A stretch of DNA of 64,000 nucleotides from Auriscalpium vulgare (taxonomy: Eukaryota > Basidiomycota > Agaricomycetes > Russulales > Auriscalpiaceae), in assembly GCA_019915015.1 (NCBI GenBank), contig JAHBBC010000026.1, positions 514,741-578,740 on the forward strand, given 5' to 3'. The notes under the pieces are model-generated. The model was given only the letters and a program-made list of their open reading frames with translations, was not told the origin of the DNA and did not search any database. Of the stretch, positions 1 to 64,000 are shown piece after piece. The position numbers were made by a program, and so were the translations under genes. The first letter of the stretch is position 1, and every line of letters begins with the position of its first letter.

Positions 1-1102
1 GCTCGATTTTTGGCAGCGTCGGCCTGCAGCACAGTGAGATCTCTTGAGTCCTTTCCTGTGCACTTCTTGCAGGCACACTTCTCTTTATAATACCCTGATG
101 CGCTATATAGCACAGTGATTTCCTCGTCCGGCTCAATGTTGCGAACCGTGGTCACCGTGCAGGCAGCAGTCTGTGGAATGGGCAAGATCTGGTGAAATAT
201 GATGATCATCTGCATGAGGGCATCCAGGAAAGATGCTGTACATACATGGCAATTTGGATCACAGTCATGATTGATGAGCCTGAAAGGGCCGAGGATGGCG
301 CATGGTCCGGGCGGCCCAGTCTGGGATGATGTGCGCTCTATGATGGAGGGACCTCCAACCGGGACGCTGTCCGAGCTCATCGAGCTACACGCCTCAAAGA
401 GCACAATGCCTGCTTCAATACGAGCTCTCGATTTGAGGCCCAGCCCCACGGTGGATCCAAATGCGACCCGCGTTATTTGAAGGCGGCTGCGCTCACTGTA
501 TAGAACGGCATACCGGAACAACAAACTAAGGAGATCAGGCAAGTTCATTATACTTTCGGAAACCAAACTCACTGTTCCAGCAGTCCAAACCACTGTGAGG
601 ATGCATCCTGAAAAGCAGGGATGTTTGACATGAGGGTGCGCACGGTGTCATTGACGTTCTCCTTGGTAACTCCAACCAGACGGTTAAACAGAGGTGCACA
701 TATTTTTGCACCCTGCCTAAGCTGCTCAATGGATGGGACATCTGAGACGTTCAATTCTTGTCGGCGCGTCATCGCAGGGTAGAGGATGCAAGCACCTGCC
801 GGTGGCAACACCGCCCTTGATGTTGTTGGCATGGCATGGCTTCCAAATGGCAGGGACGGCTCTGGAAAGAGCGCATTGTAACGGTTGAGACCGCTTTTGG
901 ATGAAAACAGTGTGGCGACAATGAGATCATCCGCGCGTGCAAGAAGGGTGAATGGATATGATGTTTGATTGAGCTGATAGATGTGATCCAGCATTGGATC
1001 TGTGGATCGCGTAGTTGGATCCCAAGCATTTTCGGGTGCCTCCACTAGTGATCGCAAGCTACGTGCCGTGCGCGGGGGATTGAGAGGACGAGGATGCAAC
1101 AT
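1..1102 (-). CDS. SET-domain protein (probable lysine methyltransferase), 3' end beyond window
   Basis: Three exons were read on the minus strand: 573-1102, 246-525 and 170 down to the edge, with GT-AG introns at 526-572 and 171-245 that keep frame. The second exon has the SET features VGLGLKS, then ILGPFRLINHDCDPNC, which carries the NHxCxPN motif that helps bind S-adenosylmethionine. The third exon has VRNIEPDEEITVLY, matching the conserved GEELT..Y strand, followed by a post-SET-like CACKKC cluster. The first exon (about 177 residues, start ATG at 1102) has no domain I recognise. SET proteins transfer methyl groups to lysine, often on histones; the substrate here cannot be told. The C-terminus is missing because the gene runs off the left edge. 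I see no break in the readable part. Confidence 0.85.
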
Positions 1103-1631
1103 GGTGGTGATCTATGGAAATGAGAATGAGAACGGCCAGACAGAGACGCCCTGCGAAGTCACTGCGAATGTGTCACAGTCAGTGGTCACACTTTCATAGC
1201 TGCCACCGCAATGGCTTGCTCATGGACCACAAGGCCCGAGTCGTTTCAAACGTCCAGGTACGGTTATGATAATGTAAACAACACTATCTACCATGCGCAC
1301 AGTCCCCGCGGCTCGGTGCACGCAACAAGAGCATGTGAGGACCGCGTGCTGGGCATCACAGCGTGTTTGCAGCAATATGCTCCAATGAGCACCGCCGCCT
1401 TAAAGCACGCCAGCGCATCAACACTGGGTACCGAACGAGCCGCACACCAGACATCGCACCCCACCCGCCATTGATGCCGACTACATTTTTTGACCCTCAC
1501 CATCCTGAAACGCCTCGGGGTTTCACATGGCCATTACCACAACTCAATATCCAACATCTACCCCCGCTAGTCCCTCTGCGAGCCCGCGGGCCACCTCCAG
1601 CTCTGCACGTCTCTCCTAAGTCCGCGCGCTC
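1103..1631. other. Intergenic, nothing recognised
   Basis: Short open frames on both strands overlap each other and none shows a domain or a convincing splice pattern. It may hold the promoter of the SET-domain gene. Confidence 0.4.
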
Positions 1632-2252
1632 ATGCGGCTTCTGAATTTGAACCGCAGAGCTCATGAAGAAGGCCAGACACCTCAAGCTCAAGATGTTCAA
1701 GATGCCGGCACCAAAACATGCACGGATGTGTCCGGGACACCAGCACTGACTGGCGCACTCACAGGCGACGCGCTCAACATGGACCTGCTCGCACTGCTGT
1801 GCGACCGTGACCACATGGTCTACCACAACAATGCACAGCTCTGCGTGCTCTCCGTGCATTTTTATGTTGTCTGGGCGTGCCGCCAGATGCTCGCCGCGTT
1901 CTGCACAGGCATACCCCCTAGCCACCTCTTGCTCATCCACCATGTGCAACCGCCGAGACTCTACGGACCCACGCGTGCAGACCCGGCTACGGGAGCACAG
2001 CCTAGCCCGCAGAGCTCAGGTCCTGGACATGAAGTGGATGGAAGGTGGTGGTGGTCAAGTGAGAGACATGATACGCGCCCTTTACGCGTCTTATGTCGGA
2101 GTCTGAACTTTGAAAGTCAGCTGTGGCTGGCAGAAGCTGACTCGTACAATGCGCGTCCTTTCTCCCACTTCCTCCTTGATTTTCCTCACCTTGCGCTTGT
2201 CCCTTCAATGACTCATAAACATGCCCTCACATTGCGCTTGTCCCTTAAATGA
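1632..2252 (+). repeat. Dispersed repeat, copy 1 (related to 53105-53640)
   Basis: This stretch carries an open frame of 206 codons whose middle matches, in the same reading frame, the frame on the opposite strand at 53157-53639. Shared words include DLLALL, then PRLYGPTRADPATGAQ, then PQSS.PGH. The 3' part (around 2098-2130, tctgaactttgaaagtcagc) also resembles 53150-53165 and 55418-55440. I recognise no protein family. It could be a relic of a multicopy gene or a non-coding transposon whose frame happens to stay open; the shared frame mildly favours a coding origin. Confidence 0.6.
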
Positions 2253-2802
2253 CTCCTGAACATGCCACGCTGCGCCGACACGCTCTTCGTGAGCGACAGG
2301 GATCGTGCTCCGGATCATCGCGTCCATTACCCTAATGCAGCTTCGAGCGTGCAGAAGACACGCAGCAACTGTGTGCGTGTGCCGTACAGCTACCCTTCAA
2401 GTAGCTAGTGGTTCAATTCTGAAAAGACTATGATATAAATAACGACCATCGCCCTGCAACACGCGGCCCGCTTGCTCTACCGACTGTGTTGCGCTGTCGC
2501 TCACTCCTCACTGCGCTCGTCTGCGGCGGCTCGTCGAGTCAGCAGCACACCCCGACGACGTTGTGCTCAACGATCGACCGGTGTGTGTCGCTTGCGCTCC
2601 TGCCCAACCCCACCCCACCAACGTTCTCCCGGCCCATCACAGTCGGCCCTCTCCCGCTCATCTGTGCGTCCAGCGTCATGCCCACTTTCGTTGTGCACAC
2701 TCTCCGCTCTCGACACCGCAAGACCACCGGCGTTCCCCCTCTGGGAGCGGATACGCAGCCGCCGCCCGGTGCAGGCGAGACGATAGTGGGCGGCATTACG
2801 GT
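2253..2802. other. No gene recognised upstream of the kinase remnant
   Basis: Several overlapping frames are open here because the sequence is C-rich. I looked for the glycine-rich loop and N-lobe that should precede the kinase remnant at 2803 and did not find them. Confidence 0.4.
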
Positions 2803-3980
<1,178 letters not shown>

Positions 3981-4015
3981 AGTTGCATGTAATACATGCA
4001 AGAAAAGCAAATTCA

Positions 4016-5343
4016 CTATACTAGCGGGAACCTGCGTGTATTAGGATACATGCGCACGGTGCGTCTCCGTAGGGCCTTTGACACATCACCTTTGCGCACC
4101 TTTTCCACCCTTCCTACAGTAATGTAATCCGTAAAGCAGGTGAGCACCAAGCGAGTCCCAGAGGTTGGGGGCGTGGTGTAGTGTGCCAGCCGTCTGGCCT
4201 TGAAAGCAAACATGGTGCCCTGCTCCACTGCATATCTCTGGCGAAGCTGGGGTAATACGACGTGCGCGCCTTTGGCATTCCCCATGGGGACAATGTGGGT
4301 GAGGAAGTGCGGGTGGTCATTGAAGTCGATGTGAATTCTTTCGCTGCTGCCTTTCTTGATAGCAATGCACAAGCATGCCCCACCGAAGTCCAATGCCTTG
4401 CGATAGTTGGGCAGGTGGCGAACGTACTCAGCGCATCTGCGGCCAGGTCAACCATGTGCTCACATGAACGTGAAAATCACATTACCGCTCGACAGAGGCC
4501 GCCTGCTCAAGATTGTGCCGGCGCAAATTCTGTCTGATCCTAGGGGCAACGTACTTCTTGAACGCCTCCAAGAAGACGTCCATAGCCTTTAGCGTCTCTG
4601 GCTTTTGGACATAGGAGTCCCTCGTGATACACAGAGGGTTACCCTGCACGCTCCACGCGCCAAGGTGGAGAGCAGGGGTGCTGGACCGATTTTGATCGCC
4701 CTTCGCTTTTGGGAACTTTGGGTCGGTGGCCAAAAACGCGACGAGTGCATCCTCCACGATCTTAAGGCGCTTGGCTTTGACGGCTTTTTCTATCCTCACC
4801 ACTAGCGCCTCGTGATCCTGCCCATACTCCACGACCATAGGACGCGTTTCCGCATCCAGAGGAAGGTCAGCAGCGGGGGTTGGATAGTGCTCTTTGACCA
4901 GTTTGATGACGCGTGCACCAGACCGAGGTCGGCGAAGGAAGCGGTCGACAAAGTTGCCTGGCACAGACGAGTACGCTGCAACGCGTCCAAGTCTACATTA
5001 GCAGCTGAATAAAGATGTTGACAGGTAAGGCATTACCGGTTTTTTTCCTATGTACTCTCAGGCAAACCTTGCGCCTCTTAGATTTAGCCCATTCTTCATT
5101 GTGTCTCTTAGTCGACTCTTTAGAGCGTTTATGTTTGCCTTTGTTCTTAAACTTCTTCAGCTGTGAGGGAGCATTGTAAGAGCATGAGCACAGAAAGTTA
5201 GGTGCACATACCAGTGCTGCAGGCGATAATTCCTCCACGATCTCACCGTCCTCCACCTCAGGGCAGTATTTGCTTCGCCGCCCTGGCAAAGGACGGTTCT
5301 TGGCATAGTTCATCGGCTGAGCATCCTGGAAGCTTTCCATCAA
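4016..5343 (-). CDS. 2OG-Fe(II) dioxygenase-like protein (basidiomycete expanded family)
   Basis: Two exons are firm: 4486-4992 and 4016-4436, joined by a 49-nt intron (4437-4485) that keeps phase (VER|CAEYVRHL). The second carries GGACLCIAIKKG, ERIHIDFNDHPHF with an HxD pair, a distal histidine in RRLAHYT, and GTRLVLTCFTD with a following arginine. This is the H-x-D...H...R layout of double-stranded beta-helix dioxygenases that use iron and 2-oxoglutarate. The acceptor at 4993 shows that more exon lies upstream. The basic open frame at 4993-5343 (K/R-rich near its end) is the best candidate, but I could not find a donor that fits the phase, so the N-terminus is unresolved or damaged. The substrate is unknown. 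The family may be TET/JBP-related, as proposed for the gene at 36434, but that is inference. Confidence 0.65.
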
Positions 5344-6628
5344 TCAAAACCGGGTGAAATTGTTGGCATACGTACAGATGGCCCAAGCATGTTCGACATG
5401 TTCGAGTGCAGGTGGCACATCTCAATTTCCGCAGCCAGCCAAACACAACTTCCCACGCCCTGTGCTTTTTTCGCGCGCCGCGTGCCCTTTGCTGGCACTT
5501 GCTCCTTCCCTCTTCCCTCTGTCGTAAACCCGCCAGGAATAACGTGGCTTGCGTGTATACGTAGCCTCCTGGCGTGGTCAGACAAATATTGATGGTCTCA
5601 TCCACCGGTTCTTACCCACCGTCTCTCACATAAACACGTTGCACAAAATTTGATCAACAGGTGAGTTTTGTCCCTTCTGCCTGCCTTTTTTTTCGCCTTC
5701 CGCACGTCCTGACCACTGCTCCCTCGCCGATAATGCCGCCAACGCCCTCGCCAACGTTCCAAATGGCGTCCACTGGCACGCCCACCACAAGTCAACACGC
5801 TCAACCGTCGCTCCCAGCACGCTCAAGTCTTGCTCTCATCACACCGCGCCGATGTCGACGCCCATGGATGCAACATACACGTCCAGAAGACGACGCAACA
5901 CGGTAAGCAGTCATCTCGACTAACAGCAGTACAGGACTGACACACCTTAGTGCGCACCCGATGTGGGCTCTCCAAGTCGTGTTCAGCGACGAGAACGAGC
6001 CATGTACGAACAGAACACGCATGCCTGCCGACGGGCGATGGACACAGCGCGACAACGATGAGAGGCCGGCTGGTGGAGTCGAGAAGCCGCGAAGACGCCG
6101 CAGCAATCTGCGCCTGCCACGACGTCGACTGTATGCACCCGCCCCAGCTGGCCAGCCCGCGAGACCATGCAGCAACGACGAGTGGCCGGCTTCGCGCGCC
6201 ATTCACGCTGAAGCCGCCTCGTCCTTCTGCCTTGGCCTTCCTGCGCTCCAGTCTCACGCGCTAATCACGTCAAGACCCACCACAGCTCAGGCTGCATACT
6301 CCATCAGTACTTGTGTCCGACCCCTGAAATGCCCTGAAATAGCAAATTTCAGGGCTTTTCAGCTCTTTCCAGGCTGTTCGGCGCAGTTCAGAGGTTTTCA
6401 GGCGTTTTCAGGCAAAGCAGTTATTTCAGAGCGTTGGCCTGAGCCCTTTCTCAGTTTCCTCACATCCTCACATTTTGTAGCTACCACGACTACTGACACA
6501 TAGAGATATATACAATCAATGCAGTATGCACCGGCCTGCCTCCCTCACCGCTGGACGCCTCTCACCCGCAGCCTTTTCCTTCAACCTGGACACCGCCGCG
6601 TCGTCGAGGTCCTGTTCATGCGAGGCGT
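5344..6628. other. No confident gene; repeats and degenerate open frames
   Basis: Open frames on both strands (for example 5801-6202 minus and 5950-6503 plus) overlap and show no domain. The part at 6300-6450 is rich in ttcagg/cctgaa words, including the hairpin noted separately. Confidence 0.4.
6331..6355. repeat. Perfect 10-bp inverted repeat with 5-nt loop
   Basis: gccctg aaat at 6331-6340 and its reverse complement at 6346-6355 flank agcaa. Further cctgaa/ttcagg words lie on both sides up to about 6430. Confidence 0.7.
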
Positions 6629-7363
6629 TCATGTATCGAGCGCACGCAGCAGCTGCTGGACGCGGGCCGCCTGCTTACCCGTGTCGCTAGACGCGGCCTT
6701 TCCGCTGTAGGGGAATGCCTCGGGCGTATGGGCCGGCACAGGCTTACGATCGCCAACGGCAGACAAGCGGGTCGGGAGGCAATACGGAAACCGCTGGTCA
6801 TGCCTGCGCCTGGCGGCCTCCTCGAGAAACCTGACGATTGAAAAGGAGGAAATGAGCAAAGGAAGTATGGGCCGCGACGGGGGTACGTACGCGGTAACAG
6901 CCCGGAGGGCCAATCCGTTCAACGACTGCGGCATGTTCGCGACAAACTGCGTGGCCGTATGCTGCATCACGACGAGTGACCCATGCCACGGCATGTCCGG
7001 AAACAGCTGCTCCAAGGCAACGTTGACGGGCAGGGAGGTGTCATACTGGAAGCACAGCAGGAAGTAGAGGACGTCGCCACCGTCGTCCTCTGCACTGACG
7101 ATGCAGTCGTGCACGATGTAGCGTGACCCCATGGCCGCCTCCACGCATGGAAAGCGAGGACGATGGACAGAGTTACCGGACGGGTTCACGGTGTAGATAG
7201 AGACCGAGGTGGGTCTCACGGAGAAGCCTTTGAACATCAAGGCAGCCAGCGACAAAGGACGGAGCTAGAGGGAGCCACGACAGAGTCAGCGCGCTGGGGA
7301 AAGGACTAATGGGGGCGAGAGACGTACGTTGTCCGTGGGGGACTCGATGCGAAGGAAGGGCAT
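6629..7363 (-). CDS. Conserved-looking protein of unknown function, 223 residues
   Basis: A 12-codon first exon (7328-7363, MPFLRIESPTDN) is joined to 6629-7264 by a 63-nt GT-AG intron in phase 0, giving MPFLRIESPTDN-LRPLSLAALM. The protein has alternating hydrophobic stretches (VLYFLLCFQY, HGSLVVMQHT, RPILPLLISSF) and an S/T/P-rich tail, with no signal peptide and no motif I can name. The clean short first exon, consistent frame and single long second exon argue for a real gene. It ends about 75 nt before the R1 repeat region begins on its upstream side. Function unknown. Confidence 0.7.
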
Positions 7364-7439
7364 GGCTGAAGACTCATGGTCAAGACTGCAGGCTTTAAAG
7401 GCGCAGAGACGTCGAGTCGACGGGCGAAGCGCTTGCTGT

Positions 7440-9440
7440 CTGAGACATGAATCGTCCTGGGGATGCCCCAGCCCTTGAATTGTCTGTAGCGACAACAATT
7501 GACCAGCTGAATAGCCCTTGAGTTGTCTGTAGCGACATCGTGGGTTTTTCTTGCTTTGTCTCGATGTGCTCGGGATAACGGAAGGATAGGCGAACAGGCG
7601 CCTGAGCCACACACTGGCAGCCAACTGCCTCATGTGAACGACGCGCGGCGTCACCTCTCTGTCTCTATCTCAAACATATGATGCTCAAACCCTCTGACTC
7701 TTGCTTTATGCGCCGCTTCAGGCCTCTAATCACTGCTGGGGCTCTCTTGTGTTCCAAGTCGCTGTATAAGTCGCGGTCTAGCGCGAACGGTGAGCCCCGT
7801 CTCCCCAGTACGACGCCGTGTTGACTAGCTCTTCGGTTCACTTTGCCACCACTCCTTCAAATGGCCGTCCTTTTCCCCATCAAGACTGAGGATGACTTGA
7901 AGCCGTCACGCCACGGCGAGATTGCTGCATACAGAAGTAGGCCGAATCCAGTCTGTGCTCGGCCAACTTTTACTGACAACGAGACGCCTCCAGGGCATCG
8001 AACGCTGCGCCTTCATCTGATCAGTTTGAAGCTGAGCTATCCAAAGCCCACCCTTGCCTGGCGCACCGCGCGTCGGCGCATCATACACCAGGGTGAGCAC
8101 CTCCTACTCCGTCTATCGTCCCCATATAGCTCACGTATGCTCCCCGAGACGCTTCAGATCCGCATATATCTGAACCTGACGCCCCACACGATAGCTCAAC
8201 CTCTGTCTCAGGGAAGGACCCCATTGTGGTCTTCGAAGTCGCTGCCGACAGCGGCCACCAGGACGTGAGCACGCCCGCGCAGGCACCCACGTGTGTCGCC
8301 GAACGCCCTGATGGGTCCCATGCTCCTGGGGATGGCCCTCAGGTCCCGCCGCCCGTTGTGGCTTCGGAGTTCGTCTATGGTGATCCCTTGGTGCGTACTT
8401 ACCCGCCGTCCTGAAGCCTCTAGAAGCCTGATGATTATTGCCCTCAACCAGCTCGACGCTCGATACGGTGTCGCTCCCAATGGCGTCGACGTCAGAGTGA
8501 GCGACTCGTGGGTGTCAGAACTTTTCGGGAAGGAGGAGCCTGAGGTGAGCCAATGTTGCATCACATCCCTCCACGCCTTAATCAAGACACACAGACCGCC
8601 GAGGAAAAAATGTCGGCGTGGAAATCTGACTATGTCGACGAAGGTGTGGTGCCCATGGAGGAGGAGGCGTCGACGACGGAATGTGAATCGCCTATCGAGG
8701 AACGGACCACAGCAGAGACGATAGTCGACCCGACCCACGTTGCGGACAAGCGCAAGAAGTGCAAGACGTGCCTAGACGCGGACAGAGCACCTCGGGTGAG
8801 TGATTCGTGTCTTCTAGGTGGCATCAGGCTCATTATTTCTACAGGCGACAATATCAGATCTCCAGGAAGCCGTGCATGGTTTGCAGAGGGCAGTTCTCGA
8901 TGTGCGGCGGCTGCCACCTCCAGAAGCGAGGATCCAGCGGATCTCTGCAAATGAATCGTGTCTTGTCGCCATGTTTCTGTTGGTTCTCCTTTTACTGTCG
9001 TTCGCCATTCTGATATTGGTTCGAGAGCGTTAGTCGTGTATACCTGCATGTCTATCGGATCGCTTTTGCTGCTGGATTACTCGATGCCACACTGTACTCT
9101 AGAACAGCATTCAAAGGATATTGCTACACCTTGGATCCGTGTCATTTGTCTGTCGCGCGCGCGACCGTTCGCACTTCTAGATTTGTTTGTGTTACAAGGC
9201 GCTCAATTGAACAAGTCATGCCGCGCCGGCGCCTCACGTTCGATTCTTTCCTTCCCACCAGCGAAGATGACCCAGCCGTTCGTCGCCCGCCCCCGCGCCG
9301 AGCAGCAGTGGAGATGATGCCACGAAGTCTCTGACATGGTCGTATAGTAAGCCTGGAAGCCCTTGGCGAGCAGGTAGAGCGGTGTGTCAGTAGCACCGGC
9401 GGAATCGAGACTGTCTGCACCGGTGGCGACGTCTCTCCCA
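7440..9440 (+). repeat. R1 repeat, copy 1 (longest copy)
   Basis: This block matches copies 2 (12770-14145) and 3 (17770-19030) in reverse orientation. Landmarks are ttgaattgtctgtagcgac near 7475, ctttgtctcgatgtgctc at 7553, the gctttatg...aggcctctaat stretch at 7703-7730, the coding part at 7861-9033, and the downstream words ggaatcgagactgtctgc near 9401. It is the only copy that keeps the segment 8240-8590, so it is closest to the parent. Just inside its left end cccttgaattgtctgtagcgaca is repeated in imperfect form about 45 bp further on. Confidence 0.75.
7861..9033 (+). CDS. Putative spliced gene of R1 copy 1 encoding a tail-anchored protein
   Basis: Likely exon fragments in order are an N-terminal piece from ATG 7861 (MAVLFPIKTEDDLKPSRHG), a piece ending at the donor at 8092, FEVAAD in 8214-8263, a segment ending ELFGKEEPE near 8542, EKMSAWKSDYVDEGV from about 8605 to 8795, and a last exon near 8845-9033 (ATISDLQEAVHGLQRAVLDV...). 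The end is SCLVAMFLLVLLLLSFAILI followed by LVRER and stop: one C-terminal membrane segment with almost nothing after it, as in tail-anchored proteins. The coiled-coil-like ATISDLQEAVHGLQ lies just before it. Exact exon borders were not all resolved. I do not recognise the family. Confidence 0.45.
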
Positions 9441-9599
9441 TGCTAAAATTTCTGCAATCCCTCACGATCCCCTGGTGGTGAAGGGTGCACGGATAAGCTG
9501 GAGAAATATCCTTGACTTTCACTCTTGACCGAGACGCCCCTGGCCGCTCTCTGACGTGGACCTATGGCCGCGGCCATGGTGGCATTCAGGTGCGTTTCG

Positions 9600-12000
9600 C
9601 CCCTGCGCATTCCAGACTGCTCATTCAGGACGCGTTGGATGTCCGACATCCGAGACCATACGGGCAGTCTCCAGCACCTGCAATCCACCGGGGAGGATTG
9701 CGATGCGCTGCTTCGTCGTGTTCAACACATCGACTGGACATTGGGGAGAACGCGCGCGACGTAAGGGGAGATGATAGGGTACTGTTGTATCCGTCAGCCA
9801 TGGTGAACTCAGTAGAAGTAAGTGGGCAACGGCGGCGCGCTGCAGCCACCAGATGGAAGACTTGGAAGATTCATCGACTAGAGCCCTCTCCTCGATTGCA
9901 GCAGCGAGCTAGAACACAGGCATCAGTGTTGTCGCAGCTAACAAGCACGCAAAAGAACGCGCACGGTGTACGAGCATCAGGATGACAGCCTGCGACAACG
10001 GAGGAGGTCCGTTCAAGGGCATGATAAGTTCGGGATTGGACCAAGCCAACGGCTCCCAGAGCTGGCGCAGGTCTTGCGTGCCGAGCACAGCAAGATAGGC
10101 GTCGTCCCACTCTCCGTCTGCGCAGGGGGAGGATGATGGACAGGAGCAGCTGGCGGAGGAAGGGCATGGTGGGAGACTTGCGGAGCAGGAATGCCCGACC
10201 GGAACCAAGGCCCGTGCACATTGAATTGAGGAGAAAGGAGTTGTTGCTGCTGAGGGGGAGGCGGGCCGTGGATCTGCGGAGGAGTGCCACCAGACTGGCC
10301 AACTTGACGGTACTGCTGTTGATAAAAGGGCATGCCGGCACCGGATCCGAAGGCAGAGGGTGAGTGCCTTGCCTGCGAGGCAGCAACGCTGGCATTCAAG
10401 CTCAGATACTTGATCTGGTCGCCGAGTGACCACACAGACTGGTCGCGGATGACAGGCTGGGGGAAGAATTAATCGCATGTGACGGCAAACGAGAAGAATC
10501 TCTCACCTGCTGGCCGCGAAGCGCCTCGCTCTGCCAAGAGGGTGTACGCAGAATGGTCCTCGGTGATAGCCTCCTTGACGTGGCGCTCGATGACAGATGT
10601 GATGCATGCGGAGGAGAACGTCCGGACAACGTGACCGGAGATCTCAGGGCGGAGTAGGAGCCTTCACTATCGTTGGGAAGGGTCTGCAATTTGAAGGGCG
10701 ACTGAGTAAAGTGGACGGCAATATCCGTGGAACGGAAGCTCTCCTAGTTCACAATCTCGCCTAGTCCCCGATTTATTTGTTCAGCGCTGCCTTCACCTTG
10801 GTTTTGGAGATGATCTCCAGAGCCGGGAGTACCAAGTTCTGCACCTCGGATTTGAAGGCCATCTCAACAACGCGAGTCGTGTTCTTTGTCAATCCAGTGG
10901 TGATCAGCTTGAGAATCTTCTCTTGACGCGCGAAATCAGCAGCCTGCGCCGACCCTGACATCTTCGAGACGTTGGTCTGGAGGTGGATTAGGTGACAGAG
11001 CTCGATATCAGAAGGTGCAAATAAAACTCACGTTGCTTGCCCAGCTCTTTTTCAGCGAGACGCCCAATACGACTGTACAGATTCTCCTCCATTTTCTTGG
11101 TCTCCTTGGGCATCACGACGTCACTCTGCCCGTCGCCCTCAGACACCTTGACGGTCTTTTCCTCCCTCTCCGTCCAGCCAACGATCTTGCCCTTTCCCTC
11201 GTCCACATGGCTCAGCCGGACGGTCCTCCTCGCCCGAGGCGTCGTACTCAACCTCCTGAGACGGCTGACTGCAGGAGGCGTGGCAACTGCGCCACGGGCT
11301 GGTGGATGGGCTGGTATTTTCGGAGGCGAGCTGCGAGGAGAGGGTGCTGGGACTTCGGAGTAAGAGGCCTGGACTGCACTCTGGATGGGTAGTTTCGCCG
11401 ACTGGAGTTTCGTCACCATTCATATCGACAGGAGAAGCAATCTGCGCCGATGTCTGAGGCGGCTGCACCCGAGTGAGCTGCTCACTGAGGTTGTCGACCA
11501 CATTCCGCTTGGGTTCGATGACGGCCGACCAGGTGCCCTCGTTGTTGTCCGAGGCTTGCGAAGGCGCGATAACCATATTAGTCGGATTGGAAGAGGAGAT
11601 TGACGCCGCTAGCGGAGACACGAACTCGGACAGAGCCAGTTGCCTGCCTGTTGGATGGACGGGAACGGTGATAGGGCTCTGGAAGTCATCTGGCCGGGGC
11701 TGCTGCAGCGTCACGATCTCCGGTTCGTAGTAAGAGCTCGTCTCGTGTTCCTGCGAGAAGTCGGGAGAAGAATAGGGCGGCGAAGGACCCGCAGTTTGAC
11801 TTTGGCGCATTCCTGTGAACTATCCGCGCGTCGATATAGCAGATCAGATTTACCCAGACATGAGCTGCTCGGGGAGTAACCTGCCCAGCAATTTCGTTGT
11901 GCTAGAGGGGGCTGGTCGAAGTGTAGATGCCGACGGGGGAAGGCCCTGCTGCTTCTGCTGCTGCTGCTGTTGCTACTCCCGCAGCACGTCAAATGCCTCT
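9600..12000 (-). pseudogene. EDC4/Ge-1-like mRNA-decapping scaffold, C-terminal part, multiply broken
   Basis: Read on the minus strand, the order matches the C-terminal half of fungal EDC4-like proteins. Pieces are an S/T/P-rich linker (11139-11810 and 10988-11419), KKMEENLYSRIGRLAEKELG, FARQEKILKLITTGLTKNTT with VVEMAFKSEVQNLVLPALE (10773-10961), WQSEALRGQQ (near 10520), a Pro/Gln-rich stretch (10100-10400), EWDDAYLAVLGTQDL (near 10100), SSKSSIWWLQRAA (9840-9870), LNTTKQRIAILPGG (near 9700) and SDIQRVLN. The frame changes near 11400, 10935, 9830 and 9655, and a stop follows AALNK at 10773. The N-terminal WD40 half of the family is not here. EDC4 scaffolds decapping enzymes in P-bodies; this copy cannot make it. 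It sits between R1 copies 1 and 2, which are inverted relative to each other. Confidence 0.75.
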
Positions 12001-12769
12001 TCCCGATCCGGGCTTGACTGGATGCGTGCCAGTATCTTCAAGTAACCCAGAGAATTTCGTCACGGCACAGCCACGCTGGAAAGGTGGGGAAGGCAGGTGA
12101 GTCGATCGTCGGAGCGAAGCTGACTGCGGCGAGCCGGGCGATGTCCTGGGAGATGATCGATGGGTAGTCGTGGAAGGTGTAGCGAGAGAGGAAATGTCGA
12201 CAGAGGGCCGATGTAAAAGTCTTTCGATACCAGATGGACCGGACTCCTAACTAGATGAAGGGGGAGGGAGAGATGGCGGCCCTACGCGAGCGGCAAAGGT
12301 CTTGTCCTCCTCCTGGTCCACAAAACCCAGCCCGTCTCCAAGTCCGAGTCAGACGAACCCCACGCCGCCTCCGCGCCCACGACCGCATTCCCCGACTCCT
12401 CAAACTCATCGTCACAGTTCGCCGTCTCACAGGAGCTGGCTTCGCTTGGAGGGCGTCCGCGTAGGCCGCCCACGCGCTGGTCGAACGGGGGAATCGGTCT
12501 TGTGCTTGAAGTCGTCGTCCCAGTTCTCCGATGGCTCCAGATTGTCGAGGGCGCGTCTCGCAGTCTCGAGTCTAAGGCGTCGAAACACGGGGAAATGCCT
12601 GGATCCAAAAGTCAGAGACGAGCACCACTATGTTGATAGAAAGCCGCGGACCGTCTATATTCACGAGCTGCGCTTGAAAAATGGACAGAAAGTACAGGTG
12701 TAGGTCGGGAAAAGGGCGGCCAGGACTTGGAGTCGCCAGGAAGGTCGCGAATTTGCTGTCTCGAGTCCG
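12001..12769 (-). pseudogene. Gene remnant of uncertain family containing an NWDDDF motif
   Basis: On the minus strand around 12440-12600 one frame reads LETARRALDNLEPSENWDDD followed by F.HKTDSPVRPARG, then stops. A neighbouring frame continues as SSCETANCDDEFEES. The two halves look like one acidic protein split by a frameshift. A CTG-rich run lies just left, at 11950-11975. I cannot name the family with confidence. It adjoins the EDC4 remnant and R1 copy 2, so it may be part of either rearranged block. Confidence 0.35.
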
Positions 12770-14145
12770 CCGGTACGAGCCACTGGCAGGGCAGACAGTC
12801 TCGATTCCGCCAGTAGTATTGACACGCCGCTCTACCTGCTCGCCACGAGGGCTTTCAGGCTTATACGACCATGTCATAGACGTCGTGGCATCGTCTCGAC
12901 TGCTACTCGTCGCGGGGCTGGCGTCGAGTGGGTCATCATCGCTGGTGGGAAGGATGAATAGAAGGTGAGGGCGCCCGCGTGACTTATTTGAGCTCCTTGA
13001 GGAATACTGTAACTTAAGTAGTCCTATATATCCCACGGCCGGTCGCGCACACAACTTGAACAGACAAATATCTAGCGATAGGCTTTGGCTACTGTCGTCC
13101 TACTCGAGTACAGTGTGGCCTCGAGTAATCAAAAGCGATCCCATAGACATGCAGGTATCTACGACTAACGACATAACGCACTCGAACCAATATCAGGATG
13201 GCGAACGGCAGTAAGAGGAGAAGCGACAGATACATGGCGACAAGGCACGATTCACCCGTAGAGATCCGCTGGATCCTCACTTCTGGAGGTGGCAGCCACC
13301 GCACTTCGAGAAATTGCCCTCTGCAAACTGGCATGCGCGGCGACCTGGAGACCCGAGATTGTCGCCTGCAGATTGAATGAGCTCTCAGGCCACCTAGAAG
13401 ACACTAGAAGACACATATCACTCACCCGAGGTGTGCCTAGGCGCGTCTTGCGCTCGTCCACAACGCGGGTCGGGTCGACTAGCGTCCCTGAACCTTCGTC
13501 GACATAATTGCCACACCGACATTTTTTTCCTCCGCGGTATGCGTGGCCTGATAAAAGGCGTGGAGGGAGCACCGGTGCTCACGTCCCGGCGGCCGCCGCT
13601 CTCGGCAGCGACTTCGAAGACCACACTGGGGTCCTTCCCTGGCACAGTGGTTTAGCCATCGTGCGGGACGTCAGGTTCAGATAGGTGGGGATCTGAAAGG
13701 GAGCATACGTGGGCTACGTGGGCCTCGAACGATAGACGGAGTGGGAGATGCTCACCCTGGTGTATGATGCGCCAATCCGCGGTGCGCCAGGCAAGGGTGG
13801 GCTTTGGATAGCTGAGCTTCAAGCTAATCAGACGCAGGCGCAGAGTTCGATGCCCTGGAAGGCCCTGGCGTCAGAGAAAGTCGACGGAGCACAAGCTGGA
13901 TTCGACGTACTTCTGTATGCAGCGATCTCGCCGTGGTGCGTGACGGCTTCAAGTCATACTCAGTCTTACGGCCATTAGAGGCCTGACGCGGCACCATAAA
14001 GCAAGAGTCGGAGGGTCGAGCATCATATGTTTGGAGAGAGAGAAAGAGAGGCTGACGACGTCGTTACGAATCGCAGTGAGCAGTGGCAGCGGCGGTGTGG
14101 CTTGGCAGGCGCCTGTTCGGCTTGCCTTCCTTTATGCCATACTAG
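12770..14145 (-). repeat. R1 repeat, copy 2
   Basis: From 13198 to about 14145 it is nearly identical to copy 3, offset by 4791 bp (for example ATG frames at 13431/18222 and 13748/18539 encode the same peptides). Differences I saw are small indels near 13255, 13316, 13333 and 14093. On the minus strand it keeps GKDPSVVFEVAAESGG and the C-terminal membrane segment SCLVAMYLSLLLLLPFAILI. It lacks the segment that copy 1 has at 8240-8590, so it cannot encode the full protein. The part 12770-12960 matches copy 1 at about 9240-9430. Confidence 0.8.
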
Positions 14146-15999
14146 TCGTGCCGCGTGACCCGTGCCGCTGCACGGGGGGTTACGATAACGAAATCCTCTG
14201 GCGAGCACTCGAGGCTGGTTCAACAGGTCTATTGCCAATGCGGACCCGTAGAAATAAGACTTATTTTCGTAACCATTGGGGCCACCTGTGCTGCCCATCT
14301 AGGGATGGGCAGCTCCGTGGCCCCGTATACAGTACATGCGGAGACCGGGACCTGTGAGAAAACGACGGTGTGACGCGCACGTAGCACCCCGACATGAATC
14401 TGATGTTCGACGTCCGACTCTAAGGCGTGATGCCGACGCCTTCCACTTGATGCCCGCGCTCAAGCGCAAGGTTTGCAATGGTCTTGAAGACCGCCGGAGT
14501 AGAATCAATGTCGTCACGCCCAGGCACTGACCGATTATGTATGAATCAGCAACACACAAAGATGCAAGCGCACGGGGCAGGAGGCCCTTGGGTACGTGCG
14601 CTGCCAGCGCGCGCTGACACGGCCGAGGAGCTGTAGTCCAAGCGGCCACATACCTAGCCAAAACTTTGCCCGCGACATTTGCTAGCTGTAGAGCCTCCGG
14701 GGCGATAAAGACGGCAGCGGCTACGCCGACGCGGCCGGCGCGGCGGTCGATCTGCAGCCCGTCACTGGCCTCATACCCAGCGACGAAGACCTTCGTGCGC
14801 GCAGACCGCCATCGCGGGATGCCTGCGGCGCGCACTGCACCTGCTAACCCTTGCCGCGCGCCGCAGTCCCAACCAACCCGTCGCCGCACAGCGGGGGTTG
14901 TCCCTGCAGTCGTGACCGCTAAGATGGACCTCGCACCTCAAGCACTTGTTGTCATTAAATAATGGTTGGTTCGGGACCAGGCGTCGCCCGGTAGGGCCGT
15001 GCTATATAAGTAGGCAGCAGTAAGTTAACGGACGATGTCGCAAAATGTCGGCTGGCCGGCTTGCCATCGAATGACTAAGTCTCCCACAGCCCAAGGTAGA
15101 CGCGCGACGTGTACCCGGGTGCAGCGTGCCTCCTGCAGGGATACACCTTATGAAGGGCACCGTGAAAGACAGCACTGCCAAGGAGTGACGCTCGTGAATG
15201 ATGAACGGCGCGGAGAGTTATACATGCGTGCGCACCCCTATGGTCTGTACGGTGCATTTCCCAGAGACAATGTGACGCGCGAGTACAGTCTGCATGGTCT
15301 GGAGTGCAATTGGGCACGGATGTTGCAGCGCCTTGCGGCGAACCGAAGGTGACAGTGGTATGATCGACGCGCTGCTCGGTGCCAATGGGCGGACGCAAGT
15401 CACGCAGCAAAGGAAAAGCGACGACGAAAGAAAGTGAGAGAATGGAATCGGGGGCAGTGCTGTCGAGCACTGCAGACGGACGGATACCGTTGACGGTGCC
15501 ATATGTTGCCATATGTTCGATCTACTAGTCAAAGGCAGCCTGTGTCCATCATAGTCACTGCCACGGAAATCATCTCGGTCACCTGGAACGCACAGCTTGT
15601 CAGAGCAGCATGGGCTTCCGTGAAGGGGCGTTCACGAGGACAAACGAGAGCCATCATGATAGGAAGAAGGCCGGGCGCGGTGTTGTTGACAACCAGACAC
15701 AGGCATGCCGGACCATTGACTGAAGGCACGGCATACGACAGATGTCTATCCCGATGAAGTGCGCGCAGTTGGAGATTAGTATGGCCCAGAGCAATATGAT
15801 TACAGTAGAGGTGCGTGAGGGTTTTGATGTTCTTAGTTTCAGATTTACCGGCGATTGCAGCAAATTTTGCGGACCATTGCAGGTTCCACGTCGTCATTGT
15901 GCGGAGATGCGCGGTGTACTGCAACCTAGGACAGCAATTTTCGCCAAAGCGACCGGATCATATCACCATGCGGACCATTGCGGTCTCCACATCATTATT
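14146..15999. other. No confident gene
   Basis: The longest frame is 14299-14889 (minus, 196 codons); it shows no domain and no splice pattern. The frame at 15529-15924 (minus) has some hydrophobic stretches but no recognisable family. A short near-repeat occurs at about 15950-16060: atatcaccatgcggaccattgcgg echoes 15865-15890, and gccaaagcgaccggatcatat echoes 16035-16055. Confidence 0.4.
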
Positions 16000-16019
16000 G
16001 TCAACTAGTCCGGAGACCT

Positions 16020-17569
16020 AGGACCGCAATGCTCGCCAAAGTGACCGGATCACATCGCCAAAGAACTGGAAAGTAATGAGTAGAAGTGTGGACCAGAAAA
16101 CTAGTCGCTCTTACCTCCACAGCCTTCGCAGCCCCAGCTGTGTTAAGAACGACAAGGCCAGCGACAATTAAAGCAAGCCAAATGAGGTCCGTGGCGCTAA
16201 GAAGGCGACTTCGCATATCCGCATACATCAGCAACTCGACGATAGGGTGGAATGGCATGCTTACCTCTCCCGACCAGCCGCTCGCGAACACCATACGCGG
16301 ATGACCGGCGTCTTTAATCGCGAGAGGGACGCTGTAGCAATGAAGCTATGCTCGTAGCTTTGTAAAGACTGGCGTCATAGGATGAATATATAGGTAGAGA
16401 CTCTGCGCGCTTTTGCTCACTGTTAGCGTCTGGACCTGGTCTAAGAAGAATATAAATTAAGACTCGCTCGAGTATCACAAAGCGCAACTCACTGTGATGA
16501 GACAGCACCTGCAGAGTTTTTGCCGTGGCTACGCTTCGGATACGTACTTCCCCAGTCGTTGAGCCACATATGACCGCTGAGCCGCCATCGAGGAAAGCAA
16601 CCATAGACGGAGAGTTGTAGGCTTTGTCTACGGGCTGCTTGAACATTTTGATGTGCTTGCAAGTTTCCAGATCATACAAATCCATCCCATAATTGAGGTT
16701 GGACAACAGGAGAGATCGATGATCGGGAGCGATGGCAGAGTGCCCTCTATTAACTGGTCTGCGTGAGGTTAAAGCGATGGAATGCGACGACATACATATT
16801 GCGTAGTGGGTGAGAAGGATCAATCTTCCACTTGGGTGCAAAGGTTCTGAGATCCCAGCACCTGGAAAGAGCATGATGAGTGAGGATGAGTGCTGCCCCG
16901 TTGAACCCAAGTATGACTCACACTACCCCATGATGCAGGTACGATACGATGAGGGACTCGCCTGCGTCGGTAAAGTGCAGTGAGCGCGGTCGGAGTCTGA
17001 CTCCGGTAGCCTCCTCGTCGACCTCGTCGTCAGGACGGGGATGAGGCGTCAGACTATGTGCGGCGAATATGCCTAGCGGCCGAGTGAGGGTGATTGGTTC
17101 ACATCAAAATGATTGGACCCACTCACCGTCATTGTGGTCGATTATGACATTAACTTCTGATCCAATCCCTATAGCCAATTTCCCGCTGAGATCATCATAA
17201 TCGGCTGCATGCACCACCCCTGACGCAACCGTCAGCACGTCCTTGTATTCATTCTGTTGGTGGCTCAGGAAGCGCGGAGGTACAGTGAGGGGAATAACAT
17301 ACCGTCTCGATATCAATAACCATTGCCAACCCTTCGGCCACTCCACAGAAGATGGTGCTTGTTGCTCGTCGATCAAGCGGAAGCCACAATGCACATGTCA
17401 CCGCGCTGTTCATTGAGGTCTGGAACACATTGGTACCAGTGCTGATGTCCCAGACCCTCAGCGTGCCATTGTCATCGCCACTTAAGAGGAAATTTCCATC
17501 AGGAGAGAAGGCCAAGCAAATGATGGAACCTGTGTGCCCCTTTCCGATATTCAGCACATTCTTATACAT
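16020..17569 (-). CDS. WD40-repeat protein with probable C-terminal membrane segment
   Basis: Exons read in phase on the minus strand are 17303-17569, 17127-17253, 16922-17072, 16796-16861 and 16493-16746, with introns of 49-60 nt. WD40 features include GHTGSIICLAFSPDGNFLLS, NGTLRVWDIS, SLHFTDAGESLIVSYLHHGV, VCWDLRTFAPKW, SNLNYGMDLYDLET and VAFLDGGSAVICGSTTGEVR. WD40 propellers bind protein partners; none can be inferred. The remaining 3' exons (about 16020-16440) are less certain: GHPRMVFASGWSGE near 16290 and a hydrophobic run LIWLALIVAGLVVLNTAG near 16150 fit a C-terminal anchor, but one join needs a frame I could not confirm, so the end may be damaged. The gene lies between R1 copies 2 and 3. 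Confidence 0.7.
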
Positions 17570-17769
17570 GCGCGAGCACTGAGGGAGGCTTATCGAAAGG
17601 GAGGATTTCGAAGGATGTAAGGATGGGGATTTGAGTGGGATGTAGGAGCTGGAGGAGACTGTGCGATGTACCAGGCACAGCCTCCACTTGCGTGGCTTTG
17701 CCTTTGTTTGCTAGCGATACGATACCGGATAATTAGATACGCTAAGTAAGATTATCCTAGTGCTGCGAA
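17570..17769. promoter_or_regulatory. Upstream region of the WD40 gene
   Basis: A 200-bp gap between the WD40 start codon and R1 copy 3. It should contain the promoter; no clear TATA box or site was picked out. Confidence 0.3.
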
Positions 17770-19030
17770 CGCCGGTCGCGCGCACAACAGACAAATTACA
17801 TGGATTCAAGGTGTAGCGATAGGCTTTGAAGTACTGGTACATTTTCGTCCTACTAGAGCACAGTGTGGCCTCGGGGGATCCAGCCGCAAAGGCGCTTTCA
17901 GGCTTTATAAGACAGATCGACTATCATCTGTCAAAGTCAGCTACGGAGACTATTTCAGGCGGGCGTCGCATAGCGAACCAAAATCAGAATGGCAAACTAC
18001 AGTGAGAGGAGAAGCGACAGATACATGGCGACAAGGCACGATTCACCCGTATGTAGAGATCCGCTGGATCCTCACTTCTGGAGGTGGCAGCCACCGCACT
18101 TCGAGAATTGCCCTCTGCAAACCATGCGCGGCGACCTGGAGACCCGAGATTGTCGCCTGCAGATTGAATGAGCTCTCAGGCCACCTAGAAGACACTAGAA
18201 GACACATATCACTCACCCGAGGTGTGCCTAGGCGCGTCTTGCGCTCGTCCACAACGCGGGTCGGGTCGACTAGCGTCCCTGAACCTTCGTCGACATAATT
18301 GCCACACCGACATTTTTTTCCTCCGCGGTATGCGTGGCCTGATAAAAGGCGTGGAGGGAGCACCGGTGCTCACGTCCCGGCGGCCGCCGCTCTCGGCAGC
18401 GACTTCGAAGACCACACTGGGGTCCTTCCCTGGCACAGTGGTTTAGCCATCGTGCGGGACGTCAGGTTCAGATAGGTGGGGATCTGAAAGGGAGCATACG
18501 TGGGCTACGTGGGCCTCGAACGATAGACGGAGTGGGAGATGCTCACCCTGGTGTATGATGCGCCAATCCGCGGTGCGCCAGGCAAGGGTGGGCTTTGGAT
18601 AGCTGAGCTTCAAGCTAATCAGACGCAGGCGCAGAGTTCGATGCCCTGGAAGGCCCTGGCGTCAGAGAAAGTCGACGGAGCACAAGCTGGATTCGACGTA
18701 CTTCTGTATGCAGCGATCTCGCCGTGGTGCGTGACGGCTTCAAGTCATACTCAGTCTTACGGCCATTAGAGGCCTGACGCGGCACCATAAAGCAAGAGTC
18801 GGAGGGTCGAGCATCATATGTTTGGAGAGAGAGAAAGAGAGGCTGACGACGTCGTTACGAATCGCAGTGAGCAGTGGCAGCGGCGTGTGGCTTGGCAGGC
18901 GCCTGTTCGGCTTGCCTTCGCTTTATGCCATACAGTGGGCCTGAGCGCATCGAGACAAAGTATAAATCAGCCAGTCATTCCTCACCGAAGATCAGGTGTC
19001 GATACAGACAATTCAAGGGCTAGGGCATCC
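17770..19030 (-). repeat. R1 repeat, copy 3
   Basis: Almost identical to copy 2 over 17989-18934. It extends further than copy 2 on one side: agcgcatcgagacaaag near 18946 and gatacagacaattcaagggc near 19000 match the reverse complement of copy 1 at 7553-7570 and 7470-7490. Its other end (17770-17860) matches sequence just beyond copy 1's stop codon. Like copy 2 it lacks the central coding segment. Confidence 0.8.
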
Positions 19031-19341
19031 CTAGGGTTAGCAACTTACTTCCATCCAATAGACTGTCTAACAAAGCAAAACTGCATACTGTACTTGCCAT
19101 GTAGTGTCTCCACCGTGACAAAACAGCGCTAAGCAACGTACTACGTCCCTGCTCTCGTCCTGACAATCTGGAGCCCAACCTCACGACCTCTATATATACG
19201 GCCAGAATGAGCGATGGAACGACGGCGTTTGATTTTTCGTTCTCGCAGCCAGAAGCTTGTGGTGAGTCCCTCCCTCGCATAATGGTGCATCCTGAGGCTA
19301 CGTCCTCTCCAGTGACTCGTCGTCTCATCCTCTGATACTGC

Positions 19342-21217
19342 ATGGCCGAAGCACATGTAAGTGTCCTTGCGCCCCACAACATGTCTGTTTGCGAGCTCAC
19401 ATGGGTCAGAATGCTGCGGGCAATGTCTCTGTCGAAGATGGTGACGTGCAGATGACCGAGGAGAGTGACTCGACAGAAGCATCCAGCGACGAAGAGGAAG
19501 GAGAATGGGACGTGAACATGGACCCACGTCCGGACGCGGTGATGATGGACGCTGACGACTACGATTCGAAGCAGGAGGAGACGGGCGGACGTCCGGACGT
19601 GGTTATGGAGGACGCCGATGAAGGCCTGGGCGGCTACACAGCTGAGGTGAGCGCGGTCCGATGCACAAAACAGCTGTGCCCATACTGACCGCTCCGGTAG
19701 GCTAGTGGTGCTGAAGGGTCGTGCCCTCGAGTAAGCCCCTCCGCCGCTCAGGCAGGGCCAGCGCCGACCCCTGCCTCCTCTGATGGTCCGCGTGGACCTC
19801 CGCACGCACCCCGGCGTGCACCCCCGGTGAGTTTGTTAGCCGAAAGCGCTCGAATTGTATGACGAGCGAAGCCGTGTGTAGACCATGGGCGTGACCAAGG
19901 ATGACATCGTTGGCATCCATTTGAGACTCGACAAGAGCGACAAGACGCTCGACGAAGTCGCCAGCGCCATGCGTGCCTTCGCGTCCCGCGGTCGTGCAGA
20001 ACAAGGGAAGACATCGGGGTCCCATGCGAAGGGAAGCTCGCAGCAGACGCACTCGGCACGGGACAACGGGCACGGTGATGATGATGATGGTGATGAGAGC
20101 TCTGGCGAGGCCCATCCTTTCAAGAAGGCTGGGCTCCCCAAACGCCGCTCTCGCCAGATTAAACAGTTGCACGTGAGAGATTGCTCTCGTTGCCACCGTG
20201 GTGGCTGCCCCTGACTCGCATCCCAGGACAAAATCCGCGAGCATACGCTGAGTCTGATGCGGCGAGACGACAAAACGTCACCGTTCAAGGAAGGGAAAGG
20301 GATCGCGTCCATCAAAGAGGTCGAAGACTATGTCGGTCCCCGTGCCAGGGAGCCATGCTGCACCGTCGAGGACTTCAAGATCGATATTCGGGGGCCGAAC
20401 AACTCTGCGTGGAACAAGTCTGCGGCGCGCGTCTTCGCTCGTGACTTTATCAAGCAAGCGACGCATAAAGTCACTGATCTGCACGCGCTCGAGGAGGCAT
20501 TCAAGACCCACATGTCGAGCCTCCGGCGAGAGTACCGTAAGCGAAAAATGGACAAGAGCGCTGCTGCAAAAGGTAAACGTGACGCCGCCCGTGAAGGCAG
20601 GAAGCGATTGGTTCGTCTCTGGCTTCCTCTGCTTGATTGTGCGGGAGCGGCTTGCTGAACCGAGTGCTGCTCCAGATCTTCGAGCGACGTCTTCGCGCAG
20701 CTAAGAAGTTCGACGACCTCCGGCCACACGAGGATATGCTTTCCCGCCTCATGCCAGCGGGTATGAGCAGTGACGAATCCGACGGCGAGGATCCATACGC
20801 CATCTTTGTGAAACCGTGGAGGAGCCAGTCGGTCACAGCTTGGCTGCGAACATTCGAACGCATAGATCAGATAGCACAAGAGAGAAACGTCGGCCGGAGC
20901 AAGAGGGGGAACAAGCCACGCCTCCGACGACAGTCAAACAGGGTCAGCACGTCGCCACCCGTGCGCCGCCTGCCGGTCACGGCCTATGACGAGAAATGGT
21001 TGGCTTCGCTGGACCAGTTCGACCTCGAAATGCTCGATCCTCAGATGGACGAGAGCTATGATTTCAGGCACTCGGACCACGTGAATACGTAAGCTCCAGT
21101 CTCAAGTGTAGTGCAGCCCCCTGCTCACCAATTTCTAGACTTCTTTCGACGCCGAAGCCCACGGGCCAGCGCACTCAACAGAAGTACCCCAAGCGGAACG
21201 GCGGGTACTACAGCTGA
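19342..21217 (+). CDS. Multicopy Agaricomycete protein of unknown function, 514 residues, intact
   Basis: Seven exons keep frame: 19342-19356, 19410-19646, 19701-19826, 19882-20172, 20227-20610, 20676-21088 and 21139-21217. The N-terminal third is acidic (TEESDSTEASSDEEEGEWD and two copies of a PDxVM.DADD-like motif), followed by a Pro-rich stretch. The C-terminal two thirds carry the conserved part: IREHTLSLMRRD, PCCTVEDFKIDIRGPNNSAW, ALEEAFKTHMSSLRREYRKR, FERRLRAAKKF, SRLMPAGMSSDESD, KPWRSQSVTAWLRTFERID and RRLPVTAYDEKWLASLDQFD. A broken paralogue lies at 57173-57942. I recall this layout from families repeated in mushroom genomes, often near transposons, without a known role. The last 30 nt also seed the tandem duplication downstream. 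Confidence 0.8.
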
Positions 21218-21870
21218 AGGCATGACGACCGTAAATGTATGTTTTGGACGCCAGGGTTGGTCGACGGCTTACCCTGAGTACTAGGGCACGGCTGTCTTCG
21301 CAGGCGACGTGACATCACCCCCCAATATTTCCTGACGGCTCTCAGTACTTACACACTTCAAGTTTCTCTCTCCATACATGTGATGGGCATGGACATTACG
21401 GTACACTTAGCTCGCGGACTCTCCCATTCGCAAATTCATACGGGTTTCGCCTCCCATCCGTACGACACACGTGGTCATTCGGACTTGGCTACGTACCATT
21501 GCTCCTGTTGTTCCGTTGTGGCGTTCAATGCTAGTTAGTCTGGTTGCTTGTTCTTGAATCCTTCCCGCTCGCTTTGCGCTTGATCGCCCGCCGCGGGCCA
21601 GCGCACGTGGTCACTACAGCTGAAGGATAGACGACTGTGTTGGACGCCAGTGTTGGTAGCACAGCTGTCTTCGCAGGCGACATGACATCGACTCCCAAGT
21701 GTTTCCTGACGACTCTCAGTGCACCTCAAATTTCTATCACAGCTCACGGACTCTGACTTCGCTTCCCATCCGTACGATACACGTCGTCATCCAGACTTGG
21801 CTACGTACTTTTGCTCCCGTTGTTCCCCCGGCGCGTTCCAACGCCAGTAAGCTCGACTCGCGCTTGATCA
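21164..21870 (+). repeat. Degenerate tandem duplication downstream of the 19342 gene
   Basis: Unit A starts at cgggccagcgcac (21164) and unit B at cgggccagcgcac (21595). Both run through actacagctgaagg, ttggacgccag.gttggt, ctgtcttcgcaggcgac, tttcctgacg.ctctcagt, cccatccgtacga and ttggctacgtac. Offset is about 430 bp with several indels. Unit A begins inside the last exon. Confidence 0.75.
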
Positions 21871-22229
21871 CCCCGTTAAAGTTCTGTATAGTAGGACAGT
21901 TTGTTCATGTGTATGGATGGGAAGGATAGTTAGATCTCGGACATGCAACGCCGTAACCTGAGCAAGATTGCGACCCTATATCTGAGTCCTCTCCAGTCAT
22001 CAACTCACATTGTCATTGTCCGTCTCTTCTCCGCTGTCCCTAGGTACATCTCTTCTCCGCCGTCCCTAGGTAGACCGGTGACCGTCTGGCTGACGACTTG
22101 TGAGGGTTGAGAGGCGTCGTCAGACAACACTTCTGCCCAAGTGTCGCCGAGACAGAGTGGTTACGAGTATAGTCCCTAGGCATCAACCGTGTGCGCATCA
22201 TCTGCAGGGAATGCAACAGAGCCTTTGAG
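21871..22229. other. Intergenic; short tandem and inverted repeats
   Basis: atctcttctccg.cgtccctaggta occurs twice in tandem (about 22024-22075). cgtctggctgacgac and gtcgtcagac near 22083-22130 are inverted. No gene seen. This should include the left end of the Tnp2 element, which I could not define. Confidence 0.4.
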
Positions 22230-25200
22230 CTAGCAGACAGTCAGCGTCTCTTCCCGAAGCATCGTAGCAACTCTTACTTTATCCAACGGAAGAACATGAA
22301 CGCATTGTGCCTCGATTTTTGACAGGCTCATCTCGGTCTTCGCAAAATGGCAGTGAATATCCTCGAGCGTGAAGATCTCGAGGTCTTTCTTGTACTTGTT
22401 GTGATGTAGGCGACCCATATTGAATTCAGGAGGATACTGTCGGTAGGGATCGTATTGAGCATCCGCGGCTGACAGCTCCACGAGGACCTGAACAGCAACG
22501 AAAGTCTTCTCGACGAGGACTTTGTTGTCAGCGGACCGTGCATGGTTGAAGATGCTGTGAATGCGGCCAGCCTTGAGCGACCCGGACGCGTCGCGGACAA
22601 GGACATTACTGTCTTTGGGAGACGTAGACGATGGCTTGTATGTGACGCCAGATATGAAGGCCGATGACCATGGAGTCGCCGTACGTAGGAGATGGAACTG
22701 ATCCTCTCGTCTTGAATTTCCCCATCACACATATTTGTTGCCTCCTGTCTCTCGGGTGACTGCGTCGAATAGAGCAGAATACACCTGGTCGCTGAGCCTG
22801 ATATCCTTATGGGCATGGACCGGCTGCGGAGCATCGGATTGGCCAGACACCAAGTCTTGTACTCGTGTGCCACGTCGGTCCTCTTGTATGTGCTTCTCAT
22901 ACTTATCTGCAAATTCAGATACGGACTTGCGAACCTCAGGATCGCGAAGCAAGGGCCGGAGGTTTGCGGTGCGGCAAGTGTGCTTCATGAATGTCAACTC
23001 CAGATCCCCTAGAGACGACTGCATGAGACTCCTGCCTGTTCACGAACGTTGGGTGCTGCTTACCAAATTTCCCGTTGGTATTCTCTTGCTGGAAGATGTA
23101 ATTATAGCGCTCGAACGCAAACGCTCGCCAGGCGTGCACGGGCCCAAACCGATAGAGGAAATCGGTCAAGTGGAGAGCAAGGTGGTGGTTAGGGCGGAAG
23201 GTGGCGTCTGGATACAAATCCTTCATCGTTTTCAGGTACCGGTTCATCAGCTTGTCGTAGAGCTTGATCTGGTCGCCAGTGAGTGTGCGCGTGCTTGCGA
23301 CTTGCACTGCGACGGCCAGATCGATGAAGTTGTCCAACATCTGTTTCAGGCGATCTCCACTGGGTTTCTCGCCCCATAGCCGTACCAATGTAATCCGAAG
23401 ATGAATCCACGCCCACGTATTCCACTGATCAGCACTTAATTTGCCATGCTCTGTGGACCCGACGTTGGAGGGAGCAGGACTGATCCACGCAGGCAGCTCA
23501 GTCTTTTGGATATCTTGCCGAATTTCGGCGATAATCTTGTGCCCCAATACCGCTCCCTTTCGCTTCGCGTCCTTGGAGGCTATCTGGCCTATACCATACA
23601 ATTTCTGTTGATACAACCTAATCGGTTTGACGATACAGATACACATTGAGTGTACTCACAAATGCGACGAGCTGCTCGATGAGGACAGACTTGGTCCTGC
23701 TAGTATGGAGATTCCGACTTTGACAGAGCACCTTGAGGACATTGAGGGTAAATCGGGCCAAATCCAGACGACCGGAAGCGATTTCTTCTTCGGCTTCCTG
23801 TATGTCCCTCTTCATCTTCAGCCGTAGTTGCCCTTCAGCAGGCTTATAATTCGCCGGAGCAGACCGTATCGGTAGTCGATGCCGCATCCGCTAGACGAGG
23901 TATCAGTATCACTAGTTTGCATGTCACGACGATGCATAGCGCACCCAGTCGAGTAATCTCTTCACCATGTCGCTCTTGTTGCTTTTACTCGGCAGCCCTT
24001 TCTCGTCGCATATTGCGGACAGGACAGTGCGTTCGTAAAATAGGAGGTCCGCATCGCAAATTGGGTCCTCATCGCCTAGGACACGTTTCGCTTCCGCCGT
24101 GCTCTTCTTAGGATGACAATCAGGCTCGCTCTCTGTAGGAAGCGGCCTTAAACTCGCGGCGGGTTCGGCGGGTTCGGCGGGTTCGGCGGGTTCGGCGGGC
24201 TCGGCGGGCTCGGCGGGCTCGACGGGTTTGGCGAGCGCGTCGAGCTCAGACATATGTTTCCGCCGCTGTGGATAGTCAGCGGGGTTGATTAGAACGGAAA
24301 GAAGATGACGACCGACCCATGTCATCAAAGTGTTGACCATTGGCCCAATAGTGCTAGCCCGCTGTACGTTCATGTCATGACACAAATGCCACACAGCGGC
24401 CTTTGTGCACTGCTTGAGGGCTTCAGGGTCCCCTATTCGTAACAGTTCCCGCACTTTGAGCATATCCTGGTGCGATGGACGGATCATCTTATCGCCTGGT
24501 CTCGCTTCCGTCGTGCTCTTATCTGTGCCCGTATGATCGTCAGGCGAAGGAAGCTGACTGGAGCTGGCAGCAACCGTCGCGTCGGGTGCGGCGGGTTCGG
24601 CACGCTCGGCGGGATGTTTCCGCCGCTGTGGATAGTCAATGATCAGCGGGGTTGATTGGAATGGAAAGGAGATGTCGACCAACCCATGCCATCAAATTCT
24701 TGACCATCATCTTGATGGTGCCGGCGCGCCGTATGTTCAAGTCGTGACACAAATGCCACACAGCGGCCTTTGTGCGCGTCTCGAGGGCTTTACTGTCACC
24801 TCTCTCAAACAGGTCTCGCACTTTGAGCATTTCCTGGCTCGACGGGCGAATGAGCGCCTTCCCCTTGCGACCGAGGCCCTCTTCGTTATCCTCGAACTTG
24901 ACGTTCATGCCCCAAATTTGGAAGCAATGCGTCCGAATAAGGCCAAGATATAGAGCGTGCATGGACTCGACAACCGTATGTTCCGCAGGTCGCCAATAAG
25001 GCAAACGAAGAAGCTCGGTCCAGCGCACCCCCTGGCCAGAATCCTCAAGTTCTGCGCGCTCGTCTGCAGTGGCAGCGTCCCTCCATGCCTTCGCGTCCGC
25101 AAGGTGCTTGTCATAGTCGCGCCTATGTCCCCATTTTTTCTTGTCGAGGGTTTCTATATTTGTACTCTCGAGAGGGCAATAGGAACAGAAAAATTTGTGC

Positions 25201-27081
25201 GTGTAGCTTGTGTAGCCTGCGACCTGTTTCGCAGCAGGAAGGTCACAGACGAGAGGGACGAGGGCAGCAAGAAACCGCCGGCCATTTTCATTCCGCGCAG
25301 TCCGACTGAACTCGACGCCCGGCTTCCAGAAGTCGAGCAAGTCATTCACGAGGAGCTTGAGAAAGTGGTTGATCTGCTCGATCGCGGGCTTGTGGGGGCC
25401 TGGGATGATGCCGACCAGGTACATATTTTCTGGCCGATAGCGCAGGTGGGGAGGGAGATTAAGACAGATCATGTACATGCCTGTCACGGACACCATTTCC
25501 TTGGCAGCTTTATTTTGGAACGGGTTGAAGCCGTCCACAGCCAGGCTAAAGATAAGACGGCCCTCGCCCTCGGGAGTTGATCGTAGGAACGGTTTGGCAT
25601 CGGGCCCCAGAAACTTCTTCAAAAGCTCCCCTCCAAAAATATCCGACATGACGCCTTCAGTCTCGGCACCGGCATCCAAGGGCTTGTCGAGTAGGTCCTC
25701 AATGTCGGGCCTCGATACAAAACGGCCAACCCACTCCTTCATGTCCTGATGGACGTAAGTGCGATGTGGCGAGAAGTACTCCTTGCCGCCGATGACACGC
25801 CGGCGAAGGAGCCCGGCACCGCAGGGTGGGCTGGATGACATTTCCTTGTGCGTGCATTTTGTTGGCGTGTTGACCGCATCGTAGAGTGCAAAACAATTTG
25901 GGCAGCAAGCATAGGCGTGAGTGCGTGGTTCGAGATCGAAGGCTCCCACGACTGTTCGGACGTCTAGGGGGATCCGGGAGGCCAGCGATGGCGAAGCCTT
26001 GTCCTCGTCGGGCGAAGCCTCATCTGGAGACGCCTTCCTGGCAGCTAGCTTGGCAGCTGTTTCCACAAGACCAACGATGTACTGCAGGCTAAAGCAAAGG
26101 AAGTTGCTGTCCCTGCGAGAGAGCCCACACGACTGATGCATGATGAGAACTAGTAGATAGGATGCAAGGATGGCTGGCTCCATATCATGATGGGGTCGAG
26201 CAAAGTACTTGGCTAGAGGAAAAGTCAGTCGTGGAATCGGATCTGCTAGAGAGTAGACGAACCAGTGTCCACATAATTGTCATCAGGATCAGTGCGCATG
26301 GTCTTGCTGTACGCGGCATTACTCTGTTGCCATTCCCACTCCATCTGCTTGTACCCGTCGATGCGATCGAGTTCGCGATAGATTGTCCCCAAAAGCTGTT
26401 CCTTCTCCGTGACGACAGCATGTCGGCCAAAAGCAGGCGTTCCTTGAACTTGACGAGCGAAGTCAATGAGTGCTTCCTCCAGTTGGAGTATTAACTTGTT
26501 CTTCTCATCCTGGGGATCGAGTGCACAACGGCCGGAGTTGGACGTCAGCTCAGCGGCGTCCGTGTGCTCATATGACCCAGATTGTGCGGGATCGTGGAAG
26601 AACAATAGCCGTCCAGAAGGAGAGTAGCGGGCAATTCGGTCATGTAAGATTGTTTGAAGGTCTGCGAGTTCGCGCAGGGAAAGCTGAGCATCGTCATCAG
26701 CGCTACCTGGTGGATATAAGTATTGACACGACAGATCGAGCATTTATACGTACTTGTTGCCTTGAGCGGCACACGGGCCTGGGCTCCTGACGATTGCGTT
26801 TCAGGCAGCTCGGGAGATGCTTTAGCTGGCTTGGCGGACAGCGTCCGTTGGGAAAGTGTTTGCACCAAAGAAGGCAGTCCAACAGCAGCGATCTCATTTT
26901 CCAGCCGTTGGTCTTCTCGATGACGCTGATACTCTGAGGGCCTAATCATTTGGCCATCGGGATGGGAAGTACTCTTGCAATGTCGCAGGCATCTACAGCG
27001 AATCAGTTTCTGGTCTTGCCCGCCGGCATCGTCGTCATCGTCTTCATAGATGAGTTTGTGTCGGTAGTTGGGCTTAGGCAT
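22230..27081 (-). CDS. Tnp2-type (CACTA/EnSpm superfamily) transposase, one in-frame stop
   Basis: Eight exons keep phase: 26754-27081, 26263-26706, 24684-26212, 24317-24625, 23945-24265, 23660-23890, 23064-23604 and 22230-23008. They encode about 1493 codons. The N-terminus has a CxCxxxC cluster (C29, C31, C35) expected to bind zinc. Exon 3 carries the Tnp2 core: IFSLAVDGFNPFQNKAAKEM, LPPHLRYRPENMYLVGIIPG, PLVCDLPAAKQVAGYTSYTH, FCSYCPLE, GVRWTELLRLPYWRP and VESMHALYLGL. Exons 3-6 end with SAP-like modules (separate entry). Exon 7 has GKLSADQWNTWAWIHLRITL and PNHHLALHLTDFLYRFGPVH, exon 8 GDLELTFMKHTC and a typical INxxGRI..IFNH and DIHCHFAKTE tail. The protein cuts and pastes its own element. 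A TGA at 22725-22727 interrupts exon 8 in frame, with homology continuing beyond it, so this copy is probably inactive unless the stop is read through. Confidence 0.9.
23660..24870 (-). repeat. Four SAP-like modules in the Tnp2 protein, two of them a recent exon-intron duplication
   Basis: Modules 1 (24684-24870) and 2 (24317-24500) repeat with a 367-bp period: MLKVR.L...GD..AL, then TKAAVWHLCHD.N..RA.TI, then LM.WVGRHLLS. Both end at the same donor after Trp, and both introns end in tatccacag before RRKH. Module 3 (about 23945-24030, VLSAICDEKGLPSKSNKSDM) and module 4 (about 23660-23760, VLKVLCQSRNLHTSRTKSVL) are shorter and more diverged but also end in W/F followed by an intron. SAP modules bind DNA; that role here is inference. 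Confidence 0.7.
24155..24235. repeat. 9-bp minisatellite coding for Pro-Ala-Glu repeats
   Basis: gcgggttcg/gcgggctcg is repeated about eight times inside Tnp2 exon 5 and encodes (PAE)n between modules 2 and 3. Confidence 0.85.
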
Positions 27082-27409
27082 CGCAAGCCCAGATGGTTAT
27101 CTCTGTAGCGGATGCTTCGGGTGAGGCGAAAGGACACGATCGTATATATCTGGCATGCAAATAGAACCGTCAGTGTTGCCTTGCATAACGAGAATACTAG
27201 GGATCATCACCATGTAGTATGCCAGTAGGCTGGCGTCCGTCGAGTACGCTCGAGGAGTGAGGTCTTCAGACAGCTGATCCTGAGCTCGCGAAGGTTGAAG
27301 CTGTCTACTCTGACTCGGGGAGACTATGAGGTCTGAGAGGATAAGCCTACTCGCGGCGCCATCCATCAGCAAAAACCGTCGAAATGTCACACCCGGTCAC
27401 AGCGGATTT
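27082..27409. other. Upstream region of the Tnp2 gene
   Basis: An open frame at 27097-27390 (minus) lies here but has no domain; I regard it as the promoter/leader part of the Tnp2 element. Confidence 0.35.
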
Positions 27410-27434
27410 CAGTGGCTGTAATTTGCGCGGAGGA

Positions 27435-27530
27435 TTATAAACCTGTATGAAGCCATTGTAATGTACCCGGGCTTTTACAAACGTATTATAATGTACCCGA
27501 GGCTTTTACAAAGGTATTACAATGTACAGT
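27435..27530. repeat. Subterminal tandem repeat and probable CACTG end of the Tnp2 element
   Basis: A unit of about 31 bp (attataatgtacccg.ggcttttacaaa) occurs about two and a half times. The block ends gtattacaatgtacagtg at 27530, which read inward starts CACTG, a form seen at ends of CACTA-superfamily elements. No matching partner was found left of 22230. Confidence 0.5.
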
Positions 27531-27573
27531 GATGCAAGTAGCTACGAAATAATCCAAGTGCGCGCGTCGCGCC

Positions 27574-28060
27574 CTACAGAGGCGCGAACCTGGCCATGTC
27601 GAGCATCTGCTCGTCAAGGGCGAGTCCCTGGGGCTCCTCCTCGCTGCCCCGGTCTCCCTCGTCGTCCTCGTCATCCTCGTCGTCGCTGTTAGGGCCATCA
27701 TCGTCATCGTCCTGCTCGCCCTCGCTGTTGTCCGACATGCCCTGTGAGAGTTCCTCGTCCTCGTCCTCCTCGATGGCGCCGTCATGCTCCGGCTCGGCCG
27801 CCAGCGTCACGCCTGCTTCGCTCAACAAACTTGACGAGCGACTTCCGCAGCGCATAGTCACAGGAGCGTGTCGAGACATGGCCAACTCCACCGCCCTGGA
27901 AAAGCACGAGCAGGTCGCGGTCAACGATCCTGCAAAAGGGGATCGTCGGAAGCAGCAACCCCGGTGGGAAATGGAGCTTACAAGTAGACATAGAGGATCT
28001 CCCAGTCCTTGCACTCGTCTCAAGCCCTGCGAGCATTGACGGCGCGAGATGTGAGGGTAT
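27574..28060 (-). pseudogene. Tail of a KDZ-like transposase
   Basis: The minus frame reads CKLHFPPGLL...IVDRDLLVLFQGGGVGHVST, resembling the C-terminal VDrDllmr.rGGGVGHkstR segment of Kyakuja-Dileera-Zisupton transposases. After one frame change near 27800-27835 an acidic tail follows (EEDEDEELSQGMSDNSEGE, long D/E runs) and ends MARFAPL and stop. Only this end of the protein is present. Confidence 0.55.
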
Positions 28061-29934
28061 GCATCTGAGATGAAGCAAGGTTTTAGATGTTTCCGAGTGC
28101 ATGGAATAATGCCAGCACGCGTCAGCGCCGGCCGGCCTCTGCGTCAACGATGACGCCACGACGAAGCGCCGCAGGGCCACCCACGGACGACGACGATCGA
28201 CGAGCAGAAAACGCGGGGCGGGGCAAGGCTAGATGCAGATGGCGGGGAGTGCGTCGAGGCGGGAGCGTCGTGCGTGGAAGGACCCTAAGGCACCTCCTTC
28301 GCAGTGAATAGCGCCGGTCGCTGTTGCCGTCATTCTCAACGGCGCCTCTGTCGCCATTCCACCGGCGGGACCGCGCCGCTTCGCCGCTCGCTGTTGCTGT
28401 TCCACCGCGAGCCAGGCTTGGATCGTGCCAGCGCCATCGTCACGTCACTCGCCTAGTCTGCTCGCCTGCAACACGCACTGCCTGTCTATACGTGCGCACC
28501 GGCGAGGCAACCGGGGAGCTTCGAGGCACGTGCTGGCACTTCAAGCCCGCGGACGGTCACCGTCGACCGCGCAACTCGTAGCTGATTCCATGGGCACGCC
28601 GCGGTCTTTCAATTTGTACGGCCTCGTATGGGTATTGCTCGAGTTGCGCCGGGTATCGGGGACAGTTGAGTGGAAGTCCGGGCGCTGACGATGCATGATA
28701 ACCTACAAAAGGGTGAGATGGAATCTAATTTGAACGTGCGGACATACTGATGGCCGTCATACAGCGCACACAGCGCGTTCACTCGCCGCTCCCTTGCCAT
28801 TCCCATTGAAGCGTCGCCACCTTCGAGTCGCGATGATCTGGCGGCCTGCAGCAGTTCTTGTGGCCAGCATCGTACACAACATGGTGGAGGATCGAGGGCG
28901 TGTGACAGGATGGCACCCCGACCGTGTGCTGCACCAGTGCGGTGGAGAAACGCTACGAGGCGTCGGCCTGGGGAGAAGTGAAAGAAGTCCGAGTGGCCGT
29001 CTGAAGTGAGATCTCCATCAGTAGGACAGAAGAGCTGCTAGAGAAGGAGGTGCACATTGAGCCTGTGTACGAGCGTGAGTCGCGCATGGTGGTGAATGTC
29101 ACGGAGCGCACCAAGCTTTTGCCTGCTGGCATTCGCCTTGTTTCCAAACCAGTAGAAGGCGAGGCAGAAGAGGGCCTTGCCGAGCAGGAAGAGCTCGTTC
29201 TTGAACACTGAGAGCGTATTAGAATGGGTGGGCGGGGGAAAACGAGAGACGCACGGGTAGCTGTCCTTGAGCCCGTTGTGGTCTTCAGAGAACAGCGGAC
29301 AGGGATGAGGGCGGCGGGACACGATTGAGAAGATCTGGCCGGCCATGGGAGCTATACTGAGGACGCGCTAGGCGATAGTTTGGGCGTCCATGATGGTAAT
29401 TGGATGGAAGGCGTTCATGCATGACGAGAAACCCAGTGCGCGGATGCTCGCGATTCTCCTGCTCGGGCATGGCGCAAGCGATCCCTGCACCGCAGATTGG
29501 TCCTCGACGGCAACGGCACGCGACGTCACAGTCGTCTGCAAGCACCCGATGTCACGCGCACGCCGGACTGCCCAACTGCATCTTCGGACATGCAGCGCGC
29601 TCAACCCTTCTGGCTATGCGCGTTGTTCCTGACAAATTTAACCGCTCCGCGTGTTCTGCTGCCCTGCGCAGCTCCTCCACTATCGCGTGTTGCGGGTTGT
29701 GCTGGAAGAGGTTTCGCAGGAGAGGTGCGGAGTGAAGAGCAGTTGCCATGTGTCCAGAGCGTGGTCACTGATGTGGAGGCTTGTTGTTTCCGACAAAGTG
29801 CGTCGGTGCAGGCATCGAGGCAATGTGCCGCATCTGCGGGTCTATCTCGAAGGTCATGACCAGCTGAAATGTCATTTCAGACGATCTGCGTGCGCCGCGA
29901 AGGCCAGGGGAAGAAAGTGGGGTGTGCTGGATCT
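28061..29934. other. No confident gene left of the large element
   Basis: Possible minus-strand exons are 29038-29346 (with a hydrophobic stretch NELFLLGKALFCLAFYWFGN after a possible 47-nt intron) and 29552-29749 (LLRNLFQHNPQHAIVEELRR). They may belong to the gene interrupted by the large element, but I could not assemble a continuous model. Confidence 0.35.
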
Positions 29935-30430
29935 CATCAGGAAATTTTACCCATCCTATGTAGATCTATGACACCTGCATAGCACATATAGTAATATAGG
30001 AAGGTCAAGTTCTATGTGGTCCTATGTAGCCACCCCTCCCCACTACACAGCGCTATATAGTGCACAGACCATGCTACATTGTGCTACCACCACTACATAG
30101 CGCAGCCTGCCATCTGTGGTGCTACAGTAGTCACTGTAGTCAACTGTAGCCAACACAGCATGGATTGACTGCATTGCCACCTGTGCCATCATATTCAGTG
30201 TAGGAGGTGTTGGCTACGATGCCACCATAGTAGACATATGCAGTGTTGCTGCTTTACTATGCTATGTGCACACAGTAGGCTGTGTATGCACCAGTGGCTA
30301 CACATGCACTTGCTAACAGCTATGTTCACTATCTTGGCAGCACAAGCTATAATGCTTGCACCAGAAGCTCTGTTGACCATACAGCCTAGGGCACTAGCAT
30401 AGGACCATTCAATATGATCATCCAAATGCA
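29935..30430. repeat. Left terminal and subterminal repeats of the large Plavaka element
   Basis: The block is full of short words such as cctatgtag, ctacatag, ctgtagcc, gctacag and cacagc in both directions, different in texture from the GC-rich flanks and like 50590-50859. Confidence 0.7.
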
Positions 30431-30935
30431 ATAGACATTAAAACCATCTGGCATTGAGTCTATCATAATGAGCCTGTACCTGTACTACTTGGCTGGAGAA
30501 AGAGAAAAGACTGGGATATCAAATGATGGAAGGATAGCCTGGATATGCGACAATATAGGGAATATTAATGGACGAGAGATCACTTAATGAAATAGGAAGC
30601 ACGTAGTGAATGTATCTGGAACATTGAAGAATTAGTCAGGCAAAAAGCTACCTGAGGAAGAGGGACAGACTTGGAGGATCGACGAATGGACGCTCTATCT
30701 TAGGATGATCGAGGCATATTTGATGGGCCAGCCTCTGCGTTGGGAACCGGGGGCTGGCTGGCACCATGATCGGACGAGTCCTTGACATACTCCAACCCAT
30801 CTTCAGTCACGCGTGGCGCGGTCCCGTCGTCTAGGAAGTCATCATCAGAGTCTAAGTCCGCGTTGGTCTGCAACCCAACGGTGGTGCTCAGCCCCGAGAT
30901 GGTCCTGCCCAGCCGTTCAGTAAGCGGCAGTCAAA
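30431..30935. other. No gene seen, inside the large element
   Basis: AT-richer spacer between the subterminal repeats and the DUF6532 stop codon. It probably holds the 3' untranslated region of that gene. Confidence 0.4.
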
Positions 30936-32708
30936 TCAACGGAAGACGTACAGGGCCTCCGACCATATGCGTCGCTGTAATGACGCCAGTGCACCTGGCT
31001 GCATCTTCTTGAACTTCTCGAGAGACGTGAGATGTCGGATGTATACGGTCTGGTAGCTGTCGTGGTTGAATTCGTTGCCCTTGGTGGTTTTGACCCCGGT
31101 CTTCCAGTCGCACAGAGCGCATTCAATCTGCCAGATAGACGGTGAGAGAAGCCTAACGACACAAAGCGCATGATGAAGACAACGCACGGATGTCACCAGG
31201 AGTGCAATGAGATTCAACGACACTGGGTTGAAGCGTGCGGAATAAAGACCAGCTGCATCGGCCTTGCTGTTAGCAAGCCACTGCGCTGCGAATAGGGCGG
31301 GGATGATGGTGTTTCCAAATGGCCCACGTCGCTGGGCTGTAGCTTCAGCAGAGCATGGGATGGTGGAACAATCAGGGCCGCACCTGGTCGAGATTCCGAA
31401 AGTGAAACAAACTCTTCTTCAACAGCTGCTGCACAGCATCCTGCGCGTCGTACTTGGCGTCGACCTGGATGAGGCGGTAGTGCGAGGGAACCAAACTTTG
31501 CGCCTTCGTCTTGACCTGCCCACGAAGCTGCCAGGTGCGCTGGCCGATCTAGAGGGAGACAGCGTTGGACAGCGAGGTGAAAAGGAGAGAAAAACTCGCA
31601 CTATGGACAGCATTGTTTCCCGATACAGCTGGTCCTTATCAAAGCGCGCCCGCCGACGTGGCGCTGAGAGCTCCCGACAGGCCTCGAGGTAGCTAGCCTT
31701 ACTCATCTGCACCGTCTCTGCGTCCTCGGGAAAGCCTTGCTCGTTGGCGACCTTGATCCTCATGTGAATGTTTGCGACCCTGAGGAGGCCTTTCGTTGCC
31801 GGTGACTGCTTTTTCTGCAGCGCCCGAGCAGCGCGTGCTGGATCGTATGGCGTGAAGGGCACTTCCTTCGAAGCTTGCTGGCGGCTTGCGCGAGGCGGCG
31901 TTGACGGCGTTGACATCGGACCAGGGCTGGATGTGCGCGGTGGGCTGGACGACGGCGGCAGGTTGACGTTGCCCGATGGGCTGAGCGAATGCGATGAGTT
32001 GCTCTTGTTCTTGAGGCGCGCGGGAAGCTTGCTGGCGACCGGCTTTGGGGTGCTGAAGCGGATCTACGGAACAAGTTAAGGGCATACTGGGCTGCTGGCA
32101 AGTATGACTGACCTCAGGAATCCTAGCGTCGCGCGGCAGAGGGTCCTTCCTCGCCTTCTTGCTGGCGGCCTGGCGCGAGGGTTGCTCGGCAGCTTCCTCC
32201 TCGTTGTCTCCTGAGTGCTCTGAGCCCGCTACCTACTGGTCAATATTCAACACAGCGTACCAGCGAGAACGGCTTACAATATTCCTTCCTCTTGCGACGC
32301 GCCCGGTATTCCTCGTCCTCAACGACGCTAAAGTCATCCTCGCCTATATCTGCCTGAGCGTCGCGCTGCTCCATGCTTTCAGGCATATCTGCGTCAGCAT
32401 CCTCGTCGTCGTCTTCCTCTTGAGCTTCTGCCGCCTGAAATGCTGCCTCGGCCTCGTTCGATTCCTGTTCGTCCTGCAGCCGATCTTGCTGGCGTTCTAA
32501 CGTTGCAGTTGAAGATGGGCTTGGCGGGACATGCAAGCAACGACGTACGTTTTTTTTTGGCTGCCTTGGCCGCCTTTTGAGCCTTCGCCAACAGATTCCT
32601 GAGTGTCGCTTCGTCCAGCCGGCTGACATCAACCCTGCCGCTCGGCGACGGCGGTTGCTGGTTGCTACGAGTGTTCATGGCGCGTGCAGGCGCAGGGTTG
32701 CGAGCCAT
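30936..32708 (-). CDS. DUF6532-type protein, 485 residues, intact
   Basis: Seven exons keep frame: 32549-32708, 32278-32496, 32113-32228, 31602-32063, 31384-31548, 31188-31331 and 30936-31127. The N-terminal half is low-complexity: a Ser/Pro start, a helical LRNLLAKAQKAAKAAKKK, an acidic EAQEEDDDEDADADM and a Ser/Pro stretch. The C-terminal half reads RETMLSI-IGQRTWQLRGQVK, HYRLIQVDAKYDAQDAVQQL, RRGPFGNTIIPALFAAQW, NPVSLNLIALLVTS, IECALCDWKTG and FNHDSYQTVYIRHLTSLEKF. This order fits the basidiomycete DUF6532 domain (about 190 residues) as I remember it. The role of DUF6532 is not known to me. It is the first cargo gene inside the left end of the large element. An upstream ATG at 32834 is in frame but less likely. 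Confidence 0.8.
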
Positions 32709-33087
32709 GGCGCATGTAGGCGCAGGGTGAAGGACGGCTTGACGTGGCACGGGAGAGAGAAGGGGCGGACGAAGCGGAGGCCAAGCGGGCTCGCGGCAGG
32801 TAAATATGACAGGTCGGGTAACGGTCACATTCAAGACCAGCGATTCAGATTACATACTACGTACAGACAGCAATCACTTGCATCCTCCGACTGCCTTTGA
32901 GGAGACCTGTGACCAAAATGGCACCAAGAAACACGCACGTACGATAACACAGAATTTTTTCACCTCGGGCCAACGCAGCTGAGAGAACCGACATGGAGCG
33001 TTGATGAAGGAGCTAGTGTGCACTGAGTTAGTACACAGGAGCAGAAGACGACTGGGAGGCGTCAGCATGCACGCACCTACGTCTCTA
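32709..33087. promoter_or_regulatory. Gap between the DUF6532 gene and paralogue B
   Basis: Nothing coding recognised. It should hold the DUF6532 promoter and the 3' end of paralogue B, since both are transcribed leftward. Confidence 0.3.
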
Positions 33088-33660
33088 TCACTCCTCGGAG
33101 GACTCCTCCTCATTGATGTCCATCAGCTGGGGGCGTCCCACGCAGTTCAATTCGACTCGATAGCGGGGGCTGTAATTCAAAGTAAGATTAGATGCGGCGT
33201 GTTCGTGTTCACAACTCAAGGCACAAGTTACCCAAGAACAAGCCCACTAAGACGGTCGCCCTTGTCGACAGCCCACTTCAGCTGCCCGGCCGCGTCCGTT
33301 GTGACCTGGAACTTGATCGTCAACTGCTGGGGGCCTGAAGTGCTTGACAGCTTTTTGAGCGTGGTCGGAATGGCTGTGAGGATCTCCAAAACCTCGGCGG
33401 CAATGGACCCGCCGCGGATTTTAGGCTGGCCTGTCGGAGCACAGACGCGGGTGGGGCCTTGGATGACTGGTCGCGCCCAGGATGTTGGTCCAATTGTAGT
33501 GAATGCGAGAACCCCGGACGCATGCAGATCAAGATGAGCCACCTGAAGCGGTGCAAGGCATAAGCAGGCTGCTCAGTTATCAATGGGACCGCCGACGTAC
33601 AAATTGACCTGATCGAGGTATCGTTGCGTAGAAGATTACTTGAGCCTGGGTAACGGTGAC
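33088..33660 (-). CDS. Paralogue B of an unknown tandem pair; start codon not found
   Basis: Exons 33601-33660 (approximate 5' border), 33232-33542 and 33088-33169 join in phase through introns of 58 and 62 nt. The protein reads QAQVIFYATIPRSGQF | VAHLDLHASGVLAFTTIGPT ... EVLEILTAIPTTLKKL ... LTIKFQVTTDAAGQLKWAVD ... GLVLG | PRYRVELNCVGRPQLMDINE. It matches paralogue A along its length, with both introns at the same positions. Where A has ATG before the homologous QSRVLFY, B has no ATG in frame back to a stop-free stretch, so its start may have been lost or lie in another exon. No known domain. Confidence 0.6.
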
Positions 33661-33768
33661 TCGCGGTGCCCCCAAGCGGTCTGCGGTGGTGGCGGGGTAA
33701 GGGGAGAGATGACGACGTGCCAGATGCGGGGTTGGGGCTCTAGATGCAGATGAGCAAAGGAGTGCGAG

Positions 33769-34339
33769 TCAGAGAGAATCTTGGTCGCACTCTGCCCCCA
33801 TCTGCGGCTGCTGAACAACCTTCAGCTGCAGCCTTCCCACCGCATCCAAACCCACTTCGTAATTCGAACTATGATGCAGTGTTCCAGTCAGTAGTGCTGG
33901 CTCACCGTGCAGGACGAGAACGTACCCAAACTTCAAGCCCTCCAGGCCGCCCTCTTCCAGACTGAATTCGATATTCCCATCCGCATCCGCGGTGGCTCGC
34001 ACATTGATCTTGAAATGGTCCTGGTATCCTTGAGCGCTGTCGGAGTTGGGCGGCAGCATCTTGGGGACAGTTGCGAGCATGCGCGCTATCTCTGCTGTGG
34101 CGGAGTGGAAGGTCGCACGGTTGGTGGCCAGGTCTTCAACAATCTCGGGAGGCCAGGCATTCGGCGAGATAGTCGTAAAGCATAAGGCCCCCGACTTGTC
34201 GATGTCGAGGTGCACGACCTTGAGCGATAAGTATCGGGGTTAAGTCAGCGCGCGCCGTGATCGACAGAGATCGGCGACGTACGAAACGCCCAGAACCAGG
34301 CACCGTCATATAGAAGAGAACCCGCGATTGCGAATGCAT
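33769..34339 (-). CDS. Paralogue A of an unknown tandem pair, 149 residues, intact
   Basis: Exons 34283-34339, 33926-34218 and 33869 down to 33769 (33769-33868) join in phase through introns of 64 and 57 nt. The protein starts MHSQSRVLFYMTVPGSGRF and continues VVHLDIDKSGALCFTTISPN, AEIARMLATVPKMLPP, FKINVRATADADGNIEFSLE, GLKFG | SNYEVGLDAVGRLQLKVV. Alternating hydrophobic residues suggest a beta-rich fold with a helix in the middle. No family recognised. The second intron uses a gtacgt donor; a later gtgagc is an alternative, but the paralogue supports the first. Confidence 0.75.
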
Positions 34340-34866
34340 TGTGCTGTCGACGACACGCAGATGGGCGGATGGGACTCAAGGGTTGGGATGCAAAGCGATG
34401 ATGGGGGATGGGGGGCAGGGGGCAGCAAGAAGCGGTCTCCGTTGCTGCGTCTTAAGTACAGGGCCCTAGAAATAGAATAAGTAATGGACCTGCCCCCTTA
34501 GAGAGCTAAGGTTCAACGAGGCGCTGGGGACTCTGAGGTAACGCGGAGCTGAGGGAGCGGGCGGCGATGAGAGAGCCGGCAGCGATGAGAGAGCGCGCCG
34601 ACGACGCGAGACAATCTAACATTGTAAGTACTGTATACTGGGCTCTCTGTTTGCGCTACCAGCGACTTTGCTGCGGAAGACGGTGAGCATTGTGCTGATT
34701 TACTGAGCACGAGGCGCACGAGGCAGCCAGCAGGCAGGCTGCAGGCAGGGCAGCGAGCAAACACGCGACACTGCGCAAGAATCAGATAAGAGGCGCAGCA
34801 CCTCGGCTCACCCTCCCCAGCTTCCTCACCTCTCCCACACCTCTTCAATCAGCGCGTTCGTGCACA
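34340..34866. promoter_or_regulatory. Divergent intergenic region between paralogue A and the 34867 gene
   Basis: The two flanking genes are transcribed away from each other, so this 527-bp stretch should hold both promoters. It contains short repeats around gcgatgagagagc (34563-34598). No element was assigned. Confidence 0.4.
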
Positions 34867-35764
34867 ATGGCAACTGGGGTAAGCTATTGACCTCAGCGCC
34901 GTTGTTGCGACTGCTGATCGGCGCTCTACAGGATACCTTGCAAGACGTGAATGTTGTCGTTGCAGGACACGGCACGGTGGACGTCGTTTTTAGGCCGGCA
35001 GACTTGGGAGCGGGCACGGTGCGTCCTTGCAGCTTCTTAGCATCCACGAGCTCTCGCTGATAGACGTCGTTGCTGCTTGTAGCACATCAGATTCCTTTCG
35101 ATTCCTCACGATGGTCCCAACCCCGCGCCCGCGCGCGATGGCCAACCCGCCATGCGTGCTATGCCCACTGAAGTGCGCGAAATCACCTCCAGCCGCCACA
35201 CACTCGCTCCTGCTGCAGACCCTCCTCCTGCCGCCAGCGGCAGCCCTGCGCTGCTGGGCCAACCTATCGTGAACGCCCCGGCTCCCATCATCCACTGCGC
35301 CCCGCCGTCTCTGCGAGTCGCCAGCCCTGGGCACTCTCCCATAGACGTCGATCGTGCCGACTCCCCTGGATTGCAGGCGCACCATGAGGGCCAAGAGTCA
35401 GACAAAGCAGAAGCCTCGGAGCACGACAATTCGGGGCACGACAGCGACATCCCTCTTGACGACGACCCCAGCATGATGTTGCTCACGATGTCGCAGATGG
35501 CGCAGATGGGGGTGCACGGCTTGTCGGACAGCGAGGTGGCCAGGTTGGGGCTCCCGCCCGGGATCTACGTGGATTTCTCGGAACAGCCTAACTTTGACGG
35601 CGGCGAGTCTAGCGCCAGGTAAGTGCCGTGCGTTTGCTTAGGAATTCACTAATGCAATCCAATCTAGCGACGCCCATCTGCCGCCGTCGCAAGCGAACGC
35701 TGCGCGTGCGTCCCCCGTCAAAAAGCGGGCTGGTCGCAGGGTCCGCAATCCGAGGGGGGTCTGA
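34867..35764 (+). CDS. Unknown cargo protein, about 243-246 residues
   Basis: Four exons keep frame: 34867-34878 (MATG), 34932-35018, 35083-35618 and 35668-35764. The N-terminus reads DTLQDVNVVVAGHGTVDVVF and HIRFLSIPHDGPNP. The middle is Ala/Pro-rich, followed by an acidic stretch (EHDNSGHDSDIPLDDDPSM) and MSQMAQMGVHGLSDSEVARL, which is probably helical. The C-terminus is basic (SPVKKRAGRRVRNPRG), resembling a nuclear localisation signal. No domain recognised. For exon 3 the acceptor gcttgtag is required by phase; a later cag at 35090 would run into a stop. It lies 670 bp upstream of the TET/JBP-like gene, in the same direction. Confidence 0.65.
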
Positions 35765-36433
35765 GGAGCGGGGGAAGCGGCCCTCATAGCTAGGCACTTT
35801 TGCGACTCTGTGTAGATAACAATGCTTGAATTACTTGTCTTTGAATCGTCAACGCGGGTGCAGAGATCTCAGGGCAACATGGTCACCAAGCGCCCAAGTT
35901 GACGTTTGATGCGTTGAACGCAAAGTCCGCGCCCGCCACACTCTCTTTCTTCGCCGCCGCCGCACACTCTCTTTCTTCGCCGCCTCCCACCACAGTTGGA
36001 GCCCTCCCGCCGCAAATTCGACGCGTTGCACGCCTTGCTTGTTGCGTTTAGCGCGTCGCTTTGCTTCCCTGCGAGCTTTTGGTGAGCTTCTTCATTTGCC
36101 TGCGCGTCTTGCACGGAATCGCTCCCGGCTCCTCTCGATGCAAAGGCACCCTCAGTGTTCCCAATGCTGACGAGCCTTATTGCCAGCTTCTTTGCGCGTC
36201 ACTTGATTTGCCTATTCGGTGAGCTTCTTCATTTGCCCGCGCGTCTTGCACGGAATCGCTCCCGGCTCCTCTCGATGCAAAGGCCTCCTCGCTGTTCCCA
36301 ATGCTGACGAGCCTCATTCCTAGCTTGGTGCAATAGCAGTCAGTGCCTCCGATCCTATCCTGGTGAGTCTTCTATTGTGCGCCTGCTTGACAGCACACTC
36401 ATGCTTTCTACCGCTTGTGCCAGCTGGCGTGCC
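35765..36433 (+). repeat. Leader region of the dioxygenase gene with a 137-bp tandem duplication
   Basis: ggtgagcttcttcatttgcc...gcacggaatcgctcccggct and its continuation cctctcgatgcaaagg and ttcccaatgctgacgagcc occur at 36081-36190 and 36218-36330. Each copy starts with a donor-like gtgagc and ends near an acceptor-like tag or cag, so each could be a leader intron. 35765-36080 shows nothing coding. Confidence 0.65.
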
Positions 36434-38286
36434 ATGCCTCCGCTCTTCAAAACGGTGAGCACTGATCGATGCATTTGTATTCCCGCGCTGACTGTCTGCT
36501 CATGTCTGCCCGTAGCTCCGCTCTCAGAAGCGGTATTCGCCGTACGCCCGCAGCCTGCTCAAGGATGCACTCGCTGCATACTCGGAGGCCGACTTCGACC
36601 TGGAAGCTGCCCTGCGGGCATCCATGGATGACTTCAACGCTGCTCTCCAGCAAGAACAGCAAGATGCTGCTCCATTGCCTGCGAATGCACCCGCCAGGCC
36701 CCCTTCCCCTTCGTTCAAGCAAGGCCAGCAAGGCGCTCATGCCAGCGCGCCGCCCGCCCACGCACCCGCCAGCGGCGCTTCCTGCCCTCAGCAGCCTCCA
36801 GCCCCCGACAACCATGCACCCCGAGCCCTGCCTCGCCCTTCCCCTGCAGAACGATGGCCGGGAGAGCGCACCCAGCATGCCCGCGATCGAATCCGCCGCC
36901 TCAACAAACGGCGCAAGGCGGCGGCTGACGCTCCGCACGGGCTGCCGCCTGTCACTCCTCGAATTCAGGAGGCGTTCAAGAAGCAGCCCACTCTGTCCAC
37001 TCCGTATAACGCCCTCAACTTTCCAGTGGCACGCGGAGCTCATATTGTGCAACGGGGCGTTCATCCCTCCGCTGAACCGTTCGTCAACAAGAAGAAGCCA
37101 TGGCTAAGCAAGGAGATCCCACTAGCAACATTTGTGGACGACCTCCGCTTTCAAGTCAAAAAATGGGACGGCAGGTGCGTGCATAGTGAGCTCGGCGAGC
37201 CCAGTGCGCTGATATCCCCTTGCTGTAGCCATTGCGAGTCCGTCTTGGATAGAAAGGGCCGCGTGCTGGCACAACTAGCTGCCCCGCCCCGCCGCGATGC
37301 ATCTTGGGAGAGCGTCCCCCAGTCTGTGAGCGCAGAGATGCAGGATGTCGCCAAGGCCTGCCCCTTCTCCCCGGGACAGCAAGCACACACCCGCGGGCGG
37401 TACCCCTTGCTGTCTGCAGGCTACATGCACGGCGGAGGACCAAAGGTGCGTGCGCAATCTACTCTTGTGGCATTGCTGGGCTCATTTATTCCACAGATGC
37501 CTTATAACATCTCGTACGACAACAGCGAGCAGGCGGCAGCAGCGCAGAGGCTTTTGAGCCACGAAGGGGTGCGGAGGCTCGCAGGGCTGGGCAGCGGTGC
37601 GTCGTTTGGTCGCCATCTTGTCTTCCACATAGCTAATTTTGCCCATGCCAGGCGTCTACCACACCTTCTCCAACAGCGCTTTTGAGCGCTGCGCGGGGGC
37701 GCTCGACGACGTTGTGGCTCACCAGCCATTCCTGAGGAAGCCCTTCGTCAACAGCATCTTTCCCGCAGTCACATTCAACTTTGGGCCGCGCGCACTCACC
37801 GTCCCTCACCGCGACTCCCAAAACGTGCCGTATGGCTGGTGCGCTGTGACCGCACTCGGCGACTTTGACTACCATCTCGGAGGACACCTTGTGCTGTGGG
37901 ACCTGGCGCTGGTTATCGAGTTTCCGCCCGGCTCCACCATCCTCATCCCTTCCGCCCTCATAACCCACAGCAACGTGGCTATCCAGCCTGGCGAAACTCG
38001 GCAGTCCATGACGCAATGGTGTGCTGGGGCCCTGATGCGATGGCAGGTCTACGGCTGTCGCACCGAGAAGACTATGCGGAAGGAGGATCGCTCCCTCGCG
38101 GAATCGTTTGACGCCGCTGCTTCAACCAGCTGGGACACCGCTGCGGCTTATTTGCCCACCTGGAGCGGCGAGCTGCCGGAGTTTGTGCAGGGTTCGTCTT
38201 CCGATGGTGGGCCTTCGTCAGATGCACAGGAGGGCTCGAATGTCAACAACGAGGCCTCCGAGTCACCAGCTGGATCCTGTGCATAG
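36434..38286 (+). CDS. TET/JBP-like 2-oxoglutarate Fe(II) dioxygenase, 543 residues, intact
   Basis: Five exons keep frame: 36434-36454, 36516-37174, 37229-37445, 37497-37596 and 37652-38286. The N-terminal 190 residues are Ala/Pro/Gln-rich with a basic ARDRIRRLNKRRKAA patch. The C-terminal domain has AGYMHGGGPK, NSIFPAVTFNFGPR, HRDSQNVPYGWCAVTALGDF (H385 and D387 as the HxD pair), GGHLVLWDLALVIEFPPGST, ALITHSN (H438) and ETRQSMTQW (R449). This is the iron- and 2-oxoglutarate-binding layout of the dioxygenase fold. The wording FNFGPR..T.PHRD...GWCAVTALG.FD is one I associate with TET/JBP-like proteins expanded in basidiomycetes, some of which oxidise 5-methylcytosine. Activity on DNA is inference. 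The stop codon lies 15 bp before the gypsy LTR, so the 3' untranslated region now comes from the LTR. Confidence 0.75.
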
Positions 38287-38301
38287 GGATAGGGCGAGCG
38301 C

Positions 38302-39458
38302 TGATACGCCCCCAGCGCGGGTGGCTTCTGTTTTCGCATTTTTGGCACGTTCTATCGCCTCAACATCGACTATCGCAACACATCGCGCTCGCAGTTCCAG
38401 CCAAGACGCTAGCACACTTGTAGCAACACGGGCCTATACTCCTTGACGTCTCCATCGATTCTCTACCATCCAGGCCACGCAGGATGATTGCACAAGTCCC
38501 CAAGTCATGTGTACACGCCCACCAAGTCACCAAGACGTTCTGAGCCAGCCATTAGCATTCTGTGCGCACGTCGCAATGTCTCGCGCATACATCCACATGT
38601 TGCCCTCGCCTCCCACCTCGTTCCCAGAGCGTCCTAGCGTTGCGCAGCCCCTCGACACGTCACCCACAGGTCCCAGGGTCCGGTCTAGATGCAGTGTCTC
38701 AGAGCAATGTTCCGGTTTGATGGTTTCCGATACGTCGCGATCCGCATATCTCGGAGTTTCACATGGAGATAGCACAGCCTTGCTGTTCCGATACGTCGCG
38801 ATGCTTGTTTCTGATTGGATACGCCTTCTAGAATGTCTCACTATCCCCATACTTACCAGATGACTCACAGTAGCCACAGAGACATGTTTCCCGTGTATAT
38901 CTGTTGGTAGCTAGGTCACTGAATATCAGACAACTTCTCCCCTCCAGAGTCAACGTCTCAAACCTTTGCAACATCGTTTTATCGCGTTCAACATCGACCT
39001 CGACCTTCAACTTCGCAGCGCCCAAGATTATAGCCTTCACCTTCGCAGAGCCCACGTTTACAAGCCTTCAACTTCGCAGAGCACATTGTTTTCACCTCGT
39101 CCAGCGTTATCGCGTTACGTCGCGACCTTCGTATCACCTTGTCCCCTTGTCCCCTCATCCTCGCCTTTGCTCCCCCATCGTCTCAGCCCTCCAGCAAGGT
39201 ATTCTCAAGCTCGCTACACATCGCAACGTCCTGTTCCGCACCAGCAGTGTCGACTTCCATCCCAGATCACCTTGTCCATCGTCCTATCGCCCTCCAAGTC
39301 ACCTAGCGACTTCCCCCCAGCGTTCACGCCTCTCCCCGAGTCATCTGTAGGTCCTGGGACGCGCCCCCAACCTGTTACTAGCACCGCTCGAGCCAGCAGG
39401 AGTTGGTTTTGTGGTTTGTTTTGCCATCTGACCGCCTGTGCGCCGAGATAGGTCATCA
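38302..39458 (+). repeat. 5' LTR of the gypsy element
   Basis: 1157 bp, TG...CA ends, direct copy of 46017-47173 (offset 7715). Open frames inside it (38507-38863, 38904-39350 and others) appear identically in the other LTR and are not genes. Confidence 0.95.
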
Positions 39459-42119
39459 TTTGTGGAGCCCACCGCGAGGGGCACTACCAGGATTGCTTCA
39501 GATCACTCTCGTTCATCTTCCACACCCCCTACACATCGACATCGCTATCCTACTCGAGTCTCCTCCCTAGCCGCAGAACTTCGCGAATCGTTTGTCGTTT
39601 GGCCCCCCAGTCCAGGAGAACTCTTTTCCTCAGTCCCTAGTCCATTTGCGACACACAACAACCTTCCTTCCGACCTTCTCAGTGATATCAACCTCCTAGA
39701 TCCATTAGAAGACTCTCCACCGTTTCCAGGAAGCTTCCCATCGTCGCCTCGCCCCTTGTTACATCCCGTCACATCGCGCACTCCGCCTTCGCCATCGCCC
39801 CAGCCTATTTCCACACCTCCAGCCATCACCAGTCGTCTTCCATCGCCCGCCGTTTATATCGCGAACCGTCGCACACACACCGTTCAAGTCCCTATCACCA
39901 ATCCCCAACCTTTTATCGCGATGACTACGCTTATGCCAGCTCGTGGTGATCGCACCGCCCCTATATTTACCCCAGAACAGCCTCGTTCAATCCGCAGGTT
40001 CTTTGCAGACCTTGAAATCCTATTCCTTCGTTGCTCAATCACCAAGGATGAAGAGAAGAAGACTTGGGCACAGAGTTATGTCCCTATCGAAGTAGCCGAT
40101 CTTTTCGACGCCATGACAGAGTTCACCGACGCCTCCAAGTCATACAAAGAGTTCAAGGAAGCTGTCGCGAAGCTCTACCCAGGTGCTAGCGAAGACAAAG
40201 CATATTCAGTTGCAGACCTTGAGCACCTCGTCGCGGAACGTCGCGCCAACGGAATCTCGACACTGGAAGAGTTCGCAACATTCCATCGCGACTTCTTGAC
40301 GCTCTCCAGCTATCTTATCAAGCACAAGCGCCTCTCAGACCTCCAGCAACAACGAGAATTTGTTCGAGGCATCCCAGCTGAGCTTTGGCAGCGTGTCCAT
40401 GCTCGCCTTCAGATCAAATTGCCAGACCAGGAGCCAGAAGACCCCTATCTTGTTTCTGACGTCAAGGACGCAACGAAATATGTTCTACATGGCACAGCAG
40501 CCTCTTCCTTTCGCAACGACGCCGCTTTAGCACCCAGCTCATCGTTAACGCCAGCCCCAGCGATCAAGACAGAAGAACTCCTTGTCACCCTCGTTCGTTC
40601 GCTCACCCAAGCAATTCAAGGCAATAGCGCAGTCCCAGCAGCCTTGTCCACGCCCACACCTGCTCCAGTTGACACCATTCGCTCAGAGAATCGTTGCCTA
40701 TATGATGGCGCTCCAGATCATCACATCGCGAACTGTCCTGCAGTCGAAGAAGACATCCGCACTGGCTACGTCAAGCGAAACCATGAAGGACGAGTCATAC
40801 TACCTGGTGGAGGATTTGTTCCTCGCTTTATTACAGGCAACACCCTTCGTGATCGCATGATGGAGTGGCATCGACGCAACCCAGGCCAGCGCGCACAAGC
40901 CCAGATGATGCTCGCAGTTGAGCCGCTCTCGACGTTCACGCTTTCCGCGACAGATCGCATCGCCGCACTTGAAGCTGAGCTAGCAGCACTGAAAGGCCCA
41001 CAGGCTCGCGATTCGTTCAAGTTGGTCTTCGACGGCGTAGAAGTGCCCCCTCGTCGAACCGCGAACGTGAAGCCGACTCAAGATGCCCCACCAGTTCAAG
41101 CTCCAGCTCCAGCGCAAGCTCCCGCTCCTAGTCCAGCACAGTCATCAGCACCTCGCACACCTTCGCACCCCTTCGCCAAAGCTCGTGACGCTACTTCCGC
41201 CCCAGTCAAGCAGACACGCTTTGTCCCTGCAGACCCGCCCAGGCCTTTGAATGCGCGAGACACCGCTTACAAGACAAATGCTCCAGTCCACAAGACAGAG
41301 ATAGCAGACACAGTGTTTGCTCGCTCGATGAAAGCGAACTCGATCACGCTCACACCTGAGGAACTCCTTTCACTCTCGCCAGAGGTCCGCGCGAAGTATC
41401 GCGATGTTGTCACACCTCGTCGTGCAGTCAATGAGCAAGTCATTTCCAGTTTCCCCACTGTCGAAGAGGTCCCAGAAGACATAGTCTCGCCCGCCGCGGC
41501 AATTGCCGAAGCTGAAGCCAAGACGTTTGCAAACTATGTCCCTGCCCCTCGTGTTATCGCGCCAGATCGCAATAACCCTCCGCCCGGCGTCCTAGTCATT
41601 GATGATCCATATGAGACGTACCTGATGGACTTAGCCCCTGAAGAAGAGCCTAAAGTCTTGACTGTCGCCCGCGAATCACATGCGCTCCGCTCCATCGACG
41701 CTATCATTGACAACAAAGACACAGTTGAATGCCTTTTGGATCCCGGGTCACAGATTATCTCGATGTCAGAAGAGATTTGTCACCATCTTGGCCTTGCATA
41801 CGACCCTTCGATCCGCATTCGTGTTCAGAGTGCCAACACACACTATGACAGCTCGCTTGGATTAGCTCGCAACGTCCCCGTCAAGATCGCGAATATTACC
41901 ATCTACTTGCAGATCCACGTCATTCGCAACGTCGCGTACGACATTCTACTTGGACGCCCCTTCGACGTTATCACAGAGAGTGTTGTGCGCAACTTCAAGA
42001 ACGAAGACCAGACTGTTACGCTTCGCAATCCCAACTCGACAGCTGTTGTCACAGTGCCTACGTTCCCTAGAGGGCATCATCGGTTTCGAGTCTCACAGGA
42101 GACAACTTTCGCTGCTTGA
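39438..42119 (+). CDS. gag-pr: Gag-protease polyprotein of the gypsy element
   Basis: The open frame begins at 39438 in the last bases of the LTR; the ATG at 39921 (MTTLMPARGD) is the likelier Gag start, since the first 160 residues are Ser/Pro-rich. The Gag part includes SIRRFFADLEILFLRCSITK and LSDLQQQREFVRGIPAELWQ, and a CLYDG...HHIANC stretch in place of a classic zinc knuckle (near 40700). The protease part has VECLLDPGSQIISM and later AYDILLGRPFDV, typical of retropepsins. The active site reads D-P-G, not D-S/T-G. The frame ends at TGA 42117-42119, where pol continues in the +1 frame. Confidence 0.88.
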   Translation: MRRDRSSFVEPTARGTTRIASDHSRSSSTPPTHRHRYPTRVSSLAAELRESFVVWPPSPGELFSSVPSPFATHNNLPSDLLSDINLLDPLEDSPPFPGSFPSSPRPLLHPVTSRTPPSPSPQPISTPPAITSRLPSPAVYIANRRTHTVQVPITNPQPFIAMTTLMPARGDRTAPIFTPEQPRSIRRFFADLEILFLRCSITKDEEKKTWAQSYVPIEVADLFDAMTEFTDASKSYKEFKEAVAKLYPGASEDKAYSVADLEHLVAERRANGISTLEEFATFHRDFLTLSSYLIKHKRLSDLQQQREFVRGIPAELWQRVHARLQIKLPDQEPEDPYLVSDVKDATKYVLHGTAASSFRNDAALAPSSSLTPAPAIKTEELLVTLVRSLTQAIQGNSAVPAALSTPTPAPVDTIRSENRCLYDGAPDHHIANCPAVEEDIRTGYVKRNHEGRVILPGGGFVPRFITGNTLRDRMMEWHRRNPGQRAQAQMMLAVEPLSTFTLSATDRIAALEAELAALKGPQARDSFKLVFDGVEVPPRRTANVKPTQDAPPVQAPAPAQAPAPSPAQSSAPRTPSHPFAKARDATSAPVKQTRFVPADPPRPLNARDTAYKTNAPVHKTEIADTVFARSMKANSITLTPEELLSLSPEVRAKYRDVVTPRRAVNEQVISSFPTVEEVPEDIVSPAAAIAEAEAKTFANYVPAPRVIAPDRNNPPPGVLVIDDPYETYLMDLAPEEEPKVLTVARESHALRSIDAIIDNKDTVECLLDPGSQIISMSEEICHHLGLAYDPSIRIRVQSANTHYDSSLGLARNVPVKIANITIYLQIHVIRNVAYDILLGRPFDVITESVVRNFKNEDQTVTLRNPNSTAVVTVPTFPRGHHRFRVSQETTFAA
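39463..39480 (+). promoter_or_regulatory. Putative primer binding site
   Basis: tggagcccaccgcgaggg starts 4 nt after the 5' LTR. A TGG start is what a tRNA 3'-CCA end would pair with; the tRNA was not identified. Confidence 0.5.
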
Positions 42120-45100
42120 TTATCTAGAAGATGGTGAAGAAGTCGCCCTCATCTTGGAAGGCGACGGCGCGAGTGTTCGCGCACTTGCTTATACCCCTCT
42201 TGACCCTTCAGACGAATCCTCGCTCCAGTTTGCTTATTTAACCGCCTCCGACGCTCGTTCTTTGCTTCCCAACCACGCCGCTCCAGCAGCTTTTACAGTT
42301 TTGACTTCAACGTTCGCTCCAAATCCCGCCTCAACGCAATCCACACTCTTTTCTACCTTTGCCTCAGACCTTCGTCCATTGCCTTTGCCAGAGAATCAGA
42401 TACCCCCAGTTCGCGAAACGTTTGCGAAGCGCAAGTACAAGCCCGTTGCCCAGAAAGTCAAGCCTGTGCTAGGCTCAGTCCCAGAACAGTTCCGCATAGT
42501 TCGCAACATACAGGGAGATCCCCTTGCATCGCTCCCTATGCTCCCTACGCATCCCCCGCCCTTTGTACCCACCGGACGCTACACGCAAGAACGCAAAGAC
42601 ACTGTTGATAGCCAAGAGTGCTACAATTTCCTTCAGCCAGCCGAACGAGACCTATTGCACCACGTCATTTCAGTTCACAACGACGCTTTCGCTTGGAATG
42701 ACTCAGAGCGAGGCAGTTTCAAGCGCGAGTTCTTTCCTCCAGTCCAAATCCCTGTCGTTCCGCATACACCTTGGGTACAGCGCAATATTCCGATCCCACC
42801 AGGTCTTTACAAAGAAGTCACAGACCTCATTCGTCGCAAGATTCATGCAGGCACATATGAAGACTCGAATTCATCGTATCGTTCGCGTTGGTTCTGCGTC
42901 GCGAAGAAAGATGGCAAGTCGCTACGCATTGTTCACAGTCTTGAGCCCCTCAACGCCGTCACTATCGCACATTCCGGAGTCACACCCACGCCAGAGCACC
43001 TTGCAGAACAGTTCGGAGGCCGCGCATGCGGTGGAATACTCGATCTCTACGTTGGCTATGACGAACGCCTCATTGACGAACACTCGCGAGATCTCACTAC
43101 GTTCCAGACGCCCTTTGGAGCCAAGCGCCTTGTCACCCTACCCATGGGATGGACGAACTCAGTTCCTATCTTCCATGACGACGTCACGTACATCCTCCAG
43201 CCTGAGATACCAGCGATTACAGTCCCCTACATCGACGATGTCCCACTCAAAGGTCCCGCATCCGAGTATCTTGACGAATATGGCAAGCCCGAGCACATCG
43301 CGAACAATCGCAACATCCGCCGTTTTGTCTGGGAGCACTTCCAGAATGTCAACCGTATCTTGCAGCGCATGAAGTATTGTGGTGGCACATTCTCTGGCAC
43401 CAAGTCTATCATTATCAGTCGCGAGTTCACCGTTCTTGGCCATCGTTGCACCCCAGAAGGTCGACGTCCTGACGAGTCCACTGTCTCAGTTATCCGCAAC
43501 TGGGGCCCCTGCAAAGATGTCTCTGACGTTCGTGCATTCCTTGGTACCATTGGAGTCTGCCGCATTTTCATCGACTCGTTCGCGAAACGTGCCCACGTCT
43601 TGACACAGCTTACTCGCAAAGGTGTCCCATTCGAGTTCGGACCAGAACATATTGCCGCTCAAGAAGACCTTAAAGTAGCCTTGCTCGCCTCGCCAGCGCT
43701 CCGTGCCATCAACTATGAATCACCCGACCCAGTTGTCTTAGCTGTTGACTCCTCGTACATTGCAATAGGCTATATCTTAGCGCAAGACGTCGCGACCCCC
43801 AAGAAGACGCTCCGCTATATCAATCGCTTTGGTTCTATCACGCTCAACGACCGCGAACGACGCTTCTCCCAGCCTAAGCTTGAGATTTACGGCCTTTTCC
43901 GTGCACTACGCACACTCCGCATCTATCTACTTGGCGTTCGCAACCTAGTTGTTGAAGTAGACGCTAGCGCTATCAAAGGAATGCTCAAGAACCCGGATCT
44001 CGTCCCTAGTGCAAGTATCAATCGATGGATTCTAGGCATCCTCATCTTCCATTTCAAGCTTCGCCACGTTCCAGGGGTTCGCCATGGACCAGACGGGCTT
44101 TCGCGACATAGACAAGAAGGTGAAGATACCCCAGCAGAGACAGAACAAGATGACAGTTATGACGATTGGCTTGATAACATGCATGGATTCCTTCACATTG
44201 TCTACCCTTCGCCTTCTGCGTTTCGTTCCCACATCCTAGCTGTGCCCACCCACCCTCCCTGCTTCGCGACCTATGCCCTGACCGAGGACGGTCAAGACTT
44301 CAGTAAGGAGGAGGAGGAGCCCAAGCTCTGTTATGACGATGTGCCACGTTCCGACTCAGCTAGAACCCACGACCTTCGCATTCAAGCAGTCCACAATTGG
44401 TTAAGGAAACCAGAACGCCCAGAAGACTTGTCAGATTCTGAGTTCGCGACCTTTGTCCGCTATGCGACGCGCTTCTTTATCGACAAGACAAGACTTTGGC
44501 GACGCAGTCTTGATGGCGCACACAAGCTTGTGATACAACCAGCTCAACGACTTCAAGTTCTTGCAGAATGTCATGATCGTGTTGGACATCGCGGAGTTTT
44601 TGCTACAAGATCGCTTATTCAAGAACGTTTTTGGTGGCCAGCTTCCGAAGCGGATGCCATGTGGTATGTCCGCAGCTGTCTCATCTGTCAGCAGCGTCAG
44701 AAGCGTCAAGTTCTCATCCCCCCGGTTGTTGCGACACCCGCTGCGCTCTTCGCGAAGATCTACGTTGACACAATGCATATGCCAGTCTCTAACGGCTTTC
44801 GCTATATTGTTCAAGGACGCTGTTCACTCACCCAGTACCCCGAGTTTCGACTCCTACGCCGTGAGACAGCCAAGGCCATTGCAGATTGGGTCTTTGAAGA
44901 TATCCTTTGTCGTTGGGGTTCATTAAGCGAAATCGTCACAGACAACGGAGGCCCATTTGTCAAGGCACTTGACTATCTGTCCAAGAAGTACAACATTCGC
45001 CATATTCGCATCAGTGGTTACAATTCGCGAGCCAACGGCATCGTTGAGCGTGCACACTTTGACGTTCGTCAAGCATTGTTCAAGGCCTGCGATGGAGAAC

Positions 45101-45768
45101 AGAGTCGCTGGTCTATGTCTGCGCACACAGTCTTTTGGTCCGAGCGCCTTACTACAAGACGCCGCATGGGTTGCTCGCCCTACTTTGCAGTCACAGGTTG
45201 TCATCCGCTCATTCCCCTTGACATATCCGAAGCAACGTACCTCTTGCCGCCGCCCACGTCCATTCTTTCGACCACAGACCTCATTGCACGACGCGCCATA
45301 GCCCTCCAGAAGCGACACGAGCACATTTCACACCTGCGTTCCAAGGTTTTTGCACATCGTCTAGCAGCAGCAGAGCGCTTTGAGCGTGACCACGCAGCGA
45401 CCATTCGCGACTTTGATTTCAAGCGTGGAGACCTTGTATTGATCCGCCACACCGCTATCGAGAAGTCGCTAAACCGCAAGATGCGCCCTCGCTATCTAGG
45501 CCCCCTTGTTGTTGTATCGCGAAACCGCGGAGGCGCCTACCTTGTTGCAGAACTAGATGGTTCCGTCTTTGATCGACCCATTGCCGCCTTCAGAGTCATC
45601 CCCTTCTTTGCGCGAAAGCGAATTGAAGTGGACTTAGATGCCATTGATATTGACACTACTCGACTTCGCGAACTAGAAGCTTCCCAGTCCTTAGGAGACG
45701 ATGACAGCTTAGAAGACATGCCAATAGCCGATGAAGACGACATGGATGGTCCCCCAGATGGCTCCTGA
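42118..45768 (+). CDS. pol: Pol polyprotein: reverse transcriptase, RNase H, integrase
   Basis: The frame is open from before 41950, but homology starts near the Gag stop, so pol is probably made by a +1 shift there. Reverse transcriptase: SRWFCVAKKDGKSLRIVHSL, LPMGWTNS and the catalytic YIDD (43228-43239). RNase H: VVLAVDSSYIAIGYIL, then LEIYGLFRALRTL and VEVDASAIKGML. Integrase: a CHDRVGH...CLICQQ zinc-binding start, then DTMHM, VTDNGGPF and NGIVERAHFD giving the D, D, E triad. The tail has RYLGPLVVVSRNRGGAYLVA, the GPY/F-like end. There are no internal stops over about 1215 codons, so it looks functional. Confidence 0.92.
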   Translation, partial: DYLEDGEEVALILEGDGASVRALAYTPLDPSDESSLQFAYLTASDARSLLPNHAAPAAFTVLTSTFAPNPASTQSTLFSTFASDLRPLPLPENQIPPVRETFAKRKYKPVAQKVKPVLGSVPEQFRIVRNIQGDPLASLPMLPTHPPPFVPTGRYTQERKDTVDSQECYNFLQPAERDLLHHVISVHNDAFAWNDSERGSFKREFFPPVQIPVVPHTPWVQRNIPIPPGLYKEVTDLIRRKIHAGTYEDSNSSYRSRWFCVAKKDGKSLRIVHSLEPLNAVTIAHSGVTPTPEHLAEQFGGRACGGILDLYVGYDERLIDEHSRDLTTFQTPFGAKRLVTLPMGWTNSVPIFHDDVTYILQPEIPAITVPYIDDVPLKGPASEYLDEYGKPEHIANNRNIRRFVWEHFQNVNRILQRMKYCGGTFSGTKSIIISREFTVLGHRCTPEGRRPDESTVSVIRNWGPCKDVSDVRAFLGTIGVCRIFIDSFAKRAHVLTQLTRKGVPFEFGPEHIAAQEDLKVALLASPALRAINYESPDPVVLAVDSSYIAIGYILAQDVATPKKTLRYINRFGSITLNDRERRFSQPKLEIYGLFRALRTLRIYLLGVRNLVVEVDASAIKGMLKNPDLVPSASINRWILGILIFHFKLRHVPGVRHGPDGLSRHRQEGEDTPAETEQDDSYDDWLDNMHGFLHIVYPSPSAFRSHILAVPTHPPCFATYALTEDGQDFSKEEEEPKLCYDDVPRSDSARTHDLRIQAVHNWLRKPERPEDLSDSEFATFVRYATRFFIDKTRLWRRSLDGAHKLVIQPAQRLQVLAECHDRVGHRGVFATRSLIQERFWWPASEADAMWYVRSCLICQQRQKRQVLIPPVVATPAALFAKIYVDTMHMPVSNGFRYIVQGRCSLTQYPEFRLLRRETAKAIADWVFEDILCRWGSLSEIVTDNGGPFVKALDYLSKKYNIRHIRISGYNSRANGIVERAHFDVRQALFKACDGEQSRWSMSAHTVFWSERLTTRRRMGCSPYFAVTGCHPLIPLDISEATYLLPPPTSILSTTDLIARRAIALQKRHEHISHLRSKVFAHRLAAAERFERDHAATIRDFDFKRGDLVLIRHTAIEKSLNRKMRPRYLGPLVVVSRNRGGAYLVAELDGSVFDRPIAAFRVIPFFARKRIEVDLDAIDIDTTRLRELEASQSLGDDDSLEDMPIADEDDMDGPPDGS
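44278..44314 (+). promoter_or_regulatory. Internal copy of the polypurine-tract region (possible central PPT)
   Basis: These 37 bases inside pol match the 37 bases before the 3' LTR (45980-46016) at 34 positions, including aaggaggagg. Confidence 0.6.
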
Positions 45769-46003
45769 CTCCTTTGTTTTGTTTCTCTTTCCAGCATGCT
45801 ACGCATGGTTTCCCTTGTGTTTGTTTAAGTTTTGTTTCCCTTTTGCCCATGCCATTTACAGAGACCAAGAAGGGACATTCAAGTTCGCTATATGCTTCAC
45901 TCTTCCATTTCTGTATCCTTCCGTTCCCACCCACCGCAGCCCCCAGCACTCCTTTGCCGACCCGTATTCAACGCACGCGCTGACCGAGGACGGTCAGATC
46001 TTC

Positions 46004-46016
46004 AGTAAGGAGGAGG
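46004..46016 (+). promoter_or_regulatory. Polypurine tract before the 3' LTR
   Basis: agtaaggaggagg directly precedes TGATACGCCC of the 3' LTR, the position expected for plus-strand priming. Confidence 0.85.
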
Positions 46017-47173
46017 TGATACGCCCCCAGCGCGGGTGGCTTCTGTTTTCGCATTTTTGGCACGTTCTATCGCCTCAACATCGACTATCGCAACACATCG
46101 CGCTCGCAGTTCCAGCCAAGACGCTAGCACACTTGTAGCAACACGGGCCTATACTCCTTGACGTCTCCATCGATTCTCTACCATCCAGGCCACGCAGGAT
46201 GATTGCACAAGTCCCCAAGTCATGTGTACACGCCCACCAAGTCACCAAGACGTTCTGAGCCAGCCATTAGCATTCTGTGCGCACGTCGCAATGTCTCGCG
46301 CATACATCCACATGTTGCCCTCGCCTCCCACCTCGTTCCCAGAGCGTCCTAGCGTTGCGCAGCCCCTCGACACGTCACCCACAGGTCCCAGGGTCCGGTC
46401 TAGATGCAGTGTCTCAGAGCAATGTTCCGGTTTGATGGTTTCCGATACGTCGCGATCCGCATATCTCGGAGTTTCACATGGAGATAGCACAGCCTTGCTG
46501 TTCCGATACGTCGCGATGCTTGTTTCTGATTGGATACGCCTTCTAGAATGTCTCACTATCCCCATACTTACCAGATGACTCACAGTAGCCACAGAGACAT
46601 GTTTCCCGTGTATATCTGTTGGTAGCTAGGTCACTGAATATCAGACAACTTCTCCCCTCCAGAGTCAACGTCTCAAACCTTTGCAACATCGTTTTATCGC
46701 GTTCAACATCGACCTCGACCTTCAACTTCGCAGCGCCCAAGATTATAGCCTTCACCTTCGCAGAGCCCACGTTTACAAGCCTTCAACTTCGCAGAGCACA
46801 TTGTTTTCACCTCGTCCAGCGTTATCGCGTTACGTCGCGACCTTCGTATCACCTTGTCCCCTTGTCCCCTCATCCTCGCCTTTGCTCCCCCATCGTCTCA
46901 GCCCTCCAGCAAGGTATTCTCAAGCTCGCTACACATCGCAACGTCCTGTTCCGCACCAGCAGTGTCGACTTCCATCCCAGATCACCTTGTCCATCGTCCT
47001 ATCGCCCTCCAAGTCACCTAGCGACTTCCCCCCAGCGTTCACGCCTCTCCCCGAGTCATCTGTAGGTCCTGGGACGCGCCCCCAACCTGTTACTAGCACC
47101 GCTCGAGCCAGCAGGAGTTGGTTTTGTGGTTTGTTTTGCCATCTGACCGCCTGTGCGCCGAGATAGGTCATCA
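46017..47173 (+). repeat. 3' LTR of the gypsy element
   Basis: 1157 bp, direct copy of 38302-39458. The host sequence resumes with GCGC at 47174. Confidence 0.95.
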
Positions 47174-47375
47174 GCGCAGTGCATATCAATTAGCTACCTG
47201 CTATTTAGTTTATACCCCAAATTGCAAAATGGAACGGCCAACGCTTTGTCGAGCAAGATGGGATACGATACTTTTTGCCTGAGACACCAAACAGAGACGG
47301 GCCGCGTCGCCGAGCCCGCGACGCACTACTTGCTGCCTCCTACGCTTTCCGTCATTCCTACACTTTGTTTCCGTT

Positions 47376-50300
47376 ATGATCTTTCCATGCAAAAGCTGCG
47401 GGGCTAGTTTTGGTAGCAGCGGGGCTCGCAAAAGCCATGTCAAGCAGTCAAAACAGTGCAATTGGATGGTCAACGAGCTACAGAGTCTGCCTGCGTCAAG
47501 GCAGGTTGATTACATGGATCCAAGCGATGGCGAGTCGGACCCCGAGCAGGAAGACGATAGCAATGTCTTTCAAGAACTTGACGACTTCGACAACACCGGG
47601 GCTAGCAGTCGCCCTGCCTCACCACCATCCCCTCCTCGAACCCCATCCCCAACTCCGACTCAGCCCGGCTCATCCAGTGCCTCTCAGCGAGCGCAGGCTG
47701 AGGACGATCTCGAGACAGAGCCAGCTGTTGTGGACGTGTATCCTGGAGCGGGTCGAGTGCTCTCTGTCGATGCCAAGAAGGAGGACGAGTATCGAAGACG
47801 CGTGGCAGCTGCAGATGCCAACGCCAATCCCTACCATCCCTTCCGCAGCCGCTTGGACTGGGAGGTGGCAAAGTGGGCTAAAAGCCAGGGCCCGACGCAA
47901 ACCGCGTTTTCAAAACTCCTCGACATCGACGGGGTGCGTCACATCATCTCTTCTCCTTTGCTCTTGTCTGAAATCCTATGCACCAGGTCCATGAGCGACT
48001 TGAACTCTCCTACAAGGATTCTCGCTCATTGAATCAGCTCATTGATAGCATTCCCGCCCCTGCAAAATGGCACAAGACGGAGCTGAAAATTGGCGAAGAC
48101 GACGAGGCCTATTCCCTGGTATATCGGGACCCGCTTGAATGCATCCGCTCACTCTATGGCAACGTCGCGTTCGTGGACAGCATGTCATACGCACCTCGGC
48201 GGGAGTATTCAGGCGCGACTCGCGAGGAGGAGGAGAGGCTGTACAACGAGATGTGTACGGGCGACTGGTGGCATGAGACGCAGGTGCGTCCTTGGTGCAT
48301 TTCATCCCGGCCCATAACTAATTGTATCAATCAGGCGAAGCTCCCGGGCGGCGCGACTGTGGTTCCGGTGGTCTTCAGCTCAGACAAGACGCTGCTGACA
48401 AACTTCAGTGGTGATGGCTCGGCATATCCGCTGTACCTCACCATTGGCAACATTGACAAGGACGTCCGTCGCAAGCCTTCGAATCACGCCCACATGCTCG
48501 TTGGCTACCTCCCTACACCCGACCTCAGCCACCTCTCCAAGATCGTCGCAAGCACAGTTCGCGCAAGGATCTACCACGCGGCAATGAAGATGATTGTGCA
48601 GAGCCTGGAGGCCGCCGGCCGAACGGGGGTTCAGCTCGTCGGGGGCGATGGAGCCATCCGACTCTGCTTCCCCATCCTTGCCTGCTATGTGGCCGACTTT
48701 CCAGAGCAGGCCCTCGTTGCATGCACCCGGGGCAGTCGATGCCCAAAGTGCGAGCTGCGTCGCGGTGGCTTTGGCGACCATAAACATGGATCGCCAGCGC
48801 GGCAGCAAGGGTCAACCATTCGCATTATCCGACGCGCTGCGAATGAGCCCACAGCCGCGAAGCAAGAGGATATGCTGAAGGAGGCTGGTCTCATCAACGT
48901 CACCCATCCTTTCTGGGCCAACCTTCCTCACTGCAACATACACGACACGATCACCCCCGACATCCTGCACCAGCTTTACCAAGGCATGATCAAGCATCTG
49001 CTGGGCTGGCTCTCCAACCTGATGGGCGAGGCCGAGCTCGACGCCCGGTTTCGAAGGCTTCCTGAGGCACACGGCATACGCAGGTTCCTGAACGGGATCA
49101 GCGGACTCTCGCGCGTCACCGGTGGTGAGCATAAAGAGATCTGCAAGCAGATCTTGGGGTGTTTGTTGGGGAAGGCGCCTGCGGGGGCAATTCGCGCGGC
49201 GCGTGGCCTGCTCGACTTCCTCTACATTGCCCGCTATCGCAGTCACACCGGGCAAACCATCGGGTACTTGCGAGACGCCCTGGACCTGTTCCACAGAAAC
49301 AAGAAAATATTCCTGAAGATGTCCGCCAGAGTGGGCGCGGGTGCGTTGCTCTCTATGCTATCAAGTATCCCTTTACTGATTCTGGCACACACGATAGGCG
49401 ACGGCTTCGACATCCCCAAGCTGGAGTCCCTGCAGCACTATATTCCTTCGATCTGCGCGATAGGCACGACAGACAATTGCGACACAGAAACGACGGAGCG
49501 CCTGCACATTGACTTCGCAAAGGTAGCTTATCGGGCTTCAAACAAGCGGGAGTACCTCGACCAGATGATACTCTGGCTGGAACGCAAGGAGAAGGTGGTT
49601 GCGCTGGCTGCGCAAATAGCGTGGCGATCTGGAGAGCGCCAGTCCAAGACGGCACGACGTGCTCGGGTAGCACCCTCATTGTCTTTCCCATCTGCTGCAT
49701 CGACATCAAATACAGCCGCGGCCACCCCATCCCTATATACGACGGCATCCAAAACTGATGGTCGCATCAAACTGGCCAAAACACCCGCTGTCGCATCGGT
49801 GCCCTTCGTCCAGCTCGAACAGGCGTATGGTGCGCGGGATTTCATCCCTGCCTTGCAAGCCTTTCTCAGCGAACACATCGGTGATCGCCCCAGGCGGAGC
49901 GATCGCGCACTGCCCCTGCTATTCAACTCAGTGGACGTCTGGCACAAGATCAAATTCGTCCTTCCAAATCTGCAGCTTGACGAGCTTGCCGACACAACCA
50001 ACACTGTGACAGCCAAGCCACCGACAGGAGATAACCCCGGGAGATTCGACACTGTCATCATCGATGAGGACGATAGCGTGGTCGAGCGAACGGGGGTAAA
50101 AGGTGAGCATAACGTGATCAACGTGGCAGCAATGACGCGCTAACAATACAGTAGGCCAGCGCATCGGCCGTCTGCGAGTCATATTCAAGCTACCGTGGTC
50201 CGTCAACGAAGAGCTATTCAAATCCAAGGGCGTCGATCCTCCAGGCCATCTGGTGTTTGTCGAATGGTTCTCAAGGCCCACAGAAAAGGACGGCGATACC

Positions 50301-50516
50301 GATATGTTCAAAATTTCCAAGAGCAAGAAGTCAAATGGAAAAGGATTGGTCTCGTCTGTTATCGAGGTAGAGTCCGTTCGTCGTGGATGTCATCTGATCC
50401 CTAGGTTTGGAGCTCATGCAGATAGAGCTTGGAAGTCTTCAAATGTGCTTGATCGATGTGACACATTTTTGTTGAATAACTATGCAGATCAGCATTCATT
50501 TCAATCTATTTGGTAG
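47376..50516 (+). CDS. Plavaka transposase, 976 residues, intact
   Basis: Five exons keep frame: 47376-47933, 47987-48283, 48335-49340, 49398-50102 and 50152-50516. The N-terminus is a zinc-finger-like MIFPCKSCGASFGSSGARKS followed by H and C at finger spacing, then an acidic/Pro linker and YHPFRSRLDWEVAKWAKSQG. The core has NFSGDGSAYPLYLTIGNIDK, AHMLVGYLPTPDL, VGGDGAIRLCFPILACYVAD, CPKCELRRG, IHDTITPDILHQLYQGMIKH, TTDNCDTETTERLHIDFAK and QMILWLERKEKV. The C-terminus is FVEWFS...MFKISKSK and SNVLDRCDTFLLN. This order matches Plavaka, a CACTA-related group known from basidiomycetes. It would cut the element at its ends. Start ATG lies 202 bp after the gypsy LTR, so its promoter is short or altered by the insertion. 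Confidence 0.92.
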
Positions 50517-50519
50517 CAG

Positions 50520-50859
50520 CTTGGTCAATCAAATATATTTGCTGTACTGTCCATCTTATTTCTGAGGGTCACAAAGGGCTGTGATATCTAAGTATCAGCT
50601 GGACTCTGTAGGGGGTTGTAGTATACATAGCAGAGTATGTTGGCTGTGTAGATAACATAGCTCATGTAGCAGAGTATGTGGGCTGTGTAGCTGCTGTAGC
50701 AAACTTATGCTGCTCTATAGGACTACCATAGTGGGCTGTGGAGGCTGCATAGTACACATTGCAGATGTTGACATAGTGGCACTACATAGATAGGCCTTCA
50801 TGCACTATAGCCTACACATATTTGTGCTGGAGCTATGTAGGAAAAGATTTTTCCTGATG
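50520..50859. repeat. Right subterminal and terminal repeats of the large Plavaka element
   Basis: Words such as gctgtgtag, catgtagcagagtatg, actacatag and gctatgtagg recur, mirroring the left end. tgttggctgtgtag and gtgggctgtgtagc are direct repeats within it. It ends cctgatg at 50859, followed by TCT. Confidence 0.75.
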
Positions 50860-50862
50860 TCT

Positions 50863-51674
50863 CCCTGTCCCGCTCTCCTCGTCTGGCCGCGACGATGCAA
50901 CCGACGGTGAAGAAGCTGAGCAGCAAGGCGAAGCCGTGCGGACTGCCATAAGTAGCTGGATAATGGGCTCTCTGAGCCTGCACTGGTGTCGGTCTGATGG
51001 TTGCAGAGCCGATAGCCCATCGCGCACCCACTCCGCGTGCTGCGACCGCGGAGTCGGCCGCCGCGTCCGGAGAGGACATCTGGGTGCCCTGAACACGGGA
51101 TTGCGGGTACATCGTAGGCAGGGCTGGACGCGCCGCTCCCGTCAGCCCGTGGTCGACGCTCTGGCCACAGACCAGAAGCGGTGGGGCGACAGCGGCGCGC
51201 GCGGACGCGGATGGCATGACGAGCACCGCGGAGGCCTGAGGATGTTGATCTGGCATGAATGTCAGCAGACCACCAAGGACGCACAGCGCCGCGCTGCGGA
51301 CACACCTTATAGTGCCCGGTCTCGGCAGCTCGAGCGCGTGGATGCTGCCCTCGGCCTACTCGCTGGCGCGGTTTATTCTGTGCGGGCTGCTGCGAATTTG
51401 CGGCCGTGAACAACAGGCAGGATCCACCGTCCGAATGCGGTGCCAGCGTAGCAACGCGTGCGTGGGCCGGGTTGGACGAGCCGCTCCAGGCCGCTCCTTG
51501 TGTCGCAGAGCCAGAGGCATCTTCAGCGCGGTTAGAGGGGGTATGCTGATGGCGATGTTGTGTGCGCGGACGCGCGACCGCTTTTCGAGCTTTGGCTGGT
51601 TCTAATAGAGCGCTGATATCAGCAGGGTGTTGACACGTGGGATTCAAGCCATGAACACACCTCAGTGCCGTCAC
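50863..51674 (-). pseudogene. Coding-like sequence interrupted by the large element
   Basis: The frame 50798-51256 (minus) reads SPHGFALLLSFFTVGCIVAA, then RRGERDRE and enters the element's end. Continuing it into the left flank after removing the element keeps it open to a stop at 29765 (see finding). A second, longer frame (50805-51674) overlaps in another phase and is less convincing. No domain recognised. Confidence 0.35.
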
Positions 51675-53104
51675 GCCCGGTCAACTACGCGCATTGTGGA
51701 CCCCGGCGTGGGATGCATCCGTCAGAGGTCAGCGACTCCCTACCCCGAACGCCGGACTTCTCGTGGCCGATGTTGTTGCAGCAGAAGGTGGAGGACATGC
51801 ATGTGAATGGAGTAGCGGCTACAAGACGCGACTTTCAGTGACAAGGGCGACAACGATGTTGTTCACGACACACCTCATTCTCGAGTCTTCGCAATCTTTC
51901 CTCCGGCTGGGTTCAAACTGGGTTCAAGCTGTTGGGCGTTGGCGCGCGTGGGAGACGTCCAACGGAGGGCAGCAGCGCGAGTTGCTGTTGAGTTGCTGCG
52001 ATCAACTCTGAGAGTGCGCCGGGAGAGGAAGTTGAAAGGCACGAGTGCAGCGGAACAGGAGCTTTGGATGTGCAGAAAGCGAGTAAAAGGTAGCAGCGGC
52101 AGCATATCAGACGGGCGTGAGGGACTTTGCGTGGGACGCTCGCCGGGCGGGCTGTATGCGCCTGACTCTGACGCGTCGCATCGCGCTTTCAAAGTCCGCT
52201 CCTCACCCCCGTATACTTATATAGCACCGTGGAGCGCATACACTCTTTCGATGCTCCTTCCATCCCTCCTTCATCCTGCCAGTACCCGTCTGCCCGCCTG
52301 CGTGCATCCCTCGCTGCCGCCAAGTCTCTTCAATTGCATAATCCTGCCGGTAAGTGCTCTTGCGCTCACATTATCCGTGTGCCGACTGACAATGTGTTAT
52401 CCAAGGTTCTTTCACTGCATCGAAGAGTCGGATCTCTAGGTAAGCGCATATATATGCGCCGTCATTCAGCGCTGATGGCTTCTGCAGTTTCTCGGCTCTT
52501 GGTCGCTGGAACCTGCGCGGCTCCCTAGGTATGTGACATATCCTTCTCGACTTCCCGCTCTGACAGCACATCTGCAGCATCACGTTGGCGACGACTTTCA
52601 CGAGGTCATAAGGTACGCTCGTTCCTTACGACTCACTTTTTTCAGTGGTCTAACATCCGTTCCAGTGCCTCCAACATTCATCAACACTTACCACCCTTCC
52701 TCGTAGTATCGGCTATAATATAATTGCCCCCTAGTACCGGAAACCAGCGCATTACAGCGAAAGGTCGGGTTATAGCCATTAATAGTGGTGTTCAGAGTTG
52801 ATGATTCTCGCCGCTTATGACATCGATTTTCGACTCGATTGTACCGTAGATTATGCACAATAATCTTCCCTTAATCTGACGATAATCGTTTGCAACTCTG
52901 AATGACCCAATCGGACGAGCACGTCTGGCTAGATTCTGAGTAATTTCTGACCATCGGACATGGACATGCATCACATACTGATACAGCCGGTCCGCTCATC
53001 TTGAACTGCATTTACTACACTACACTAAGTACTAGAGTCGTGCCCCCATGTGCCTCATCGCGGCGAATGCAGCGCCTGCCAAGCAATCAGAGTCATTGAA
53101 GGAC
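51675..53104. other. No confident gene
   Basis: Short frames only. A possible leader with TATA-like tatatagcacc lies at 52217, followed by short exon-like pieces ending near 52530, but no protein of note results. Confidence 0.4.
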
Positions 53105-53640
53105 TCATTCCTCAACGCCTCTTGGTCTCAGCGACGTTTGCATGCCACAGCGGACTTTAAATAATTCCGACTCCGATATAAGACGCGCGAAGCCTGAAGG
53201 GCGCGCCGCCGTGTCTCTCATTTGAAGCTTGACCACCACCACCATCCAACCCGTGTCCTGGACGTGAGCTCTGTGGGTCGCGCTGTGCTCCCGTAGCCGG
53301 GTCTGCACGCGTGGGACCATAGAGTCTCGGTGCTTGCACATGGTTGATGAGTAAGAGGTGCCTAGGCAGTGGTACGCCGGTACAGATCGCGGCGAGCGTC
53401 TGGCGGGAAGCCCAGATGCCTTGAGACTGCATGGAGAGCACGGAGAGCTGCATGCTGCGCAGCAGCGCGAGCAGGTCCGTGTCGAGCCCGTCGCCCACGG
53501 GCGCGCAGTCCGCGCTGGCGTCTGCGTCCGTGCCCGCGCCTGTATCATCACCGCGCGAGCGATGCCTTGTCAGCGACGACGTGCGCGTTGCACGGCCCAA
53601 CCCACCCGTCGTGCAAGCAGCCTGCTGGTCCGCGCTCAAG
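53105..53640 (-). repeat. Dispersed repeat, copy 2 (related to 1632-2252)
   Basis: The minus frame at 53157-53639 shares HLLLINHVQAPRLYGPTRAD and ATGAQ..PQSS.PGH with the plus frame at 1632-2252. Its 3' end (53150-53165) matches 55418-55440. Confidence 0.65.
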
Positions 53641-54075
53641 AAATTCTGAAAATGTCGTGGCCGTGGCGCGCCTCCATGGGTGAGGCCCCAACTTGCGGTT
53701 GGACGATACGCTCAGACGCGCACAGCTCGAACAGCCGTGCGCAAGACAGACCGACACGCGCGCAGCCCGAACAGCCGCGCTCAAGACAACGGTCGCGCTG
53801 AATGACTCTGCATGCGGCCACCGCGTGGACGAGCCCGGCGAGTCGCAGGCTATGGACGAGGGCGACACCGGGGATGCTCGCTCACTTTCAACGCGTGCAA
53901 GCAGCCAGCTGGGCGCGCGTCGCTCGCCTTCAAGAAGATCTGACAATGTCACGGCCGTTGCGCGCGCCCATGGGCGAGGCACCAACTAACTCCTCCAGGA
54001 CGGCGCGGACGCGCGCAGCTCGAAAAGCCGTGGTCAATACACGTCTGAAGCACCGTCGCGCTGGAGCCCTACGCT
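53611..54075 (+). repeat. Tandem repeat, two units offset by 284 bp
   Basis: gtgcaagcagcc starts both units (53611 and 53895). Then tcaagaa...tctgacaatgtc.cggcc, gcgcgc.cccatggg.gaggc, cgcgcagctcgaa.agccg, caagac/caatac and gtcgcgctg follow in order. Confidence 0.7.
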
Positions 54076-54178
54076 CGTAACTTAGTATATTGTTGGTTTC
54101 GCCGGGCAATATAGTCTTTCTTTGAAGCGCGCAGTAGGGTTTGTTTGATTTCGACATAGGTGGAATTTACACGCCCTG

Positions 54179-55014
54179 TTGGCAGCGCCCCGTCCTAACA
54201 TAGGGTATGTTCTTCGGAGTGGAAGGCAGCAGACCGGTGTTCCTCGGGGGAACTCGCGCCACGGAATGTCCGCACGCGATAGGTCGATAGTGCAGGCAAA
54301 AGAAGCCATGCCCGCGATTTCACCAAGCACACTCACACAGATCCGTGTGAACCCCTCGAAGAGCTCAAGTCTTCAACGTCCCGAGCGTTACTCCCCCCAA
54401 CACTTGCCTTTCTCCCTCTCCCATCTCGATATGGAGGGGCTCACATTTCAGGAACTGCTCGATACGATAGATGTAGAATTGGGGAGGTTCAACCCGCGTT
54501 GGCCGTTGCAGGCCCAGCTCACTTGGCTCAAGGACATAGTGGATGCGATTGTGAGTAGTGAATGGCTTTCACACCAGCTATGTTATTGACTCAGAATCAA
54601 CTCTAGAAAACAGCGATTTCAGATGACCCTGCTGGTGGGCCGTCGGTCATAACCATCCGCGTCCAGCAGCTCAGACACCTAGCAAAGCTGCACGGCAGTC
54701 CACGATGGGTGGAGGCCGCCGGAGGGCTATTCTCGGTGTGCGTGGCTTGACCCACATCCGAGCACAAACTAACGGGTGCCTTGTAGTGGCCCGTCGATGA
54801 TTACCCAGTGGTAGAAGTAGGCGAGGTGCTCCACGAAGCAAGTCAGAGTCAACCGCCGCCGTCCTTTCATGCGTACTTTGATTCGCCGGACCATCGCCGG
54901 TGGTACGTTGCACAAGAGGCACACCGGGCAGTCGAGGCCCAGGAGCGAGAAGAGGAGTTGGCGCGTTCCATCGACGAGATTCAATGGCGGAGGATGCACG
55001 CGGGGGGCCCTTAG
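54179..55014 (+). CDS. Unknown protein, 242 residues (start may be 54431)
   Basis: Exons 54179-54550, 54607-54735 and 54787-55014 join in phase through 56- and 51-nt introns. The part from ATG 54431 looks best: MEGLTFQELLDTIDVELGRF, RWPLQAQLTWLKDIVDAI | KTAISDDPAGGPSVITIRVQ, RWVEAAGGLFS | WPVDDYPVVEVGEVLHEAS, DSPDHRRWYVAQEAHRAVEA and REEELARSIDEIQW, ending in a helical, charged tail. The upstream 84 codons are in frame but basic and Ser-rich, so they may be leader. No family recognised. It is the only apparently intact gene right of the large element. Confidence 0.65.
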
Positions 55015-57172
55015 GGCAGTGACTAGGAAGGCGACCCCTCGCGTCCCTGTCGCCCCTATTACCTGCCTTTGTCGTATCGTTTACTATATGTATATACAAA
55101 GAACTAAGGGATGTGAAGGAGCGGTCAGAGAGAGGTATGTGGTCGTATGTAGGAGGTGGGGGCCGTACGTGGAGAGCCGACGTTGCTGGCCTACTTCCGC
55201 ATCAACTAGCGCAGCGCGGCCGCATGCTGCGCTGCACTTCTTCGTCCAGATTGGCGTAGGCCCGAAGTCCTGGGGTGACGCGCTCGACCGGCCTGTGGAT
55301 TTGATTCGCACGTCCGCGCAGGCTACAGCGGACCAGCCGCGAAGACATGTGGGCAGGCTTCAACTTGGGCGCCTGGAACCATGACCCAAAACTTAAAAGC
55401 GTAGCAGCCACGGCGGACTTTCAAAGTTCGGGACTCCGACACAAGACGCGTGAAAGGCTCGTCTCGGCGCGTCTCAGGCTCATGTCTCTCTCTTGACAGA
55501 ACAGTGGCAAAGACACCTTCCATCTCCCAGATAGGACGTCCCGTGCGGAATTACCTGCGTGATCTTGAAGACCTGGCAGACAGCGTTGGTCGTACTTCTC
55601 GCGACGAGACCTTGTTGTGCGTTTCTGGCAGGGCGCCGACCAGTACTTGCGGATCAAGTGGGCCGAGAACGGCTATGATAGTCGTCGTCCATCGGCGAGC
55701 TTAAGCAGTCCGCTGACCGCTTCGAAAAGGCAGCAAAGATGCGTGATGCTGAGGAAAGCCGGGGGCTCAGTGACCACGGCGCGGACTATTCCGAGGATGA
55801 CTCGTTGTCATCAACGTCCACTTCTGAAATGCACAACTAGAGAGAACGCTCATCAATGCCAAAATGAGGAAACTCTGAAAACAACCACAGGACCTTGACA
55901 CGCGAGCAGATGAATGAGTATCGCTCGACTGGCAAGTGCGGCATTTTGCGCAGGACTGCCCGGCGCGCCTGACTTGCGCCTGACGGCCAAACCAACCGCG
56001 TCGCTGCGCGCCAATACCGTGGATTTTCATGAACTTGCAAGGCTCGGACTGCCGATTCACTTGGTGTCATGATGGTCCAGCCAGTTGTAGATGATCTGGA
56101 ACGGAACGGCGCACGCAAGTGCATGAGATTAATACATTTTCGCGGGTACTGCGTGAGAGCGTACCGTTCGTTCATGACTACTACGACGATCCTTCCAAGT
56201 ATCCAACGTGCCCCGAGCGCTTCACGATGGGTCCGCAACCCGGATGTCCTGGAAAATTCGTCCTATGGGACTGGCAAACGCTGGATGACCATGTCGCGAC
56301 TCGCGAGCAATTGAAGGAACAAACTTCGATTTGTGCACCTGGATTCATGAAAAGGCGAAAATCGAAGACGTGCTGAAGGTTGGACTCCCTATTATGGCGC
56401 ACCCGGACCTCCCCAAACCCGCACAGTTGGACGGAATATTTGGGCTGAACGCCCCGTCTCCTCAGCTCTCAGCTCTATGCCAACGGACGATGCAAGCGTG
56501 AACCACTTATGGACATACGTTCACAGCTTGTTCACACCGAGCTCTTGCACGGCGTACCGTACTAACTCGATGTCATTCGCAGCCAGCTCATTCTTGTCAA
56601 TCAAACGGGCTGGAAAGGGTAGCTGGCTAGGAGGTAAAGTGCTCGCTCTTTTGCTACTGTAGGGGATACGCTAACTACGTCCTAAACTAAGCGCGTCCAA
56701 GCACCGCTCCGTCGTGCTTACTTGAGCCTGTATTGTGGGGAACGACAGGTGCATTCTTGATGTCTACTCTCATCACCGATTCCTGGTCGAGGCGTGCGAG
56801 CCCGACTATCTCCTGGTGACCGACGAATGCGTGCAACACGAATAGGAGTTGGCGCTCGATGAAGCCTGCTCGCTCGGCTTCTGCGCCGCATTCTGGCTTG
56901 AGCAGGCCTATCGTCGGTTGCTGGAGGTACCCATGGACCCATGAAAATTTACCACCCCGCCCCGCAGTACGTAGCTCGACTCACGACGCACCCGAATACA
57001 CCGACAACATACATGCCACGCCATTGCCATTGCCAACGTCGACGTATTAACATACAAGTAACAATTCGCAAACTTGGAAGAGCTCTAGAAATTCGTGTGT
57101 AAGCATGTGCGAGCGATGCAACCGAGGGCCGAGGCCACAGCTTACATTTTGACGGCAGCCGCGGTGCTGTTT
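55015..57172. other. Degenerate region with short coding-like fragments
   Basis: 55380-55500 repeats the tail of the dispersed repeat (cggactttcaaagtt.gggactccgac.caagacgcg). A plus frame near 55700-55840 reads LKQSADRFEKAAKMRDAEES and an acidic end. Near 56119-56504 two plus frames in sequence (FVHDYYDDPSKYPTCPERFT, then EGTNFDLCTWIHEKAKIEDV) look like one gene broken by a frameshift near 56310. No family named. Confidence 0.4.
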
Positions 57173-57942
57173 TTACTCTTCGTTCATCTGAGGGTTCAGC
57201 TCTCCAAGTTCAAACGCGTCCAGCGAAGCCAACCAGTCCGCGTCATAAGCCGTGACTGGCAGACCTCGCACGGCTTGCGAGGCGGTGACCATGGTCGACT
57301 GGGATGGGCCCTGGGCAGTGCGACCCTGCACCGCGCGGTCCATGTGGTTGAACTCTTCGGAGTGTCGCAACCATGCTGTAACCGTATGTTCCCTCCACGG
57401 TTTCGTGACGGCGTACTGAAAATTGCTGTCGGACTTGTCGCTGCTCTCCGCTGAAATGATGCGGTGGAGCATATCCTCGCGTGGCTTGACGTCCCAGAAC
57501 GCAGCTGCAAGAAATTGAAGACGTCTTTGGTATATCTGAAGGACAGCGCTCAGTTCGGTAAGGCACTCCTGCACGACACAAGACGTACCAAGCGCTTACG
57601 GCCTTCACGGTTGGCGTCTCGTTGCTTCTCTGCAGGCCTCTTGTGCTCTCGCTGGAGACTCGACATGCGAGTCTTGAAGGCCATCTCCAACACCGTCAGG
57701 TCGCTGATTTCATGCGTCGCCTGCTTGGCAAAGTCCTGAGCAAAGACGCGCGCCGCAGATGTGTTCCAAGGAGAGTCGTTCGTCCCCGACATATCGATCT
57801 TGAAGTTCTCGACGGTGCAGCACGGCCGCCTAGCGCGGACGCCGACGTAGGCGTCAACCTCCTCGGAGGTCGCGACTCTGGTAGCGGGCGCCTGAGTGCC
57901 GTCTCGTTCCATCAGACTCAGCGCATGAGCCTCAACGAGACG
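57173..57942 (-). pseudogene. Truncated paralogue of the 19342-21217 gene
   Basis: Two exons, 57589-57942 and 57173-57535, keep the family's core: ALSLMERDG, PCCTVENFKIDMSGTNDSPW, EMAFKTRMSSLQREHKR, YQRRLQFL, KPWREHTVTAWLRHSEEFNH and RGLPVTAYDADWLASLDAFE. The intron between them is at the same position as in the intact copy (KRL|I). The acidic N-terminal exons are not found upstream, and a stop after NPQMNEE removes the last 40 or so residues. It is probably a relic. Confidence 0.75.
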
Positions 57943-58919
57943 CTGGGGTGCAAGTCAGGAACAGGTTCCACACATGAAAGCGATTGCCGACCTGTAACTC
58001 GTCCTTGGAGATATATCCATGCCCTATCCTGCCGCCCATCTGCACGTCATCATCAATGACAGGACTGTTCTGAACCAATTTGAGCTCGCAAAACAGTCAC
58101 GAAGCGCGTGCGAGGACACATACATGTGCATCGGCCATGGAGCACACACGGTGGAGAGGCACTGTGGAGCGAGGGATAAATGAATCACTGATAGGATGCA
58201 GCCTGATGACGGACAGACGGACAGTCAGGCCTAGCCTGAGGGAGGTTGATGCAATGAAGACTCACGACAGGCTTCCGCTGCGAAGAGATGTTCGTACATC
58301 GTGAACTCTGGCAGCTTTTGTAGACCGACTGAGCCCTTCAAGACCGAGACGACAGCAGTATAAAAGGCGCGGTCGTCGTTGCTTTGTGAGGTCGAGCAAA
58401 GACGCTTTTGAATTGCTTTGTTGGAGGACAATTGAAGGTGGGAGCCGCCTTCTGCTTTGTTAGGGCATGACCGTCCCCGACTTCCCACGGAGTACTTGTG
58501 GAAGGAGGGTAGTTTCCGTGGCTGACAGCTTGGCACCGAAGACAATCGTTCTAGTAGTAAGTTAGAAGGAGGGTTTTCTCGAATGATGGACTCTACAAGT
58601 TGTTCTGTCACCGTGGGATAAATAGGTTTGGTGGCTGTGGGCTGGCTGTGGGCGGCGTCGTCCGATTAAATTGAGTTTCTTACGCTCCCTTTCTCTCTTG
58701 AGTCTCCTCCATCATTACCTTGGCCGCGTGTGTCTCTTGCATCTCTGCAGTTTGTCCTAGGGTCATCGAAGTCTGCTTCCAGGAGACTATCCTTGACGCG
58801 GTTGGATATCATCTATCGACTTCCTTCTCCTTAATTGTTTGCTCGTCTTCCCGTTGTCGTCCCCCGTTCGTCTATGTCTTGTCGCCGGCTCGTATCATGT
58901 ATGCATCTCCCGCTGATCG
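57943..58919. other. No gene seen
   Basis: Short overlapping frames on both strands; a minus frame at 58231-58611 has no domain. Confidence 0.35.
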
Positions 58920-59170
58920 CTGTCATTTTTGTTGCATACTCGTCGCCGTCTAGTTGCACGCTCGTCGTCGGCTCGAGTTGGCCTCTCGTCGTGTACTCGT
59001 CGCATTATCATCGTCGGCTCCTTACCGTCTCGTCGTGCGCTCGTCGATTTCTCATCCTGGGCTCGTCTCCCTCTCGTCGTCCTTTCGCCGCCCACTCGCC
59101 GCCCTCTCGTCTCCGACTCGTCACTGGTCCGTCGCCCTCTTGTCGCTGGCTCGTCGCCCAGTCCCACTAT
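58920..59170. repeat. ctcgtcg-rich imperfect minisatellite
   Basis: ctcgtcg with variable 4-8 nt spacers recurs more than 15 times. Several frames are open through it for that reason. Confidence 0.7.
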
Positions 59171-60183
59171 CTGATCAGACTCTGCTGTACCATAACATCA
59201 ATTAACCAGCCTATAACCGACGACTACAACTTGACATCCCTCCTTCCCCCAGTCTTCACCGAACACAGATTCACAAAACACCCTGACAGATCTCCTCTTC
59301 TCCCCTCTTTTTTACGCTCTAACCAGCTAGAGTTTTTCTCGCATAACGTCTTCTGTGTTGACTCGGTCACTAACAAAACAGATAGATCTCCAGAAAAGAA
59401 TTGTTCTCCAACTCCCGAATCTCGTCGCCTTTCTTCTACCTTGCACTATGCTCTACCCTCTACATGCACTCCCTCATTATCTGACGACACGCTTGTATAT
59501 ATAATTTGCTTGACGGTTGTGCATTAAATCTGCCTGCACTCGGTATTTATCCTTGATAAACTGGATAATTATCACAATGGTAATGCGAAGTCGGGGACCG
59601 GTACGCCCGCGCCGCTACGAGATATTGTAAAGCGGCGTTACTAAACGTTCAACGCTATATAGCATACTACCTTCACGAATCGCTGTAGCTTCAAGGTGAA
59701 GGAGCACGCTTTCGCCAGCATCCGCATGATGCGTTCCTGACCTCTCGGCGTGGCACTGAGTGGCGCTGACAGTGACACGCTGCTCTGCTTTCTTCCGAGG
59801 GCGTCAACTGGTCAAGATTGAAGACAGCTACCACCACGGCCACAAGTCCTCGCTTCAAACAGTTCAAGATCGCACCGCGTGCTACGTTAGGCTGAGCACC
59901 TCGAGGCGCGAATGGATTTTGCAGGCAGCGCACTCCCGATGGCACCACCCAGTTCCAGCCCTGTTGAATGACACGGGTGCGTTGTACTTCTTCCTGCCAT
60001 TGAATATTGACGCCCCACCCACCATGGACAAAAACACAAACTTCATTGGAACAAGCAAGGGGCCACTAGTCAGTAACCATACAAGTCCTGTCTCGGCCCT
60101 GTGTACATAAAAATTCTGCGGCAATGTAGTACGCATGGTTGTTATCTATTGAGAATCCAGTTCCTATCGCTCTCCGTAATTAG
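59171..60183. other. No gene seen
   Basis: 59171-59530 is pyrimidine-rich on the plus strand; 59531-60183 has only short frames. Confidence 0.35.
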
Positions 60184-61116
60184 CTACTCAACACAACTTA
60201 CTCGATAGCCGTCCTTGATGTCACTGTTGTGATGATGTTCGCTGGGGTCGACCCACCCAGGCTGCATCGACGCATGCCTGACAAAGTGCCGAATTGTTCT
60301 GGAACAACCCTGTATACGATAGAGGAAGCAGCAAAAGGTGGCTGCGTCGGGAAATCGCAGGTGGAAAACGGGGCACGGCAAGAAGTTTCCTGTGTTGCAG
60401 GACCAACGGAGCGTTCGTTCCGCCAGATACGGCTCGTACATGTGCTGCGCGGACAGGTCAGACAGGACAGCGTGGAAGTTTAAAAGAAACGAACCTTCGT
60501 GACTGGCATGTCGGGATGGAAACCACCGTTGTCGATGTATCCATCGTACACGTCCATGAAATCCGACTGATCAGACCCGATGGCCAGACTCCCTGCTCTG
60601 GGTCAGTACGGTGATCAATGGGCGAGGAGCGCGAGGACCCACAATCCTCCTCGGTTTCGGCCTGCCACTCTGACAACCGAACCATCAGAGCTTGCCAGTC
60701 CAGCAAGACTTGAGAGCGGTACCTCCCCGTGATGGAGAACTCGGCGCAACAAAAGATATGAGTGATCGTGGTGCCGAAGGGGTCGCAACTGCAGTCGGAA
60801 CTGTACTCGTCATCGCTGTTCTGGGGGCCCATTACTGTCCTGAGTATCGGCGGGCGGAGGAGGCGCGTGGAGAGGGTCTCGGACTTGGACTTGGAGAGGG
60901 TCCTAGCCATCGACACGGTGAGACAGACTTCATATGCGAGAGCAGCATGCTGACCTTGTCCGTCATCGGCGCACACGCATCCATGACACCTGTGCTCTCG
61001 CACGCATCGAAGTACAAGTCATCAGAGGACGCATCGGAGGCGGCGTCGAAGAGGTCGGTAGAATCGGGACTGGCTGCTTGGATGTTGTCGGATGGCTGCG
61101 AAGTGGCGACTGTCAC
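60184..61116 (-). CDS. Possible spliced hypothetical gene
   Basis: Candidate exons in order on the minus strand are 60955-61116 (MTVATSQPSDNIQAASPDST, an acidic S/D-rich start), a stretch from about 60820 down to 60508 (NSDDEYSSDCSCDPFGTTIT and HIFCCAEFSITGRYRSQVLL), and 60184-60441 (MYEPYLAERTLRWSCNTGNF). Splice sites can be drawn, but not all phases were settled and no domain is visible. Confidence 0.3.
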
Positions 61117-62507
61117 GACATGTCAATGGCAAAGGCGAGGATGGCGCACCTGGGCCATTGTGAGCTACCACGAACTGACTGGCATCGTCGGGGCAAACCG
61201 TCATTTTATATGTGCCCATAACGAGTGCGCCTGCCTGTCGAAAGTCGAAGTTGTTTGCATTGTCTGCTGGAAGGAATAATTGAGTGCGAGTCACGCTTCG
61301 TCGCATGCTATGTGCGTCGGCTACACCGCCACTGTTGCTCTTTCCTCATCCGACGCTCGACCACCTCGCTCCTGCTTTATGGCTTGCGCCACCTGGAACA
61401 ACTTCTTGCTTTATCATTTGCTTTTGCCTAGCCATGTCGGAGTCTCCTCTGTGCCGCTCGTGCCATGTGGGGTGCCTTTTCCTCGGAGGCTGGCACGCTT
61501 GCGACGTGCTCTTACTCAGCCCGGCATATCGAAGAGTCGTCGTCACCGTCGGCGGCGGCGACCCGGCCAGCCAATCACAAATGCGGCCGATGGCGTTCTC
61601 GTCGGTACGTCTATCATTATCATTATCCATTGGACCTCGCGCTGACTTTCAATCGTGTTCTTTCATAGTCAAGAGTGTGCTCACCCGAGTCCGGACTCCA
61701 GACCGCCGCGCGCTCAGTGGAGCTTGTTATTCGTAGGTCACATCTGTGCTTCTCCCTCATAAATATGTTCCGTCGTGCTAATCTCCGTTTCTACCTACTC
61801 GATAGATCTCGCCGGCGCGTCGCATGCTCGGTCAGCCGTGTCAAAGCCTCCCCGCTGAGCCGTGCAGCTATCTTTCGGTGAGACGTCTCCCCAAATTCCC
61901 AACGAGTCTAGAGCTAATAAATCAAATCGGCCAGATCTCGACGCCTTTCACGCACGGGCTCCCTTCGCGGTGTCTGCGAGCGCACAGCCGCTCTTCTGTT
62001 CGTCTTGGAGCGGTCCGCACATCGTTTGCGCCGTATATATGCGGGCTTCAAAATCAGTGCCCTTTAACAAACCGCCACGCGACTGCGCCGGACCTTCACC
62101 CAGCCGGTTTCGCCCTCCGCAAGCACGTTGGCTGCTAGGCAACGGACGTCCGCAGAGGCAGGCCGATCTGGATTGTATGCGAACGCCGCGATGGCGTCCT
62201 GGTCTGAGAGCGTTCAATTCCTGTGAGCTCGCACGCCTGGAATATCTGTCTCTCTCTTGCTGGGGCTGAAATGATATGTAGAATGGCACCATCAGATCGT
62301 TCCAGTGTCCCGCGACTGCGTCGGATCGCGAGGCCACAAAAAAAGAAAAGTCAATGTAAGTGGCCGGGCGTGTCCCACTATTCGCAACTGACTTGGCTGC
62401 CGCAGTCTATCGGGTAGCCGCTTCCAAGAGCTATGATCATTGTGCGTAGTACGTGCACCCTCTCTCCCACTGCAGGCATACCAAACTGACATCATTGCTC
62501 AGCAGCC
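61117..62507. other. No confident gene
   Basis: Several short frames with possible small exons between 61430 and 62420, none with a recognisable motif. Confidence 0.35.
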
Positions 62508-62870
62508 GGGAAAGCTGCGACCTCGGGTCGTCCTCAACGTGCTTGCGTCACTCATCGGCATGATCCTCTCACAGAACACCGTCGCCAACTCGTCGTCCAC
62601 CTAATGCAGTCGGACGAGACCCTCGGGCAGCAGGTCTTCACCGTGATTGCCAGCACGCCGCGCCCCGACTGGTTCACCGTGCGCAAGGCCAACACCATCC
62701 AAGGGCTCGTCACGCATCGCACGCTGCGTACTCGCTGCAGCACCTTGCGGACGCCCCCACGCTCTCACGCATAGCTCACCGCCGAGCGCGTGCTGTTCTA
62801 CATGGGCCGCGGGGCGTTCACCCTCGACACGCATGTGCACGCACCTCGAGACTGGGCGCCTCCGAGGGCC
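62508..62870 (+). pseudogene. Remnant of an HhH-GPD base-excision DNA glycosylase
   Basis: The order fits endonuclease III-like glycosylases: VVLNVLASLIGMILSQNTVA (like the LILSQQT start), VRKANTIQGL (like the I...GL...KAK.I..L segment), then ERVLFYMGRGAFTLDTHVH (like CVLLF.LGR..F.VDTHV with the catalytic-region Asp) and DWAPPRA. A stop follows NSSST at 62602, the frame changes there, and another stop lies at 62773-62775 unless a short intron removes it. The helix-hairpin-helix between the parts is damaged. These enzymes remove modified bases from DNA. Confidence 0.6.
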
Positions 62871-64000
62871 ACCGGAACGCGCGCGGGCCGTGCCCGTCTT
62901 GTCTCTGCGGCTGCCATCTCATGCGCTGGACGAGCTTCCTGTGCGCGCGTGCGGATAGGCCGGACCGACGCCGCGCTTGGTCCGAGCGGACGACTCTGTA
63001 CGCAGCAGACTGGCTGGACGATGGTGCTGCGACGTTGCCCAGTCTCTCCACGTCGCCAAGTGTCAGGTCATCTTCAATATCGCTGGGTACACAGGAAAGG
63101 ACGCCTCGCAGGTTGTCCGGCAGCCACCGGCAATGCTCACGGCTCGAAAAACCTGGACGAGGCGGGATTCAACATTGCACCGTCGCAGCATCGCTTTGCG
63201 ACCGCCCTGCGCATAGGTATGCACATTGCCGACTTTTCTCTCGAATGTCTTTGACTTACATCCACGGCCTTCAGTTTTACCTGGACATGAAGACAATCAT
63301 ACCACTGCCAGGGCAGCCGATGCCGCGCCTGCTTCGACGCCAGCGCTCCACTTCAAGAGTGGCTGCTGCTCCCTGGACGAGGCACCAAACATCCGCCCCG
63401 ACTCCTCGATTCACCTGGACGACGCACGCCCGCGTGCACGCGCAGGACGAGCCTGCGCAGACGAGGCCCTCAACGCTTGCTACGGGGGCGCGTTCTGCTC
63501 ACGCAGAGCGAGTGCGCAAGCAGGCGGACACACGACGTGGCTGTGGATCACACGCATCGTGGGGGAGGCACATCAAGCTATACGAGGCGCTGCGATGCGG
63601 CAGCCGTCTCCGCACGTCGCCAAGATGCCGCAGGAGTCTCAGCCCTCGCTCGTGCTCGCACTGACCGCGACGACGCACTCTTAGACGGGCCACACATGCA
63701 CGAACACGCTGGGACGGCTCGTAGGCTGTGCCCCATGCGGTAAGTGACGGCGTGCAACGCTCGAGAACCGAGGCGTGCAGCCACAGCGTGATTTCTGCAC
63801 GTCGTCGCAGCCGTTGCTTCATTGTGCCAAGACATCACACTGGTACCTCAGGCTGCTCGAAGGGACGGATGGATCATCTCGAGGCAGGAGCCGTGCGCGC
63901 GCACGACGTGCGTGTGCATTGCGGGACACAGCCGCCCGTCGCTTACGGCATCGCGCCACTCGGACGTCACCCTCCACTCGTAAGAGGCGTGGATTCGCCG
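62871..64000. other. No confident gene to the right edge
   Basis: Many GC-rich overlapping frames on both strands (for example 62921-63664 plus). None shows a domain or clear splice pattern. Some may be further debris of the glycosylase region. Confidence 0.35.

Follow-up and report, generated by a model that had tools for sequence, protein, structure and literature searches.

The window, a 64-kb stretch of DNA from the basidiomycete Auriscalpium vulgare, contains a transposon in which a Plavaka transposase gene is accompanied by a DUF6532 gene, a gene for a TET/JBP-like dioxygenase, a tandem pair of genes, a small open reading frame, and a gypsy retrotransposon (Table 1). A first-pass annotation of the sequence had described inverted ends, TCT on both flanks, subterminal motif blocks, a complete transposase beside the right end, and a nested gypsy that enlarged an element of roughly 12 kb, and all of these observations were borne out.

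Table 1. Coordinates of the element, its genes, and its flanks in the window
Feature	Position	Strand	Remarks
Left target-site duplication, TCT	29932..29934	.	Same TCT to the right of 50859
Left terminal inverted repeat, CATCAGGAAA	29935..29944	+	Subterminal CTATGTAG/CTACATAG sites within ~600 bp after
DUF6532 gene	30936..32708	-	7 exons, 485 aa; hand-made model, open frame
Unknown tandem pair, second member	33088..33572 (approximate)	-	Intron inside
Unknown tandem pair, first member	33769..34239	-	156-aa frame; relative at C4:377449-378425
1,077-bp segment holding ORF 35083-35622	34785..35861	+	99% to seven other loci
TET/JBP-like 2OG-Fe(II) dioxygenase gene	36434..38286	+	5 exons, 543 aa; hand-made model, open
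TET-like exons	36434-36454, 36516-37174, 37229-37445, 37497-37596, 37652-38286	+	
Nested gypsy LTR retrotransposon	38302..47173	+	GCGC duplication at 38298-38301 and 47174-47177
Plavaka transposase gene	47376..50516	+	3 exons, 1011 aa; PF18759 and PF20722
Transposase exons	47376-47933, 47987-50102, 50155-50516	+	
Right terminal inverted repeat, CATCAGGAAA inverted	50850..50859	-	
Right target-site duplication, TCT	50860..50862	.	

Ends, copies, and mobility of the element

The element is a real transposon. In the 51.6-Mb genome that was searched, the first 500 bp and the last 400 bp of the element each had at least four matches at 100% (rounded) identity, and both ends were common to four copies: the window copy, C25b, C8, and C25:410660-431582 (C25a). 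Identity to the window copy began at 29935 for C25b and at 29934, one base outside the element, for C8, and it ended at 50859 for both. Five CTATGTAG/CTACATAG sites were present in the terminal 600 and 400 bp, and none occurred in the remaining 63 kb of the window. Two copies were gypsy-free, each with an empty gypsy site, and one of these two, the full-length form, measured 12,048 bp. Three copies had separate target duplications (TCT in the window, GGG, and GT), and the insertion site of the C8 copy (GT duplication) was found uninterrupted at 61 other places. The proposal that the whole block transposes as a single unit is supported: there are four copies, at least three of them inserted independently, and an empty site is known for one of these insertions.

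The fourth copy, C25a, had no target-site duplication, and its flanks were a combination of those of two other copies, with the left flank from C25b and the right flank from the window copy. The chances appear even that C25a is an assembly join and no real fourth copy, which would be compatible with the explanation favored below. The right flank common to C25a and the window copy extended for 13.1 kb with 0 mismatches and 12 gaps, and contig C25 continues for 19.6 kb, and C26 for 13.1 kb, past its copy before ending. However, the supposedly identical left flanks of C25a and C25b differed by unmatched stretches of ∼3.4 and 9 kb, which a plain duplicate would not give, and recombination between real copies would mimic the flank pattern.

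Genes carried between the ends

The transposase gene has an open frame, and its 723-residue main frame was free of stop codons in all four copies. The Plavaka transposase domain (PF18759) scored 358 bits (cut-off, 26.3), and the sequence has a C(2)C motif, CPKC at 438, and an H(3-4)H motif, HCNIH at 501. The window element is probably autonomous. Canonical CACTA/EnSpm termini (CACTA or CAC..GTG) were absent; the ends, CATCAGGAAA, are of the form 5'-CATCA..TGATG-3', and the target-site duplications, where present, are 2 to 3 bp long. Judged by its sequence, the element fits a PlavakaB DNA transposon, as its ends, duplications, and transposase agree with the main text of Kojima 2025 (PMC12730594).

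The DUF6532 domain (PF20149) scored 70.8 bits (cut-off, 24) on one frame, and the encoded protein matched A. vulgare P0184 at 67%. A PDB sequence search with DUF6532 gave no match, and the structure model (pLDDT, 47.5; alignment 7 rows deep) was too poor to interpret.

The closest folds to the TET-like enzyme were CcTET, NgTET, and TET2, and its fold is of the TET type. The iron triad HxD...H and the 2OG-binding arginine (H159, D161, H212, and R223 in P0001 numbering) were invariant in an alignment of 36 rows, consisting of 35 rows chosen from 63 matches plus the window exon. The Pfam Tet_JBP cut-off of 34.9 bits was missed by both the window exon (14.1 bits) and P0001 (15.7 bits), and a PDB sequence search with the TET profile returned chance-level matches only, with CcTET not found at E ≤ 10. 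The HxE of PE-type TETs was absent, the window protein having HRD. AG-type TETs have G/S at CcTET position 331 and D at 337; at the spacings of CcTET G331 and D337, the enzyme has N and C, the positions being assigned by spacing. The TET-like family is under purifying selection. Disruption of the TET-like gene by the gypsy was ruled out, as the gypsy starts 15 bp after the TET stop codon. The gypsy LTRs (38302-39458 and 46017-47173) are 1,157 bp each, with no difference between them.

The tandem pair is real, consisting of paralogous reading frames; its first member had no Pfam match at E ≤ 1. Outside the window family, the pair was found only at the C4 locus given in Table 1, away from detected Plavaka. 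ORF 35083-35622 had no Pfam match and is a weak gene call. At five of the seven other loci of its segment, a TET-like gene lay ∼15 to 16 kb away (15 and 30 kb on C42), and one of these five loci had Plavaka fragments; no transposase was detected within 12 kb of any of the seven. This small ORF is the "unknown protein" of the first-pass annotation.

Recurrence of the gene set at Plavaka loci

Genome matches (105, 105, and 77) were merged by hand into at least 51 Plavaka, 103 TET-like, and 48 DUF6532 loci, respectively. Because most Plavaka loci were not readable whole, recurrence was judged from match positions for most families and from both sequenced ends for two families. Among 40 collapsed Plavaka loci, a TET/JBP-like gene was nearby at 22, DUF6532 at 27, both at 16, and neither at 7; TET was absent within 12.5 kb at 18 of the 40, fragments included. 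Distances in this count were taken start to start with a limit of 12.5 kb, positive answers were joined within a collapsed family, and 60 of the 103 TET positions were used, none of the 43 omitted being nearest to any Plavaka locus. One TET and one DUF6532 are common to C38:186661 and C38:198192, and one DUF6532 is common to C18:829596 and C18:836465.

The nearest DUF6532 gene was divergent and upstream in 35 of 39 uncollapsed cases, and 30 of the 48 DUF6532 loci listed for this genome had a Plavaka transposase no more than 12 kb away, which gives an uncharacterized protein family a concrete context. In the KDZ control, which comprised 107 of 168 matches (those listed, minus second pieces of one gene), the DUF6532 association was small (5/107). 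No Plavaka was detected within 12 kb of 18 of the 48 DUF6532 loci or 72 of the 103 TET-like loci listed. The position and orientation of TET relative to the transposase differed between families.

A second bounded family, with its own ends and four copies, contained the transposase, DUF6532, and TET, and its target duplications fit in two of the four copies. At a third locus, on C17, the gene set and one end were like those of the window element. The other side of the C17 locus resembles a hAT transposase fragment, judged by eye. The copies of the two bounded families are near-identical and hence have probably moved recently. The first-pass annotation had inferred a defined gene set, and this is supported in part. 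The transposase with DUF6532 and TET (two of the five cargo genes) occurred at many Plavaka loci and in the second bounded family; the tandem pair was seen at one other place, and the seven other loci of the small ORF had no detected transposase within 12 kb.

Plavaka-linked TET genes fell mostly in one clade, with some exceptions, and most of the KDZ-linked TETs sampled grouped apart from them. KDZ was the nearest transposase for 28 of the 103 TET-like loci, in a list that drew on 107 of the 168 KDZ matches and for which the 49% identity line was set after the list was seen. A first TET tree had one label change (88/91; 200/200 bootstrap trees); its Plavaka rows were a chosen 15 of the 29 labeled Plavaka plus L045, labeled KDZ by nearest transposase, and its other rows were 6 of the 28 labeled KDZ and 12 public rows entered with gap signs. 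Under strict nearest-transposase labels, with four previously omitted exceptions added on purpose and L074 dropped for want of a usable frame, the tree had five label changes, a number equaled in 20 (or 16) of 500 shuffles. Three of the exceptions were TETs near KDZ that grouped with Plavaka-linked TETs, and among these three was one with almost the same sequence as a Plavaka-linked copy. The fourth was a TET near Plavaka that grouped with KDZ-linked TETs. These five changes lowered our confidence in the two readings that give TET and DUF6532 a role in the element and raised it for passive cargo.

Interpretation and relation to known systems

The TET-like and DUF6532 genes appear to be functional components of the element and not cargo picked up by chance. 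We consider it probable that the transposase, the divergent DUF6532, and the TET-like gene form the core of a PlavakaB element, in which the dioxygenase counters silencing and DUF6532 serves as a second protein. The transposase moves the entire block between the CATCAGGAAA ends with 2- to 3-bp target duplications, as the copies and the empty site show. From its fold, active-site residues, and purifying selection, the putative dioxygenase would most likely oxidize methylated bases on element DNA, so that silencing is countered. Plant CACTA/EnSpm members encode a second protein, TNPA; judged solely by its conserved position, DUF6532 would most likely act in a comparable way, as a further protein for transposition or its regulation. 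The tandem pair and the small ORF would be extra cargo, and the gypsy a later, unrelated insertion. With two bounded families, each carrying a TET-like gene under family-wide purifying selection, the idea of a transposon-borne de-silencing enzyme becomes directly testable.

It seems unlikely that TET and DUF6532 are instead passive cargo, captured repeatedly as Plavaka elements take genes in repeat-rich regions. Such capture would suit the varying placement of TET among families, the passenger-like appearance of the tandem pair and the small ORF, and the five label changes in the TET tree. However, those changes stem from the exceptions added on purpose, which are placed as chance neighbors would be, and both the purifying selection on the TET-like family and the divergent placement of DUF6532 speak against passive capture. 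It is highly improbable that the two are host gene families merely co-located with Plavaka in repeat-rich compartments, as the loci without Plavaka might suggest, since both genes are enclosed by exact ends in two families, that of the window element and the second one, and the DUF6532 link is small in the KDZ control.

The core of transposase, DUF6532, and TET could be extended to a broader reading, which we hold only tentatively and think somewhat doubtful: Plavaka in the Russulales, and perhaps in mushrooms widely, may be three-component by origin, with a divergent DUF6532 partner that transposition requires or is regulated by, and with a resident TET-type DNA-base dioxygenase, outside the published PU, AG, and PE types, that de-silences the element. 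If so, the mushroom DUF6532 family, now hypothetical proteins, would be largely transposon machinery.

The first-pass view that such a unit had not been described is not supported for TET-bearing Plavaka with ends of this kind, as TET-bearing PlavakaB with CATCA..TGATG termini and 2- to 3-bp duplications have been reported from two Agaricales species, Agaricus bisporus and Gymnopus confluens (Kojima 2025, PMC12730594, main text). Those elements are like the window element in their Plavaka transposase, termini, duplications, and TET/JBP-like gene inside the ends. They differ in that their hosts are Agaricales, whereas Auriscalpium belongs to the Russulales, in which the main text reports only TET-positive Kyakuja. 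The PE-type TETs described there, from transposons of A. bisporus, Laccaria, and Gymnopus, are HxE. The window enzyme instead has HxD, and N and C stand at the CcTET G331/D337 spacings. A search of that main text turned up no third protein named for Plavaka, and, supplements of PMC12730594 and Iyer et al. 2014 aside, neither DUF6532 as a Plavaka companion, TET-positive Plavaka in Russulales, nor an HxD-type TET in Plavaka was found in print.

TET-positive Kyakuja (KDZ, Agaricomycetes; PMC12730594) likewise combine a DNA transposon with a TET/JBP-like gene, either inside it or close by, and KDZ loci with a nearby TET-like gene also occur in the A. vulgare genome, but the transposase family is different. 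Plavaka is grouped with CACTA/EnSpm, with C(2)C and H(3)H motifs (PMC12730594, main text). The window element has these motifs, CA..TG ends, and short duplications in common with CACTA/EnSpm but ends in CATCA, not CACTA. Starships are giant cargo-carrying fungal transposons with many genes; the window element is also multigenic and carries cargo, but it has a Plavaka transposase, inverted ends, and a size of 12 kb.

Boundaries, copies and nested insertion

The inverted ends claimed in the first-pass annotation were borne out by the sequence, with CATCAGGAAA at window position 29935, its inverse copy ending at 50859 and TCT flanking each end. When the 51.6-Mb genome was searched for further copies with the same ends, the terminal 500 bp and the terminal 400 bp each matched at least four places, and these paired into four copies, the other three being 99.86 to 99.99% identical to the window copy across the aligned pieces. 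C25a shares its left flank with C25b and its right flank with the window copy; the right-flank match extends for 13.1 kb and contains 12 gaps but no mismatch. C25a is either a recombinant between copies or an assembly join, and therefore the independent insertions were counted as three. With four copies and three independent insertions, each with its own duplication, the block moves as one unit, as had been proposed.

Copies of the window family and the nested gypsy
Feature	Location	Length (bp)	Target duplication
Window copy	C26 window 29935-50859 (window, contig C26:514741-578740)	20,925	TCT
C25a	C25:410660-431582	20,923	none
C25b	C25:581421-593468, minus strand	12,048	GGG
C8 copy	C8:126878-138426	11,549	GT
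Gypsy in window copy	window 38302-47173		GCGC

The 33-base insertion site of the C8 copy was found without an insert at 61 places, 48 of them exact, so that one GT was duplicated on insertion; the empty site anticipated earlier was thus recovered for this insertion. These places (e.g., C1:585140, C2:1245949, and C9:398415) represent a repeat, apparently another gypsy family, and the C8 element inserted at its integrase-like site. The translated host sequence of the C8 copy was similar, as judged by eye, to part of the reading frame of the window's gypsy, and the exact insertion site was absent from that gypsy. The C8 copy lacks 494 bp (window 33402-33895) spanning the tandem pair, a deletion that possibly arose between the two tandem paralogues.

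The nested gypsy that had been claimed was confirmed by its two 1,157-bp LTRs, which do not differ at any position, by its duplication and by the gypsy-free site in the C25b and C8 copies. It starts 15 bp past the TET stop codon, within the short gap ahead of the transposase, and is a recent, ordinary nested insertion.

GC content in the window outside the element is 56.4%. The start of contig C26 (positions 1-210 of fetched locus L022) consists of 21 tandem copies of CTTACTTTAG, which differs from the TTAGGG-type telomere repeat. This array, absent from every other fetched locus, may be telomere-like or subtelomeric.

Recurrence of companion genes at Plavaka loci

From left to right, the element carries DUF6532 (minus), the tandem pair (minus), the small ORF (plus), the TET-like gene (plus), and the transposase (plus), which has PF18759, PF20722, the motifs CPKC and HCNIH, and an open reading frame. 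The genome was searched with the transposase, one TET exon, and the DUF6532 family, and match positions were then compared, the counts being lower bounds. A TET-like gene was within 12 kb of at least 30 of 51 Plavaka loci (∼2.4 expected under random placement) and a DUF6532 gene of at least 32 (∼1.1 expected), with both at 20. Once near-identical copies were collapsed, 40 loci remained, with TET-like genes at 22, DUF6532 at 27, both at 16, and neither at 7. The nearest DUF6532 within 20 kb was upstream and divergent in 35/39 cases (copies uncollapsed). With KDZ (Kyakuja) transposase loci as the control for repeat-rich regions, DUF6532 was within 12 kb of 5/107 KDZ loci (∼2.4 expected), and KDZ was near 4/51 Plavaka loci (∼2.5 expected). 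However, 18/48 DUF6532 loci and 72/103 TET-like loci had no detected Plavaka within 12 kb.

With a tandem-pair member as the query, the sole match outside the window family was C4:377449-378425. A 1,077-bp segment holding the small ORF (window 34785-35861) was 99% common to seven other loci (C2, C13, C26:19276, C42, C51, and two on C56); five of these were ∼15 to 16 kb from a TET-like gene (15 and 30 kb on C42), and one has Plavaka fragments. On these locus counts, DUF6532 and TET are recurrent companions, whereas the tandem pair and small ORF look like added cargo; the recurrence expected of all the cargo genes thus held for the first two, which also occur in a second bounded family.

Copies of that family on C8, C22, C51, and C52 begin at the identical base and are bounded by inverted ends of 25 bp, (C)ATCTGGAAACC...; they carry DUF6532 on the minus strand and both transposase and TET on the plus strand. 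The C8 copy measures 15,785 bp, the C22 copy 15,877 bp, and the C52 copy 15,781 bp. With the ends taken as CATCTGG..CCAGATG, duplications were GT (C22) and TT (C52), and the flanks of the C8 and C51 copies did not fit a duplication. The closest single relative, on C17 near 905-918.6 kb, has the three genes and one end resembling the window's left end.

Among the matches listed, 3/12 Auriscalpium/Artomyces TETs could be matched to a Plavaka protein apparently on the same contig, with 120 of 1292 Plavaka matches used for pairing: in A. vulgare, P0001/P0116, whose locus tags differ by 4, and P0002/P0130, whose tags differ by 3; in Artomyces pyxidatus, P0011/P0169, whose tags differ by 19. P0184, the only DUF6532 match among those listed, apparently shares a contig with Plavaka protein P0066 (A. 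vulgare). The A. vulgare TET/Plavaka pairs may come from the same species as the window genome or a sister species; one TET locus matched an A. vulgare protein at 98% identity, and the best values for six others were 72 to 86%.

Relationships of the TET-like genes

Selection acts on the TET family. In a first tree of chosen sequences, 16 Plavaka-linked TETs fell on one side of a branch (support 88/91; 200/200 bootstrap trees). A second tree added three of the four exceptions omitted earlier, with labels assigned strictly by nearest transposase. One clade (88/90) then held 15 Plavaka- and 3 KDZ-labelled sequences, and another (99/97) held 5 KDZ- and 1 Plavaka-labelled; 5 label changes were required, a value reached by 16 to 20 of 500 shuffles. 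The mostly Plavaka clade includes A. vulgare and Artomyces proteins. Transfer between lineages is possible. The exceptions are read mainly as chance neighbours because one of those labelled KDZ barely differs from a Plavaka-linked copy and has its Plavaka relative 25 kb away. Among the 47/103 TETs at least 49% identical to the window's, 27 were labelled Plavaka, 3 KDZ, and 17 neither; for the 56/103 below 49%, the numbers were 2, 25, and 29.

A separate, more distant TET-like gene accompanies many of the KDZ loci (e.g., C9:883392, C25:164850, and C2:2088198), often lying 2.1 to 2.4 or 6.4 to 6.7 kb from them.

Comparison with described elements

The TET-like enzyme would oxidise methylated bases on element DNA and so counter silencing, and DUF6532 would be a second transposition or regulatory protein. 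A literature search on Plavaka, DUF6532, and PF20149 did not find a link between DUF6532 and Plavaka transposons; in the available part of PMC8955403, KDZ, Plavaka, and DUF6532 are given together as additional domains for two Ganoderma species.

The first-pass annotation had regarded the gene-carrying unit as undescribed, but TET+ PlavakaB elements with such ends already appear in the available part of Kojima 2025 (PMC12730594), which describes PlavakaB with similar ends and TSD lengths. That part reports TET+ Plavaka from A. bisporus and G. confluens, gives PE-type TET enzymes as HxE, and credits Iyer et al. 2014 with implying a Plavaka-TET link in five species; for Russulales, it gives TET+ Kyakuja only. 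The element in the window is a well-supported variant with one new, testable component rather than a new kind of element.
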